Positions 1-64,000 of a stretch of 64,000 bases of DNA are shown here, piece after piece (the first letter of the stretch is position 1; every line of letters starts with the position of its first letter). The stretch is taken from positions 149,268,555 to 149,332,554 of the forward strand of contig JASEVX010000003.1 of the NCBI GenBank assembly GCA_031761405.1, in the 5' to 3' direction. The translations under genes and the position numbers were made by a program. The notes under the pieces were generated by a model. The model was not told the origin of the DNA and ran no database searches. It saw only the letters and a program-made list of their open reading frames with translations. The stretch comes from Serripes groenlandicus. Its lineage: Eukaryota; Mollusca; Bivalvia; Cardiida; Cardiidae.

Positions 1-113
1 TAACAAAAGGAGAAATTGCACGTTTTGTGCAATTTCTTCTTTTGTTACTATGTTTTCAAAAAGCCGTCTGCTGCAGAGGCGTCAGAAAGCGTCTATATGA
101 GGGAAAGGGTTAA
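1..113 (+). mobile_element. TTAA foldback MITE, right half cut by window edge
   Basis: Begins inside the central palindrome (AGAAATTGCACG / TGCAATTTCT) and runs through the right arm (GTCTGCTGCAGAGGCGTCAG) to the terminus TATGAGGGAAAGGG followed by TTAA at 110-113. It matches the right half of the complete copy at 8138-8367. Orientation '+' here means that the GGCGTCAGAAAGCGTC arm is on the right. Confidence 0.85.
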
Positions 114-206
114 TCTGGTTCCATTTTACCCAATAATGTTTCTTTGTAGCTCAGGTATTTACACATGTTATAAACCTTTGCCATGAAAATCGATGTAGCT
201 TTACAC

Positions 207-880
207 AGCTGAATACAGTGGCATAGACATGACATGGTAGTTCTTTTTTTTAGATAAAGTTTCTCGTTCCCACAAGATAGTTTCTCGTTCCCACAAGATA
301 GCTTCTCGTTCCCACAAGAAAGTTTCTTGTTCCCACAAGATAGTTTCTTGTTCCCACAAGAAAGTTTCTTGTTCCCAAAATATAGTTTCTCGTTCCCAGA
401 AGAAAGTTTCTCGTTCCCACAAGATAGCTTCTCGTTCCCACAAGAAAGTTTCTTGTTCCCACAAGATAGTTTCTTGTTCCCACAAGAAAGTTTCTTGTTC
501 CCAAAATATAGTTTCTCGTTCCCAGAAGAAAGTGTCTTGTTCCAACAAGATGGTTTCTCGTTCCCACAAGAAAGTTTCTCGTTCCCACAAGGTAGTGTTT
601 CGTTCCCAGAAGAAAGTGTCTCGTTCCCACAAGAAAGTTTCTTGTTCCCACAAGATAGTTTCTCGTTCCCACAAGAAAGTTTCTCGTTCCCACAAGATAG
701 TTTCTCGTTCCCACAAGATGGTGTCTTGTTCCCACAAGAAACTTTCTCTTTCCCACAAGATAGTGTCTCATTCCCACAAGATAGTGTCTCGTTCCCACAA
801 GAAACTTTCTCGTTCCAACAAGATAGTTTCTCTAAAAAAAAGTAATACCATGTCATGTCTATGCCACCGTATCTGAATGA
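207..880. repeat. 21-bp minisatellite framed by ~45-bp inverted arms
   Basis: A 21-bp unit (TTTCTCGTTCCCACAAGATAG and variants) is repeated about 27 times over roughly 255-836. Because 21 is a multiple of 3, several frames stay open and read as seven-residue repeats such as LSCGNEK, with no signal or domain; I treat them as non-coding. The array is framed by inverted arms: GTGGCATAGACATGACATGG near 218-237 on the left and its reverse complement near 848-868 on the right, each continuing into a run of 8 T or A facing the array. Outside the arms the sequence is ordinary AT-rich intergenic DNA. Confidence 0.9.
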
Positions 881-1453
881 CTTATAAACTCAAATTATGT
901 TTGAGAGTCTGCATAAATGTAACTAAATTTCTCTTGTAAAAAACAACACCATTTTGGATTTGTTCGGCGGGAGATTTCATTATCCAAGAGGGAAGACAAG
1001 TCTTTAATTCTTATCCATCCACCAATATTGAGCAAGATTACAATTTCTCTTTTTTTCTGCAATATTTTGAAAACTTGTTCCGCTGCATAAGACATCAAAA
1101 GTCATCTGATTTATGAATAGGTATGAAATGAGTTTAGTAGTTAATATTATTTGAAAATAAGTAAATTTTCACATTGAGCTATTTCTTCTCTGTGCAGCAG
1201 ATGACCTTGAAAAAGAAATTACATGTACTCATTCAAAGCAGGAACATAAAGTTAATAACAATTCGGACTATTTTGTGATTTAAAGGTATAGTCACGGTAT
1301 GGTCCTTTTGTTTTATTGGCCGACAGAATAAATACAGAAATATAAATATATATACTAACCCTTTGATCTTCCTTTTTCTTGTTACCAACCAAGACCAAAA
1401 AACAATATTAAACAATTAATCTGCAATTCATTTGATTATAGGAAATAGATTCA
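881..1453. other. intergenic, nothing recognised
   Basis: AT-rich sequence with no convincing exon, RNA gene or repeat that I can identify. The 60-70 codon open frames here show no conserved motif and no plausible splice context. Confidence 0.5.
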
Positions 1454-1550
1454 TTAACCCTTTCCCTCATATAATAAATCTGCAGTAAATGCATTTGAAA
1501 ACATCTGACCTAAGGCAATAATATTGGAAACTTGGCAAAAGGAGAAATTG
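1454..1550 (+). mobile_element. TTAA foldback MITE, left half, broken at the hairpin apex
   Basis: TTAA then CCCTTTCCCTCATA, the degenerate left arm (AATCTGCAGTAAATGC) and the first half of the central palindrome (GGCAAAAGGAGAAATTG). It stops exactly where a tRNA-like SINE begins; no right half follows. Confidence 0.75.
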
Positions 1551-1745
1551 GTGGTTTAGTGGAAGAGCATTCTGGCCTCTGGTGCGAGTTTGATTCCCGG
1601 CCTGGTCATACCAAAGCCTTTAAAATAGTAGCTTTCCCTCTTTGGTGCTCAGTGTTGTGGGGTTAGCATAACGACTGACTGACTGACTGGTGTGAGGATA
1701 AATGCACCAGTAGAACTTGTAACTTAATTACCAATGCCATAATAC
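1551..1745 (+). mobile_element. tRNA-derived SINE (probable)
   Basis: An A-box-like TGGTTTAGTGG at 1552-1562 is followed about 25 nt later by a B-box-like AGTTTGATTCC at 1587-1597, the two internal pol III promoter elements. The downstream body contains (GACT)n at about 1671-1689. The spacing is short for an intact tRNA and the cloverleaf cannot be closed, so this reads as a tRNA-derived SINE head rather than a tRNA gene. The 3' end is approximate. Confidence 0.55.
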
Positions 1746-1757
1746 ATGTATTAACTA

Positions 1758-2336
1758 AAACAAGAGGGCCATGATGGCCCTGGAATCGCTCACCTGATTT
1801 TTTTTTTCACTTTAGCTATATAAGCCCCGCCATCTGGCGGGCATAGTTTCCAACCAATCAACTTGGCTTGAAGAATTCTGATAGAGGGTCATCCAAGGAA
1901 CATTTCTACAAAATTATTTGAAAATCGGCCCGACACTTTTGGAGGAGAAGATTTTTTAAGTTTGCACTATAGCTATATAAGGCAAAATAGCCCGCCCCCC
2001 CTGGCGGCCATGATTTTCGACCAATCAACATGGCTTAAAGGAATCTGATAGAGGGTCATCCAAGGAACATTTCTACAAAATAATTTCAAAATCGGCCTGA
2101 AACTTTCGGAGGAGAAGATTTTTTAATTTTGTTTCATTTCGTTGCCATGGAAACCAGAATTCTGCATGGATCCCAACAATTTTAAGGAATTCTGGTGAGG
2201 ATATTGAGAGGATGCTTTCTGTGAAGTTTCATCCCAGTTGACCCACCGGTTACAGAGGAGAAAATGTTGCCGGACGACGGACATAGGGCGATCACAATAA
2301 CTCACCTTGAGCACTTCGTGCACAGGTGAGCTAAAC
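1758..2336. mobile_element. GGGCCATGATGGCCC / GTGAGCTA dispersed element (type C)
   Basis: Starts ACAAGAGGGCCATGATGGCC...GCTCACCTGA and ends CTCACCTTGAGCAC...CAGGTGAGCTAAA. Inside, a ~140-bp motif (GAGGGTCATCCAAGGAACAT...) occurs twice. Related copies lie at 18041-19250, 21660-22028, 35561-37196, 43012-43396, 50041-50229 and 55653-57000. No open frame of note; non-autonomous. Confidence 0.75.
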
Positions 2337-2373
2337 ATATAGAATGTGGCTTTAAACACCATGCAAATTCAGA

Positions 2374-2591
2374 CATACAACAAATCTGCAGCAGACAACT
2401 TTGAAAACATATAGAAAGAATTATGAAAAATCTCTGAAAATGAAGGTATAATTACTGAAAAGAGTTTAACATTTTGTGGAAAAAGGAGAAATTGCTCAAA
2501 ACAAGCAATTTCTCCTTTTGTCACAATGGTTTTTTTAAAAGTCGTCTGCTGCAGAGCCGTCAGAAAGCGTCTATTTATGAAAAAGGATTAA
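2374..2591 (+). mobile_element. decayed TTAA foldback MITE
   Basis: Left arm AAATCTGCAGCAGACAACTT, intact central palindrome (AGAAATTGCTCAAAACAAGC... at about 2486-2518) and right arm GTCGTCTGCTGCAGAGCCGT, ending in a mutated terminus. The termini are eroded, indicating an older insertion. Confidence 0.7.
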
Positions 2592-3193
2592 GACTATTTG
2601 AGTGTAGATTTTCTGCATTTAACTCATCCAACCAGTAGTTACATTTTGATGCATCTGCAGCAGACTACTTTTTAAAACATTATGGCAAATAATGAGTAAT
2701 TTCACAATGCTTTACACTCTTTTTATCAATTAAACTCTCATTTAAGTTTTTGATAATGACATTGCAGAATTTAGCTAAAACCAAGGCAAAAAATCCTTCC
2801 GACATTGGCGACCTGTGTAGATGACACAGTTTGTGAATGTACAGTCTGATCAGTGTCTGCACTGTTTACTATTACGTCATTAGACCAGGTGATTGAAAAA
2901 CATTAACATTTTGATCAACGACGCCATGGTGACCACATTGGCTCCCAATTGACACAGTCCTGGTGTTTTCAAAAGTCATCTTCAGAGGCATCAGAAAGCG
3001 TCTATTTGTGGGAAAGGTTTAAAATAACTCTTGGATGTTATGTTTGGAATTGAGGATGGGAACAACAAACAAGTTAAAGGAATGGAAAGTGTGGTTTAAT
3101 CTTTAATCAAAAACAATAAACTCTCTGGCTAGCATTATTAATGAACTAACAAGATATTTAGAGTCGTCTGCTTTGAAAATATCTGACCAAAAT

Positions 3194-3545
3194 AACCCTT
3201 TCCCTCATATGACAATCTGCAGCAGACGATTTTTAAAACATCTAGGCAAAAATGTGTGAATTTTAAAAATTAATACTATTAATTTAATAGTATAATAATT
3301 GAATAAAGTTGAAAACACTTTGGCAAAAGGAGAAATTGCTCGTTTTGAGCAATTTCTCCTTTTGTCACAGTGTTTTCAAAAGTCAACAATTAAAGCACAA
3401 TTATTGAAATGCGATGAAAACATTGTTGCAAAAGAAGAAATAGCACATTATTAGCAATTTCTCCTTTTGCCACAAAATGTTCAATGGTCGGTCGTCTGCT
3501 TCATTTGTGGCAGAAAGTGTCTGTATGTGGGAAAGGGATTAAGCT
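3194..3545 (+). mobile_element. overlapping/nested TTAA foldback MITEs
   Basis: One left terminus (CCCTTTCCCTCATATGACA) is followed by two successive central palindromes (about 3322-3368 and 3427-3473) and a single right end (GTCTGTATGTGGGAAAGGGA). This is best read as one copy inserted into, or recombined with, another. Confidence 0.6.
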
Positions 3546-3792
3546 GTGAAAACTTACAAATTGGTAATATAGTTCTATAAAAGAGAAAAATTGCTACTTT
3601 GAGCAACTTCTCCTTTTTTAACAATATTTTCAAATATGACAACAACTATCGGTAATAATAGTCAGCCATTCAAAGCAGACAGATCATTAAATCTATTTAC
3701 AGTCATCATTATTCTACACATTATGTACAAAGAAATAAAAACTAAAAGTAACAAGACAGAATCATGTGTCACCCTTATAAAAATCAATTAAC

Positions 3793-4036
3793 TAACCCTT
3801 TCCCTCATAGTAGGCACAGCACATACAGCAAATCTGCAGCAGACAACTTTGAAAAAATATTTTAAAAAATGGGAAAAATCCCTGTAGATAATAGTATTTT
3901 AATTGAATAAAGTTGAAAAACATTGTGGCAAAAGGAGAAATTGCTCGTTTTGAGCAATTTCTCCTTTTGTCACAGTGTCAAGTCGTCTGCTCCAGAGGCG
4001 TCAGAAAGCGTCTGTATGTGGAAAAGGTGGGTTAAA
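3793..4036 (+). mobile_element. TTAA foldback MITE, older subfamily
   Basis: CCCTTTCCCTCATAG at the left, CTGCAGCAGACAACTTTG arm, perfect central palindrome (GGAGAAATTGCTCGTTTTGA... at about 3932-3968), right arm GAGGCGTCAGAAAGCGTC and a mutated right terminus. Confidence 0.75.
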
Positions 4037-4104
4037 AGCATGATGGAGGCTGACAGACAATCAAAAAGTGATCCTTAGGTTTCAGATTGGCAAGACGGGC
4101 AACA

Positions 4105-4316
4105 CAACACTTTTCCACATACAGACACTTTCTGATGCCTCTGCAGCAGACGACTTTTGAAAAGATTGTGTGCCAACAGGAGAAATTGCTTCTTTTGGCA
4201 CAATGTTTTCATCTCTATAAGTTAATTATACTTTCTTTTACAGAGATTTTCCATATTTTTGTGAATATGTTTTTAAATTCGTCTGCTGCAGATTTGTTGT
4301 ATGTAGGAAAGGGGTA
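4105..4316 (-). mobile_element. decayed TTAA foldback MITE
   Basis: Inverse orientation: CACATACAGACACTTTCTGA on the left, then CTGCAGCAGACGACTTTTGA; right end CTGCTGCAGATTTGTTGTAT...GGAAAGGGG. Confidence 0.65.
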
Positions 4317-5117
4317 AAACCAATGGATGCTAACAAACAATATGAAGTCTTGTTAAAATTTAAAGATCATTATATAACTTATAAACTGAAAAAGGTTCTC
4401 CTATTCCAATAATGTTTTCAAATCTGCATTTAAATTTATTTCAGTTTGCCAATTGTTGCATATTTTTTAAAACAGATTACTTTTAAAATATCATATAAGG
4501 TAACAGTTTACCCTTTCCATCATGCAGATAGATTACAGACGATTGAACAATTTCTCCTTTTGCCACAATGTTTTCAATTCAAATCAATAATTTTTCTGGT
4601 TTTTCCATATTTTAATCTCCGTGTTGTCAGTTGTCTGCTGCAGATTTGTTGTATTTTGGAATTGATTAAAGTTACATTTAATCGCATCCACTTGTTGTTG
4701 TTGATAAATAGCCTAGACTAAAATATGACAAGGAACAACATGGCAACTAGAAACATCACAAAGGGGAAGCCAAAAAAACAACATATGATGTACTAAAAAA
4801 CAAGTAGTGTTACTTTTGCAGAACTGCAACTATATATCATAAAAGTAAAAAACATGTGGTAGAAATCAAAAAAAATTTCAATCCCTCAGAATAGAACCAG
4901 GAGGGTATATTTACAACTTATGCCAAATAAAAAAAGTCAGTTTATACACATTATACAAATATAAAAAGAAATATTGGATTTCATTAAAAAGAACATTTGA
5001 AATCAATACAGTAAATGCTATGTTTATGATTATTCAAAACAGAAATGTCCTGAAAGAAATCACGAATACTGCTTTGTTACATAAACATGTTACCATGACT
5101 TGTATTTAATGCTTTTA
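4317..5117. other. intergenic with degenerate MITE remnants
   Basis: Scraps of the TTAA foldback family occur at about 4400-4660 (ACCCTTTCCATCATGCAGA and CAGTTGTCTGCTGCAGATTT). The remainder is AT-rich with no recognisable gene. Confidence 0.5.
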
Positions 5118-5321
5118 ACATTTCCCTCATATAGATGCTTTCCGGCGCCTCTGCAGCAGACAGCTTTTTGAAAACATGGCGACAAAAGAAGAAATTGCTT
5201 ATAACGAGCAATTTCTCATTTTGTCACCATGTTTTCAGCTCTATTCAATAAGTATGTCTTCATTTAGGGAGATTTTCCGTATCATTGTTAAGATGTTTTC
5301 AAAGTTTGTTGTATGTGAGAA
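5118..5321 (-). mobile_element. decayed TTAA foldback MITE
   Basis: Left arm CATTTCCCTCATATAGATGC, CTCTGCAGCAGACAGCTTTT, central palindrome (GAAATTGCTTATAACGAGCA...) and an eroded right terminus (TTGTTGTATGTGAGAAAGGA). Confidence 0.65.
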
Positions 5322-6250
5322 AGGAACAAAAAGTTATCCGAGTCCTGCCATGATTTATTGTCCTCATACCATTTTCTGTTGGTAAGTTCTAAGTTGAAAT
5401 TGTGCCTGTATTCTATAGTCTGTACCTGCAGGTCAAATAATGATTAAAGTTGGTTTCGAACTTCACCTGTATTGTATGGTTTCATACCAATGTACCAACA
5501 CTTACTATAATTACTGAAAAAAGTTGAAAACATTTTGGCAAATGGAGGATTGCTCGTATTGAGTCGTCTGCTGAAGAGGTGTCAAAAATTGTCTGTTTGT
5601 GGAAAAGGGTTAAATCCATCAACCCTTCATGAGTTCTAGCCCGGACACCGAAAAAAAACCCCACTTAGTATGTGGCTGTTGATCCACGCCATCTGATCAG
5701 CCTCTGTACTGTTGGCAGCACAACTTGACATGTTCATCTTGATGTTCCTTGAATTTGCAATGGTATCTTCTAAATGCAAAGCTGGGCAAGTCCATTCAAG
5801 TTCAGGGAAAAAAGGTTAAATTAGAGCAAGGGTTAACATAGAAGTTAGAAAAAGGCGTAATGCTGTTGGCCATGTCTGCAGCTGACGGTTAATGAAAATA
5901 CTGTGGAAAAAGGAGAAATTTATCAATTTTATGTAAACGCTATCAAATTTACTCTATAAAATGTATTAATGCTGAATCTGGTAAAGAGTTAAACATAAAC
6001 ATGAAGGTAAGGGGAATAATTAAGTGTAATACAAAACTTATTATTTCATTGATGATTTCATGGCCAATTATAGCACAAAGTACGATCAGGAAGTGCAATT
6101 AGTTTGGGTTTTTATTTTCTGCTGATTTCATAAGTTAATGTTGAACCCTTAAAATTAACCATAAACTTTAAAAGTTTCTCTTGAAACAGATCAACTTCCT
6201 ATCCGACTTACATTATGGATGAAAAGAAACTTTTCTCAAAATAAGCAATA
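5322..6250. other. intergenic, MITE fragments only
   Basis: A half-copy of the foldback element is recognisable at about 5515-5612 (TGAAAACATTTTGGCAAATG ... GTGGAAAAGGGTTAA). No exon with family resemblance was found. Confidence 0.45.
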
Positions 6251-6476
6251 TCTACCTTTCCCTCATATAGATGCTTTCTGCACCTCTGCAGCAGACAGCT
6301 TTTTGAAAACATAGTGACCAGAGAAGAAATTGCTCAAAATGAGCAATTTTTCTCCTTTTGCCACAATGTTTTCCACTTTAAGTCATAGGTTATTCATTCA
6401 ATTAAAGAGATTTTTTTTTTTGGACAAAATATGTTCAGTCTTCTGTTGCAGAATTGTCGTATGAGGGAAAGGGTTA
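6251..6476 (-). mobile_element. TTAA foldback MITE
   Basis: CCTTTCCCTCATATAGATGC on the left, CTCTGCAGCAGACAGCTTTT, palindrome at about 6324-6362, right end GCAGAATTGTCGTATGAGGG followed by AAAGGGTTAA. The left TTAA has mutated. Confidence 0.8.
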
Positions 6477-7339
6477 AAACAATGTTTTTAAACTTTTCAT
6501 ATATTTTTATGGTTCAAGGCTGTGGGTAAAATATATAAGTACATGTACTATTGAAATTTTTCTTGGTATTCTATATATAGAGGGGCATAACCCAAATTAT
6601 CAAAATTCGTAATCTTGGAATGAAATTCATTTCATTATTCACAGAATAGTGCAGATATGTTTGCAGCTGACAACCTTTGTAAAACGTTTGACAAGAGAAG
6701 AAAATTGCTCCTTATGAGCAATTTCTACTTTTGCCACAGTGTTTTAAACTAATCAATAAACATCTTATTTTCTGTCCATATGTTTCAAAGTCTTCTGCTG
6801 CAGATTTGTTGCTTGTGGAATAGGCTAGACCCTTTCCCACATGCAACAACTTTGAAAGCGTTAAGTAAAAACTATGGAAACACTTCAAATGAATGTTCAG
6901 TTTTTGAAAGAGATTGAAAACATTGTGAGAAATTTCTCCATTTGCAACAATTTTTTCAAAAGTCATCTGCTGCAGAGGCATCAAAATGTGCCTGCATGTG
7001 GGGAAGGGTAGATCATTTACCAAACATACATTTAACAAAGAACCTGAACACTACACATAACACAACTGCTTAGACTATTATCCACAAACAGACATTTCTT
7101 TAACGCTTTCCCAAATATATATGCTTTCTATCGTCTCTTCAGCAGACAGGTTTAGACAATATAGTGACAAAGGGAGCAATTTCTCCTTTTGCTACAATAT
7201 TTTCAACTTTTTTCAATATTTGTTCTTTTTTTAAAGAGTTTTTCACATTTTTTAGTATAGCCTTAAAAGTCGTATGCTGCAGGTTTTTTGAATGTGGTAA
7301 AGGGTTAAAATCTCTGCTGCAGATGACCTAAAAAAGATG
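6477..7339. repeat. intergenic, two decayed foldback MITEs
   Basis: Degenerate family members at about 6650-7015 and 7098-7306 are recognised by CTGCTGCAGATTTGTTGCTT, ATCTGCTGCAGAGGCATCA and terminal GGTAAAGGGTTAA. No gene is seen. Confidence 0.5.
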
Positions 7340-7341
7340 AT

Positions 7342-7461
7342 TGTCAAAGTCACATAATCTTTGTCACATTAATACCTTATCTGTCAAAGTCACATAACCT
7401 TTGTCACATTAATACCTTATCTGTTAAAGTCACATAACCTTTGTCACATTAATACCTTATC
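7342..7461. repeat. 40-bp tandem repeat, three copies
   Basis: The unit GTCAAAGTCACATAACCTTT... starts at 7343, 7383 and 7423, almost without change, giving an exact 40-bp period. Confidence 0.9.
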
Positions 7462-8137
7462 AAAATAATAAAAAGATCATTCACTTTTGACAAATGAGAG
7501 AAATTTTAATTGGAAAAGCAAGAATAGAAACTACGTTCCTGATTGTAATGAGCAATGTCATCGGTTCCCAACTAATTTATCAAATGGTGTCTGCTGCATA
7601 ACAGATCTTCTGTACAGTGTTTCTAAGAGAGGGTCAATCACTTCAGTAATTTCAGACAATTAATTATAACATATTTCATTAATTTTGCCATTGTCCAGAC
7701 TTTATGTCCTGTAAAATTATTTTTGTGTTAGTAAAAGCAACTCTTTCCCATATGCAGACACGTTTTGATGCATCTATAGAAGATAACTCCATTAAAATAG
7801 TATTCTTGTGAAAAAAAACCAGTAGCAATATGAGAAATAATATATTGGCTCGATAATTGATTGTTTGTTTTTGATACAATGTTTTCAAAAGTCTGTGATA
7901 TAATGTTTTCAAAAGTAGTCTGCTGCAAATGCTTCTAATGCCGTCTGTATCAAATACAGGGTTTGCCCTTTCCAACAAACAACAAATCTGCAGCAGATGA
8001 CTTTGTTTACATTTTGGTAAAAGGAGTTTGATAATTCCATAGTGTTGAAAACATAATGGCAGCAGGAGAAACTGCTTCTTGTTGTCAAAATTTGTCTGCT
8101 GAAGATGGCTCAAAATGTGTGTACAAGTGGGAACAGG
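7462..8137. other. intergenic with MITE fragments
   Basis: Partial foldback-element arms at about 7740-8135 (for example AATCTGCAGCAGATGACTTT and TTTGTCTGCTGAAGATGGCT). No supported gene. Confidence 0.45.
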
Positions 8138-8367
8138 TTAACCCTTTCCCTCATACGCCAATTCTGCAGCAGACGACTTTGAACATATTTTGTCGAAAAA
8201 TAGAAAATCTGTATAATTGAATGGATAACCTATGACTAAAAGTGGAAAAAATTGTGGCAAAAGGAGAAATTGCTTGTTTTGAGCAATTTCTTTTTTTGTC
8301 ACTATGTTTTCAAAAAGCTGTCTACTGCAGAGGCGTCAGAAAGCGTCAATATGAGGGAAAGGGTTAA
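8138..8367 (+). mobile_element. complete TTAA foldback MITE (type example)
   Basis: TTAA at 8138-8141 and 8364-8367 bracket a 222-bp body. Terminal inverted repeat CCCTTTCCCTCATA / TATGAGGGAAAGGG; subterminal inverted arms CTGCAGCAGACGACTTTGAA versus the complement of AAAAGCTGTCTACTGCAGAG; central palindrome AGAAATTGCTTG / GAGCAATTTCT. Nearly the whole element can fold on itself. A TTAA duplication with CCC-starting termini is the signature of piggyBac-superfamily insertions; no transposase is encoded. Confidence 0.9.
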
Positions 8368-9048
8368 GTGTCAAAAAAAGGTAAGTAAATAATTTGGAAT
8401 TTCCAACTGTGGAATACCAGCATTATATCATATTAAAAGATTATAAATATATTTAGTTAATTATTGAAAATAAAATGTGAAAGTTGATAGCAGCCCTCTT
8501 GATATATACCTGTTTCTCCTTGAGATTCTACATTCACTTTTCACAAATATAAACAAGTAAGTACCTTTATATATTGAGATTTCTAACCATTTATATTTTA
8601 GATGATGAAAATTAAACATATTTTAGATAATGAAAATTAAACAATTACAACCTGCAGACGTAGTTTGCCACATCTGCAGCAGACAATTTTTAAATATTGG
8701 GCAATTTCACCTCTTGTCACAATATTTTTATCTCTTTTTAGTGAACAAACTTTTGTTATTGAGATTTTCCATCTTCTTTCCTTAATGTTTAAAAAATGGT
8801 CTTCTGCAGAGTTGTAACTGGGACAGGGTTTAAGACATATCAAAGTGCTTCAAGGACTAACAATTGATTGACTAAATTGTGACTAGCAAGAATATGGACG
8901 CATTACAATAGAAGATTGTTTCAAAATACTCAATCTTTCAAAAATACAGAAACAGAAGTTTCAAAGATTTGACTTTAGGGTAAATCCAAGATTTTCTCAT
9001 TGTTTAATACTGTGGTTTAATATGTTAGTAGATCAGACATGACTAAAC
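8368..9048. other. intergenic, one decayed MITE
   Basis: A strongly eroded foldback copy at about 8645-8835 (CCACATCTGCAGCAGACAAT ... GTAACTGGGACAGGGTTTAA). Otherwise AT-rich sequence without a recognisable gene. Confidence 0.45.
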
Positions 9049-9272
9049 CCTTTCCCACATTAAAACGATTTCTGACGCCTTTCTGAAGCAGACCACTTTT
9101 GAAAACATTGTAGTAAAAGGCGTAATTGCTCATAATGAGCAATTTCACCTTAGCCACACAATATTTTCACCTTATTTCGAAAATTATACTTTCTTTTATA
9201 GTTAATTTCAATATTTTTGCGTAGATGATTTCAAAGTTGTCTGCTGCATAATTGATGTATGTGGGAAAGGTT
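9049..9272 (-). mobile_element. decayed TTAA foldback MITE
   Basis: CCCTTTCCCACATTAAAACG on the left, palindrome at about 9117-9153 (GTAATTGCTCATAATGAGCA), right end GTATGTGGGAAAGGTTTAA. It belongs to the older CCCACAT subfamily. Confidence 0.65.
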
Positions 9273-9498
9273 TAATAAACAATGCCGGGTTAAAATAGCA
9301 GCAGAGCTCACAGCCCTACAGAGACAAATATGACATCAAAACGTATAACATTTTACTCGAAACATGTATTTCATAAAGCATAAAGACTTTTCAAAATGTT
9401 GTTTTCCCACAATATTTTAGCCTTTTCCCACTTACAACAAATCTGTAGCAGAGGACTGTGAAAGCATCTGGGCAAAAATAAAGGAAAATCTCTTTATC

Positions 9499-9721
9499 CC
9501 TTTCCCACCTGCAGACGCATTTTAACGCAATAGCAGCAGACGACTTTTTAAAACATTGTGGGCAAAGGTGAAATTGCTCATGATGAGCAATTTCACCTTT
9601 GCCCACAATGTTTTCCACTTATAGTCATTGGTTATCCCTTCAATTATAGAGATTTTCCATTTTTTGACAAAATGTGTTCAAAGTCGTCTGCTACAAATTA
9701 GTTGTATGTGGGAAAGGGTTA
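9499..9721 (-). mobile_element. TTAA foldback MITE, CCCACAT subfamily
   Basis: CCCTTTCCCACCTGCAGACG on the left, a long perfect palindrome around 9558-9611 (GTGGGCAAAGGTGAAATTGC / GCAATTTCACCTTTGCCCAC), right end GTATGTGGGAAAGGGTTAA. A second half-copy (9725-9858) follows directly. Confidence 0.75.
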
Positions 9722-9973
9722 ATGTGGATTAGAGTTGAAAATATTGTGGCAAAAGGAGAAATTGCTCATTTTGAGCAATTTTTTCTTTTGTCACAATGTT
9801 TTCAAAATTTGTCTGCTGTAGAGGCGTCAGAAAGCGTCTATATGTGGGAAAGATTTAACCTCTAAAATCATTTTATATTTTGAGGTGTTGTAATTTTTTT
9901 CCTCAGATTTTTGGCCAAAACAGAAGATTCTAAAAATATAAAATCTGTTTAAACAGTTAATAGTATATATAAT

Positions 9974-10078
9974 TTATTTTTCCTGTTCCTGAAAGTCTAA
10001 TGCAACACTGTTGATACAGTATCTTTTACCAGTGGGTGGAGGCCCATCATCAAACACATGGCCCAGATGGGAATCACA
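9974..10078 (-). CDS. MsrB last exon
   Basis: Acceptor TTTTCAG before 10078; encodes [17 protein letters not shown] followed by [12 protein letters not shown] and a short tail, stop TAA at 9976-9974. It carries the second Cys of the distal CxxC zinc site and the catalytic Cys. Confidence 0.93.
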
Positions 10079-13000
10079 CTGAAAATAGAAATATAAGTGA
10101 GTCAAACTTCTATTTCACAATGCATTAGAATTACAAGACTGTTTGAAGGAACACATGTCATGTGCAACCATTTAATGCTATGTTCAAATATGGAAAAACC
10201 TAAAAATTAAAAGTAATATTATTCAATCAAGTTTAAAACATTTTAGCAAAAAAAGAAATTTCTCATGGCAATCAAATTCTGTCTTCTGCAGCATATGCAT
10301 CAAAGCTGTGTTTGGGGTTAATCATTTCCCTCATACTGCAATTCTGCAGCATACGACTTTGAACATATTTTGTCAAAAAAGTGCACGTTTTGTGCAATTT
10401 CTTCTTTTGTCACTATGCTTTCAAAAAGCTGTCTGCTGCAGAGGCGTCAGAAAGCGTCTACATGAGGGAAAGGGTTAAGAAGAGAATACTACCTTTTTAC
10501 AGATGACTTCTGTTCTAATACTGCCAGTAATCGTCTCCGCACTGTGCTCAGGCCTCTCTATCAAATTTGTTACTCCTTTCTTTGACTCAAAGGCGGAGTG
10601 AAATGAGGGCCAGCCCGAATTGGATTCGTATTTGCCATCAGATCTGCAAATAAAATATGGGTGTTTCTTTAACATCTATTTTAACTAGAAATACTGTGAG
10701 CAAAGCTCACTGAAGAATACCCCCCGCTCCCCTCCCAAAGCATCGGATACAATGGTAAAGTTTAAGTTGCGCTTACAAGGTATCACAGGAGTTCCTCGTA
10801 ACCTCTTAGTTGAATTATCTTCCCTTGGAAGAATCTGAGGAGAAAAATCTTCCTTCATGCATATCTACATATGATGTGTAGCCTTCATATACAGTTTAAA
10901 TCAAATCAACTGAGCCCTTTAGGAGGAGTAGCGCTTACGAGGTATGTGCACAGGAGTCCCTCGCAGGTAACCTCTAAGTTGAATTATCTCCCCTTGGAAG
11001 AATCCGAGGCGTATGATCTTCCTTCATGCATATCTACATATGATGTGTAACCTTCATGTAAAGTTTGAACCAAATCCATTGAGCCGTTTAGGAGGAGTAG
11101 TGCTTACAAGAAATGTGGAGGTATGTGCACAGGAGTCCCTCGCAGATAACCTCTAAGTTGAATTATCTCCCCTTGGAAGAGTCCGAGGCGTATGATCTTC
11201 CTTCATGCATATCTACATATGATGTGTAACCTTCATGTAAAGTTTGAACCAAATCCATTGAGCCGTTTAGGAGGAGTAGTGCTTACAAGAAATGTGGAGG
11301 TATGTGCACAGGAGTCCCTCGCAGATAACCTCTAAGTTAAATTATCTCCCCTTGGAAGAGTCCGAGGCGTGTGATCTTCCTTCATGCATATCTACATATG
11401 ATGTGTAACCTTCATGTAAAGTTTGAACCAAATCCATTGAGCCGTTTAGGAGGAGTAGTGCTTACAAGAAATGTGGAGGTATGTGCACAGGAGTCCCTCG
11501 CAGATAACCTCTAAGTTAAATTATCTCCCCTTGGAAGAGTCCGAGGCGTATGATCTTCCTTCATGCATATCTACATATGATGTGTAACCTTCATGTAAAG
11601 TTTGAACCAAATCCATTGAGCCGTTTAGGAGGAGTAGTGCTTACAAGAAATGTGGAGGTATGTGCACAGGAGTCCCTCGCAGATAACCTCTAAGTTAAAT
11701 TATCTCCCCTTGGAAGAGTCCGAGGCGTGTGATCTTCCTTCATGCATATCTACATATGATGTGTAACCTTCATGTAAAGTTTGAACCAAATCCATTGAGC
11801 CGTTTAGGAGGAGTAGTGCTTACAAGAAATGTGGAGGTATGTGCACAGGAGTCCCTCGCAGATAACCTCTAAGTTAAATTATCTCCCCTTGGAAGAGTCC
11901 GAGGCGTGTGATCTTCCTTCATGCATATCTACATATGATGTGTAACCTTCATGTAAAGTTTGAACCAAATCCATTGAGCCGTTTAGGAGGAGTAGTGCTT
12001 ACAAGAAATGTGGACATACGGACAGACAGACAGACAGACGGACGGACAGACAGGGTGATTCCTATATACCCCCCCAAACTTTGTTTGCCGGGGGGTATAA
12101 TAATAATAAAGACTTTATTTATAGAGGCTGCACAGTTGGGCATGACCAATCTTCCCTGTGGGTCTCTGTTAAAACATTTAAGTATATATAAGGCATCATA
12201 AACATATTTATATAGACAAAGGATGCATTCAAGATACCAGCACTGTTATGGGAGAGAATTAATTTATGTAAAAGATGTCCACCAGTGGTCCACTATGCCA
12301 CCAGCAAAGATATGTGGATTTCTTTAAATGTTCACTGTTCCTGACATGCAGTGGAATCTGGTTCCATAGCTTGAATTCATGTTAATATGATTTTATCTGA
12401 TATGAGCCCACACATGGGTTTACCTGAAGAATGACTAAACTGTCAAAGTGTCTGAATTATTTATATGTAGGGTCTATCATTTTAACCCTTTCCCATATAA
12501 AGACACTTTCTGACGCTTCTGAAGCAGACTAGATTTTGAAAACATGTTTTTAACTATTCAATAATTAAACTATCATTTATAGAGATTTTCTATATTTTGG
12601 TCTTGATAATTTCAAAGTCGTCTGCAACAAATTTATTGTATGTGGGAAAGGATTCACCCCTTTCCCACAAACAAAGAATCCGTAGCAAATGTCTTGTGAA
12701 AACAGCTTGGTCTAAATATGGAAAATCACTTTAAATAAAATTATAATAATTAAATAGAAATGAAAAAACATTGTGGCAAAAGGAAAAATTGATAACTATG
12801 AGTAATTACTCCTTTTGCCACTATGTTTTCAAAAGTTGTTGCTGCAGATGTCAGAATGTTTCTGTATGAGGGAAAGGGTTAACAACCAAAGTAAAGGAAT
12901 TAGTTCACCAATTAATGTTAGTATAACTATCACATGTTAACCCTTTCCCTCATACCATGATTCTGCAGCAGACGACTTTGAACATATTTTGTTAGAAAAT

Positions 13001-16000
13001 AGAAAATCTCTATAATTGAATGGATAACCTATGACTAAAAGTGGAAAACATTGTGTCAAAAGGAGAAATTGCACGTCTTGTGCAATTTCTTCTTTTGTCG
13101 CTATGTTTTCAAAAAGCTGTCTGCTGCAGAGGCGTCAGAAAGCGTCTATATGAGGGAAAGGTTAAGAAATGAATGCCGAAATTTTAACACGTTTACTTTT
13201 TTCCCCTTCACTATTGTCAAAGACCTTTGTTATGGTGACATGAAGACGAGTCTGTTTTAGGGTCATGATACGGTTATTTAGTTTTACCATCACTGACATA
13301 ATATTTTGAAAAAACCTCAGGGAAAAGTAATTTTAAATGCAGGAAATGGGGATGAAAAGAGATGAAAATTTGTAGGGTAATTTTTTTAAACAATTTATTC
13401 CTTTCCCACAATGTTTCAAAAGTCATCTGCAAATGAAACATGAAAAGTCACATATAAGGTTTTTTTCCTGTTTTTAACTCTTTCTCATTAGCAAACAAAA
13501 ACTGCAGATGACTTAGAAAGCATCTAATAAAGAAATTTGGAAATCTCAATAAATGAAAATTTAAAACATTGTGGCAAATGGAGAATATGAAGTGAGCAAT
13601 TTCTTCATTGGACACAATTTTTCAAAAGTTGTCTGCTGCTGATTATTCAAAATGTGTCTGCAAGTGGGAAGGTATAAAATATCAAATTAGATATGAATGG
13701 TTAACCTTTTCCCACATATAGATGCATTCTGATGCCTCTGCAGCAGACAACTTTTGTCACAATGTTTTCAATCCTATTTAATAATTATTCTTTCATATAA
13801 TTATAGGTTTTCAATATTTTGGCCTACATGTGTTCTAAATCATCTGCAGCAGATGTGTTGTATGTGGGAAAGGGCTCACTCATTTACTATTGACTGTTAC
13901 TTACCCAAATAATGTTACACCACAACATACACAATTGTATTCACCAGGGTCAGAATGGCTCACATACACTCCACTGAATGGCTGAAAAACCAACAACAAC
14001 AAAATAGTACATTACAGCTGAAAAAATAACTAAATGGTATGTAACTATGATATGTGTAATGCTTTCCCACAGACAGTAAATCTGAAGCATTTGAGTTGCC
14101 AAACATATTATACACGATATTGTAAGCATTGTAGCACAAGGAATAATTGCTCATCTTGAGCAATTTCTACTTTTGCCTAAATGCTTTCAAAAATCGTCTG
14201 CTACAGATGTGTCTACAGTACATGTGGGAAAGGTATAGTTCTGCTTGAAAACCAACGGCTGCTATCAGATCCAAATTTTAACTGTTTGTCTGATTTTTTT
14301 AGTTTTTGTGACTATAAAGATTTGTGACCAGTCCATTTCCAGATCAGGATTTATTGTTGCTCAGGATGGTTTGGATATCTAATGGTTGCAAATGAAATGC
14401 CTTATGATTGTTATTACTGAAGAACAGCTCATCAACCAAGAAAATGAATTGATAAGCAAGGGTTAAAGTGTAACCAGGATCCTTCCTTGTACTCGGGGAT
14501 CGCCAATTATATATATAAGTCAAGCTACTCGTTTGGCAAAAATAATTTTAATTTCCTTCTTTTCTTTTAATATCGTGTTCACCTTCTTTCACTTGTCCAA
14601 CTTGCGTACTCCTTTCTTAACATAAACCTAATCAATTATTAACCTTCTCTCAACACTTCGTCCGTTTTCTCTGTCTAAACTGTTCTTACTTCAATGTATT
14701 AACCTAACTCCACATTCCAACCTCCTGTCTTCTCTTCAATCGTTCTCACTCAACCAACTTAACCGCCCTGACTGTGTCAACTGTTTTCTAAAACTATATT
14801 TTTTTTCTCTCAGACTCAAGCCACACCCATTCATAATCCCTCTTCTTCATTCAACCAATCCTGATACATTTCCATAACACTTATAAATCCAATCATCATT
14901 AATCATAACTACATCCCTAATCAACCCTTATGAGGGCCAGAATTGCTCCACTGACAACAAGCAAATATAAACCTATAAACTTCTGGCATGTATTTTGACC
15001 AATCAACATGACATGAAGGTATCTGGTAGAGGATGAACCTAGGAACATTTCTATGAAATATTTTGAATAACATAATTTCACTTTAACCTCAAAAAGTAAA
15101 ATAGCACTGCAGCCTGATTGCAATGTTATTTTTTACTAATTAACCTTGCTTGAATCTGGTAGTGTCATCAAGAGAACATTCTATTAAATAATATGAAAAT
15201 TGGGCGAACATGTTCTAAGAAGAAGATCATAAAGTGTTAACTTTAGGCATATATAAGGTAAGACAGCTCAGCCCGCTGGCAGCCATCAACATTACTTGAA
15301 GGAATCTGTTAAAGGGTCACCGTAGAAACATTTCTATAAAATAATGTGAAAATCAGGCCAAAACGTTCTGTGAAATATTTTTCATAGTATAGACTATAGT
15401 CATATAAGGCAAAAGAGTCTTACAGCCATATTTTTACCAATCAACATAGCTTGAAAGAATTTGGTAGAGGATCAGGTCACCCAAGGAACATTTCTACAAA
15501 ATAATTTGAAAAAAGGCCAAATAGTTTCGGAGAAGATTTTAAAGTTTATTCTTTCAGTTGCCATTGCAACCAAAATTCTGCATGGATCAAACAGATTTAT
15601 TGGAATTTAGGAGAGTAAAGAGAGGATCCAAGCTATGGAGTTTCATCACAATCAGCCAAACGGATAATGTACCATGAGATAAGCTTGAATGGTTGAAAAA
15701 CAAGTGGATCTAAAAATTATAAAATTAAAAACTAACCCATTCCATACATCAAATCTGCAGCTTACGACTTTGAAAATATAGAGGCAGAAAAGCCACTATG
15801 AGATATCTATATGAATGAAAGTATAATGGGAGCAATTTCTCCATTTGCCACCAAATATTTTCAAAATATCATATGTCGAAGTGCCTTTGCAGGTGAGAAA
15901 GGGTTAGATACTTACTGGTTCTGTAGTTTGTTCTCTGCACACAGAAAACTGTTCTGGCGTCAGTCTTTTTTCCCATTCTTGTTTTGTTAAACTTCTGTAA

Positions 16001-16028
16001 TCACTGTGAGATTTTGGATATGAGTATG
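9974..16028 (-). CDS. methionine-R-sulfoxide reductase B (MsrB), 5' exon missing
   Basis: Joined exons, in transcript order: 16028-15916, 13981-13905, 10643-10493, 10078-9974, all with consistent phase, giving 148 complete codons up to TAA. MsrB reduces methionine-R-sulfoxide in proteins using thioredoxin. The SelR domain is complete from LTPEQF through the Zn-binding CxxC pair (CVCC, exon 13981; CKKC, across the exon 10643/10078 junction), SGWPSF, the [14 protein letters not shown] block and the catalytic RYCINS. The catalytic position is TGT (Cys), so this is not the selenoprotein form. The protein ends a few residues after VALDF with no ER-retention motif. The first visible exon starts in phase with two bases completing a codon, so at least one exon lies upstream; I could not identify it or any targeting peptide. 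Every visible donor has a foldback MITE close behind it. Confidence 0.93.
10317..10478 (+). mobile_element. TTAA foldback MITE with internal deletion, in MsrB intron
   Basis: The left terminus is mutated (TTAATCATTTCCCTCATACT), the left arm is present, and the segment between TTTTGTCAAAAAA and the palindrome's GCACGTTTTGTGCAATTTCT is missing. The right end is intact to TTAA at 10475-10478, 14 nt from the exon 10493 splice donor. Confidence 0.85.
10493..10643 (-). CDS. MsrB internal exon
   Basis: Acceptor TTTGCAG before 10643, donor GTAGTA after 10493. Encodes [18 protein letters not shown] and then the IRTEVICKK segment. The next intron meets a foldback MITE 14 nt after the donor. Confidence 0.92.
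10690..12103. repeat. element with a 179-bp tandem array, microsatellite and terminal hairpin
   Basis: Begins ACTGTGAGCAAAGCTCACTG...ATACCCCCC. Then the unit containing GTATGTGCACAGGAGTCCCT repeats with an exact 179-bp period (10942, 11121, 11300, 11479, 11658, 11837), nearly without divergence in the later copies. A (GACA/GACG)n block follows at 12013-12053, then the hairpin ATACCCCCC...GGGGGGTAT at about 12065-12098. It lies in the MsrB intron between exons 13981 and 10643. The plan of tandem core, tetranucleotide tract and hairpin end matches bivalve 'pearl'-type elements. Confidence 0.85.
12104..12482. other. MsrB intron sequence, nothing recognised
   Basis: No exon, RNA gene or named repeat that I can support. 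Confidence 0.4.
12483..12883. mobile_element. two adjacent decayed TTAA foldback MITEs
   Basis: The first (about 12483-12652) runs from AACCCTTTCCCATATAAAGA to GTATGTGGGAAAGGATT. The second (about 12656-12883) runs from CCCTTTCCCACAAACAAAGA to CTGTATGAGGGAAAGGGTTA. Confidence 0.65.
12937..13165 (+). mobile_element. near-complete TTAA foldback MITE in MsrB intron
   Basis: TTAA at 12937-12940, left terminus CCCTTTCCCTCATACC, palindrome GCACGTCTTGTGCAATTTCT, right terminus one G short, TTAA at 13162-13165. Confidence 0.88.
13380..13880. mobile_element. decayed TTAA foldback MITEs in MsrB intron
   Basis: Remnants at about 13400-13670, and a better one at 13700-13880 (CCTTTTCCCACATATAGATG ... 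GTATGTGGGAAAGGGCTC). The latter lies 24-26 nt beyond the exon 13905 donor. Confidence 0.6.
13905..13981 (-). CDS. MsrB internal exon
   Basis: Acceptor TTTTTCAG before 13981, donor GTAAGT after 13905. Encodes [20 protein letters not shown] followed by GVTLFG, with the proximal zinc CxxC. Confidence 0.92.
14055..14236 (-). mobile_element. decayed TTAA foldback MITE in MsrB intron
   Basis: GCTTTCCCACAGACAGTAAA on the left, palindrome TAATTGCTCATCTTGAGCAA, right end GTACATGTGGGAAAGG. Confidence 0.6.
14237..15730. repeat. MsrB intron: unidentified sequence plus a degenerate dispersed repeat
   Basis: About 14458-14920 is pyrimidine-rich on this strand and unrecognised. From about 14930 to 15690 a diverged ~150-bp motif (ACCTAGGAACATTTCTATGA / CCAAGGAACATTTCTACAAA) recurs; it is the motif inside the type C element at 1758-2336. 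No exon is supported. Confidence 0.45.
15735..15907 (+). mobile_element. decayed TTAA foldback MITE, 9 nt from an MsrB donor
   Basis: AACCCATTCCATACATCAAA on the left, central GGGAGCAATTTCTCCATTTG, right end CAGGTGAGAAAGGGTTA at about 15891-15907. On the gene strand the exon 15916 donor reads GTAAGTATC and runs straight into TAACCC. Confidence 0.65.
15916..16028 (-). CDS. MsrB first visible exon
   Basis: Acceptor GAATTACAG before 16028, donor GTAAGT after 15916. Encodes [20 protein letters not shown] and then [17 protein letters not shown], the conserved entry to the SelR domain. Confidence 0.9.
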
Positions 16029-16086
16029 CTGTAATTCATGAGAAATATCTTATTAAAAAATATATATGTTATCATTATCATTATCA

Positions 16087-16215
16087 TTTGAGCCGTTCCA
16101 CAAGAAAACCAGCATTGTGGAATCTGCATAATGTATTGACCCAGATCAACCTGTGCGACTGCACAGGCTGATCTGGATCGATAAATTATGCAGAGTCAAT
16201 TTGTGTAATTTTCAT
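16087..16215. repeat. palindromic dispersed repeat (GATCTGG foldback)
   Basis: Arms CAGATCAACCTGTGC and GCACAGGCTGATCTG, extended by TGCATAATGTATTGA / ATAAATTATGCA, enclose a 4-nt loop. A scrap of the same motif (CACAGGTTGATCTGGA) is at about 51702-51717. Confidence 0.7.
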
Positions 16216-16334
16216 TCATATTAACACTTTTAGCCTGTGGCATGGAAACAACTAACGTTTGAGGACACAGTAGAAAAAAGGGAAATGTCTTTTTTACGTA
16301 ATATATATCATCAAGTTTTGTGTAATAATAGAGT

Positions 16335-16497
16335 TTAATTAACATTGTTTTCATGATACGGGATTTAAATCCCAAGTGGAAGAGATTCTTGCGATATAAA
16401 AACGAGTGCGCCATAGCGCACGAGTTTTTATATGCAAGAATCTCTTTCACGAGGGATTTAATTCCCAAATCATGAAAACAATGTTTATTAAACTATA
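16335..16497. mobile_element. long foldback MITE
   Basis: Near-perfect inverted arms: AACATTGTTTTCATGAT...GGGATTTAAATCCC...GAGATTCTTGC and its complement, with a GC-rich tip ACGAGTGCGCCATAGCGCACGAG near 16403-16425. The whole 160 bp can form one hairpin; there is no coding capacity. Confidence 0.8.
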
Positions 16498-16587
16498 TAT
16501 TATATACTCGGCGATAATTTTCGTTTTTAAATGACAATACCCCTGTGCAGCTCATTTATTTTTAGCTCAGAAGTGGCGAGATCTGAA

Positions 16588-16646
16588 TGACGTAATCTGC
16601 CAGTTTTGCAGTGACGTCGCTATATATATATACGTGACGTCAACGA
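16588..16646. promoter_or_regulatory. CRE-TATA-CRE cluster, candidate promoter
   Basis: TGACGTAA at 16588, TGACGTCG at 16612 and the perfect CRE palindrome TGACGTCA at about 16635, with an alternating TATATATATATA between the last two (about 16620-16632). The block is upstream of the visible MsrB exons on the minus strand, so it could be that gene's promoter, but no first exon was found and function is inferred from motifs only. Confidence 0.35.
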
Positions 16647-16666
16647 CAATGTGTACATTGATTGAA

Positions 16667-16757
16667 ACTAGAGGTTGTTTTTGGGAAAAACGTATGTCTC
16701 CCCCAAGGGGTATTTGTCTGGCTGACTGTATTTTGTCAGTTAGTGATTTATTTTAAA
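16667..16757. mobile_element. Helitron-like element A1, outer end fragment
   Basis: Module ACTAGAGGTTGTTTTTGGGA... through GTGATTTATTTTAAA, identical in layout to the start of A2 (19441) and A3 (22029). A1 is interrupted here and appears to resume at about 19251 (AAAAAGGGCAATAACTC), so the 2.5 kb between are nested insertions. Confidence 0.75.
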
Positions 16758-18040
16758 CAAGTAACTGGAGGATTGCAAGCAATACCATAGTCCCCTACCG
16801 GTTTGCACTTTTGAGTCTGTTTCTGTTGTCATAGCAACCCAATGTTTAGGTATATCAAGACAATAAAGTATGAAAATAAAGAAAGGGAAATAACTCAAAA
16901 ATTAGGGAAGCAAGAGTTATGGTTCATGTGCACTGCACTCCCCCTTGATACGATGTATTCATGTGTGAAATTTCATAGCCATAGCTAGTATAGTTATGGA
17001 GATATGCTCCGGACAAAAATCAAGTATGAAAATAAAGAAAGGGAAATAACTCAAAAATTAGGCAAGCAAGAGTTATGGTTCATGTCCACTGCACTCCCCC
17101 TTGATACGATGTATTCATGTGTGAAATTTCATAGCCATAGCTAGTATAGTTATGGAGATATGCTCCGGACAAAAATCAAGTATGAAAATAAAGAAAGGAA
17201 AATAACTCAAAAATTAGGCAAGCAAGAGTTATGGTTCATGTCCACTGCACTCCCCCTTGATGAGATGCATCCATGTGTGAAATTTCATAACCATAGCTAG
17301 TACAGTTTTGGAGATATGCTCCGGACAAAAATCAAGTATGAAAATAAAGAAAGGGAAATAACTCAAAAATTAGGCAAGCAAGAGTTATGGTTCATGTCCA
17401 CTGCACTCCCCCTTGATGAGATGCATCCATGTGTGAAATTTCATAACCATAGCTAGTACAGTTTTGGAGATATGCTCCGGACAAAAATCAAGTATGAAAA
17501 TAAAGAAAGGGAAATAACTCAAAAATTAGGCAAGCAAGAGTTATGGTTCATGTCCACTGCACTCCCCCTTGATACGATGTATTCATGTGTGAAATTTCAT
17601 AGCCATAGCTAGTATAGTTATGGAGATATGCTCCGGACAAAAATCAAGTATGAAAATAAAGAAAGGGAAATAACTAAAACATTAGGCAAGCAAGAGTTAT
17701 GGTTCATGTCCACTGCACTCCCCCTTGATGAGATGCATCCATGTGTGAAATTTCATAACCATAGCTAGTACAGTTTTGGAGATATGCTCCGGACAAAAAT
17801 CAAGTATGAAAATAAAGAAAGGGAAATAACTCAAAAATTAGGGAAGCAAGAGTTATGGTTCATATGCACTGCACTCCGCATTGATGAGATGTATCCACAT
17901 ATGGAATTTCATAGCCATAGCTAGTACAGTTTTGGAGATATGCTCCGGACAAAAATTTGCCGGACTGACTGACTGACTGACAGATGGACTGACGGAGTGC
18001 AAACCTAATAGTCCCCTTCGGCACGCCGGTAGGGGACTAA
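16758..18040. mobile_element. element B: seven 156-bp repeats with hairpin ends
   Basis: TAGTCCCCTACCGG near 16788 opens it; TATGAAAATAAAGAAAGGGA units recur at 16869, 17025, 17181 and 17337 and onward with an exact 156-bp period to about 17960. Then come (GACT)n and the hairpin TAGTCCCCTTCGGCACGCCGGTAGGGGACTA. Monomers alternate between two variants (TGATACGATGTATTC and TGATGAGATGCATCC). Confidence 0.85.
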
Positions 18041-19250
18041 CAAGAGGGCCATGAGGCCCTGGAATCGCTCACCTGAGAATGGGCTATTTAAGACATAACT
18101 CTCTCATGCTCAAGCCAAACATGTGGCTTCCAGAGTGTTAACAAGATTTCCCTTAAATTTGGTCTAGTGACCTAGTTTTTGACATGACATGACCCATATT
18201 CGAACTTGGCCTAGATATCATCAGGACAAACTTTCTGATAAAGTTTCAACATGCTCAAGTTTAAAATGCGGCTTCAAGAGTGTTAACGAGATTTTCCTTA
18301 AATTTGGCCTAGTGACCTAGTTTTTATCCCGACATGACTCATATTCAAACTTGGCCTAGCTATTACTTAGACAAATATTCTGACAAAGTTTCAACATGCT
18401 CAAGCCAAAAATGTGGCTTCCAGAGTGTTAACAAGATTTTCCTTCAATTTGGCCTAGTGACCTAGTTTTTTACCCTTACATGACCTATATTCGAACTTGG
18501 CCTAAATATCACTATGACAAACATTCTGACAAAGTTTCAACATGCTCAAGCCAAAAATGCGGCTTCAGGAGTGTTAACAAGATTTTCCTTAAATTTGACC
18601 TAGTGACCTAGCTTTTGACCCGACATGACCTATTTTCAAACTTGGCCTAGATATCACTAAGACAAACATTCTGACAAAGTTTCAACATGCTCAAGCCAAA
18701 AATGCGGCTTCAGGAGCGTTAACAAGATTTTCCTTAAATTTGACCTAGTGACCTAGCTTTTGACCCGACATGACCTATTTTCGAACTTGGCCTAGATATC
18801 ACTAAGACAAACATTCTGACAAAGTTTCAACATGCTCAAGCCAAAAATGCGGCTTCAGGAGTGTTAACAAGATTTTCCTTAAATTTGACCTAGTGACCTA
18901 GCTTTTGACCCGACATGACCTTTTTTCGATCTTGGCCTAGATATCACTAAGACAAACATTCTGACAAAGTTTCAACATGCTCAAGCCAAAAATGCGGCTT
19001 CAGGAGTGTTAACAAGATTTTCCTTAAATTTGACCTAGTGACCTAGATTTTGACCCCACATGACCCAGTTTCGAACTTGGCCTAGAGTTGATCGAGATAT
19101 ATGTTCTGATAAACTTTTATAAAGATTGGATGCAAAATGTTGCCTCTAGTGAATTAACAAGCAAATGTTGACGACGGACGACGAACGACGGACGAAGGAC
19201 AAAAGGCAATCACAATAACTCACCTTGAGCACTACGTGCTCTGGTGAGCT
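18041..19250. mobile_element. type C element with 145-bp array, nested in A1
   Basis: CAAGAGGGCCATGAGGCCCTG...GCTCACCTGA at the left, ...CTCACCTTGAGCACTACGTG...GTGAGCTA at the right. The unit CATGCTCAAGCCAAAAATGC recurs with a 145-bp period (18250, 18395, 18541, 18686, 18831, 18976). Confidence 0.85.
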
Positions 19251-19440
19251 AAAAAGGGCAATAACTCATCCAAAAGTAGGTCAAAATAAACGCCCTCGTA
19301 ATATGCGCAACAAGACATTGTACCGATGACTCCTGCTAAGTTTCATAGAAATGTGGCAAAGGGGTTGTGAGATGAAGGCCGGACAAGAATGAAATGGCAA
19401 TTTAAAAAAAAGGGCAATAACTCAACCAAAATTAGGTCAA
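19251..19440. mobile_element. A1 array, continuation
   Basis: One monomer of the A-type 156-bp array (GGGCAATAACTCATCCAAAA...), broken off at ATTAGGTCAA where A2 begins. The same monomer resumes with ATTAAACGCCC at 21382. Confidence 0.8.
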
Positions 19441-21381
19441 ACTAGAGGTTGTTTTTGGGAAAAACATATGTCTCCCCCAAGGGGTATTTGTCTGGCTGAC
19501 TGTACTTTGTCAGTTGGTGATTTATTTTAAAAAAGGGCAATAACTCATCCAAAAGTAGGTCAAATTAAACGCCCTCGTAATATGCGCAACAAGACATTGT
19601 ACGGATGACTCCTGTGAAGTTTCATAGAAATGTGGCAAAGGGGTTGTGAGATGAAGGCCGGACAAGAATGAAATGGCAATTTTAAAAAAAGGGCAATAAC
19701 TCAACCAAAATTAGGTCAAATTAAACGCCCTCGTAATATGCGCAACTAGACGTTGTACCGATGACTCCTGTGAAGTTTCATAGAAATGTGGCCAAGGGGT
19801 TGTGAGATGAAGGCCGGACAAGAATGAAATGGCAATTTTAAAAAAGGGCAATAACTCATCCAAAAGTAGGTTAAATTAAATGCCCTCGTAATATGCGCAA
19901 CAACACATTGTACCGATGACTCCTGTGAAGTTTCATAGAAATGTGGCAAAGGGGTTGTGAGATGATGGCCGGACAAGAATGAAATGGCAATTTTAAAAAA
20001 AGGGCAATAACTCAACCAAAATTAGGTCAAATTAAACGCCCTAGTAATATGCGCAACTAGACGTTGTACCGATGACTCCTGTGAAGTTTCATAGAAATGT
20101 GACAAAGGGGTTGTGAGATGAAGGCCGGACAAGGATGAAATGGCAATTTTAAAAAAAGGGCAATAACTCATCCAAAAGTAGGTCAAATTAAACGCCCTCG
20201 TAATATGCGCAGCTAGACGTTGTACCGATGACTCCTGTGAAGTTTCATAGAAATGTGGCAAAGGGGTTGTGAGATGAAGGCCGGACAAGAATGAAATGGC
20301 AATTTTAAAAAAAGGGCAATAACTCATCCAAAAGTAGGTCAAATTAAACGCCCTCGTAATATGCACAACAAGACGTTGTACCGATGACTCCTGTGAAGTT
20401 TCATAGAAATGTGGCAAAGGGGTTGTGAGATGAAGGCCGGACAAGAATGAAATGGCAATTTTAAGAAAGGGCAATAACTCATCCAAAAGTAGGTCAAATT
20501 AAACGCCCTCGTAATATGCGCAACTAGACGTTGTACCGATGACTCCTGTGAAGTTTCATAGAAATGTGGCCAAGGGGTTGTGAGATAAAGGCCGGACAAG
20601 AAATGTGGACGCCCTGGACAAGAATGAAATGGCAATTTTAAAAAAAGGGCAATAACTCATCCAAAAGTAGGTCAAATTAAACGCCCTCGTAATATGCACA
20701 ACTAGACGTTGTACCGATGACTCCTGTGAAGTTTCATAGAAATGTTGCAAAGGGGTTGTGAGATGAAGGCCGGACAAGAATGAAATGGCAATTTTAAGAA
20801 AGGGCAATAACTCATCCAAAAGTAGGTCAAATTAAACGCCCTCGTAATATGCGCAACTAGACGTTGTACCGATGACTCCTGTGAAGTTTCATAGAAATGT
20901 GGCCAAGGGGTTGTGAGATAAAGGCCGGACAAGAAATGTGGACGCCCTGGACAAAAATGAAATGGCAATTTAAAAAAAAGGGCAATAACTCATCCAAAAG
21001 TAGGTCAAATTAAACGCCCTCGTAATATGCACAACTAGACGTTGTACCGATGACTCCTGTGAAGTTTCATAGAAATGTGGCAAAGGGGTTGTGAGATGAA
21101 GGCCGGACAAGAATGAAATGGCAATTTTAAGAAAGGGCAATAACTCATCCAAAAGTAGGTCAAATTAAACGCCCTCGTAATATGCGCAACAAGACGTTGT
21201 ACCGATGACTCCTGTGAAGTTTCATAGAAATGTGGCCAAGGGGTTGTGAGATAAAGGCCGGACAAGAAATGTGGACGCCCTGACAGACAGACAGACAGAC
21301 GGACAGACAGACGGACAGACAGACAGACAGACAGACGGCGCAGGCAAAAGCAATATGTCTCCTCCGGAGGGAGGAGACATA
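19441..21381 (-). mobile_element. Helitron-like element A2 with 156-bp array
   Basis: Left end ACTAGAGGTTGTTTTTGGG, 156-bp monomers (GGGCAATAACTCATCCAAAA...AATGAAATGGCAATTTT) at about 19535, 19691, 19846, 20002, 20158 and onward, microsatellite (GACA/GACG)n at 21282-21338, right end GGCGCAGGCAAAAGC...hairpin TGTCTCCTCCGGAGGGAGGAGACA. Read on the minus strand it starts TATGTCTCC and ends with hairpin GTTTTTCCCAAAAAC, five bases, then CTAG, like Helitron/Helentron 3' ends. Open frames of up to 177 codons here are monomers read through and not genes. Confidence 0.8.
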
Positions 21382-21659
21382 ATTAAACGCCCTCGTAATA
21401 TGCGCAACTAGACGTTGTACCGATGACTCCTGTGAAGTTTCATAGAAATGTGGCAAAGGGGTTGTGAGATGAAGGCCGGACAAGAATGAAATGGCAATTT
21501 TAAAAAAAGGGCAATAACTCATCCAAAAGTAGGTCAAATTAAACGCCCTCGTAATATGCGCAACAACACATTGTACCGATGACTCCTGTGAAGTTTCATA
21601 GAAATGTGGCAAAGGGGTTGTGAGATGAAGGCCGGACAAGAATGAAATGGCAATTTTAA
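21382..21659. mobile_element. A1 array, final part after A2
   Basis: Resumes in register with ATTAAACGCCCTCGTAATA and contains almost two monomers before a type C element begins at 21660. Confidence 0.75.
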
Positions 21660-22028
21660 AACAAGAGGGCCAAGATGGCCCTAAATCGATCACCTAATTG
21701 ATAGTAAATTAGTAGCAAATATTTAACTGCAAATATCTTGGAAAATTTTATCAGGGAATGCAAATGAAACTGCAAAGGAGTGGACACTTCTCAAGAAACA
21801 GCTTATCAGTAAAGGCCATTTATATCTTGAAATCTAACAAGAACTTTAATAAGAATGGAATTATAAAGTTTTTGTCATTTTGCACCTTTCCTGATGCCGC
21901 CTTGCTGCCCTGTTTTTCAACGAAATCAATATGGCTTCAACAGTTTATTTAGAGGGTCACTTAAGGAACATTTCTACCAAATTATCTTGCAATCGCACAA
22001 GTAGATTATGGAGGAAAAGGATTTTAAA
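21660..22028. mobile_element. short type C element
   Basis: ACAAGAGGGCCAAGATGGCC...GATCACCTAATTG at the left, with the family motif GAGGGTCACTTAAGGAACAT inside; the right end is not typical. Confidence 0.55.
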
Positions 22029-23960
22029 ACTAGAGGTTGTTTTTGGGAAAAACATATGTCTCCCCCAAGGGGTATTTGTCTGGCTGACTGTATTTTGTCA
22101 GTTAGTGATTTATTTTAAAAAAGGGCAATAACTCATCCAAAAGTAGGTCAAATTAAACGCCCTCGTAATATGCGCAACAAGACATTGTACCGATGACTCC
22201 TGTGAAGTTTCATAGAAATGTGGCAAAGAGGTTGTGAGATGAAGGCCGGACAAGAATGAAATGGCAATTTTAAAAAAAGGGCAATAACTCAACCAAAATT
22301 AGGTCAAATTAAACGCCCTAGTAATATGCGCAACTAGACGTTGTACCGATGACTCCTGTGAAGTTTCATAGAAATGTGGCAAAGGGGTTGTGAGATGAAG
22401 GCCGGACAAGAATGAAATGGCAATTTTAAAAAAAGGGCAATAACTCATCCAAAAGTAGGTCAAATTAAACGCCCTCGTAATATGCGCAGCTAGACGTTGT
22501 ACCGATGACTCCTGTGAAGTTTCATAGAAATGTGGCAAAGGGGTTGTGAGATGAAGACCGGACAAGAATGAAATGGCAATTTTAAAAAAAGGGCAATAAC
22601 TCATCCAAAAGTAGGTCAAATTAAACGCCCTCGTAATATGCACAACTAGACGTTGTACCGATGACTCCTGTGAAGTTTCATAGAAATGTGGCAAAGGGGT
22701 TGTGAGATGAAGGCCGGACAAGAATGAAATGGCAATTTTAAGAAAGGGCAATAACTCATCCAAAAGTAGGTCAAATTAAACGCCCTCGTTATATGCGCAA
22801 CTAGACGTTGTACCGATGACTCCTGTGAAGTTTCATAGAAATGTGGCCAAGGGGTTGTGAGATAAAGGCCGGACAAGAAATGTGGACGCCCTGGACAAGA
22901 ATGAAATGGCAATTTTAAAAAAAGGGCAATAACTCATCCAAAAGTAGGTCAAATTAAACGCCCTCGTAATATGCACAACTAGACGTTGTACCGATGACTC
23001 CTGTGAAGTTTCATAGAAATGTGGCAAAGGGGTTGTGAGATGAAGGCCGGACAAGAATGAAATGGCAATTTTAAGAAAGGGCAATAACTCATCCAAAAGT
23101 AGGTCAAATTAAACGCCCTCGTAATATGCGCAACTAGACGTTGTACCGATGACTCCTGTGAAGTTTCATAGAAATGTGGCCAAGGGGTTGTGAGATAAAG
23201 TCCGGACAAGAAATGTGGACGCCCTGGACAAGAATGAAATGGCAATTTTAAAAAAAGGGCAATAACTCATCCAAAAGTAGGTCAAATTAAACGCCCTCGT
23301 AATATGCACAACTAGACGTTGTACCGATGACTCCTGTGAAGTTTCATAGAAATGTGGCAAAGGGGTTGTGAGATGAAGGCCGGACAAGAATGAAATGGCA
23401 ATTTTAAGAAAGGGCAATAACTCATCCAAAAGTAGGTCAAATTAAACGCCCTCGTAATATGCGCAGCTAGACATTGTACCGATGACTCCTGTGAAGTTTC
23501 ATAGAAATGTGGCAAAGGGGTTGTGAGATGAAGACCGGACAAGAATGAAATGGCAATTTAAAAAAAAAAAGGGCAATAACTCATCCAAAAGTAGGTCAAA
23601 TTAAACGCCCTCGTAATATGCGCAACTAGACGTTGTACCGATGACTCCTGTGAAGTTTCATAGAAATGTGGCAAAGGGGTTGTGAGATGAAGGCCGGACA
23701 AGAATGAAATGGCAATTTTAAGAAAGGGCAATAACTCATCCAAAAGTAGGTCAAATTAAACGCCCTCGTAATATGCGCAACTAGACGTTGTACGGATGAC
23801 TCCTGCGAAGTTTCATAGAAATGTGGCCAAGGGGTTGTGAGATAAAGGCCGGACAAGAAATGTGGACGCCCTGACAGACAGACGGACAGACGGACAGACA
23901 GACAGACAGACAGACGGCGCAGGCAAAAGCAATATGTCTCCTCCGGAGGGAGGAGACATA
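22029..23960 (-). mobile_element. Helitron-like element A3 with 156-bp array
   Basis: Same plan as A2: ACTAGAGGTTGTTTTTGGG at the left, about eleven array monomers, several with a 12-18 nt insert (AATGTGGACGCCCTGGACAA), (GACA/GACG)n at about 23873-23917, and the GAGGAGACATA hairpin end. Higher-order repetition (the variant monomer recurs every second unit) is visible at 22880, 23213 and in A2 at 20605 and 20935. Confidence 0.8.
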
Positions 23961-24373
23961 ATAAACTTGTGTCATGTCGATTCAAGCTCTTATTTGCGGA
24001 TTTAAAAGTGCAATTGTGGATTATTTAACGGTTCATCATGGAAATAAAGTGTTAAGTAGTGAAAACGGAGCTTAAAAGTGTTTAAAAGAGATTTAAAAAA
24101 AGTAGTTCTGAAAATCCGGCTAGTGAGCTATATCGCACACTAGGCGATATTGCTCAGTAGACAAAAAGCATGTTATAGGTTTTCTCAAGTTGGGAAATCT
24201 CTATATTTTATCATTCAGTATATAATATAATATGTTACAGGTTTTATTCATGAAAAGACGATATAAATAAATAAAAGCTGGATTAAAAATGATAAATAAA
24301 AGCTGGATTAAAAATAATAAATAAAAGCTGGATTAAAAATTATATCATTGATTGGCAAGTGTTTCAATCATCT
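23961..24373. repeat. intergenic, including a ~25-bp tandem triplet
   Basis: ATAAATAAAAGCTGGATTAA is repeated three times at about 24264-24346. Nothing else is recognised. Confidence 0.6.
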
Positions 24374-24593
24374 TTAAGCCTTTCCCTCATATAGACGCTT
24401 TTTGACGCCTCTGCAGCAGACGGCTATTTGAAAACATAGTGACAAAAGAAGAAATTGCTCAAAACAGGCAATTTCTCCTTTTGATACAATGTTTTCCACT
24501 TTTAGTCATAGGTTATCCATTCAATTATGGAGATATTCTATTTTATGTTCAAAGTCGTCTGCTGCAGAATTGTCGTATGAGGGAAAAGGTTAA
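24374..24593 (-). mobile_element. TTAA foldback MITE
   Basis: TTAA at 24374-24377 and 24590-24593; left CCTTTCCCTCATATAGACGC, palindrome at about 24447-24482, right GCAGAATTGTCGTATGAGGG. One terminal base is missing on the left. Confidence 0.88.
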
Positions 24594-25034
24594 GTAGAAC
24601 TATTCAGAAATGTCAACAATGTTAATAATTAATTATAAATAATAATTATCTTGTTTTTACAGTGTTTGAAAAAATTAAATTCAAACTCACAGTAATTAAG
24701 AATTTAAGTAAAATTTATTATAAGTACACTCCTCGGTATGTCACTGCCTGAGACAAGTTTGCCTGTATTTGGCTAATCACTTATTTATTGCCTTGGATGA
24801 GAAGAGTAAAGAATAAAACTATTTTGTTTTTATAGGATTTATTTTTAGAAATTCTTCATGTTGACAACTAGCGACAACTAGAATACCCAAGCAACATGAA
24901 TAATTTATGAAAGTGGGAAGAAACAACCCGGTACAAAAGGGGTCCCGGGATCAATTTGGGACAAAATGACTATTGAGTGTTAATAATGGTAATAATAAAT
25001 ATGTACCTCACCTCATTCCCTATAGATCTACAGA
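24594..25034. other. intergenic, nothing recognised
   Basis: AT-rich, no gene or repeat that I can support. Confidence 0.4.
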
Positions 25035-25181
25035 TTAACCCTTTCCCTCATACAACAATTCTGCAGCAGACGACTTTGAACGTATTTTGTCAAAACATAG
25101 AAAATCTCCATAATTGAATGGATAACCTATGATGAAAAGTGGAAAACATTGTGGCAAAAGGAGAAATTGCTTGTTTTGAGA
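25035..25181 (+). mobile_element. TTAA foldback MITE, left half, broken at apex
   Basis: TTAA + CCCTTTCCCTCATACAACA, full left arm, first half of the palindrome and the loop (GCTTGTTTTGAG), then unrelated sequence. The right half is absent. Confidence 0.85.
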
Positions 25182-25600
25182 TCAAGATAATAGATAAAGT
25201 CTAAATAAAATATTTTCTTTCACCAGGGAACGATGTAAAAGATCACCTTGGTATTCCAGTTATTAGGTGGACTATGTATGTGGGTTACTTAATTTGATAT
25301 TTAGTGTCCTAACTTTCATGATGATTGGATGAAAAATGTGACATCTAGATTATTCATAAGGTTTTCCTATAATTTTACCTATTTCTTTACCCTATTTGAC
25401 GGCTTTTTAAATTTGAATGATAAATATTCTCAAAACTTTTCAAGATAATATGATGAACAATGTGACCTCTTATATGTTCACAAGGTTTTCGGACAATTTG
25501 CGGTGTCACTAAACAGAGTCTGGTAGAGTCCGGTAGAGTCTGGTGGTCAAATATGCCATTATATCTTTGTTTTGTTGTGTTTTTGTATTAAAATGAAATA
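25182..25600. other. intergenic, nothing recognised
   Basis: Includes a short direct repeat GAGTCTGGTAGAGTCCGGTA at about 25517-25536. No gene. Confidence 0.4.
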
Positions 25601-25601
25601 A

Positions 25602-26338
25602 AGTGTTATTGTATCATATAAATAAAAAAAATAAAAAGTTTTAGTCTATTTTAGTTATGAATATAGAAATATTATGTGCATGCACACGGACACTGGTAGA
25701 GTCTGGTCATTATTAGGCAATAAATACAATGTTTTATATGATTTTTAAGTTATAAAAAGTTTAATTTGATTTATGTGTGTCATATTATATATTTATTTCT
25801 TATATTATTTCAGCTTATAATCGGGAAAATAGTGCAAGAGTAAGGATTTTAACGATAACATTGTTTTAAGTAAGTATATATAGCTCTCTAAGCATTTGGT
25901 TTAATTAATGTTAATGACATATAAAACATAAAATTATTCCAATCTAGTAGTTTTCATACATTTAAAATCTTGGTATTGTTATAATATAATTATAACACTA
26001 ATCTGCTGATCACACCTAATCAATTAGTTGACGCTTAATAGAGAGAGAATTTAGTGTATTACTCGTCCAGGATGTGCGATAGGGTAGCATTATAAACAGA
26101 AATTTCATGTCAGCCATTTTGATTTACGAAACACAATGTTATCGTTAAAAATCCTCACTCTTGCACTATTTTCCCGATTATCAGCTGAAACTTTTTATAA
26201 CTTAAAAATCGTATAAAACGTTGTATTTATTGCTTAATAATGACCAGTGTCCGTGTTTACACATATAATATTTCTATATTCATTCGAAAATGAACTAAAA
26301 TAGGCAAATACCTTTTTTTTTTTATTTATATGATACAA
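25602..26338. repeat. long inverted repeat (arms ~210-260 bp)
   Basis: Left arm 25602-25862 and right arm 26128-26338 are reverse complements. Matched blocks include GACACTGGTAGAGTCTGGTC / GACCAGTGTCCG, TTTTTAAGTTATAAAAAGTT / AACTTTTTATAACTTAAAAA and ATCGGGAAAATAGTGCAAGA / TCTTGCACTATTTTCCCGAT. The left arm has a ~50-nt extra segment (about 25756-25812). The ~265-bp spacer has no recognised gene. Likely a foldback or terminal-inverted-repeat transposon remnant. Confidence 0.8.
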
Positions 26339-27472
26339 TCAGTGCTTTCATTAAGCGGACGTGGACGTAATATACGTCCGAAAAAAAACAAAAACGTCCG
26401 ATAAATGAGCACTGGACGTCTGAACGTTTTTTATACGTCCAGAAATTCCCAAAAAACGTCTGTAAATTTACACGTGGACGTTTTCAGAATAATCCTAAAT
26501 AAAGTATAAAAGCTTAAACTGCAGTGGTGGACGTGTAACAAATTGATAATGTGTCGCACACTTACACGCTTAAGCTAAAAAAAATAATATGTGTGGTTCA
26601 GGTAACATTGGTCAAAGAAAAAGGGTAGGTAGGTAGGCTTTTCTTTTTTAATTTCTTTTTTTTTTTTTTTTCTTCAGAAGCAAGTTGTCTGTTGCAGGTT
26701 GTTACAGACGTAAGTGGTTACAAATGTGTGCTATATGCACATTCAAGACATCTCATCAATATATGCAATAATTCTTGCAAAAACTTCCCCGAAGGTAGAT
26801 GAGTTGATGACTGCCTTCATAATTCGTTTTGAAGGGCCATGGACGTGTTTTCTACCGTCACGGCGAACACTGTGGCCGCCGCCATGTTTGTTTTATTACG
26901 ATCAATAAACGCTTTCCAAGCATTTTAGTTTCGTACTCAACTATTTTAGTTCACAAAATCGATAAAAAGTTCTAGGGTCGGTCCCAAAAAATAGGAAAGG
27001 TAGGGTTACCTGAACCACACATTTTTTTTTTTTTAGCCTTACCCGAGTTCTTATTGTGTGTACCAGACATCACCTTGAGGACGGCTTTGTTTGTAGGGAA
27101 TGTAAAGAAAGGTAATTTAACTGGACTACGCTAATTGGATTAAAAGTTTGCCTAATCCGACGACGGTCTTTCTTTCAAATACCGTTAAACGGTTTCATCC
27201 AAATAATTATTAGATAATTACAATTAATTTTGTCGGACGTTTCCTTTATCTTTTAAAAATATTTGTTGACGAGTAATACCGATTATCACTTTTGAAAATA
27301 TAAACTTGGGATGTTTTCTTTATCTGTTAAAAATATTTGTTGACGAGTAATACCGATTATCTCTTCGGAAACTATAAAACTGAAGTTAATTTTTATTCAG
27401 TATGCATAACTATTCGGGAAATATGCAGCGAACATTGCTTAATTTTTTGTCAAAGTCTTCGTACGACGTTAC
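26339..27472. other. intergenic with ACGTCC-rich stretch
   Basis: 26355-26540 repeats GGACGT / ACGTCC about nine times in imperfect context. The rest, including the frame at 26714-26908, shows no recognisable protein. Confidence 0.4.
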
Positions 27473-27625
27473 GAAAGAAAACGTACCTTCTGATAAAACA
27501 TGTCAGAAAAAAAAGAATCTTTCGGAAAAAGACTGTCTATCAAAAACAGAAAGAAAACGTACCTTCTGACAAAACATGTCAGAAAAAAACAAAACTCTCG
27601 GACAAAGACTCTGTCTCTCAAAAAC
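27473..27625. repeat. 76-bp direct repeat, two copies
   Basis: GAAAGAAAACGTACCTTCTG starts at 27473 and again at 27549, followed in both by AAACATGTCAGAAAAAAA and similar downstream sequence. Confidence 0.85.
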
Positions 27626-27629
27626 TGAA

Positions 27630-28198
27630 GAATCAACCTAAACTAGTTCAGGACAGATGGTTTAGGATGTATCCTTGGTTCGAAACTAATGATAAAAAAA
27701 ACATATTGTTCTGTCAAACTTGCAAAAGTGCAAATTTAAATAACAAATTTGCCACTGAAGGAGCCAGCAACTGTCAGCTCTCTACTCTTTATAAACATAA
27801 TGAGAGTAGAGAACACAAGACTGCAGAAAGCATCATTAAACTCCGAGCAAATAAAGCTACACAACTGATAACTGGAGTGGAAGACGACCCCTCCACTGAT
27901 GATGAAGTTAATCATGATGATACTAAAAACGAGTCGGCTACCGTCAAACTGTTCAGGACAGTTCACAAAGCTGCTAAATGTCACCTCCCAAATGATTGTG
28001 TAAATGACCTGTTGGACTTACAACGTGAGAATGGGGTTGATATACCGTTTCGTGATTTATCAAGTATACAAGTGTGAATCAAGTACAGGATAGCCTGGTA
28101 CATGTTATAGATGGATTATTAAGCGAGGAGTTAAAAAGTGCATCATGTTATGGAGTTATAGTGGACGAAAGTTGTGACATAAGTGTGTATGATGCTTA
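27630..28198 (+). pseudogene. decayed hAT-transposase-related zinc-finger gene
   Basis: In one frame: VQDRWFRMYPWF, then FCQTC...KFATEGASNCQLSTLYKHNESREH, a BED/TTF-type zinc finger as found at the N-terminus of hAT-derived proteins (ZNF862, KIAA1586 and C17orf113-like families). That frame stops at 28077. A different frame then carries LLSEELKSASCYGVIVDESC plus DISV, resembling the hAT catalytic-core start (VDESxDIS), and stops at 28198. The frameshift and lack of the rest of the transposase indicate a fossil. The upstream boundary is uncertain; an ATG at 27337 opens the same frame through the 76-bp repeats. Family assignment is by motif memory. Confidence 0.7.
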
Positions 28199-30358
28199 AC
28201 ATGCCTTAGATACGACTCTAAAAGGACTCCAAACCTACTTTGTCTTTAGCGGTGGATTACAATAATGCAAATCTCGAAACTCATCCACTGCGAAGTTATA
28301 CTGGGGCGAAAAAAGCTTTCAAGATCACATTGAATGATTGAAGTCAACTTATCACAAATTCCTGAAAAAAAACCTACCTCGACTGATGGGTGCAATCCTT
28401 GCAACTGCATAAGGTGAATTAATCAGACATTTCATCTGTCTTTGGATTGCACTGCTTGTAAACAAACGTAAATATCTATTCATCTTTAGATTTATACTTT
28501 CGAAGGGTATTTTCCAAAGTCTGTTTTTGGGTCGTCTGTAAACGTCACGGAAATTTCCTGTGCCTAATATAGGTCAATAAACCGCAATGTTTTGGTTAGG
28601 ATCTGGCATTTGAACAGATCTTAGCGTATGAAATGATTGCATTTTTCCGCTTCTATAAAGCGCCTGAATCGACTAAGACCAAACATAGTGAAAAATCTGT
28701 TAGATTAACTGCAAAGAAAAACATATTACTGTATTACATGTCATCAAATAGAGTGAAATATTTTCATGCAAACTGTTGATAACAGGTAGTTTAAATGCCC
28801 GATCTGACCATCTATTTCAATACATTGTCGCCTTGTAAATTGGGAAAAATGGAGAAACAATATTCAGTGTCCAAAAAATTAAAAACAAGGATTGAAGTAA
28901 AATAAGAGGAATCCTAGCAGTTGACTTTGCATTAATATAAATGTCGGCATGGTTAATATTGCATTTGTTTATTTTATGTCAGGAGCTAAAGTGTAGAGAT
29001 TTACGCGGCTCGTCTATTTATGTTCACTCGCAGCAGTAACACATGCTTACAAACCTTTTCTCATCTTCTAGGGGGAGTTTCATGATCTCAAAGTGGGAGG
29101 TTTTCTGCGCGATATATTTAACAGTAGAAATTTTCACAATAGAACGGAACTTAGATAAATATGCTGGAGACAATTCTTTCAATATTTATAGGAAAAGAAT
29201 TAAAAAGACTCATTTTGAGAATGTTTTCTATTGTTTTCTACAGAATATTTTCAACTGTATGTTATTAAAGTATTATTTTGGCATTTTTTAAAATCCATGC
29301 ATTGATTTTAAAAAACTTTTAACAGTGGTTAACTAGAAAATCAAGCAAGTTGTCTGTTGTGAAAATTACTTCATTTTGCATCCAAGAAAATAAACATCTT
29401 AACAACATTTTAATAAGACATACTTTTGAATAGATTAAAGCGCCGATGGCACAGTAGTGGGGATCGTGTAGAAAATCCTGTAAAGTAACAAGCAGTAGCT
29501 CGTGTAGGCCTTGAGATTTTCAATATATATAGGTATATATACGATAATGCTCGATCTGGAACTCAATTCGGCTACACTTTCAGCATTGATTGCTAATTGA
29601 CGCTAGAACGTACACACATATCTAACTTGTACACTGCATGACATCGTGTCATTTAAACCTTTGTAAACCATCTAGACACCTTATATAAGATGCCCAAACA
29701 TGAAGAAAGATAATATTTACATAATTTAACTCTATGTAGATATAATCTCAATAAATCTCAAATCTTAGTATCAATCCGGTACCAAAGTAGCACTGACATG
29801 TTTATTATTAATCGTGTCTGCATCACTGATGGAACTATATATTTGGCGGTTTAACAGATGTAGGTTAATTGGTTTGCAGTAAGGAATAAAAAGTCAACGG
29901 GCTGTTCAAAACTGACTATCTAAATGTTTTCGTTGTTGTTGTTTCTGTCAGCATTGTGGTGATCGATTGTCAAACCAATCGCCACAAAAAATGGGTACCA
30001 ATTGAATCTTTTATTAATATAATGACACAGGGACACATCCTTTTGAATTAAACTTGCTGATAGAAAGGGACTTTAATCAGTGATTATATGTTAAGAAGTC
30101 GATGTTAAAAAATTATTGTAGTAAACTTTGGTACTTTTATCCTCATGATTGAAATTTTATTAATTTTGAAGATGGTGAGTTTTAACCTCACGATCGTTAT
30201 CCCATTCAAATCCTGAGACTCATGATTGAATCTGGAGGGTTGGTAAGCATGGTAATGGGTCAACTCGGCCCGTTTTGCATTTAGTTTAAACATATTTTAT
30301 TTCCAATATTGACATTATTGAACATATACAATACAAAAAAAAATTGCATTTGATGTAG
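28199..30358. other. intergenic, nothing recognised
   Basis: More than 2 kb of AT-rich sequence with only short open frames (for example 29043-29291) and no recognised domain, repeat family or RNA gene. It may hold further decayed transposon sequence that I cannot recognise. Confidence 0.45.
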
Positions 30359-30521
30359 TTAACCCTTTCCCTCATACGACAATTCAGACGACTTTGAACA
30401 TATTTTTTAAAAAATTAGAAAATCATTTTGATTTGAACAATTTCTTCTTTTGTCACTATGTTTTCAAAAAGCCGTCTGCTGCAGAGGCATCAGAAAGCAT
30501 CTATATGAGGGAAAGGGTTAA
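30359..30521 (+). mobile_element. TTAA foldback MITE with internal deletion
   Basis: TTAA at both ends (30359-30362, 30518-30521), left terminus CCCTTTCCCTCATACGACA. The middle and the left half of the palindrome are missing (AATCATTTTGATTTGAACAA replaces them); the right half is intact. Confidence 0.85.
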
Positions 30522-31851
30522 GATAGCCGGTATTAACAGTGACAACTTTATTGTTATTTCAGCTCAACTATTATTTCAACTATATCATTATCAAAGAAAA
30601 TTGATCTATTCGCTTTACTCTCAATTTACTATATTAGGACGAATAAAAAGACATGGTTACTTGATAGTAAACTGAATTCGCCATCTTAATCAGGGCTCGC
30701 ACTGTAGGTCGCCATTGTTGCCAAATGGCGATTATTTTATAAAGACTGCGATTATTTTGTTAATTTGGCGATTATTTTATTTTGCAACTGGATAAAAATT
30801 CAATCTTCTTCTAAACGCGTCTTAGAGCATAAAACACGTGCCCACGACCAAGTGTCATACCGCGTTGCTAATTACAGGCTTGATTGGCCGCTGGTCATCG
30901 CTTTATCAGTTAATTCTGGAGTGTGTTTAAGAAACTTTGATGACTGCAATTTTGTTCAACTTATCACCTTTCATTGTACACTTTAATCGCCCAAATTTAG
31001 AATGAAAACATCTTAGTTCAATGCCGACATAATATGAGTATAGGTTCAACCTATAACCTATTTCGGGTAAACAAACAAATCTGAATAGTGATGCCGGTTA
31101 TCATGATCTTATAGGTTTTTTTTATTAGTATTATACGTGTCCAACCATCCTATGCAATTCAACTAAAAATCATCAGCTGTTTAAGAATAAATTCCACTTT
31201 AAAATATGGCCGAGATATTAAATCCATGAAATAATGATGACGGGTACAAAAAATAATCCACTTTCCCTTCATTAAGAACTTCCAATAAAATACATAATTT
31301 ATGGAACTACATTTGTGACGAGTCAATCTATCCTTTCCTTCCATTACTGTCGTTTTCCTCTCGGGTCTTTTTTCATCATTTGCGTGACAATAATACAATG
31401 ACGTCACCATTATAGAAATTTGGATTTGTTGACAACTGGTTTATTAAAAATCCTTTATCAGTTTTATTTGAACTCATTTTAAAAATAGAAAAAGAGTTTG
31501 TTTACACGCAAATTATCACATATCCGAGTCCTTGTTTTCATTCATTTATCTAGTAGGTATAACCTTAATTACCTTATTTTATTATTTTTCTCTAGGAGTA
31601 TTTTTTGTTTTGAAATTTACTTTTCATCCAATAAAAAGTAGGGGATATCTTGGCTGTGCCATAAATCTTTTCTGGACACAATTTTTGGATACATGGTATA
31701 GAAAAGTTCATACACATAACCAATGGACTGGGAAAAAATCCATTGATTTGTTTACCCCTATAAATTTATACATGATACAATATAGAGCAAAAATACATCA
31801 GAAAAGAAAAGGCACTGAGAAAAAAAATAGAATGGTCACTTCAGTCATTTC
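30522..31851. other. intergenic; short ATGGCGATTATTTT direct repeats
   Basis: GGCGATTATTTTAT-like units occur three times at 30725-30775. The remainder is unrecognised; no supported gene. Confidence 0.45.
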
Positions 31852-32080
31852 TTAACACTTTACCTCGTATAAACGCTTTCGGACGCTTCTGCAGCAGACA
31901 GCTTTTTGAAAACATAGTGACAAAAGAAGAAATTGCTCAAAACAAGCAATTTCTCCTTTTGCCACAATGTTTTCCACTTTTAGTCATAGGTTATCCAATC
32001 AATTAAAGAGATTTTCTATGTTTGACAAAATACGTTCAAAGTCGTCTGCTGTAGAATTGTCGTTAGAGGGAAAGGGTTAA
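31852..32080 (-). mobile_element. TTAA foldback MITE upstream of KLHL18
   Basis: TTAA at 31852-31855 and 32077-32080; left CACTTTACCTCGTATAAACG (mutated), palindrome around 31926-31962, right GTAGAATTGTCGTTAGAGGG. Confidence 0.85.
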
Positions 32081-32136
32081 CACTTAAAAAATGTCACTTG
32101 ATTTTCATTCAGTGAAATAATCCTAAACTTTGATCT

Positions 32137-33860
32137 ACAACAAACAGCAACCCTCTATACTTACAACAAACAGCAACCCTCTATACTTACAACAAACAGG
32201 AACTCTCTATACTTACAACAAACAGCTAACCCTCTATACTTATAACAAACAGTAACCCTCTATACTTACAACAAACAGCAACCCTCTATACTTACAACAA
32301 ACAGCAACCCTCTATACTTACAGCAACCCTCTATACTTACAACAAACAGCAACCCTCTATACTTACAACAAACAGCAACCCTCTATACTTACAACAAACA
32401 GCAAACCCTCTATACTTACTGTTACAACAAACAGCAACCCTCTATACTTACAACAAACAGCAACCCTATATACTTATAACAAACAGCAACCCTCTATACT
32501 TACAACAAACAGTAACCCTCTATACTTACAACAAACGGCAACCATCTATACTTACAACAAACAGTAACCCTCTATACTTACAACAAACAGCAACCCTCTC
32601 TACTTACAAAAAACAGCAAACCCTCTATACTTACAACAAACAGCAACCCTCTATACTTACAACAAACAGCAACCCTCTATACTTACAACAAACAGCAAAC
32701 CCTCTATACTTATAACAAACTGCAACCCTCTATACTTACAACAAACAGTAACCCTCTATACTTACAACAAACAGCAACCCTCTATACTTACAACAAACAG
32801 TAACCCTCTATACTTACAACAAACAGCAACCCTCTATACTTACAACAAACAGCAACCCTCTATACTTACAACAAACAGGAACTCTCTATACTTACAACAA
32901 ACAGCTAACCCTCTATACTTATAACAAACAGTAACCCTCTATACTTACAACAAACAGCAACCCTCTATACTTACAACAAACAGCAACCCTCTATACTTAC
33001 AACAAACAGCAACCCTCTATACTTACAACAAACAGCAAACCCTCTATACTTATAACAAACCGCAACCCTCTATACTTACAACAAACAGTAACCCTCTATA
33101 CTTACAACAAACAGCAACCCTCTATACTTACAACAAACAGTAACCCTCTATACTTACAACAAACAGCAACCCTCTATGCTTACAACAAACAGCAAACCCT
33201 CTATACTTACAACAAACAGCAACCCTCTATACTTACAACAAACAGGAACTCTCTATACTTACAACAAACAGCTAACCCTCTATACTTATAACAAACAGTA
33301 ACCCTCTATACTTACAACAAACAGCAACCCTCTATACTTACAGCAAACAGCAACCCTCTATACTTACAACAAACAGCTACCCTCTATACTTATAACAAAC
33401 AGCAACCCTCTATACTTACAACAAACAGTAACCCTCTATACTTACAACAAACAGCAACCCTCTATACTTACAACAAACAGCAACCCTCTATACTTACAAC
33501 AAACAGCAAACCCTCTATACTTATAACAAACAGCAACCCTCTATACTTACAACAAACAGTAACCCTCTATACTTACAACAAACAGCAACCCTCTATACTT
33601 ACAACAAACAGTAACCCTCTATACTTACAACAAACAGCAACCCTCTATACTTACAACAAACAGCAACCCTCTATACTTACAACAAACAGTAACCCTCTAT
33701 ACTTACAACAAACAGCAACCCTCTATACTTACAACAAACCGCACCCCTCTATACTTACACCAAACAGTAACCCTCTATACTTACAACAAACAGTAACCCC
33801 CTATACTTACAACAAACAGCAACCCCCTATACTTACAACAAACAGCAACCCTCTATACTT
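32137..33860. repeat. 26-bp minisatellite, ~66 copies, abutting KLHL18 exon 1
   Basis: The unit ACAACAAACAGCAACCCTCT + ATACTT repeats for 1.7 kb with point variants (CAGTAACC, CAGCAAACC, TATAACAAAC) and occasional truncations (32320, 32421). Blocks of variants recur in the same order (for example CAGGAACTCTC then CAGCTAACCC at 32199, 32877 and 33243), indicating segmental amplification within the array. The final unit ends CCCTCTATACTTTCAGG, nine nucleotides before the KLHL18 start codon. Confidence 0.95.
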
Positions 33861-33864
33861 TCAG
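33849..33864 (+). promoter_or_regulatory. candidate splice acceptor made of the last minisatellite unit
   Basis: CCCTCTATACTTTCAG is a pyrimidine-rich tract plus CAG directly before GAAAAATG. If used, the coding ATG lies five bases into the second exon and a 5' UTR exon lies upstream of the array. The only difference from ordinary units is TTACAA changed to TTTCAG. Confidence 0.4.
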
Positions 33865-33869
33865 GAAAA

Positions 33870-33983
33870 ATGTCTGAGGAATGTGAACTTGAAGTATTCA
33901 CCTTGCATGACCATCCTAAAGATGCCTTCCCAATTATGGAAGATATAAGGAGGCAAGGGAAAATGTGTGATGTCACACTGAAG
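33870..33983 (+). CDS. KLHL18: KLHL18 exon 1 (start codon)
   Basis: 38 codons, ends ...MCDVTLK, donor GTAAGT. Encodes the pre-BTB tail and the first BTB strand. It lies immediately after the minisatellite. Confidence 0.95.
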
Positions 33984-36900
33984 GTAAGTCAGTTTTACCT
34001 CATACACAATTTTGATAACACTTTACACAATACAACCCTTATTACCCAGTCTCACATGCAGACACATTTTGACACATCTGCAGCAGAAAAACAGTTTTTG
34101 AAAACATAGTAACAAAATGAGCATTTGTTCCGTTTGACCACAATGCTATCAACTCTATTCAACAATTATATATACTTTCATTTATGGAGATGTTCAATAT
34201 GTTTGCCTTTATGTCTTTTCAAAGTTCTCTGCATCAGATTTGTTGTATGTTGGAAACTTTTGAAAACATTTTTGAAAATAGAATTTACTTATTTTAAGCA
34301 GTTTCATTGTTCTCAAAAGTATGTTCTACTCTATCTTAACTAATATAATTTTTATTTTTTATTTTTTCTATTTTGGATTCTAGTTTTAAAAAAGTCCATG
34401 AACAACATACTAGTGTTACAAAATGAGATGACCCGTTCATACATAAAACAAATCTTCAGTAGACAACTTTGATACAATCTAGAAATGAAAGTGGTCTGAT
34501 ATATAATGATATATGGATATATGTTAGTTTTGTTTTCTTAAATTGGATTTTAGGTCGGAGACAGAAAATTCCGAGCACACAGAATTATTTTGGCAGCAAG
34601 CATTCCATATTTCCATGCCATGTTTACCCACGATATGGTGGAATCCAAACAAGATGAAATAAGTATGCAAGGCTGTATTGATGCTGAGTAAGTGTTAGTT
34701 TGTTTCTTCGCTACAATCAGAGTTTATCATTTACCTCCTACAGAAGACTTTTACCCTTCTGCAGCAGATGCTTTTGAAAACACTTTTGGAAAATGGAGAA
34801 AGTTCTCAAATTAAGAAGCTTTTTTTTATATAATGCTTTCAGCTTAAACGCATAACTGCGCTCTCTAAGTTACTGTGGTATCAATACATAAGATTTTGAT
34901 ATTAAAATTCAAGCTCTTTCAATATTTGTATCCAACAGTAGAAAAGGTAAATTGCTATGAATGCACTGTAATGTCTTTGCGGATGGGTAGCTGGAGTTTT
35001 CTTTGGAAAAATGTTGAATTTGGTAAGAGTGCAAAAACATCCAGGCAATACATGGATGAGTGAACTTGCTGCAGTGAAATGACTGAAATAACTCTTGAAA
35101 TTGCATAAATTATTAGTTAATCAGTTAACCGTATTTACATTTTATCTACTTACAAGTGGTATTTTGAATATTGTGTTGGTTTTTAGCTTGACTTTACGAT
35201 GAATATGAGAGCTATACTACTCACCCTAGCGTCGGTGGAGGCGTCCACGTCACAACTTGGTTAAAGTTTTGCATGCAAGTACTTATATACTACATGTAAT
35301 ACATTGAAACTTTCTACAACCCTATCTAACTATAACACCGATGTAGATTATCAAGATAGATAACTCTATCCTGCATATTATGCAAGTTATGGTCCCTTCT
35401 GGTTAAAGTTTTGCGTGCAACTAAATTAAAGTCTATATCTCAGTATTTACTTGAAGCATTGTATTAAAACTTTATTCAACCCTACCAAACTATCACACCT
35501 ATGTAGATTATCAAGTTAGATAACTCTATCCTGAATTTATGCAAGTTATGGCCTTTTTTAGCTCACCTATGCACGAAGTGCAAGGTGAGCTATTGTGATC
35601 ACATTTTGTCCGGCGTCCGTCCGTCGTCCGTCGTCAACATTTGAGCTTGTTAACACTCTACGGGCTACATTTTGCATCCAATCTTCATGAAAGTTTATCA
35701 GAACGTTCATCTCCATAAAATCTTGGACAAGTTCGAAACTGGGCGATATGAGGTCAAAAACTAGGTCACTAGGTCGAATTGAAGGAAAATCTTGTTAACA
35801 CTCTGGAGGCCACATTTTCAACTTGAGCATATTGAAACTTTATCAGAATGTTTTTCTTGATGATATGTAGGTCAAGTTCGAACATGGGTCACGTTGGGTC
35901 AAAAAGTAGGTCACTAGGTTAAATTGAAGGAAAATCTTGTTAACACTCCAGAGGCCGCAATTTTTGCTTCAGCAGTTTGAAATTTTGTCAAAATGTTTGT
36001 CTTAAAAATATCTAGGTCAAGTTCGAATATGGGTTATGCCGGGTCAAAAACTAGGTCACTAGGTCAAATTGAAAGAAAATCTTGTTAACACTTTTGATGC
36101 CGCATTTTTTGCTGCAGCAGCTTGAAATTTGGTCAGAATGTTTGTCTTAAATATATCTAGGTCAAGTTCGAATATGGGTCAGATTGGGTCAGAAACTAGG
36201 TCACCAGGCCAAATTGAGGGAAAATCTTGTTAACTCTGTAGAAGCCGCATGTTTTGCTTCAGCGGCTTGAAATTTGTTCAGAATATTGAGCTGAATGATA
36301 TCTAGGCCAAGTTCGAATATGGGTCATGTCGGGTCAAAAACTAGGTCACTAGCCTAAATTGAAAGAAAATCTTTTTTACACTTTGGATGCCGCATTTTTT
36401 GCTTCAGCAGCTTTAAATTTTGTCAGAATGTTTGTCTTAAAGATATCTAGTTCAAGTTCAAATATGGGTCATATTGGATCAGAAACTAGGTCACTAGGCC
36501 AAATTGAGGGAAAATCTTGTTAACTCTGTAAAAGCTGCATTTTTTGCTTCAGCAATTTGAAATTTGGTCAGAATGTTTGTATAAATGATATCTAGGCCAA
36601 GTTCGGATATGGGTCATGCCGGGTTAAAAACTAGGTCACTAGACCAAATTGAAGGGTAATCATGTTAACACTCTGGATACTGCATTTTTAATTTCAGCAT
36701 GATAAAACTTTATCAGAATGTTTTTCTTGATGATATGTAGGCCAAGTTTGAATATGGGTCATGCTGGATCAAAAACTAGGTCACTAGATCAAATTGAAGG
36801 AAAATCTTGTGAACACTTTGGATGCCGCATTGTTTGCTTCAGCAGCTTGAAATTTGGTCAGAATGTTTGTCTTAAAGATATCTAGTTCAAGTTCAAATAT

Positions 36901-39900
36901 GGGTCATATTGGATCAGAAACTAGGTCAATAAAGGAAAATATTGTTCAAACTCCGGAGGCCGCATTTTTACTTTGAGCAAGTTGAAACTTAGTCAGAATG
37001 TTGTCTTGATGATATCTAGTCCATGTTGGAATATGGGTCATATCAGGTAAAAAATATAGATCACTAGGCCAAATGAAGGAAAGTATTGTTAACACTGTGG
37101 AGGTTGCATTCAGAATAATTGTCTTGATGTGTTTTGCATTGCACTACATTGTATAATTAAGGTGAGCGATCCAGGGCCATCATGGCCCTCTTGTTTTAAA
37201 TTCTGGTTAAAAATTTGCGTGCAACTAAATTAAGAGTCCATATCTTAGTATTTACTTGATGCATTGCATTGAAACATTTACAACCCTACCCAGCTATCAC
37301 ACCTATGTAGATTATCTTTTCAAGTTAGATCATTCTATCCTGCATTTTATGCTAGTTATGTCCCTTCTTTAACTTAGAAATTCTAGTTAAAGTTTCTGTG
37401 TCAGAAAACTTCTGTATGTGGGAAAATGTTGAACATAATTTATATGTTATTTTCAGTGCACTTGAAGCTTTGGTGAACTTTGCCTACAATGGTCGTGTGG
37501 AGATAGATCAGAAGAATGTACAGTTACTGATGATGGCAGCCAACTTCTTACAACTGCAGCCAGTTAAAGATGCTTGTTGTAGGTTTCTTATACGGAGGTA
37601 AGACTTTTGGTTTACTTCTTTCTCTTTTCCAACATTGCTTTTCATACCCTCTTTGATGAGCTAACAATGAACACTTTCTCCTTTTGTCACAATGTTTTCA
37701 AATAAATGTCTGTTGAAGACTTGTTAAATGCATGTGAATGTGGTTACAGGTAAAAATCGTACGGAATGTATTATAGTTTTACCTGCGATGTCCAGTATAT
37801 TGTCAGCTAAATAACTTTAGAAGCCTTTGTCCAATCATCACCAAATTTGGTCAGAATGTGTATTAGAATAATATCTTGGACAAGTTTGATAACTAGCCAT
37901 ATCGCTCAAAGAAATTGAGAGTTATCTTCCTTTAATTATAGAAATTACCTAAAATTGGTCTTGTCAGCCCAATAACTTTAGAAGCCTTTGTCATCACCAA
38001 ATTTGGTCAAAATGTGTATTGGCATAATATCTTGAACAAGTTCGATAACTAGCCATATGGCTTCATTCACTCAAGAGTTATCAACCTTTAATTGTAGAAA
38101 TTACCTAAAGTTGGTCTTTCAATAACTTTAAAAGCCTTTGTCCAATCACCATCAAATTTGGTCAAAATGTGTATTGGCATAATATCTCAGACAGGTTTGA
38201 TAATTAGCCATATCGCTGTAGGTCAATTAAGAGTTATTGCCCTTTAATTATAGAAATGACCTCAAATAGGTATTGTCTGTATAATAACTTTTGAAGCCTA
38301 CATCCAATCATCACCAAATTTAGTCAGAATGTGTATTGGCATAGTATCTCGGACAAGTTCTATATTACTTGAGTCACTCTAGAGTTATTGCCCTTTAATG
38401 ACAGAAATTACTGTAAATCGGCCTTTTCCCCTCAATAACTTCAGAAGCCTTTGTCCAGTCACCATTAAATTCGGTCAGAATGTGTATTGGCAAAATATCT
38501 CGGACAAGTTGGATTACCAACCATATCGCTTCATTCACTGGAGAGTTATTGCACTTTGATTAAATAAATAACCTCAAATCGGTCTTGTCCGATCAATAAC
38601 TTGTGAAGCCTTTATCTGATCATAACCAAATTTAGACAGTATGTAGAAGCGCAGAATATCTTGGTCAGGTTTGATAACTAACCACGTTATCTTAGTCACT
38701 ACACACTTATGTCCCTTGAAATGGCCAAAACTGTATTAACAGTGTCCACTCTCTAAATTTGCCTGACGTACAACCAATTATCACTAACTTGGTCTCAAAA
38801 AACAAGACGGGCGTATTTTGTGACATTTGGCGCTCTTGTTTACTATTGGGTAACACTTTTCTGCTTTAGGAAGACCTGTGACCTGTTTATGGAGCTACTG
38901 ATCCTGATATATTAATGGTCAATTTTCATCTTTAGTTCCATGGTAAACTTTGACATGCTAAGATGTAACATTTACTATAGGCAGATATCTTTTAAAACTT
39001 GCAGGAAGCCGAGAAAATACTCATAATGCAACCTAGCTTTTACTGACAAATCTCTCTTTCTATTTAGAATTATTAAGATTTTAATACTGAAATATATATA
39101 TAACTCTATAATTCAATATTTCGGCAATAGGCCTTAATAGGTTATATTGAACAAAGATCACACACTATATTGCATCCATCTTGACGGAATTGAACATGAA
39201 GGCCTATTGCCGAAATATTGAATTAAATAGTTTTTTTTTTATCTTTAACCCTTTCCCTCATATAGACGCTTTCTGATGCCTCTGCAGCAGACAGCTTTTT
39301 GAAAACATAGTGACAAAAGAAAAAATTGTACAAAACGTGCAATTTCTCTCCTTTTGCCACAATGTTTTCCACTTTTTGTCATAGGTTATCCATTCAACTG
39401 TGGAGATTTTCTATGTTTTGACAAAATAAGTTCAAAGTCATCTGCTGCAGAATTGTCATATGAGGGAAAGGGTTAAATATTAATTCCCTATGGAATAGAA
39501 CTTTATCATACTGAGATATATATATACATGTATTGGTAAATACTAAATAGTTAAACCCTCTTCCACATATAGGCGCTTTCCGATGCCTCTGCAGCAGACA
39601 ACTTTTTGAAAACATTATGAGCAATTTCTCCTTTTGCCACAATGTTTTCAAATCTTTTCAATAATTATACTGTCATTTATGAAGTTTTTCCATATTTTTG
39701 CCTCAAGGTTTACAAAGTCGGCTGCTCTAAATTTGTTGTATGGACAAAATTGTTTGATTGTTTTATGGGAATGGGTAAGGTCCTTGTCTCAGAGCTCAGC
39801 CTATTTATCTTTTTGCAGATTGCACCCACAGAACTGTATTGGCTTACGGTCATTCGGGGATCAGTACATGTGCCCTTCACTCGTTGAGGCTGCAAACAAA

Positions 39901-42900
39901 TTTATACAAAAACATTTCAAGGATGTAGTTGCCACGGAGGAATTCTTCAACATGTCTAATACGGAGGTGGTGGAGGTTCTTGGTCGTGACGAGCTGAATG
40001 TTAACACAGAGGAACAGGTAAGGACGGAACTAGCCCAGAGGCCCGGTAAACCCTCTCCCACATCCAACAAATTTACTTTCATTGCAATAAAATGCAATAT
40101 CTTGATATATATGAAAGTATAGTCATTGAATAGAGCTGGAAACATTCTGGCAAAATGAGTAAATGGCTCATCATGAGCTATTTCTCCATTTGCAACAATA
40201 TTTTCAAAGTTGTTTGCTAAAAATGGGTTAACCCTTTCCCTCATATAGACGCTTTCTGACGCCTCTGCAGCAGACGGCTATTTGAAAACATAGTGGCAAA
40301 AGAAGAAATTGCACAAAACATGCAATTTCTCCTTTTGCCACAATGTTTTCCACTTTTGGTCATAGGTTATCCATTCAATTATAGAGATTTTCTACCTTTT
40401 CACAAAATATGTTCAAAGTCGTCTGCTGCAGAATTGTCGTATGAGGGAACCAGGGTTAAAACGTGCGTATGCAGAGAAAGGGGTGGAATAATAATTTCCA
40501 AACAACATCTCACTCAATACTCAACCCAACCCTTTTTAGTGGTAACTCAAAAGAACCAACCATTCTTTTGACTACCTATGACAAAGAGTATAAGGATCAA
40601 GCATGAAACTCACACTTTAACCCTTTCCCTCATACGGCAATTCTGCAGCAGACGACTTTGAACGTATTTTGTCAAAACATAGAAAATCTCCATAATTGAA
40701 TGGATAACCTATGACAAATAGTGGAAAACATTGTGGCAAAAGGAGAAATTGCACGTTTTGTGCAATTTCTTATTTTGTCACTATGTTTTCAAAAAGCCGT
40801 CTGCTGCAGAGGCGTCAGAAAGCGTCTATATGAGCTAAAGGGTTAACTAAGGCCCTGTAGCGGTTCCCCTAATCGAGACTGCAAGGCAATCCATTTTTAA
40901 CCAGCATCCTACTAAAGGTGAAGAGGAGGTGGTAAATATTTATGTAGAAGATTTGCCTTTAATGGCTGAAGTGAGAGAGAATTTGTATCAAGAATATTGT
41001 CTTATAATTTGCCAGGTGTTAACATCTTTTTACTCTGATAATTTCAAAGCCATGTCTCTAGAAATTAAACTATATGAATGTTTGGAAATTTAAAACCATT
41101 CAGATCAGATCATATTGTGTTTATAATGTCATACAGTGACTTCATTCTGTTGCCTTTCTCTGATGAAAGCATATTTTGAAGCAACTACCAGTATTTCTTT
41201 TTGTATTTTCTATTTTTTCTTACAATGGTTTATTTTCTAAGTTGGAAAAGTTCAAAATCAGTTCAGCAGGTGAAGGTTTATAATTGACCTGATTTCAATT
41301 TTGTGATATTTTTTAAAGATGTCTGCTTTCAAAAAATGTCTGATGTAAGTAAAAGTAACATCTGGATATTGGGAAGTTTACTTTTGATAAAGAGTTGAAA
41401 TCATTTCGAAAAAAATAATACATGCTTGTTTTGAGCAGTGTCTCTTTTTTTCACAATGTATTTAAAAGTCATCTGCTACAGAGTTGTCAAAATTGTCTGT
41501 ATGAGGTATCAGTTAAAGTAATAACTGCACTCTATCTGTTTACAGGTATTTGAGGCAGCTTTGTCCTGGATAAAGAGAGAAGAAGGAAAACGAAAAGAGT
41601 ATTTAGCAGATTTAATGGTAAAGGTCCGCCTACCGTTACTCACGCCTCATTTCCTCAGTGACAGGGTAGCCAGTGAAGAGCTGGTAAAATCTTCACACAA
41701 ATGCAGGTAAGTTATTTCAATGTCCCCCACTGTTTGGGTATGGCAATGTTAACCTTTTCCCTCATATAGACGCTTCTGCAGCAGACGGCTTTTTGAAAAC
41801 ATAGCGACAAAAGAAGAAATTGCACAAAACATGCAATTTCTCCTTTTGCCACAATGTTTACCACTTTTTGTCATAGGTTATCCATTTAATTATGGAGATT
41901 TTCTATGTTTTGACAAAATACGTTCAAAGTCGTCTGCTGCAGAATTGTCGTATGAGGGAAAGGGTTATATTGCATTTATCATGACAAGCTTACCATACTG
42001 TATGTATGATAGGCCTTCATAAGGAGTACTTAGTTGACCCTTTCCCAAATAAAGACACTTTCTGATGTCTGCATTAGATTTTATTAGACTTTTGAAAACA
42101 TTTGGGCAAAAGGAGTAATTTGCTCATAATGAGCAAATTCTCCTTGTGTCATTATGTTTTCAACTTTATTCAATAATTGTTCTTACCTTTCTGCTTGTCT
42201 ATAAATTGAAATCAATATTGGAAAAGGTGCCAAAAATCATCTGCATCAGGTTAAGGTTTATAAGTCCAAAATCGTAAATTAAGGATGGGTTACCTGAAGC
42301 TGTGCGTTTTCATTATCAACAGAGATTTGCTTGATGTAGCCAGGGATTACCACCTGATGCCTGAGAGGCGAGCTCTACTGATGACATTCAAGGTCAGACC
42401 CAGGTGTTGTACAGACATACCAGGACTTATTTATGCTGTAGGAGGACTCACTTCTTCAGGTAGGTCCCCATGCTTCTCCAATAACGACCTCTACTGATGA
42501 CATTCAAGGTTCGACCCAGGTGTTGTTCAGACATACCAGGATTTATTTTATGCTGTAGGATGACTTACTTCTTCAGGTAGGCAGATGCTTCAAGATGCAT
42601 CTGCAAATGGGAAAGGGTTAATATTAACATATATTGTAAGAACTTGTTTTTTCAATCAATTGGAAAACAATTAATATAAACAACAGTGTAAATGGATATT
42701 ACAGTAATCATTTTTAGAAACCCAGACATACGTCTGCTTGGTTGATATTTTTTTAAATCTGTGCAGTTCCCCATTATTTACATATCACTAGCTTAACCAC
42801 TCATACAGGAAACTAAACTATAATAATTTTCGAGAAAAGAACAGACCAAAATAACATTTTTGATATTGTTACCAGGTGACTCACTGAGCACAGTAGAATG

Positions 42901-45900
42901 CTATGATCCTTTGCTGAATCGTTGGACTGTAGCTGAAGCGATGAGCACAATGAGAAGTCGGGTTGGAGTCACTGTGTTAAATGGTAACTCATTTAACTAC
43001 TATCATTTTTTATAAGCTCACCTGAGCAAGATGTGCTCAAGTTAGCTATTGTGATCACATTTTGCATCTTTTTTTCATGAAAGTTTTTTAGATTGTACAT
43101 CTTCATCAAATCTTGATCAAGTTCGAAACTTGGTCATGTGATGTCAAAATTAGATAACTAGACCAAATTGAAGGAAGCCGTATTTTTAATTTGAGCATGT
43201 TGAAACATTGTCAGAATAGGTGTTTTGATGATATCTGGATTATGTTCGAATGTAGGACGTGTCTGGTGAAAAACTAGGTCACTGTCAAATTGAAGGAAAA
43301 ATATTAGCTTACTGACCACAAAATGAGATATTGTGATTGACTATGTTATTGGCATTACGTAAGTAAGCGATCAAGGGCCATCATGACCATCTTGTATAGA
43401 AATATCTCTACATTTTCTTTGATAGATGCTTCGACAATTCCCACAAAGTTATTTACTGATATTCATTTATCGTAGGCTTTGAATTCTCAGAGACCAATAA
43501 TTGCATTCAGTTGAATTTTACATAAACTAGTAGTTAAACATCCACCTGTTGTCATATAACATCTTCTTCACAATGACTGTAATTGATGGATGATTCCATT
43601 TATGTATTAATAAGACATTTAATTGAACCCTGCAGATCTGAATAAATTCACTTTAGGGCTGTTCCGGGAAAAAGTGTCTGGGAGGAATGACCTATCAAAT
43701 TTTAATAATTTTTTGGGCACATTTTATTTTTGTTGTCCCCCGCTTTTAGCGAAAGCGTGGGGACTATTATTTCTCATTTGTCAGTCAGTCCGTCCGTCCG
43801 TCAGTCCGTCAGTCCGTCAGTCAGTCTGTCAGTCCGTCACGCTGTCACAAAAACTTTAACCTTGGTCATAACTTCTGAACCGTAATAGGTACTGCTTTCA
43901 TATTTCACATGTGTATTCCTTGTGACAACCCCTTTCCATCAATACCAATTGTTTTGACCTTGTGACCTTGACCCTGACCTTTGACCTACATTTTAAAAAT
44001 ATTAACCTTGATCATAACTTTTGAACCATAACCGGTAGGGCTTTTTTATTTCACATGTGTATTCATTGTGACAAGACCTTTTCGTCAGTATCATATTTTT
44101 GGACCTTCTGACTTTTGACCGTGACCTTTGACCTACATTTTGAAAACTTTAACCTTGATCATAACTTTTGAACCATTACAGGTAGGGCTTTTATATTTCA
44201 CATGTGTATTCCTTGTGACAAGCCCTTTCACTCAGTACCCATATGTTTGACCTTGTGACGTTCATCATGACCTTTGACCTAATAAGACCCCCAAAGCGGG
44301 GGACCATAATTCTCTGAATTTGCTTGTTTCAATTACAACACACCCCCTCCCACCAAAAATACAAAAAGGCTGTGGTTCCTCCACCCTAGACATTTTTCCC
44401 TGGAACAGCCCTTAGCATTATTATAAGTAAAAATAATTATCTACCTACATCTGAATTTGCATTATCATCCAATTATGTTATAACTTCAATCCATATTGTA
44501 GGTAAGCTGTATGCTATAGGAGGGTATGATGGAACAGACAGACTAAATACAGTTGAAGTGTTTGAACAGGAGAAAAAGAGCTGGAGGAAAGTGGCGGCCA
44601 TGAATTGCAAGCGAAGGTACAGTATCTGATACACTCAATTATCCCTTTTCCTGAAACAGATGATTTTTGACACCTTCAGCAGATTAGTTTTGAAAACATT
44701 ATTGGGTATAGAAAAAATTGCTCAAAATAAGAAATTCTACTTTTCCCAATGTTTTAAGTTCTGAACCAATTTTATACTTCTAAATTTCCAAATGGTTTAT
44801 TTTCTTAAACAGAAGAGGAGATGATGCACTGAATAGCATTTAAGGTCATCAGTAAGAAAAGGGTATAACCGTTCCAATGTGACCTTGACCCTATTTTTGG
44901 CCGGATTGCTCTAGCAATTCCTGTCTATAGATTGGCGATGTCTGTCTGTCTGTCTGTCCTGTCCGTCAACATTTTGGTTAAAGTTTCAGGTTGAGGCAAA
45001 ATCTCAGCACTGGAAAGGGTTACAAACTTGAAACTTTGCCTGAAAGTAACCAGTAACAAGTTCTATTGATTTCTATGGTTCTTTTGACATTGACCTTGGT
45101 TTGTCGATTTTCAAGGTCAAATTGCCGACAATCCGGCCTTACCGTCTTCAGCGGTTTCTTGTTACATGTGAAAGTCTAGCATTAATGGTCATTAATAAGA
45201 ATTGGGCATAACCATTACAATGTGACCTTGACCCAAGATTTACATGTGAAAGAACAGCATTAATGGTCATCAATAAGAATTGGGCATAACCATTACAATG
45301 TGACCGTGACCCAAGTTTTACATGTGAAAGAACAGCATAAATGGTCATCAGTAAAAAAAAATAGGATATAACCATTACAATGTGACCTTGACCCTATTTT
45401 AACATGAAAATTGTTGTATATATTTTCAAATTTTAGCTCCATGTCCAACTTATGTCATGGCAAAATTACTTTTCTGCATTGTTAAGTCTTGTCCGACCAT
45501 AACTCAAAAACTATTCAATGGATAACAATGTACATGTATTTCATTCGTGTTGGAACTATGTAGGAAAAGACCAAAAATCTGCAGCAGATGACTTTGAAAG
45601 CATCTTAGATAAGAACTCTGAAAACAACATTATAATAATTTAATAGAGTTGAAAACATTGTAGATAAAGAAGAAATTGCTCATTATGAACATTTTCTGTT
45701 GCCCATTATGAATAATTATGTCTCCCCCTGTATACAGGGGAGATATATTGTTTTTGTCCTGGGCGTCTGTCTGTCTGTCCGTCTGTCCGAAATCGTGTCC
45801 GCTCCATATCTCCAAGACGGCTTGAAGGATTTTCATGAAACTTGGCTCACATGTTCACCTCATCAAGGCGACGTGCAGAACCCGCGTCTCGACAATATAG

Positions 45901-48900
45901 GGTCAAGGTCAAGGTCACGCTTGAAGGTCAAAGGTTTGAGGCTTTATTTCGTGTCCGCTCCATATCTCCCAGACGGCTTGAAGGATTTTCATGAAACTTG
46001 GGTCACATGTTCACCTCATCAAGGCGACGTGCAGAACCCGCGTCTCGATAATATAGGGTCAAGGTCACACTTGAAGGTCAAAGGTTTGAGGCTTTATTTC
46101 GTGTCCGCTCCATATCTCCGAGACGGCTTGAAGGATTTTCATGAAACTTGGGTCACATGTTCACCTCATCAAGGCGACGTGCAGAACCTGCGTCTCGACA
46201 ATATAGGGTCAAGGTCAAGGTCACGCTTGAATGTCAAAGGTTTGAGGCTTTATTTCGTGTCCGCTCCATATCTCCCAGACGGCTTGAAGGATTTTCATGA
46301 AACTTGGGTCACATGTTTACCTCATCAAGGCGACGTGCAGAACCCGCGTCTCGACAATATAGGGTCATTGTCAAGGTCACGCTTGAAGGTCAAAGGTTTG
46401 AGGCTTTATTTCGTGTCCGCTCCATATCTCCCAGACGGCTTGAAGGATTTTCATGAAACTTGGGTCACATGTTCACCTCATCAAGGTGACGTGCAGAACT
46501 TGCGTCTCGACAATATAGGGTCAATGTCAAGGTCACGCTTGAAGGTCAAAGGTTTGAGGCTTTATTTTGTGTCCGCTCCATATCTTCCAGCCGGCTTGAA
46601 GGATTTTAATGAAACTTTGGTCACATGTTCACCTCATCAAGGCGACGTGCAGAACCCGTGTCTCGACAATATAGGGTCAAGGTCAAGGTCACGCTTGAAG
46701 GTCAAAGGTTTGAGGCTTTATTTCGTGTCCGCTCCATATCTCCAAGACGGCTTGAAAGATTTTCATGAAACTTGGGTCACATGTTCACCTCATCAAGGCG
46801 ATGTGTAGAACCCATGTCTCGACTGTCTGTCTGTCTGTCCGTCCGTCTGTCCGTCCCAAATCGTGTCCGCTCCATATCTCCAAGACGGCCTAAAGGATTT
46901 TCATGAAACTTGGGTCAAATGTTCACCTCATCAAGGCGATGTGCAGAACCCATGTCTCGACTGTCTGTCTGTCTGTCCCAAATTTATAGGTTGGAATGTT
47001 TTGAGAGATTTTGACAGATATTTGAGGGGAGACATCTGTTTTTTGCAAAAACAATTCTAGTTTTTACTTTTACCAAATTGTTTTTTAAGTTTTGCAGATT
47101 CGTCAAAATGTGTCTTGTTTGAGAAAGGGTTAAAAATGAGCTTCCTTTGTCCATCTTCTTTTCATCTTAAATTTTCATTTTGCCGTTCTAGAAATATATA
47201 AATGTAGCTTATCAGGTAACAAATTTCATGTATTTATTACAGTGCTTTGGGTGCTGCTGCACTTAACCGGAAGTTGTATGTCCTTGGTGGGTATGACGGA
47301 GTGACCTCTCTTAGATCTGTAGAGGTATATGACCAAGATAATGATATGTAAGTGGAGCTCGTTTGATCTTTGGTAATCCAATCCATTTGTGCTAATGACT
47401 TTAACCCTTTCCCTCATACGACAATTCTGCAGCAGACGACTTTGAACATATTTAGTCAAAAAATAGAAAATCTATAATTGAATGGATAACCTATGACTAA
47501 AAGTGGATTTTTTTTTTTTTGTGCAATTTCTTCTTTTGTCACTATGTTTTCAAAAAGCTGTTTATATGAGGGAAAGGGTTAACACAACTGCAGCAATTCA
47601 ATTTTGGAAAGGATAAAAACTCTGTAACTTTATATTTCTACTTTTCACAATAAAACACATTTTTTTACGAAGATGTTTTTAAAGTAGATGACTGTAAAAA
47701 ATATAAAATAGCATATTCCGGTAAATAGTTCCAACAGCAGATAGCCTTATATGGCTATAGTGAAAATACTCAAAGTATCTGGCCAACTTTCAAATAATTT
47801 TGTAGCAATGTTCCTTTGGTGGCCCTCTAAGATATTCCTTTAAACCATCTTAATTAGTTAAAAAAAGGTGACCACCAGGGGGCGGATCTGTTTTGCCTTG
47901 TATGGCTATAATTTAAAAAATATATATATTGACAGTGGACTGATACTGGCCCGCTTAGGTCTCTTGTTTCCTTGATGTTTTCAAAGATGTCTTCTGCAGA
48001 TTTGTTGTATGATGGAAACAGTTAATTATGTTTTCATCTCTCTCAGGTGGACCATGCTCTCCAATATGTTGAAACACAGAAGTGCTGCTGGAGTGACGGT
48101 TCTTGATGGGGAAATATATGCCTGTGGGGGCCATGATGGACTGTCCATATTTGATTCTGTAAGTTTAGTCCTATCTTGACCTTGGGTAACCAATTGTTTT
48201 AATAAGTGCTTTCATAAACCTTCCAAACTTCCAGACGCATCAAATATTAAATTGTATTACCATTACATCAGCCCTCACAAAAATAGTTTGTAGTTATCCC
48301 CTGCCAATTACAAAGGGAATTAACCCTTTCCCTCATATGGCAATTCTGCAGCAGACGAATTTGAATGTATTTTGTCAAAAAATAGAAAATCTCCATAATT
48401 GAATGGATAACCTATGACTAAAAGTTGAAAACATTGTGGCAAAAGGAGAAATTGCTCGTTTTGAGCAATTTCTTCTTTTGTCACTACGTTTTCAAAAAGC
48501 CGTCTGCTGCAGTCGTCAGAAAGCGTCTATATGAGGGAACGGGTTTGAGTAAATCAAATTAATAAAGACCATTGGAAATTAATGTGAACTAATGAAATCT
48601 CTATAATTGAATGGATAACCCATGACGAAAAGTGGAAAACATTTTGGCAAAAGGAGAAATTGCACGTTTTGTGCAATTTCTTCTTTTGTCACTATGTTTT
48701 CAAAAAGCCGTCTGCTGCAGAGGCGTCAGAAAGCGTCTATATGAGGGAAAGGGTTAAGAAATAGTGTCTTGTCTTTTTGTTTGTCTGTTACCAAACTTGT
48801 GGCGTAAACTAAACCGTTTTAAGTCTTTGATGAAACTTTCTACAAACAGCCACAATATTGTTTAGATGTCTCAAACATATTTTGCATATCTAAGGATTGA

Positions 48901-49626
48901 TTTGTTCTGCATTACGTCCTTTAGACTGATAGTAAGCAAGGATGTGGCCATCTGTAACATGACATTCTTCTCATAATTATTTCTGATTACATTCTAAATT
49001 AAATACATTTCTTACTCTGACCGAAATACAGCAAATATGCAGCCAATGAGTTGAAGATATCTAGGGAAAAATGTTGATATTCCCTATAAAGGATAGTATA
49101 ACTATTGAAATGAGATGAGTTAAAATGTGAACAATTTCTCATATTGACAAAATGTTTTCAAAAAAGTGAACATGTGGGAATGGGCTAAGCCATAAAATCT
49201 CATAATGTTGATCAAGTGTTTATTTTATCCCAACAGGTGGAATGTTACAATGAATCTCTAAAATCTTGGCGTCATATCACTCCAATGACATCAAAACGCT
49301 GTCGACTCGGCTTGGCTGCATTGAATGACAAACTTTATGCTGCTGGTGGGTATGACGGGTCAGTGTTTTTACGAACAGTTGAGTGTTATGACCCGTCAAC
49401 AAACAAATGGACTGATGTGAATAAAATGAATGTGAAACGCAGTAGGATGGCACTAGTGTCCACTTACGGAAAGTTGTATGCAATTGGCGGTTATGATGGA
49501 CAGTCTAATTTGAACTCTGTAGAAGTTTATGACCCAGAAGCTGATGTATGGCAATTTGTGAAGCCCATGTGCGCCCATGAAGGGGGCGTCGGTGTGGGTG
49601 TAGTACCTGTTGAACTGGATCATTAA
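33870..49626 (+). CDS. KLHL18: Kelch-like protein 18 (CUL3 adaptor)
   Basis: Eleven exons: 33870-33983, 34554-34687, 37457-37597, 39819-40017, 41546-41706, 42323-42459, 42876-42983, 44502-44616, 47243-47347, 48047-48158, 49237-49626. All junctions are GT-AG and in phase; total 1716 nt, 571 aa, against about 574 in vertebrate KLHL18. BTB domain about residues 20-130 ([31 protein letters not shown]), BACK about 135-240 ([30 protein letters not shown]), six Kelch blades about 285-567 with GGYDG/GGHDG turns. The ending [15 protein letters not shown] is like the family's C-terminus. KLHL18 proteins bridge CUL3 ubiquitin ligase to substrates (Aurora A in mammals). The start matches the family's N-terminus in length. 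Introns are loaded with foldback MITEs and arrays, none disturbing the frame. Confidence 0.96.
34039..34255 (-). mobile_element. decayed foldback MITE in KLHL18 intron 1
   Basis: TACCCAGTCTCACATGCAGA... CATCTGCAGCAGA on the left, CTCTGCATCAGATTTGTTGT on the right. It starts ~50 nt after the exon 1 donor. Confidence 0.55.
34554..34687 (+). CDS. KLHL18: KLHL18 exon 2
   Basis: Acceptor TTTTAG, donor GTAAGT. Encodes [20 protein letters not shown] and following residues, the BTB core with the conserved HR...LAA motif. Confidence 0.95.
35195..37400. repeat. KLHL18 intron 2: ~142-bp tandem repeat split by a type C element
   Basis: GGTTAAAGTTTTGC units start at 35259, 35401 and, after an interruption, about 37203. 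The interruption (35561-37196) is a complete type C element in reverse orientation (AGCTCACCTATGCACGAAGT ... AGGGCCATCATGGCCCTCTT), itself holding ~8 units of a ~145-bp array (TAGGTCACTAGG...AAAATCTTGTTAAC). The flanking repeat resumes in register (ATGGCC... / TTCTGGTTAAA), so the nesting order is clear. Confidence 0.8.
37457..37597 (+). CDS. KLHL18: KLHL18 exon 3
   Basis: Acceptor TTTTCAG, donor GTAAGA. Encodes [20 protein letters not shown]... to [11 protein letters not shown], end of BTB and start of the 3-box. A decayed MITE end lies ~24 nt upstream. Confidence 0.95.
37745..38840. repeat. KLHL18 intron 3 dispersed element with ~140-bp tandem units
   Basis: From CAGGTAAAAATCGTACGGAA to AAACAAGACGGGCGTATTTT...GGCGCTCTTGTTTA. 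Internal units TAACTTTAGAAGCCTTTGTC...AGAGTTATTGCCCTTTAAT repeat about six times. A second copy in opposite orientation is at 61139-61940. Confidence 0.8.
39245..39476 (-). mobile_element. complete TTAA foldback MITE in KLHL18 intron 3
   Basis: TTAA at 39245-39248 and 39473-39476; CCCTTTCCCTCATATAGACG left, palindrome with TTGTACAAAACGTGCAATTT, TCATATGAGGGAAAGGG right. An older copy follows at 39553-39740, ending ~80 nt before exon 4. Confidence 0.9.
39819..40017 (+). CDS. KLHL18: KLHL18 exon 4
   Basis: Acceptor TTTTTGCAG, donor GTAAGG. Encodes [20 protein letters not shown]... to [11 protein letters not shown], first part of the BACK domain. Confidence 0.95.
40046..40215 (+). mobile_element. 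decayed foldback MITE, 28 nt after KLHL18 exon 4 donor
   Basis: AAACCCTCTCCCACATCCAA on the left, GTAAATGGCTCATCATGAGC palindrome, eroded right end. Confidence 0.65.
40228..40459 (-). mobile_element. TTAA foldback MITE in KLHL18 intron 4
   Basis: TTAA at both ends, CCCTTTCCCTCATATAGACG left, palindrome GAAATTGCACAAAACATGCA, right GTATGAGGGAACCAGGGTTA with a 2-base insertion. Confidence 0.9.
40617..40846 (+). mobile_element. complete TTAA foldback MITE in KLHL18 intron 4
   Basis: TTAA at 40617-40620 and 40843-40846; left CCCTTTCCCTCATACGGCA; palindrome GCACGTTTTGTGCAATTTCT; right TATGAGCTAAAGGG (two changes). It is in opposite orientation to the copy 160 bp upstream. Confidence 0.9.
41546..41706 (+). 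CDS. KLHL18: KLHL18 exon 5
   Basis: Acceptor TGTTTACAG, donor GTAAGT. Encodes [20 protein letters not shown]... to HKCR, second part of BACK including [11 protein letters not shown]. Confidence 0.95.
41749..41968 (-). mobile_element. TTAA foldback MITE, 43 nt after KLHL18 exon 5 donor
   Basis: TTAA at 41749-41752, AACCTTTTCCCTCATATAGA left, right terminus intact with TTAT in place of TTAA (41965-41968). A decayed second copy is at about 42034-42258. Confidence 0.87.
42323..42459 (+). CDS. KLHL18: KLHL18 exon 6
   Basis: Acceptor ATCAACAG, donor GTAGGT. Encodes [20 protein letters not shown]... to [12 protein letters not shown], the BACK-Kelch linker and start of blade 1. A broken copy of its second half follows at 42487. 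Confidence 0.95.
42487..42581 (+). pseudogene. broken tandem copy of KLHL18 exon 6 (3' half plus donor)
   Basis: From CGACCTCTACTGATGACATT to TTCTTCAGGTAGG it repeats 42370-42464 with about ten differences, including a one-base frame disturbance in TTATTTTATGC and TGA in place of the second glycine codon of GTAGGAGGA. The donor GTAGG is preserved. It has no acceptor of its own, so it should be skipped. Confidence 0.9.
42876..42983 (+). CDS. KLHL18: KLHL18 exon 7
   Basis: Acceptor TTACCAG, donor GTAACT. Encodes [20 protein letters not shown]... to VGVTVLN, rest of Kelch blade 1 and start of blade 2. Confidence 0.95.
43738..44328. mobile_element. array element in KLHL18 intron 7
   Basis: Hairpin CCCCCGCTTTTAGCGAAAGCGTGGGG at 43738-43763, (CAGTCCGT)n at 43789-43849, then three units with a 146-147 bp period (AACCTTG at 43858, 44004, 44151) and a closing GACCCCCAAAGCGGGGGAC. 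Same architecture as elements A, B and D with a different sequence. Confidence 0.75.
44502..44616 (+). CDS. KLHL18: KLHL18 exon 8
   Basis: Acceptor ATTGTAG, donor GTACAG (non-consensus +4 to +6). Encodes [20 protein letters not shown]... to AAMNCKR, Kelch blades 2-3. Confidence 0.94.
44638..44820 (-). mobile_element. decayed foldback MITE, 22 nt after KLHL18 exon 8 donor
   Basis: ATTATCCCTTTTCCTGAAAC, CCTTCAGCAGATTAGTTTTG and TTGCTCAAAATAAGAAATTC are recognisable; the right end is lost. Confidence 0.55.
44830..45440. repeat. KLHL18 intron 8 tandem repeat (78 bp)
   Basis: ACATGTGAAAG starts at 45164, 45242 and 45320, each followed by AGCATTAATGGTCATCA...CATTACAATGTGACC. A (GTCT)n tract at 44939-44959 suggests another array element. 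Confidence 0.7.
45717..47060 (+). mobile_element. Helitron-like element D with a different 156-bp array
   Basis: In KLHL18 intron 8. Starts TATGTCTCCCCCTGTATACA (hairpin) then ATATTGTTTTTGTCC, (GTCT)n, then seven units of GTGTCCGCTCCATATCTCC... at 45795, 45951, 46101, 46257, 46413 and onward (156 bp; one unit 6 bp short), two more (GTCT)n blocks, and ends GACATCTG-TTTTTTGCAAAAACAATT-CTAG at 47060. Both ends match those of A2/A3 read on the minus strand; the array does not. Because 156 is divisible by 3 a 369-codon frame stays open, but it is repeat and not a gene. Confidence 0.8.
47243..47347 (+). CDS. KLHL18: KLHL18 exon 9
   Basis: Acceptor TTATTACAG, donor GTAAGT. Encodes [20 protein letters not shown]... 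to VYDQDND, Kelch blade 3 into 4. Confidence 0.95.
47401..47582 (+). mobile_element. TTAA foldback MITE with two deletions, KLHL18 intron 9
   Basis: TTAA both ends, 54 nt after the exon 9 donor. The left half of the palindrome is replaced by a run of T (47508-47520), and the GTCTGCTGCAGAGGCGTCAG arm is deleted before TATATGAGGG. Confidence 0.87.
48047..48158 (+). CDS. KLHL18: KLHL18 exon 10
   Basis: Acceptor CTCTCTCAG, donor GTAAGT. Encodes [20 protein letters not shown]... to [11 protein letters not shown], Kelch blade 4-5; the GGHDG variant is also typical of vertebrate KLHL18. Confidence 0.95.
48320..48545 (+). mobile_element. TTAA foldback MITE with private mutation GGGAACGGG, KLHL18 intron 10
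   Basis: TTAA at 48320-48323, left CCCTTTCCCTCATATGGCA, palindrome GCTCGTTTTGAGCAATTTCT, right terminus TATGAGGGAACGGGTTTGAG. The A-to-C change and the flank to about 48586 recur inverted at 51199-51260. Confidence 0.87.
48596..48757 (+). mobile_element. TTAA foldback MITE lacking its left arm, KLHL18 intron 10
   Basis: Starts mid-element (AATCTCTATAATTGAATGG), palindrome GCACGTTTTGTGCAATTTCT, complete right arm and TTAA at 48754-48757. Confidence 0.87.
49237..49626 (+). CDS. KLHL18: KLHL18 exon 11 (stop codon)
   Basis: Acceptor CCCAACAG. Encodes [20 protein letters not shown]... to the stop TAA at 49624-49626: the last two blades with GGYDGSVF and [18 protein letters not shown]. Confidence 0.96.
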   Translation: MECYNESLKSWRHITPMTSKRCRLGLAALNDKLYAAGGYDGSVFLRTVECYDPSTNKWTDVNKMNVKRSRMALVSTYGKLYAIGGYDGQSNLNSVEVYDPEADVWQFVKPMCAHEGGVGVGVVPVELDH

Positions 49627-49810
49627 CTCATTTCCTCATGTGATATGTTTAAAGTCTGAGAGAATATGGAAAATTAGTGGTTCATTTTGGAAAAAGTTGA
49701 AAATATTGTGGGAAAAGGATTAAACTGAGATGTAAGACAGATATTGTGGGACCAAGGCCTGTTTATTTCTCTGTATATAGTCGTCTTTCATTTCCCCCTG
49801 CATAGAAGAG

Positions 49811-49816
49811 AATAAA
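49811..49816 (+). terminator. candidate KLHL18 polyadenylation signal
   Basis: AATAAA 185 nt after the stop codon, in GAGAATAAATCTTCATT. It is the first canonical hexamer downstream, just before a duplicated region. Confidence 0.5.
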
Positions 49817-49923
49817 TCTTCATTATCACAGAAAACTTGATATCTGGTGTTGATTTTATATGGTTGTTCAATATTTGTAAACAGTTCTCACCATTTCCTT
49901 TACAATGATATCAATGATACATT

Positions 49924-50535
49924 TTCGAATGGCGGTTCTAACAAATTTATTATACCTTCATTTGTAATATATAAAGCATAGTACGTTCATAAATGATACA
50001 TGTGTAATCATTCTATGATATTATATCTGGTAGATTTTTAGCTCACCTGAGCACTTGTGCTCAAGGTAAGTTAATGTGATTGCCTTTTGTCCAGCGTGCG
50101 TCGGCCGTCAACTTCTTCTCCTCAGTAACCAGTGGGTCAAATAGGATGCAACTTCACAGAAAGCATCCTCTCAATAACCTCACCAGAATTCCTTCAAGGT
50201 TTTGGGATCCATGCACAATTCTGGTTTCCTTCGAATGGCGGTTCTAACAAATTTATTATACCTTCATTTGTAATATATAAAGCATAGTACATTCATAAAT
50301 GATACATGTGTAATCATTCTATGATATTATATCTGGTAGATTTTTAGCTCACCTGAGCACTTGTGCTCAAGGTAAGTTAATGTGATTGCCTTTTGTCCAG
50401 CGTGCGTCGGCCGTCAACTTCTTCTCCTCAGTAACCAGTGGGTCAAATAGGATGAAACTTCACAGAAAGCATCCTCTCAATAACCTCACCAGAATTCCTT
50501 CAAGGTTTTGGGATCCATGCACAATTCTGGTTTCC
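49924..50535. repeat. 306-bp tandem duplication 3' of KLHL18
   Basis: 49924-50229 and 50230-50535 are almost identical (ACG/ACA at 'GTACGTTCAT', GATGCAACT/GATGAAACT). Each holds the start of a type C element (AGCTCACCTGAGCACTTGTG). The junction is ...TCTGGTTTCC|TTCGAATGGC. Confidence 0.92.
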
Positions 50536-51198
50536 ATGTGTCAAAAGGTGTCTGTATCAGATTAATGGTTCAACCCTATCACATTTATTTATATCAATTA
50601 ATAGTGTTTTCTTTTTAGAAACACTTTTTGAGCATCTTCTGCAAATGTTTTTGAAAATATTTTGGATAAAGGAGAAATTGGTCAAAATGATAACTATATA
50701 TTTTTTATCTATTGCAAGTTCAAAATATCTAATGAAAGATATGTAATTTAGGATAAATATTTTCATTGGGTATCAATAAGTTTATAGTGCAGTCGAGGCT
50801 GATTGTTTAAAAGTGAAATTGTTGGAAAACATTTTTAAACATTTACGTAATAGAAAAGTCCAATGATACATCTGAAGAAAAATTTAAGTGCAGAGAAAAT
50901 TGAAAGTATACTTGATGCAGCAATGAGCAATTTCTTCTTTTCCCAAATAGTTTTTGTGGTCAACTGCTACAATGAGCTCAAAATGTGTGCAGGTGATTAA
51001 GCAGTCGTATTGGAGATTAAACAAATAATTCATTCTAGTACTTGTATGTATATGTTAGTCACTGATTATTGACTTGTCCATATTTTGATACTAGTCATTT
51101 CATGAACCTGGAAATGAAGTTCAGAATACTCATTATTTGCTTATCAAATATTTGTTGTAGAGGTTCTGATTTATTTTGTGAATATGTGTGCATATAAG
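50536..51198. other. intergenic, MITE scraps
   Basis: Weak foldback-family fragments at about 50640-50680 and 50915-50990. No gene. Confidence 0.4.
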
Positions 51199-51461
51199 TT
51201 CACATTAATTTCCAATGGTCTTTATTAATTTGATTGACTTAAACCCGTTCCCTCATATAGACGCTTTCTGAAGGAGACGGCTTTTTGAAAACGTAGTGGC
51301 AAAAGAAGAAATTGCTCAAAACGAGCAATTTCTCCTTTTTGCCACAATGTTTTCCACTTTTTGTCATAGGTTATCCATTCAATTATGGAGATTTTCTATG
51401 TTTTGACAAAATATGTTTAAAGTCGTCTGCTGCAGAATTGTCGTATGAGGGAAAGGGTTAA
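51199..51461 (-). mobile_element. TTAA foldback MITE with transduced KLHL18-intron flank
   Basis: MITE 51239-51461 has a mutated left end AAACCCGTTCCCTCATATAG and an intact right end with TTAA. The preceding ~45 bp (GTTCACATTAATTTCCAATG...TTAATTTGATTGACTTAAA) is the reverse complement of the flank of the intron 10 copy at 48545-48590. Confidence 0.85.
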
Positions 51462-52288
51462 AACATACATGTAATAAACATGTGAGTATTGTTGAACAGT
51501 CGCATTTGAATTTGAACATGTATTGGAGCTGTGTATCAGATAAACCAACTTTGGGGTATTTCATACTATTTATGACCAGCTTCAATAATGTGTGTTTACA
51601 CGTTCGTCTTTTGTGATGCAAATAGATAATATTTTTCAAGCTTTTTGAAACAACCTTTGATTAACTGGCAAACAGTGCAGTCAGATCAAACTATACAACA
51701 CACAGGTTGATCTGGACAAACACTGGTCGAAAATGCCCTAGACCTTGGCTTATTTATTATTTTGTATAGTTTATTTCATTCAATTTTAAGTTATATTTGA
51801 AATTGTTTATGTACAGCTGACCTTTTTACTAAGTTTAAATAAATTTCTCATGACATAAATCTTGGATTTTCATATATATCAAAGATACTTTTAAGCTTTC
51901 TCTGACATTGTCCAATGCCCTCATGCAAAGGTGACAAGGTTGTTCCAAGGTTAGCTATTGTGATCACCCTGTGTCAGGCGTCGACAACAATTTCTTTAAA
52001 CAACGTCTGCTCTTAAACTATTGGTCCATTGTAGCTGAACTTCACAGGAATGTTTCTCTTTGGTGGTCGTCTTTAAAAAGTGTTCTACTTTCTAAGAATT
52101 AAATTTTATTCATAACTTTGGTTGCTGCCTCATCAGAGAGCAGAACAATTCTTAAATTTAAAAATTCTTTTCATCCGACACTGCTAGTCGGATTTCAAGA
52201 TAATTTGGCAGAATTTTCCCAAAGTAACCTTTTACACAAATTGTTCAAGCCATATTTTAATCCATTGAAAATAATGGCGCTCTAGTTT
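51462..52288. other. intergenic with diverged dispersed repeats
   Basis: A scrap of the GATCTGG palindrome at about 51660-51720 and a diverged type C-like stretch at 51940-52080 (GTTAGCTATTGTGATCACCC). No gene. Confidence 0.45.
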
Positions 52289-52496
52289 TTAACCCTTTCC
52301 CACATATAGACGCATTCTGACGCCCTTCAGCAGACAACTTTTGAAACAAGCTTTTTCTCCTTATTGCCACAATGTTTTCAACTCTTTTCAATAATCTAAC
52401 TTTCAGTTTTAGAAATATTCCCTATTTTTGTCTAGATGATTTCAAAGATGTCTGCTGAAAATTTGATGTATATGGGAAAGGGTTAAACCTAGGCTC
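52289..52496 (-). mobile_element. TTAA foldback MITE, CCCACAT subfamily
   Basis: TTAA at both ends, CCCTTTCCCACATATAGACG left, GATGTATATGGGAAAGGG right; the palindrome has decayed. Confidence 0.75.
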
Positions 52497-52555
52497 AAAG
52501 TGCTTGTCTATCTTTGTTGCCTACCAAGATTATGGCATCATAACTTTGAAACAAC

Positions 52556-52709
52556 TAAACCCTTTCCCACCTGTAGATGCATTTTGACGCATCTGCAGCA
52601 GATGACTTTTCAGTAATTATACCTACAATAATAGAGATTTTCCATATTTTTGAGTAAACATTTTTTAAGTCGTCTGCTGCAGATTTGTTGTATGTCGGAA
52701 AGGGTTAAA
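52556..52709 (-). mobile_element. TTAA foldback MITE lacking its centre
   Basis: AAACCCTTTCCCACCTGTAG left, CATCTGCAGCAGATGACTTT, right GTTGTATGTCGGAAAGGGTT; the central palindrome is deleted. Confidence 0.7.
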
Positions 52710-53294
52710 GGAAAGTCTTGTCAAAGCTATCTCTTACATTATATGTCTGACTTCGCTACATATTGGTGCGGAAAAATGGATTGTCTAAAATTAATTTATT
52801 GCTATTCTTTTGTAGGATGGACTTGTTCTAACAATTATAAGACCTGCTGCTTCTAAAATATCAAATTATTGTAACCACTACATAATCAAATAGGTTTATA
52901 TTTAAAGGAAAGAAGTTTGCTTTCAGGCGTCGAAATCTGAGCAGAGCGTATACAATTCACCAATTTCAATAATCCATGCATACATTGTATTGCTTTGATG
53001 AATGCCATAAACAATTAATTTCATATGAGAGAAAAAACAGGCCGTTTCATTTTTAACTGAACAATTTATTACTAATTTTAAATACATAATAAATACTATA
53101 AATATAGAAATAAATACTTCTAGGCAGACCTCATCATTCTGATTGACACTTTACAACAAATTGGGCTACATTTCAGAAAATCAAACCTTCCAGACATTGC
53201 AACGAGTGATTATCTAGAATAGTCTTTATATCTGCAGTTTGATCAAGATCTAATATCTGTTGGTCATATAGTTGTACAAGCACCCTGGATGTCC
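52710..53294. other. intergenic, nothing recognised
   Basis: AT-rich; no supported gene. It lies between KLHL18 and the 3' end of the minus-strand gene, so it may contain that gene's 3' UTR end. Confidence 0.4.
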
Positions 53295-53524
53295 TTAACC
53301 CTTTCCCTCATATAAACGCTTTCGGACGCCTCTGCGGCAGACAGCTTTTTGAAAACATAGTGACAAAAGAAGAAATTGCACAAAATGTGCAATTTCTCCT
53401 TTTGCCACAATGTTTTCCACTTTTAGTCATAGGTTATCCATTCAATTATGGAGATTTTCTATGTTTTGACAAAATACTTTCAAAGTCATCTGCTGCATAA
53501 TTGTCGTATGAAGGAAAGGGTTAA
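53295..53524 (-). mobile_element. complete TTAA foldback MITE
   Basis: TTAA at 53295-53298 and 53521-53524; CCCTTTCCCTCATATAAACG left, palindrome GAAATTGCACAAAATGTGCA, right GTATGAAGGAAAGGG (one change). Confidence 0.9.
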
Positions 53525-53986
53525 GGTTGGTCAAGAGCCGACTATCCAAGGATGCAATTTGTTACATTTAGTTAATGCTTTACCACCTGCAGACACATTT
53601 TGACAAATCAGCAACAGATAAGTTTTGAAAACATTATGGCAAAAGGAGAAATTGTTCCTATTTGCCCCCAAAATGATTTAAGCTTTATTTAATCATAATA
53701 CTTTCTTTTATGGCAATTGGCCATATTTTGCCTAGATGTTTTTCAAAATCCTCTACTGCAGATTTGTTGTATGTGGAAAAGGATTAATAGTTTTGTGAAG
53801 CATGGCATATTTATCAAATGACTAGTCTATAGACAAGAAAGGTGTTCTAGCTGCTCTGGATATTCACTTTCAGTCAATCAAGACAGTTGTCGGGTTTTCT
53901 ACAGTAACACTTTTAAACAGCTCCGATGTTTCATCCATCTTCTATAGATTTCATTTCTTTATCAGTCTTCTTCAGATTTCAATTTT

Positions 53987-54026
53987 TCATCTTTCTTCTA
54001 CAGATTTCAATTTTTCATCTATTTGT
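53987..54026 (-). CDS. PROSER3-like terminal exon (stop)
   Basis: Acceptor of ten T then ACAG before 54026; encodes QIDEKLKSVEER and TGA at 53989-53987. It continues the helix of the previous exon in frame. Short, so less certain than the others. Confidence 0.65.
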
Positions 54027-57000
54027 CTGTAAAAAAAAACAGAACTTTGAATAATAATATTATACAAAAGAAAGTATTTGTCTAAACGGGTTTTTTGGTC
54101 AAAAATCATAAAACTTCTGTGCATCTCATTTATAAACAAGAAACTATAATGAATCATGCGAAATGATCACAATTTATGCCCATCAAGTGACTCAACAGTG
54201 CCTGAGATGATCTGGCTGGAATCAAACTAGGCCAAAGTATAATACCCATAAAAATCATGGCCAAGTTTGCACTTTCCCACATAAGACAAATCTGCAGCAG
54301 ACAACATTGAAACATCTAGGCAAGAACACTGGAAACCTCTATAAATGGAGGTATTATTTCTTGACAAAAAGAGAAAACATTGTGACAAAAGGAGAAATTC
54401 CTCGTCTGCTGCTGAGGGAAAGGGTGACCTTTTTCATTTAGAGATTTTCCTCCATTGTTCTTAACCCTTTCCCTCATACGGCAATTCTGCAGCAAACGAC
54501 TTGGAACATATTTTGTCAAAAAATAGAAAATCTCTATAACTGAATGGATGACCTATGACTAAATGTGGTGGAAAAAGGAGAAATTGCTTGTTTTGAGCAA
54601 TTTCTTCTTTTGTCACTATGTTTTCAAAAAGCTGTCTGCTGCAGAGGCGTCAGAAAGCGTCTAAATGAGGGAAAGGGTTAAATAATTTAAAAGTTGTCTT
54701 CTTCACATTTATAGTATGAGGGAACAGGTTGAGTTGGGATAAGGTTTTCTCAAGTGAGATAGGATTAGCTAACAAAGCTAATTTGGCGAATTTTTATTAA
54801 CCCTTTCCCACATACAAAAAGTCTTAAGACAACTTTGAATACTAATATTGAAAATCTCTATAAATGAAACTTTTACTTTTGAATCAAGTTGAACAAATTG
54901 TGGCAAATGGAGAAATGGCTCAATCTGAGCCAATTCTCTATTTGAACAATGTTTTAAAAGTCGTCTGCTTCAGATGCATCTTAATGTGGGAAAGGGTTTA
55001 ATTAAATTAAGCTGCCATCAATCTTCAGTGTCTGAAGCACTTTGACTAGATATCAAACTCTGCATAGTTGTAGAGAGGACAACTTTTGTTGACTCCTTCT
55101 CCTAACCACTTGTGTTCCCATAACATGTCCTATCTAAGGATAGGCATAACAGTTAACTATGAGCGTCCGTAAGACAGCGTGCTTGACAATAAAGCAAACA
55201 TAAAATCCTTGACAGAGTTACCCTCTCTTGTCTACAATTGGTCATGATTCCAAAGCAATATTCTTTGGGGTAAGGGGTAAAGTCAATAATTGGATATTAA
55301 CCGGATTCAATGTATTTTCTATTAACCCTTTCCCTTATACGACAATTCTGCAGCAGACGACTTTGAACATATGTTGTCAAAACATGGAAAATCTCCATAA
55401 TTGAATGGATAATCTATGACAAAAAGTGGAAAACATTGTGGCAAAAGGAGATATTGCAAGTTTTGTGCAATTTCTTCTTTTGTCACTATGTTTTCAAAAA
55501 TCTGTCTGCTGCAGAGGCGTCAGAAAGCGTCTATATGAGGGAAAGGGTTAAAGTAAAAAAAGGGCCATAATTATGTACTCTTTTCTGTTGATGGAGTTAA
55601 TGATGGTGAATAAGTATTTAAGTGTATAAGCTATATCTCTGATGGTTTTGAAAACAAGAAGGCCATGATGGCCCTGGATTGCTCACCTATGCAGTATGAT
55701 TTGTAATGTGGTCACATAAGCTAATAAAAGAGGTCCAATGTCAAGAGTAGCTCCATTTGACATCAGGCAAAATAACTTAACCAATGATGTGCGTCTTTTG
55801 TCAAATTAAAAGGACATAAGGAAACTGAAAGGTCCGTTTCAGGTAAGAAGAGTTCAAAGTTTTTCCTATATCTCTATGTACAACAGGTGAAACCTGGGGT
55901 GTGGCCAATATTGACCAGGGCATAACTTGAACAATCTTGGAAGAGGACAACTAGACAATGTTACATACTAAATATCTAAGCTATAGACCTTTTGGTTTCA
56001 GACAAGAAGATTTAAAAAGTTTCCCTATAAATCTCTATGTAAAACAGGTGACCCCCCTGGGCGGGGCAAATTTTGACCCCAGGAGCATAATTTTAACACT
56101 TTAGTAGAGGGCCCCTAGACAATGCTACACACCAATAATCTAAGCTCTAGGTCTTTCGATTTCAGCCAAGAAAATGTTCAAAGTTTTCCTTATACATGTA
56201 TAACTAGGCTATATATATGTGAAAAAGGTGATCCCCGGAATGGACCAATTTTTACCGGAGGGGCATAATTTGAACAATATTGCTAGAGGACCACAACAAT
56301 GCTACACACCAAATATCTAAACTCGACATTTCGGTTTCAGACAAGAAGATTTTCGAAGTTTTTCCCTATGTAAAACAGGTGAATGCCGGAGTGCTGCCAA
56401 TTTTGACCAGGGCATAATTTGAACAATCTTGGAAGACGACCACTAGACAATGCTACATACTAAATATCTATAGACCTTTTGGTTTCAGACAAGGAGATTT
56501 TAAAAGTTTTTCTATAAATCTCTATGTAAAACAGTTTGCAGGGCAAATATTGACCCAAGGAGCATAATTTGAACAATTTTGTAGAGGGCCTCTAGACAAT
56601 GCTACACACCAAAAATCTAAGCTCTAGGTCTTTTAGTTTCAGCCATGAAAAGTTTTTCACTATATATATGTGAAAAGGGTGATCCACGGGATGGGGCCAA
56701 TTTTTACCTGGGGCATTATTTGAACTATATTGGTAGAGGACCACAACAATGCTACAAACTAAATATCAAAATTCGACCTTTCGGTTTCAGACAAGAAGAT
56801 TTATAAAGTTTTTCCCTCAATATCTCTATGTAAACAAGCCCCCACCAAAGAAACATTCCTGTGAAGTTATTTTTAAATCAGTCCATTGGTTCAGTAGGAG
56901 AAGTCATTTGAAGGAAATTGGGTCAAAGGTATAGATGCCGGCCGTCAGACGGCGAGTGATCACAAAATTTCACCTCACACTTCATTCTTAGGTGAGCTAA

Positions 57001-60000
57001 AAAGTTGGGTGGAACGAAAAACTTCCAAGTCGAAAAAGAGCCATAATTGTTACAAAAACCTTGACATGTTTATGTACTCTTATATGTTGATGGAGGTGAT
57101 GATGGTAAACAAATAGAAATTGCTCATAATGAGGCAATTATTTTATTTGCCACAATGTTTTCAAATCTAAACAATTATTACACTTTCATTTATACATGTT
57201 TTCAATATTCTAGGCTTAAATGTTTTTCAAAGGCATCTGCTGCAAATTTGTTTTATGTGTGAAGGGTTTAAAAGAGGTATTCAAAAATAAAAGGAACATA
57301 CTGGAGTTGTAGTTCAAAGAAGGCTCTCTGTTTGCGCAACATTTGTAAAAGTTGGTCATCTGGATATTCTTCGTCGGATTCATACTGCTCTTCTGAAAGT
57401 TGAATGATGAAAAGATAAGCTTGAATTGTCACTGAAGTTTACTTAATATTACCCAAAAATGCTTTGTTAGTATGACATGAATGCCCATACACACACCCAA
57501 AAATCAATTAGTTAAGGGTTAGGCTATATATAGTACATTTAACTGTGACCTTGACCTTTGACCTAGTTCGGTGATTTGCGAACTTTCCTATTTCAAAGCT
57601 CATATTAGATGAAAGTTTATGAAAGTTCCTTAAAAAGTTATTATTTCAAAGGAGAGGACATTTTAACACTCACCTGTTAACTGTGTTTGTTCGACTCTGG
57701 CCCGTTTCTGATCTAAACGTTCTACTGACATGGATGGTGGAAGACTGTCTACACTAGACAGAACTGTACTTGTCGTTGTACTAAACAGATCTTTTACTAC
57801 CTGCAGTATATAAATAAATACCCTAACTTACACCGTCACATCATTGTCTTGACACTTTCCCACAAACAACAGCAAACTTTGGGATAATCTGGAAAACTTA
57901 ATGATTGAAATCCTAATCATTGAATAGAGTTGAAAAGATTGTGGCAAAATGAGAAATAGCTCATAATGATAAATTTCAACTTTTGCCACAATGTTTTTAA
58001 AAGTCTGGCAGATTCTTCAAAATGCGTCTACACAAGGGAAAGGGTTTGTATACCAATTACCTAATATGAATTTTTAAAGTCATCTGCTACAAAATATCTA
58101 TGAGTATTCTAAGGTGGAAAATTGGGATAAATTAGACATAACTTGAAACAAAGTTGAAAACATTGTGGGAAATAACCTGTTAATGTTTCTCAAAGTCGTC
58201 GGGGATAAAGTTGACACTTGATAACATATGATCTGTATCAAAGAGTTAAAATTATTTTGTAGATTAAAACAAAACTCTAAAATCTAATGACAGTTTTAAA
58301 AGAACTTTCCTTCTGATACATTCTATTTAGACAAGCCTGGAAAAAGCAATTATAGTGTCAATTGTACTTTGTATGAGCTGACAACCTTTGATATAACCCT
58401 TTCCCACATACAGTTTTGCAGCAGACGAATGATAACATCAGGATTTCTAATTTAAACAAGAGCACCGCGTACGGCACAGACGCTCGACTGATAGGGAGAA
58501 AACAGAAAAAAAGCTGAGCTGAACAAAAAACCTTAACCGGACGACCACGCCGCCGCCAACAAAAAACCTTAACCGGACGACCACGCCACCGCCAACAAAA
58601 AACCTTAACCGGACGACCACACCACCGCCGCCAACAAAAAACCTTAACCGGACGACCACGCCGCCGCCGCCAACAAAAAACCTTAATCGGACGACCACGA
58701 CCACGCCAGGGTCATGACAATAGCTCTCTTTTTTCAAAAATCTAGCTAAAAATCTCTGTTAGAAAAACCATCATTAAATAAAGTATTAAACATTGTTGCA
58801 AAAGGAGAAATTGCTCATTTTAACAATTTCTTCTTTTGTCTCAATTGTTTTCAAGAGTCGTCTGCTGTAGAAGTGTCAGAAAACGTCTGAATGTGGGAAA
58901 TGGTTCAGGAAGAAGAAGTTGCTTACAATAAACAATATCTCATCTTCTCAGATTGATTTACAATATGTTAATCTTTTCCTAATATAATAAATCTTTATCA
59001 GATGATACAAAATATCTAGACAATTTTTTTTTCAAAGTTGTCTGAAAGCTGAGCTGAACAAAAAACCTTAACCGGACGACCACGCTGCCGCCAACAAAAA
59101 ACCTTAACCGGACGACCACGCCACCGCCAACAAAAAACCTTAACCGGACGACCACACCACCGCCGCCAACAAAAAACCTTAACCGGACGACCACGCCACC
59201 GCCGCCAACAAAAAACCTTAACCGGACGACCACGCCGACGACGACCACGCCAGGGTCATGACAATAGCTCTCGTTTTTTCAAAAATCTAGCTAAAAATCT
59301 CTGTTAGAAAAACTATCATTAAATAAAGTATTAAACATTGCGGCAAAAGGAGAAATTGCTCATTTTAACAATTTCTTCTTTTGTCTCAATTGTTTTCAAG
59401 AGTCGTCTGCTGTAGAAGTGTCAGAAAACGTCTGTATGTGGGAAATGGTTCAGGAAGAAGAAGTTGCTTACAATAAACAATATCTCATCTTCTCAGATTG
59501 ATTTACAATATGTTAATCTTTTCCTAATATAATAAATCTTTATCAGATGATACAAAATATCCAGACAATTTTTTTTTCAAAGTTGTCTGAAAGATGGAAA
59601 GGGGACCAATGAATGGCTTTCTGACGCCTCTGCTGCAGACGGCTTTTTGAAAACATAGTGACAAAAGAAGAAATTGCTCAAAACGAGCAATTTCTCCTTT
59701 TGCCACAATGTTTTCCACTTTAAGTCATAGGTTATCCATTGAATTATAGAGATTTTCTATTTTTTGACAAAATATGTTCAAAGTCGTCTGCTGTAGAATT
59801 GTTGTATGAGGGAAAGGGTTAAACTTACTTGTCCAATGGCAGACTCCACAGTCCGTCTCCCTATCTTAGGACTGCTGGAATTGGTTGGTTTTATCACATT
59901 ATTATTTCTTCCTTCCTCCTTTGAACCATGAGGCCTGTCAACACTTTCATCAGGATAATTCTCGAGCCTCTGTCTCGGATGATCTCCCCTATGTTTGTCC

Positions 60001-63000
60001 TGAAATCTTTGTCTCTGATTATCTCCCCTATAATCATCCTGAGAAATACCTGTAGCACTTTGTTTATCAACTCTTTCATCCTGAATCACAACCCTTTTCT
60101 TCTTATCACTGAGGTTATTTGAACGTTTTATCACATCATTATCTGTAGTTGGTTTTTTAAATTCCTTTTTACTGTTAGTCCCACTAGAATCGGAAGTAAT
60201 ATTGTCATTTTCACTCTGTCTAACTGTGTGTCTCTTTTCTATATCTGGTTTTTCAGCTTGAAGATACTGTATGTTATTAGTCGATGTGGATTTCTCAGCA
60301 TCATCGTCGTCATTATTGTACTGATCCCGGTATTCCTGCTGATGTGGACATGGTAAAAGGTCACACATGAGATGTAAATGTGGGTCAATATGTTGAACAT
60401 CCTTGGATTTTACCTTATGGCGATGTAATGTGGGGCTGGCGATCTCAGGACTTTGAACTTTGGTTTCAATATCACAGTCGTCTTTCTATAACATAAGGAC
60501 AAACAAGTTTTATTCAATTCAATTTATCCCTTCCTCACATGCAGACACATTTTGACATATCTGCAGCAAATAAACTTTGAAGACTTTATGGCAAAAGGAG
60601 AAATTGCTCTTATTGAGCAAATCTTTCCCTTATATACCATAAATCTTTCAACTCCTTTCAATAATTATACTTTTATTCATATAAAAACTCATACAGATTC
60701 ATCTTACATGCTGTAGATCTATTGTACTGTACCTATTTGTTGAATGTGGAAATGGGTTATTTAAATGTTGACACTTTTGTGAATATATACTGTGGAAGAC
60801 AGTGGCTCAGAGACAGAGCTCTGACCTTTTGATCAAAAGGTCCAAAGTTCAATTCTTGTGAGAACAAGGTCAAAATTGTGTATCTTCCATACACTCTGTT
60901 TATGTGCTAGTTTGGTATCCAGAAAGCAGACCTAAAGAGTAATTGATGTACGCTGCAAGAGTTTTTTTACAAAAGAAATAGAATATATATAAGTTTAAAA
61001 ATAACCTAGCATACCGACTACTGCATTAAGAGACAAAGAGGTAAACAATGGAATCTCTTGTTTTACTGCCTGAACCCTGTGCCCAAGGAAGGGAGTCACT
61101 ACTAATGTTTTTTTAATTAACATTTTCCAACATTCTGATATATCTTTAGAAGCTATATTTAAACGAGAGCGCCAAATGTCACAAAATACGCCTGTTCTGT
61201 CTGTTTGAGACCAAGTAGTGATAATTGGTTGTAGGTCAGGCAAATTTAGAGAGCGGACACTGTTAATACAGTTTTTGCCATTTCAAGGGACATGAGTGTG
61301 TAGTGACTAAGTTATCAAACCTGACCAAGATATTCTGCCCATGAACATATTGTCTAAATTTGGTGATGATCGGATAAAGGCTTATAAAGTTATTGAGCAG
61401 ACAAGACCACTTTTAGGTAATTTCTATAATTAAAGGGCGATAACTCTCGAGTGAATAAAGTGATATGGCTAGTTATCAAACTTGTCCAAGATATTATGCA
61501 ATACACATTCTGACCAAATTTGGTGATGATTGGACAAATGCTTTTAAAGTTATTTAGCTGACAAGACCAATTTTAGGTAATTTCTATAATTAAAGGGCGA
61601 TAACTCTCGATTGAAAGTGATATGGCTAGTTATCAAACTAGTCCAAGATATTATGCAATATACATTCTGACCAAATTTGGTGATGATTGGACAAAGGCTT
61701 CTAAAGTAATTTAGCTGACAAGACCAACTTTAGGTAATTTCTATAATTAAAGGGCGATAACTCTCGATTGACTATAGCGATATAGCTAATTATCGAACTT
61801 GTCCAAGATATTATGCCAATACACATTCTGACTTAATTTGGTGATGATTAGACAAAGGGTTTTAAAGTTATTTAGCTGACAACATACTGGACGCCGCCCA
61901 CCCGCTCGCCGCAGGTAAAACTATAATAAAACGGGCGTATAAAAATAGAGTTGCTAAAGTCAATATTGCTTATGATGAGCATTTTTTCATTCTTCCAGAA
62001 TATTTTCAACTCTTATTTAAAACTGCTCTTACTTTCACTGCAATTTTTTATACTTTAAGTTTTTCGCACATGTTTTCAAAGTTGTCTGCTGCATATTTGG
62101 GTTAAAGTCTTATGTTCTAGAGTAGGGCACCCAAATTATTAGAGTCAGCTTGTATGATGTTGTAGATCTACTGTACTGTACCTGGCTATATGTTGGTGCT
62201 GGGGTAAATTGTACTCTTCCTGTAGAGGGTGGGGGAACAGAGCGTTCATATTGGTTTGGGTTGACAAGCTTTTCTTCTCGGTTTGATTGCGTTCTTTCAC
62301 GCTGAGTAGGGGGTTCTTTTCCAGATAACCTTTGTTTAAATTCTTCAAGTTTGGCATCAATTTTTCTCTGAAAAAGAATCAGGTATGTGAAATTGTATTG
62401 TTAAACAGCACTCATGCTGTAATGAGTATATCATTCTTTTTCCATTATGTATTTCTGACTGTTTCATAATTAGTTTAAATTTACCATATTTTAGATTATT
62501 TACAATATTTAAAGAGCCTATTAATAGAATAACACTTACAGTTAAGCCATTCCCACAGTCAACAAATCTGCAGAAGTGCAAAAAGATATTGTTAGAGTTT
62601 CAAGTTTCTCAAATAATAACTAGTCAGATGAACCCTACCATCAATGTTTATTTTACATACCCAGAGGTACAGATAAGGAGGGGGCATACAGCTCTTTTCC
62701 CCACAATATCTTTCTTATTTTCCAATCAAACCCAATGTTGTTGGTACTCAAAAGAATTGTCTCAATAAGACAATTCTTTTGAGTACCCACAACATAGGGT
62801 TTTAGGGTCAAATAAGAATTTTAGAACATGCAAAACGTCCATTATCTAGAGCTCTGCATACCTGTTGTTCTGTTTTCGTTAGAAAACCAAAGGATCCCAC
62901 ATTTGCTGGCCCAGCTTCCTTAGCTTGCTCTATTCTCCTTCTTATTCTCCATTGATGCAGCGGGTCTTCCTCCGACCGGTTTGGGTGAACACTGGTCTGA

Positions 63001-63563
63001 GGCCTGCTAGCCAAACCAACACCATCTCTTGGATACTTGGTAAAGTTCTCGTTGTCTGAAATTTAACAAGAATACATTATACAAAATGTAAAAATGTTGA
63101 ACAATTACCAGACAATTATGTTATTTTATACTCATCAAAATTGAAAGCATTTGTTCCATACCAAAGTAAAAGTAAAGTAAAGTGTTTGTTTATTATTGAA
63201 AGGACCAGTCATTTCTGATTTAAAAAAGCCTTTTCCATCTGCAGACGCACTTGCAGCAAACAAGCTTTCAAAACTAAAGGCAAAATGAGAAATTACTCAT
63301 AAATGAACAATGCTTTAAAATCTATTTAGTAACTATTCTTTCATAAACAGAATCTTTCAATATTTTTGCCTAGATCTTTTCAAAGTCCTTCGATGTAGAT
63401 TTGTTGTACAGTCAAACTTTTGGTAGCGATCTCCATTTTATTACCTGTGTATCGGGCAAATGGTGGTCTATAGGAGTATTCCTCAATACTGGACATGTCA
63501 CTCATGTTGCTGCCTAAACCCTCTGTGGAAACAGCGGGGTCAGTAGATACAACGCTGCTGGAG
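53987..63563 (-). CDS. PROSER3-like protein (tentative), N-terminus beyond window
   Basis: Seven exons in transcript order: 63563-63445, 63055-62862, 62367-62182, 60485-59829, 57800-57674, 57392-57302, 54026-53987. All have GT-AG borders and compatible phases; 470 complete codons then TGA. It is largely hydrophilic and disordered: Ser/Thr-rich start (SSSVVSTDPAVSTEG), a conserved-looking EEDPLHQWRIRRRIEQAKE helix, a KIDAKLEEFKQRL coiled-coil stretch, HLHLMCDLLPCPHQ, a long Lys/Asp/Arg-rich middle with a DDYRGDNQRQRF / DKHRGDHPRQRL internal repeat, and a C-terminal helix (LLQMLRKQRAFFELQLQQ). The xxLxQWRxRRxxEQA motif recalls PROSER3 (C19orf55), but this is from memory and unconfirmed. No membrane segment or catalytic motif. 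The upstream exon supplies the two bases before 63563 and lies outside 63563-64000 or is unrecognised. Confidence 0.75.
54461..54681 (+). mobile_element. TTAA foldback MITE in PROSER3-like last intron
   Basis: TTAA both ends, CCCTTTCCCTCATACGGCA left, palindrome GCTTGTTTTGAGCAATTTCT, right AAATGAGGGAAAGGG. A decayed half-copy precedes it (54271-54425). Confidence 0.9.
54799..55004 (+). mobile_element. decayed TTAA foldback MITE, CCCACAT subfamily
   Basis: TTAACCCTTTCCCACATACA left, palindrome GAAATGGCTCAATCTGAGCC, right AATGTGGGAAAGGGTTTAA. Confidence 0.7.
55322..55551 (+). mobile_element. complete TTAA foldback MITE
   Basis: TTAA at 55322-55325 and 55548-55551; CCCTTTCCCTTATACGACA left, palindrome GCAAGTTTTGTGCAATTTCT, intact right terminus. 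Confidence 0.9.
55653..57000. mobile_element. type C element with ~165-bp diverged tandem units
   Basis: ACAAGAAGGCCATGATGGCC...GCTCACCTATG left, CACCTCACACTTCATTCTTA-GGTGAGCTAAAA right. Internal motif GGTTTCAGACAAGAAGATTT...AATGCTACACACCAAATATC recurs about seven times. Confidence 0.75.
57105..57275 (-). mobile_element. decayed foldback MITE beside PROSER3-like exon 57302
   Basis: Palindrome GAAATTGCTCATAATGAGGC, right end TTTTATGTGTGAAGGGTTTA; it starts about 31 nt beyond the splice donor on the gene strand. Confidence 0.6.
57302..57392 (-). CDS. PROSER3-like exon
   Basis: Acceptor AACTTTCAG, donor GTATGT. Encodes EEQYESDEEYPDDQLLQMLR followed by KQRAFFELQLQ. Confidence 0.8.
57674..57800 (-). 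CDS. PROSER3-like exon
   Basis: Acceptor ATACTGCAG, donor GTGAGT. Encodes VVKDLFSTTTSTVLSSVDSL and then RLDQKRARVEQTQLT. Confidence 0.8.
57855..58055 (+). mobile_element. decayed foldback MITE
   Basis: CTTTCCCACAAACAACAGCA left, central TAGCTCATAATGATAAATTT, right ACACAAGGGAAAGGGTTT. Confidence 0.55.
58511..59593. repeat. ~540-bp tandem duplication containing a GC-rich 33-36 bp repeat
   Basis: AAGCTGAGCTGAACAAAAAA starts at 58511 and 59046; AGTTGTCTGAAAG ends the copies at about 59047 and 59593. Each copy begins with five units of CAACAAAAAACCTTAACCGG-ACGACCACGCC and continues with the same foldback-MITE remnant (GTCGTCTGCTGTAGAAGTGT). Offset 535 bp at the start and 546 at the end, the difference lying in the repeat block. 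The minus strand reads as GGGVVVRLRFFV repeats; this is intronic and not considered coding. Confidence 0.9.
59613..59822 (-). mobile_element. TTAA foldback MITE directly after a splice donor
   Basis: Left terminus lost (starts GGCTTTCTGACGCCTCTGCT), palindrome GAAATTGCTCAAAACGAGCA, right TGTATGAGGGAAAGGG and TTAA at 59819-59822. On the gene strand the exon 59829 donor is GTAAGT then TTAA-CCC, so the element begins at intron position +7. Confidence 0.9.
59829..60485 (-). CDS. PROSER3-like large exon
   Basis: Acceptor TATGTTATAG, donor GTAAGT. 219 codons from KDDCDIETKVQSPEIASPTL through HLHLMCDLLPCPHQQ to RRTVESAIGQ. The donor hexamer is followed immediately by the TTAA of a foldback MITE. 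Confidence 0.82.
60486..61138. other. PROSER3-like intron, decayed MITE
   Basis: A foldback remnant at about 60530-60760 (CACATGCAGACACATTTTGA ... TGAATGTGGAAATGGGTTAT). The rest is unrecognised. Confidence 0.45.
61139..61940. repeat. second copy of the intron-3 dispersed element, inverted
   Basis: Reverse complement of 37745-38840: GAGAGCGCCAAATGTCACAA left, CGCAGGTAAAACTATAATAA-AACGGGCGTAT right, with four ~140-bp units (AATTAAAGGGCGATAACTCT...). It is less diverged between units than the KLHL18 copy. Confidence 0.8.
62182..62367 (-). CDS. PROSER3-like exon
   Basis: Acceptor TCTTTTTCAG, donor GTACAG. 62 codons: RKIDAKLEEFKQRLSGKEPP... to PSTGRVQFTPAPTYSQ. Confidence 0.8.
62730..62815. repeat. 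perfect hairpin foldback
   Basis: GGTACTCAAAAGAATTGTCT and its complement AGACAATTCTTTTGAGTACC flank a 5-nt loop; outer arms (AACCCAATGTTGTT / AACATAGGGTTTT) extend it. It starts ~46 nt after the exon 62862 donor. Confidence 0.85.
62862..63055 (-). CDS. PROSER3-like exon with QWRIRRRIEQA motif
   Basis: Acceptor AAATTTCAG, donor GTATGC. Encodes NENFTKYPRDGVGLASRPQT... EEDPLHQWRIRRRIEQAKEA... SFGFLTKTEQQ. Confidence 0.82.
63230..63420 (-). mobile_element. decayed foldback MITE near PROSER3-like exon 63445
   Basis: GCCTTTTCCATCTGCAGACG left, AGAAATTACTCATAAATGAA centre, GATGTAGATTTGTTGTACAG right, ending ~30 nt from the donor. Confidence 0.55.
63445..63563 (-). CDS. PROSER3-like first visible exon
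   Basis: Acceptor TATATTTCAG, donor GTAATA. Encodes SSSVVSTDPAVSTEGLGSNM... EEYSYRPPFARYT. Confidence 0.78.
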
Positions 63564-63565
63564 CT

Positions 63566-63760
63566 GAAATATAGTATGAGTTATATCTTTTACTTTGATT
63601 ATTGCTATAATATGAAATATAGTATGAGTTTTATTTGTTACTTTGATTATTGCTATAATATGAAATATAGTATGAGTTTTATCTGTTACTTTGATTATTG
63701 CTATAATATGAAATATAGTATGAATTATATCTGTTACTTTGATTATTGCTATAATATGAA
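63566..63760. repeat. 48-bp tandem repeat, four copies
   Basis: GAAATATAGTATGAGTT... starts at 63566, 63614, 63662 and 63710 with an exact 48-bp period, just upstream (gene strand) of the exon 63563 acceptor. The first unit supplies the acceptor's ATATTTCAG neighbourhood. Confidence 0.9.
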
Positions 63761-63773
63761 ATTGAAAACCTAA

Positions 63774-64000
63774 AAATTTATTTTATTTAACTAAACACTT
63801 TACATAACAATACAAATAATAATTATTGCATAGAAGTAATCAGAACTATAGATAAGGGGCATCTTTCATGTTCTAAACTCTTTATTTGAACACCAAAATC
63901 TTTGTTATGGGTACTCAGTGAGACAATTTGTTTGGGTTCACACTTTACAGGACCAAAGGAGCAATAAGTAAGATATCGTGTTATTTACTCAATCTTATCT
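63774..64000. other. window end, nothing recognised
   Basis: Presumed intron of the PROSER3-like gene; no exon could be placed. Confidence 0.4.

Follow-up and report, generated by a model that had tools for sequence, protein, structure and literature searches.

The window, by which we mean the whole 64-kb stretch of clam DNA (Serripes groenlandicus) that was analysed, contains three genes with 19 splice donors. The gene models were built from reading frame and homology, and in-frame assembly within the 64 kb gave ten donors in KLHL18, three in MsrB and six in a PROSER3-like gene; the number of donors, and their positions where given, agree with those of the first-pass annotation of the same DNA.

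33865..49626, plus strand: KLHL18, 11 coding exons and 10 introns (in-frame assembly; 79% identity to Mercenaria KLHL18)
33865-33983, 34554-34687, 37457-37597, 39819-40017, 41546-41706, 42323-42459, plus strand: KLHL18 exons 1-6
42876-42983, 44502-44616, 47243-47347, 48047-48158, 49237-49626, plus strand: KLHL18 exons 7-11
9974..15969, minus strand: MsrB, last four coding exons (in-frame assembly; Pfam SelR match 3e-42)
M1 to 15916, M2 13981-13905, M3 10643-10493, M4 10078-9974, minus strand: MsrB exons
57302..63563, minus strand: PROSER3-like gene, six exons, extending past the last donor, after which no next exon was found (in-frame assembly)
63563-63445, 63055-62862, 62367-62182, 60485-59829, 57800-57674, 57392-57302, minus strand: PROSER3-like exons

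The KLHL18 product of 571 aa could be aligned over its full length with KLHL18 of Mercenaria, Mya, Dreissena and Haliotis. For MsrB, position 15969 represents the start of similarity only and not a mapped 5' end of exon M1; an MsrB exon used as query against PDB gave no match. The 457 aa assembled for the PROSER3-like gene were covered in full by several bivalve homologues, and 25 of its 31 homologues carried a precomputed PF27936 assignment, the best named match being from Mercenaria (3e-67); a Pfam family search of the assembled protein gave none. The name PROSER3 is the first-pass label and is borne by none among the matches listed.

A TTAA foldback family was annotated in the window with a profile HMM, without reference to the genes and at a threshold giving zero decoy hits. 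The 82 elements obtained, 43 of which score at least 100 bits, replace an earlier estimate of about 40 copies; 42 of the 82 lie outside introns. TTAA is found at both ends of 18 of the 34 full-length copies, and at one or both ends of 29. MITEs of the piggyBac superfamily are defined by terminal inverted repeats of 12-19 bp that begin with CC[C/T]T (PMC2872659), and near-intact copies, which read TTAA-CCCTTTCCCTCATA...TATGAGGGAAAGGG-TTAA, have repeats of this kind. With a length of about 230 bp, no coding capacity and a high copy number, the elements also have the general properties of MITEs. As judged by the TTAA duplications and the CCCTTTCCC termini, the family is a piggyBac-type MITE. A representative near-intact copy is the following:

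40229..40459, plus strand: MITE with TTAA ends, CCCTTTCCCTCATA termini and inner hairpin (nhmmer 266 bits)

This copy folds into a long hairpin with a minimum free energy of -99.8 kcal/mol (40228-40460). The 18-base terminus had no exact matches among viral contigs and four among prokaryote contigs, and the latter are taken to be chance.

With regard to the donors, a copy begins no more than 60 nt inside the intron at 12 of the 19 and no more than 62 nt inside at 13. The positions are given below together with the distances from the first-pass annotation.

34044..34256, plus strand: MITE, KLHL18 donor 1 (K1) +60 nt (HMM 121 bits; first pass ~55)
34728..34854, plus strand: MITE remnant, KLHL18 donor 2 (K2) +40 nt (HMM 39.5 bits; first pass ~43)
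37660..37744, minus strand: MITE remnant, KLHL18 donor 3 (K3) +62 nt (HMM 39.6 bits; first pass none)
40049..40225, minus strand: MITE, KLHL18 donor 4 (K4) +31 nt (HMM 78.6 bits; first pass 28)
41752..41967, plus strand: MITE, KLHL18 donor 5 (K5) +45 nt (HMM 225.8 bits; first pass 43)
44643..44800, plus strand: MITE, KLHL18 donor 8 (K8) +26 nt (HMM 50 bits; first pass 22)
47402..47579, minus strand: MITE, KLHL18 donor 9 (K9) +54 nt (HMM 131 bits; first pass 54)
15734..15905, minus strand: MITE, MsrB donor M1 +10 nt (HMM 56.8 bits; first pass 9)
13703..13875, plus strand: MITE, MsrB donor M2 +29 nt (HMM 102 bits; first pass 26)
10323..10476, minus strand: MITE, MsrB donor M3 +16 nt (two HMM fragments joined, 144 bits summed; first pass 14)
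63227..63408, plus strand: MITE, PROSER3-like donor P1 +36 nt (HMM 64 bits; first pass ~30)
59616..59821, plus strand: MITE, PROSER3-like donor P4 +7 nt (HMM 224 bits; first pass 7)
57112..57267, plus strand: MITE, PROSER3-like donor P6 +34 nt (HMM 68 bits; first pass ~31)

The HMM annotation thus reproduced all 12 cases within about 60 nt that had been claimed at first pass, and added K3 as a thirteenth. The 13 close donors are distributed over all three genes (7/10 in KLHL18, 3/3 in MsrB and 3/6 in the PROSER3-like gene), and their copies lie in both orientations, 6 sense and 7 antisense. At P4, the GTAAGT of the donor runs straight into the TTAA of the MITE. The six remaining donors have their next copy at 121 (K6), 162 (K10), 81 (P3), 1659 (K7), 761 (P2) and 406 nt (P5), which for K7, P2 and P5 falls outside the intron.

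Copies were also found near acceptors, within 60 nt at 4 of 20 and within 80 nt at 9 of 20, the nearest being:

47965..48023, plus strand: MITE remnant, 23 nt before KLHL18 acceptor 10 (HMM 30 bits)

Copies ending 20-50 nt upstream had been reported at first pass for the acceptors of KLHL18 exons 3, 5, 10 and 11. This was borne out for exons 5 and 10, at 37 and 23 nt, whereas the copy at exon 11 lies 72 nt away and no copy above threshold precedes exon 3. Another six acceptors have copies at 42-78 nt (KLHL18 exons 2, 4 and 6, MsrB M2, and PROSER3-like P4 and P5). The nearest copies accordingly lie at 7 and 10 nt on the donor side as against 23 nt on the acceptor side.

The 12 donors with a copy within 60 nt compare with 1.9 expected (binomial 3e-8). 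Circular shifts gave p values for the donor count of 5e-5 when performed per gene and 6.5e-4 when performed over the whole window, the latter procedure preserving the clustering of both copies and donors; some whole-window rotations matched the observed count, with a maximum of 13. The introns are, in addition, densely occupied. The 18 complete introns have a median length of 1298, or 460 bp when only non-repeat DNA is counted, and 2.22 MITEs each, 12 of them contain at least two copies, and the density per kb of non-repeat DNA is 4.77 MITEs in introns versus 2.98 in intergenic DNA. Such crowding was left unweighed at first pass.

Intron-level tests were carried out on 15 introns, leaving out K7, P2 and P5 (no MITE) and the open P6 intron, and the null models predicted about 4-7 of 15 at donors versus 11-13 observed (p 5e-5 to 0.026). 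With repeats uncollapsed, 12 donors were found as against 3.9 expected (p 5e-5). With repeats collapsed the figures were 13 against 5.6 (p 1e-4), a count that includes K6, whose gap was shortened by the collapsing, and with repeats collapsed but gaps kept uncollapsed 12 of 15 against 5.7 (p 3e-4). A TTAA-restricted null, which takes TTAA sites into account as well as the length and copy number of the introns, predicted 6.8 as against 12 (p 0.0012, for a single window and post hoc). Permutation of the gap order gave p 0.0024, and the weakest test, Fisher on the collapsed introns, p 0.026. Collapsing also cut first gaps (K6 from 121 to 8, P4 from 7 to 0), and K6 is counted among the 12 and the 13 donors of those runs in which the gaps too were collapsed; the log-sum p values of the collapsed runs were too small because of this trimming and were discarded. 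TTAA-rich donor flanks were rejected as a cause, since TTAA density is flat along the introns (11.1 per kb at the 5' end, 10.6 at the 3' end and 10.8 in mid-intron). At acceptors, the uncollapsed TTAA-restricted test gave 9 against 4.5 expected (p 0.003), while with repeats collapsed the excess was not significant (TTAA-restricted p 0.13, Fisher 0.87, and 0.06 with uncollapsed gaps). Crowding, that is, short non-repeat introns with 2.2 copies each, is partly behind the donor pattern and can explain the acceptor pattern. The measurable crowding falls short of accounting for the whole donor excess, and a roughly two- to threefold excess on the donor side remains under the intron-level nulls on measured non-repeat DNA. 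The donor count would become ordinary if introns averaged no more than about 240 bp before growth (p 0.07 at 239 bp).

The donor-side copies range from 39 to 226 bits, and this mixture of young and decayed copies points to more than one burst. Median scores were 79 bits at donors (n=13), 84 at acceptors (n=9), 109 in intron interiors (n=19) and 125 in intergenic DNA (n=42), the P6 copy being entered twice, as donor-adjacent and as intergenic. The medians are lower beside exons, but an age gradient was rejected (exon-adjacent versus interior, p 0.69). In the comparison of young and old copies suggested at first pass, copies of at least 100 bits gave 6 donors versus 0.88 expected, and the youngest alone, above 200 bits, only 2 versus 0.33 (p 0.04).

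The excess could reflect a genuine tendency of the elements to insert into the first tens of nucleotides of an intron, with the transposase guided to exon edges, chiefly on the donor side, by open or linker DNA or by co-transcriptional structure. An integration preference near exons was among the causes considered at first pass, and what survives of it is the two- to threefold donor excess, which TTAA density leaves unexplained and which is seen in all three genes and for several age classes; introners, which include MITE-like members, are reported to show a preference for predicted nucleosome linkers in 104 of 132 genomes (PMC9860276). We hold this preference to be possible but doubtful. It was recognised after the fact at 19 donors in one window, so that hypothesis and test share data, the youngest copies contribute little, no acceptor residual is left after repeats are collapsed, and the preference would be superfluous if introns were once as short as about 240 bp. 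Furthermore, exon length and gap were uncorrelated (Spearman 0.09, p 0.79) at 11 close donors, the other two, M1 (exon start unmapped) and P4 (657 nt), being left out, where a nucleosome-sized exon would predict dependence; positioning by an exon-sized nucleosome was rejected. That the piggyBac-type MITEs of this heterodont bivalve are targeted genome-wide to the first ~60 nt of introns, with donors as landing zones, appears similarly questionable. Chance combined with ascertainment, in which a dense family in one window yields a pattern chosen after reading the sequence, is improbable. It draws on the post hoc choice of test, on the single region with three genes, on the p of the weakest test and on the rotations that equal the observed count, but is opposed by the circular-shift probabilities and by the recovery of every first-pass case in an annotation blind to the genes.

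The first-pass annotation also proposed a role for the hairpin in splicing, by which a donor-side foldback would insulate the 5' splice site or pair with an acceptor-side copy. The predicted stability of the near-intact copy, and the presence of copies near both ends in 7 of 18 introns, would suit such a role. However, the predicted unpaired probability of the 5' splice site was 0.40 in the native sequence and 0.39 once the element had been taken out (n=13, Wilcoxon p 0.31), its place being filled by downstream intron that may itself contain more copies. Introns with copies at neither end, at the acceptor only, at the donor only and at both ends numbered 4, 2, 5 and 7 (Fisher p 0.62, n=18), and bridging of introns by copy pairs was rejected, as occurrence at both ends fits independence. 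The donor copies are, moreover, often decayed and of mixed orientation, and 6 of the 19 donors have none within 62 nt. As modelled here, a splicing role is not supported, and we regard it as very improbable. The probability is close to nil that the elements brought in the introns themselves, as MITE-like elements are reported to do in some lineages (PMC9860276). At the 13 close donors, 7-62 nt of intron separate the splice site from the copy, whose end does not coincide with it, and copies do not span donor to acceptor; the GT lies outside annotated copies at 19/19 donors, most complete introns hold two or more copies, and about half of all copies are not intronic.

We consider it probable (about 0.6) that an old piggyBac-type MITE family, whose exon-near insertions were pruned according to the unequal reach of the splice signals, lies in introns that have grown from inside. 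One such family would have inserted in the region over a long period. We infer that the copies came to crowd introns because these were short and exon-near insertion was tolerated, perhaps mildly favoured. Purifying selection would have limited their proximity, keeping about 6 nt at the 5' splice site versus 20-50 nt before the 3' splice site, and through this unequal reach the closest copies would be those next to donors. Growth from within, by tandem arrays and other repeats, would have swelled the introns and made the exon-proximal copies conspicuous. The donor/acceptor offset (7 and 10 versus 23 nt) fits selection sparing longer 3' signals, as in mammals, where the essential splice signal is given as about 6 bp on the donor side and 20-50 bp on the acceptor side (PMC3088655). 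Selection had also been put forward at first pass, and the offset is consistent with it, but alone it leaves the closeness of the copies to exons unexplained. In the mouse genome, vector piggyBac is described as enriched mainly in 5'UTRs and weakly in exons, which speaks for the reading favoured here, and as biased against introns, which counts against it (PMC3983033). A splicing function is unnecessary for the pattern.

The clam Lucina pectinata is a heterodont. Its haemoglobin genes carry a foldback MITE-like repeat in several introns, likened to the present family by description only, since it has no identifiable target duplication and is described in passages that give no splice-site distances (PMC4732748). 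MITEs are reported to occupy a considerable share of bivalve genomes (PMC10294476). The coral CMITEs and AmiPB elements resemble the clam family in TTAA duplication, CCCTTT termini, lack of coding capacity, high copy number and closely adjoining copies (PMC2872659). The termini read CCCTTTCCCTACTA in coral AmiPB3 and CCCTTTCCCTCATA in the clam. CMITEs measure about 100 bp, as against about 230 bp for the clam MITE, which has a long hairpin in its interior; by term counts, the coral paper has "intron" once and "exon" never, and gives no splice-site association. Introners, some of them MITE-like, are likewise linked to exon-intron boundaries and prefer linkers, but are described as whole introns with terminal splice sites, whereas the clam elements lie inside existing introns (PMC9860276).

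In the underrepresentation zones of mammals, the transposable elements nearest exons are likewise skewed to the donor side, but purifying selection near exons acts there in the opposite direction, leaving elements depleted where the clam MITE is enriched; for DNA transposons of all lengths the reported depletion extends over 50 bp in human as against 100 bp in mouse, and for other classes over 50-2000 bp (PMC3088655). Against this depletion, interpreted as purifying selection, targeting, if true, would mean that introns gain their length immediately after the 5' splice site, in a pattern contrary to the element-poor zones beside mammalian exons. A donor-side pile-up would mean either that exon edges are recognised by the integration machinery of the family or that hairpins can fill compact introns with no harm to splicing. 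Both meanings are testable in bivalve genomes and bear on how introns lengthen.

The three genes were reassembled down to their exact splice sites. KLHL18 comprises 11 coding exons specifying a stop-free protein of 571 aa (identity 79% with Mercenaria mercenaria KLHL18 and 78% with both the Mya and the Dreissena proteins, which marks the window as bivalve DNA of another species than these three), MsrB has four exons encoding a SelR domain, and the PROSER3-like gene has six exons encoding 457 aa. This reassembly yielded 19 donors, as many as the first-pass annotation had counted; all carry GT, and 18 connect in frame to the following exon. The exon that would follow P6, the last PROSER3-like donor, was not found. 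Other features of the window were as follows:

27331-28074, C17orf113-type zinc finger open frame outside the three genes (Pfam PF25431, 1.3e-15)
19180-21673, long repeat block (self-comparison)
22112-23873, long repeat block (self-comparison)
32136-33867, long repeat block (self-comparison)
45793-46961, long repeat block (self-comparison)

The block 32136-33867 reaches as far as the first coding exon of KLHL18, which puts the exon 1 acceptor right at the border of the array.

The MITE profile, built on 13 copies and then refined with 44, gave 85 non-overlapping hits of at least 15 bits in the window; the reversed window sequence, used as a decoy, gave no hit above 9.6 bits. Merging of fragments left 82 elements totalling 13,555 bp. 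Near-intact copies have the structure TTAA-CCCTTTCCCTCATA ... TATGAGGGAAAGGG-TTAA, about 230 bp long with a second inner hairpin, and the predicted fold of copy 40228-40460 has an energy of -99.8 kcal/mol. TTAA was present at both ends of 18 of the 34 full-length elements and at one end or more of 29. PMC2872659 names TTAA duplications and CC[C/T]T termini as piggyBac hallmarks, and gives the terminus of coral AmiPB3 as CCCTTTCCCTACTA, to be compared with CCCTTTCCCTCATA in our near-intact copies. The family itself is ordinary in kind. Across the whole window, copies tend to adjoin one another (10 of 81 neighbour pairs at most 30 nt apart versus 3.9 expected, p 0.004; the count keeps the duplicated pair in intron 4 of the PROSER3-like gene, as well as elements that may be split), recalling the tandem arrangement of coral CMITEs.

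The claim that a copy begins within 60 nt of 12 of the 19 donors was borne out, against 1.9 expected from the within-gene background (binomial p 3e-8). Within 62 nt the count was 13, made up of 7/10 KLHL18, 3/3 MsrB and 3/6 PROSER3-like donors. The excess persisted when donors were rotated against insertion points in coordinates without MITEs and exons, a circular shift that keeps clustering (p 5e-5 per gene, 6.5e-4 across the whole window). At thresholds of 15, 25, 40, 60 and 100 bits, 13, 13, 11, 9 and 6 donors had a copy within 62 nt versus 1.97, 1.72, 1.51, 1.27 and 0.88 expected; the signal was weak for the 16 copies of at least 200 bits (2 versus 0.33, p 0.04). Among the 20 acceptors, 4 had a MITE within 60 nt (p 0.14, or 0.13 and 0.12 by circular shift) and 9 within 80 nt (binomial p 3e-4). 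The closest copies lay 7 and 10 nt from donors versus 23 nt from acceptors.

The last 91 nt of KLHL18 exon 6 and its donor are tandemly duplicated in intron 6 (42369-42476 and 42485-42591; 97 of 109 columns identical), yielding a second donor-like CAG|GTAGG at 42577. Since a weak 39-bp MITE remnant (42581-42619, 15.9 bits) starts about 4 nt past this site, donor 6 (K6) may once have had an adjoining MITE too.

Crowding within introns could also bring copies close to exons. Median length among the 18 complete introns is 1298 nt, with 2.22 MITEs per intron; without MITEs and other window repeats the median falls to 460 nt, where the repeats that could be recognised were those in tandem or occurring at least twice in the window. 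We scattered each intron's own copy number at random over the 15 MITE-bearing introns, with other repeats either kept or removed (collapsed); collapsed donor counts take in K6, as its first gap is shortened.

Donors and acceptors near a MITE under intron-based nulls (observed; expected; p)
Donors, uniform, uncollapsed, 62 nt: 12; 3.9-4.1; <=1e-4
Donors, uniform, collapsed, 62 nt: 13; 5.6-6.0; <=1.5e-4
Donors, collapsed introns, uncollapsed gaps: 12; 5.7; 3e-4
Donors, TTAA-restricted, uncollapsed, 60 nt: 11; 5.5; 2e-4
Donors, TTAA-restricted, collapsed, 60 nt: 12; 6.8; 0.0012
Acceptors, TTAA-restricted, uncollapsed: 9; 4.5; 0.003
Acceptors, TTAA-restricted, collapsed: 9; 6.8; 0.13

When gap order was permuted within introns, the first gap had p 0.0024 and the last gap p 0.83; Fisher's combination gave p 3.2e-4 for donors (collapsed 0.026) and 0.42 for acceptors (collapsed 0.87). 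As judged by these nulls, crowding can account for the pattern at acceptors and for some of that at donors. Modelled old introns averaging 284 bp raised the donor expectation to 8.1 (p 0.02) and those averaging 239 bp to 9.1 (p 0.07); the donor count would therefore be ordinary if undetected insertions made up at least half of the remaining intron DNA (old introns of about 240 bp or less). Within PROSER3-like intron 4, MITEs 58747-58904 and 59292-59449 share ends, flanking words and similar scores, and each adjoins a similar repeat; the blocks 58747-59044 and 59292-59603 look like a segmental duplication. If so, the pair did not arise by two separate insertions, and the 7 copies assumed for this intron are too many, so that its donor test is conservative. 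In this one window, from which the hypothesis also came, a roughly two- to threefold donor excess is left beyond measured crowding.

Literature searches, which covered open-licence papers, turned up no MITE family described as enriched beside splice donors; the nearest account was of a clam MITE-like repeat within haemoglobin introns (PMC4732748). The donor-side distribution is not ordinary, and whole-genome data are required before it is believed.

With regard to its cause, TTAA density was alike at the ends and in the middle of introns, and gap size was not predicted by exon length. A role of the hairpin in splicing, as the first-pass annotation had offered, is unsupported: predicted 5' splice site pairing was unaffected by the element (0.40 versus 0.39), donor-side orientation was mixed (6 sense, 7 antisense), and copies at opposite ends of the same intron were independent. 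An introner-like origin was likewise unsupported. Mammalian TEs, according to PMC3088655, are depleted near exons overall, and those very near exons show a donor-side bias like that of the window MITEs, attributed there to essential signals of about 6 bp at donors versus 20-50 bp at acceptors. In the mouse, piggyBac insertions show depletion in introns, weak enrichment in exons and 3'UTRs, and their main enrichment in 5'UTRs (PMC3983033). Taken with the flat TTAA density, mixed orientation, unchanged pairing and side bias, these reports lead us to favour insertion combined with selection: MITEs would insert around exons, purifying selection of unequal reach at donor and acceptor would prune the insertions, and introns that were originally short would have been lengthened from inside.
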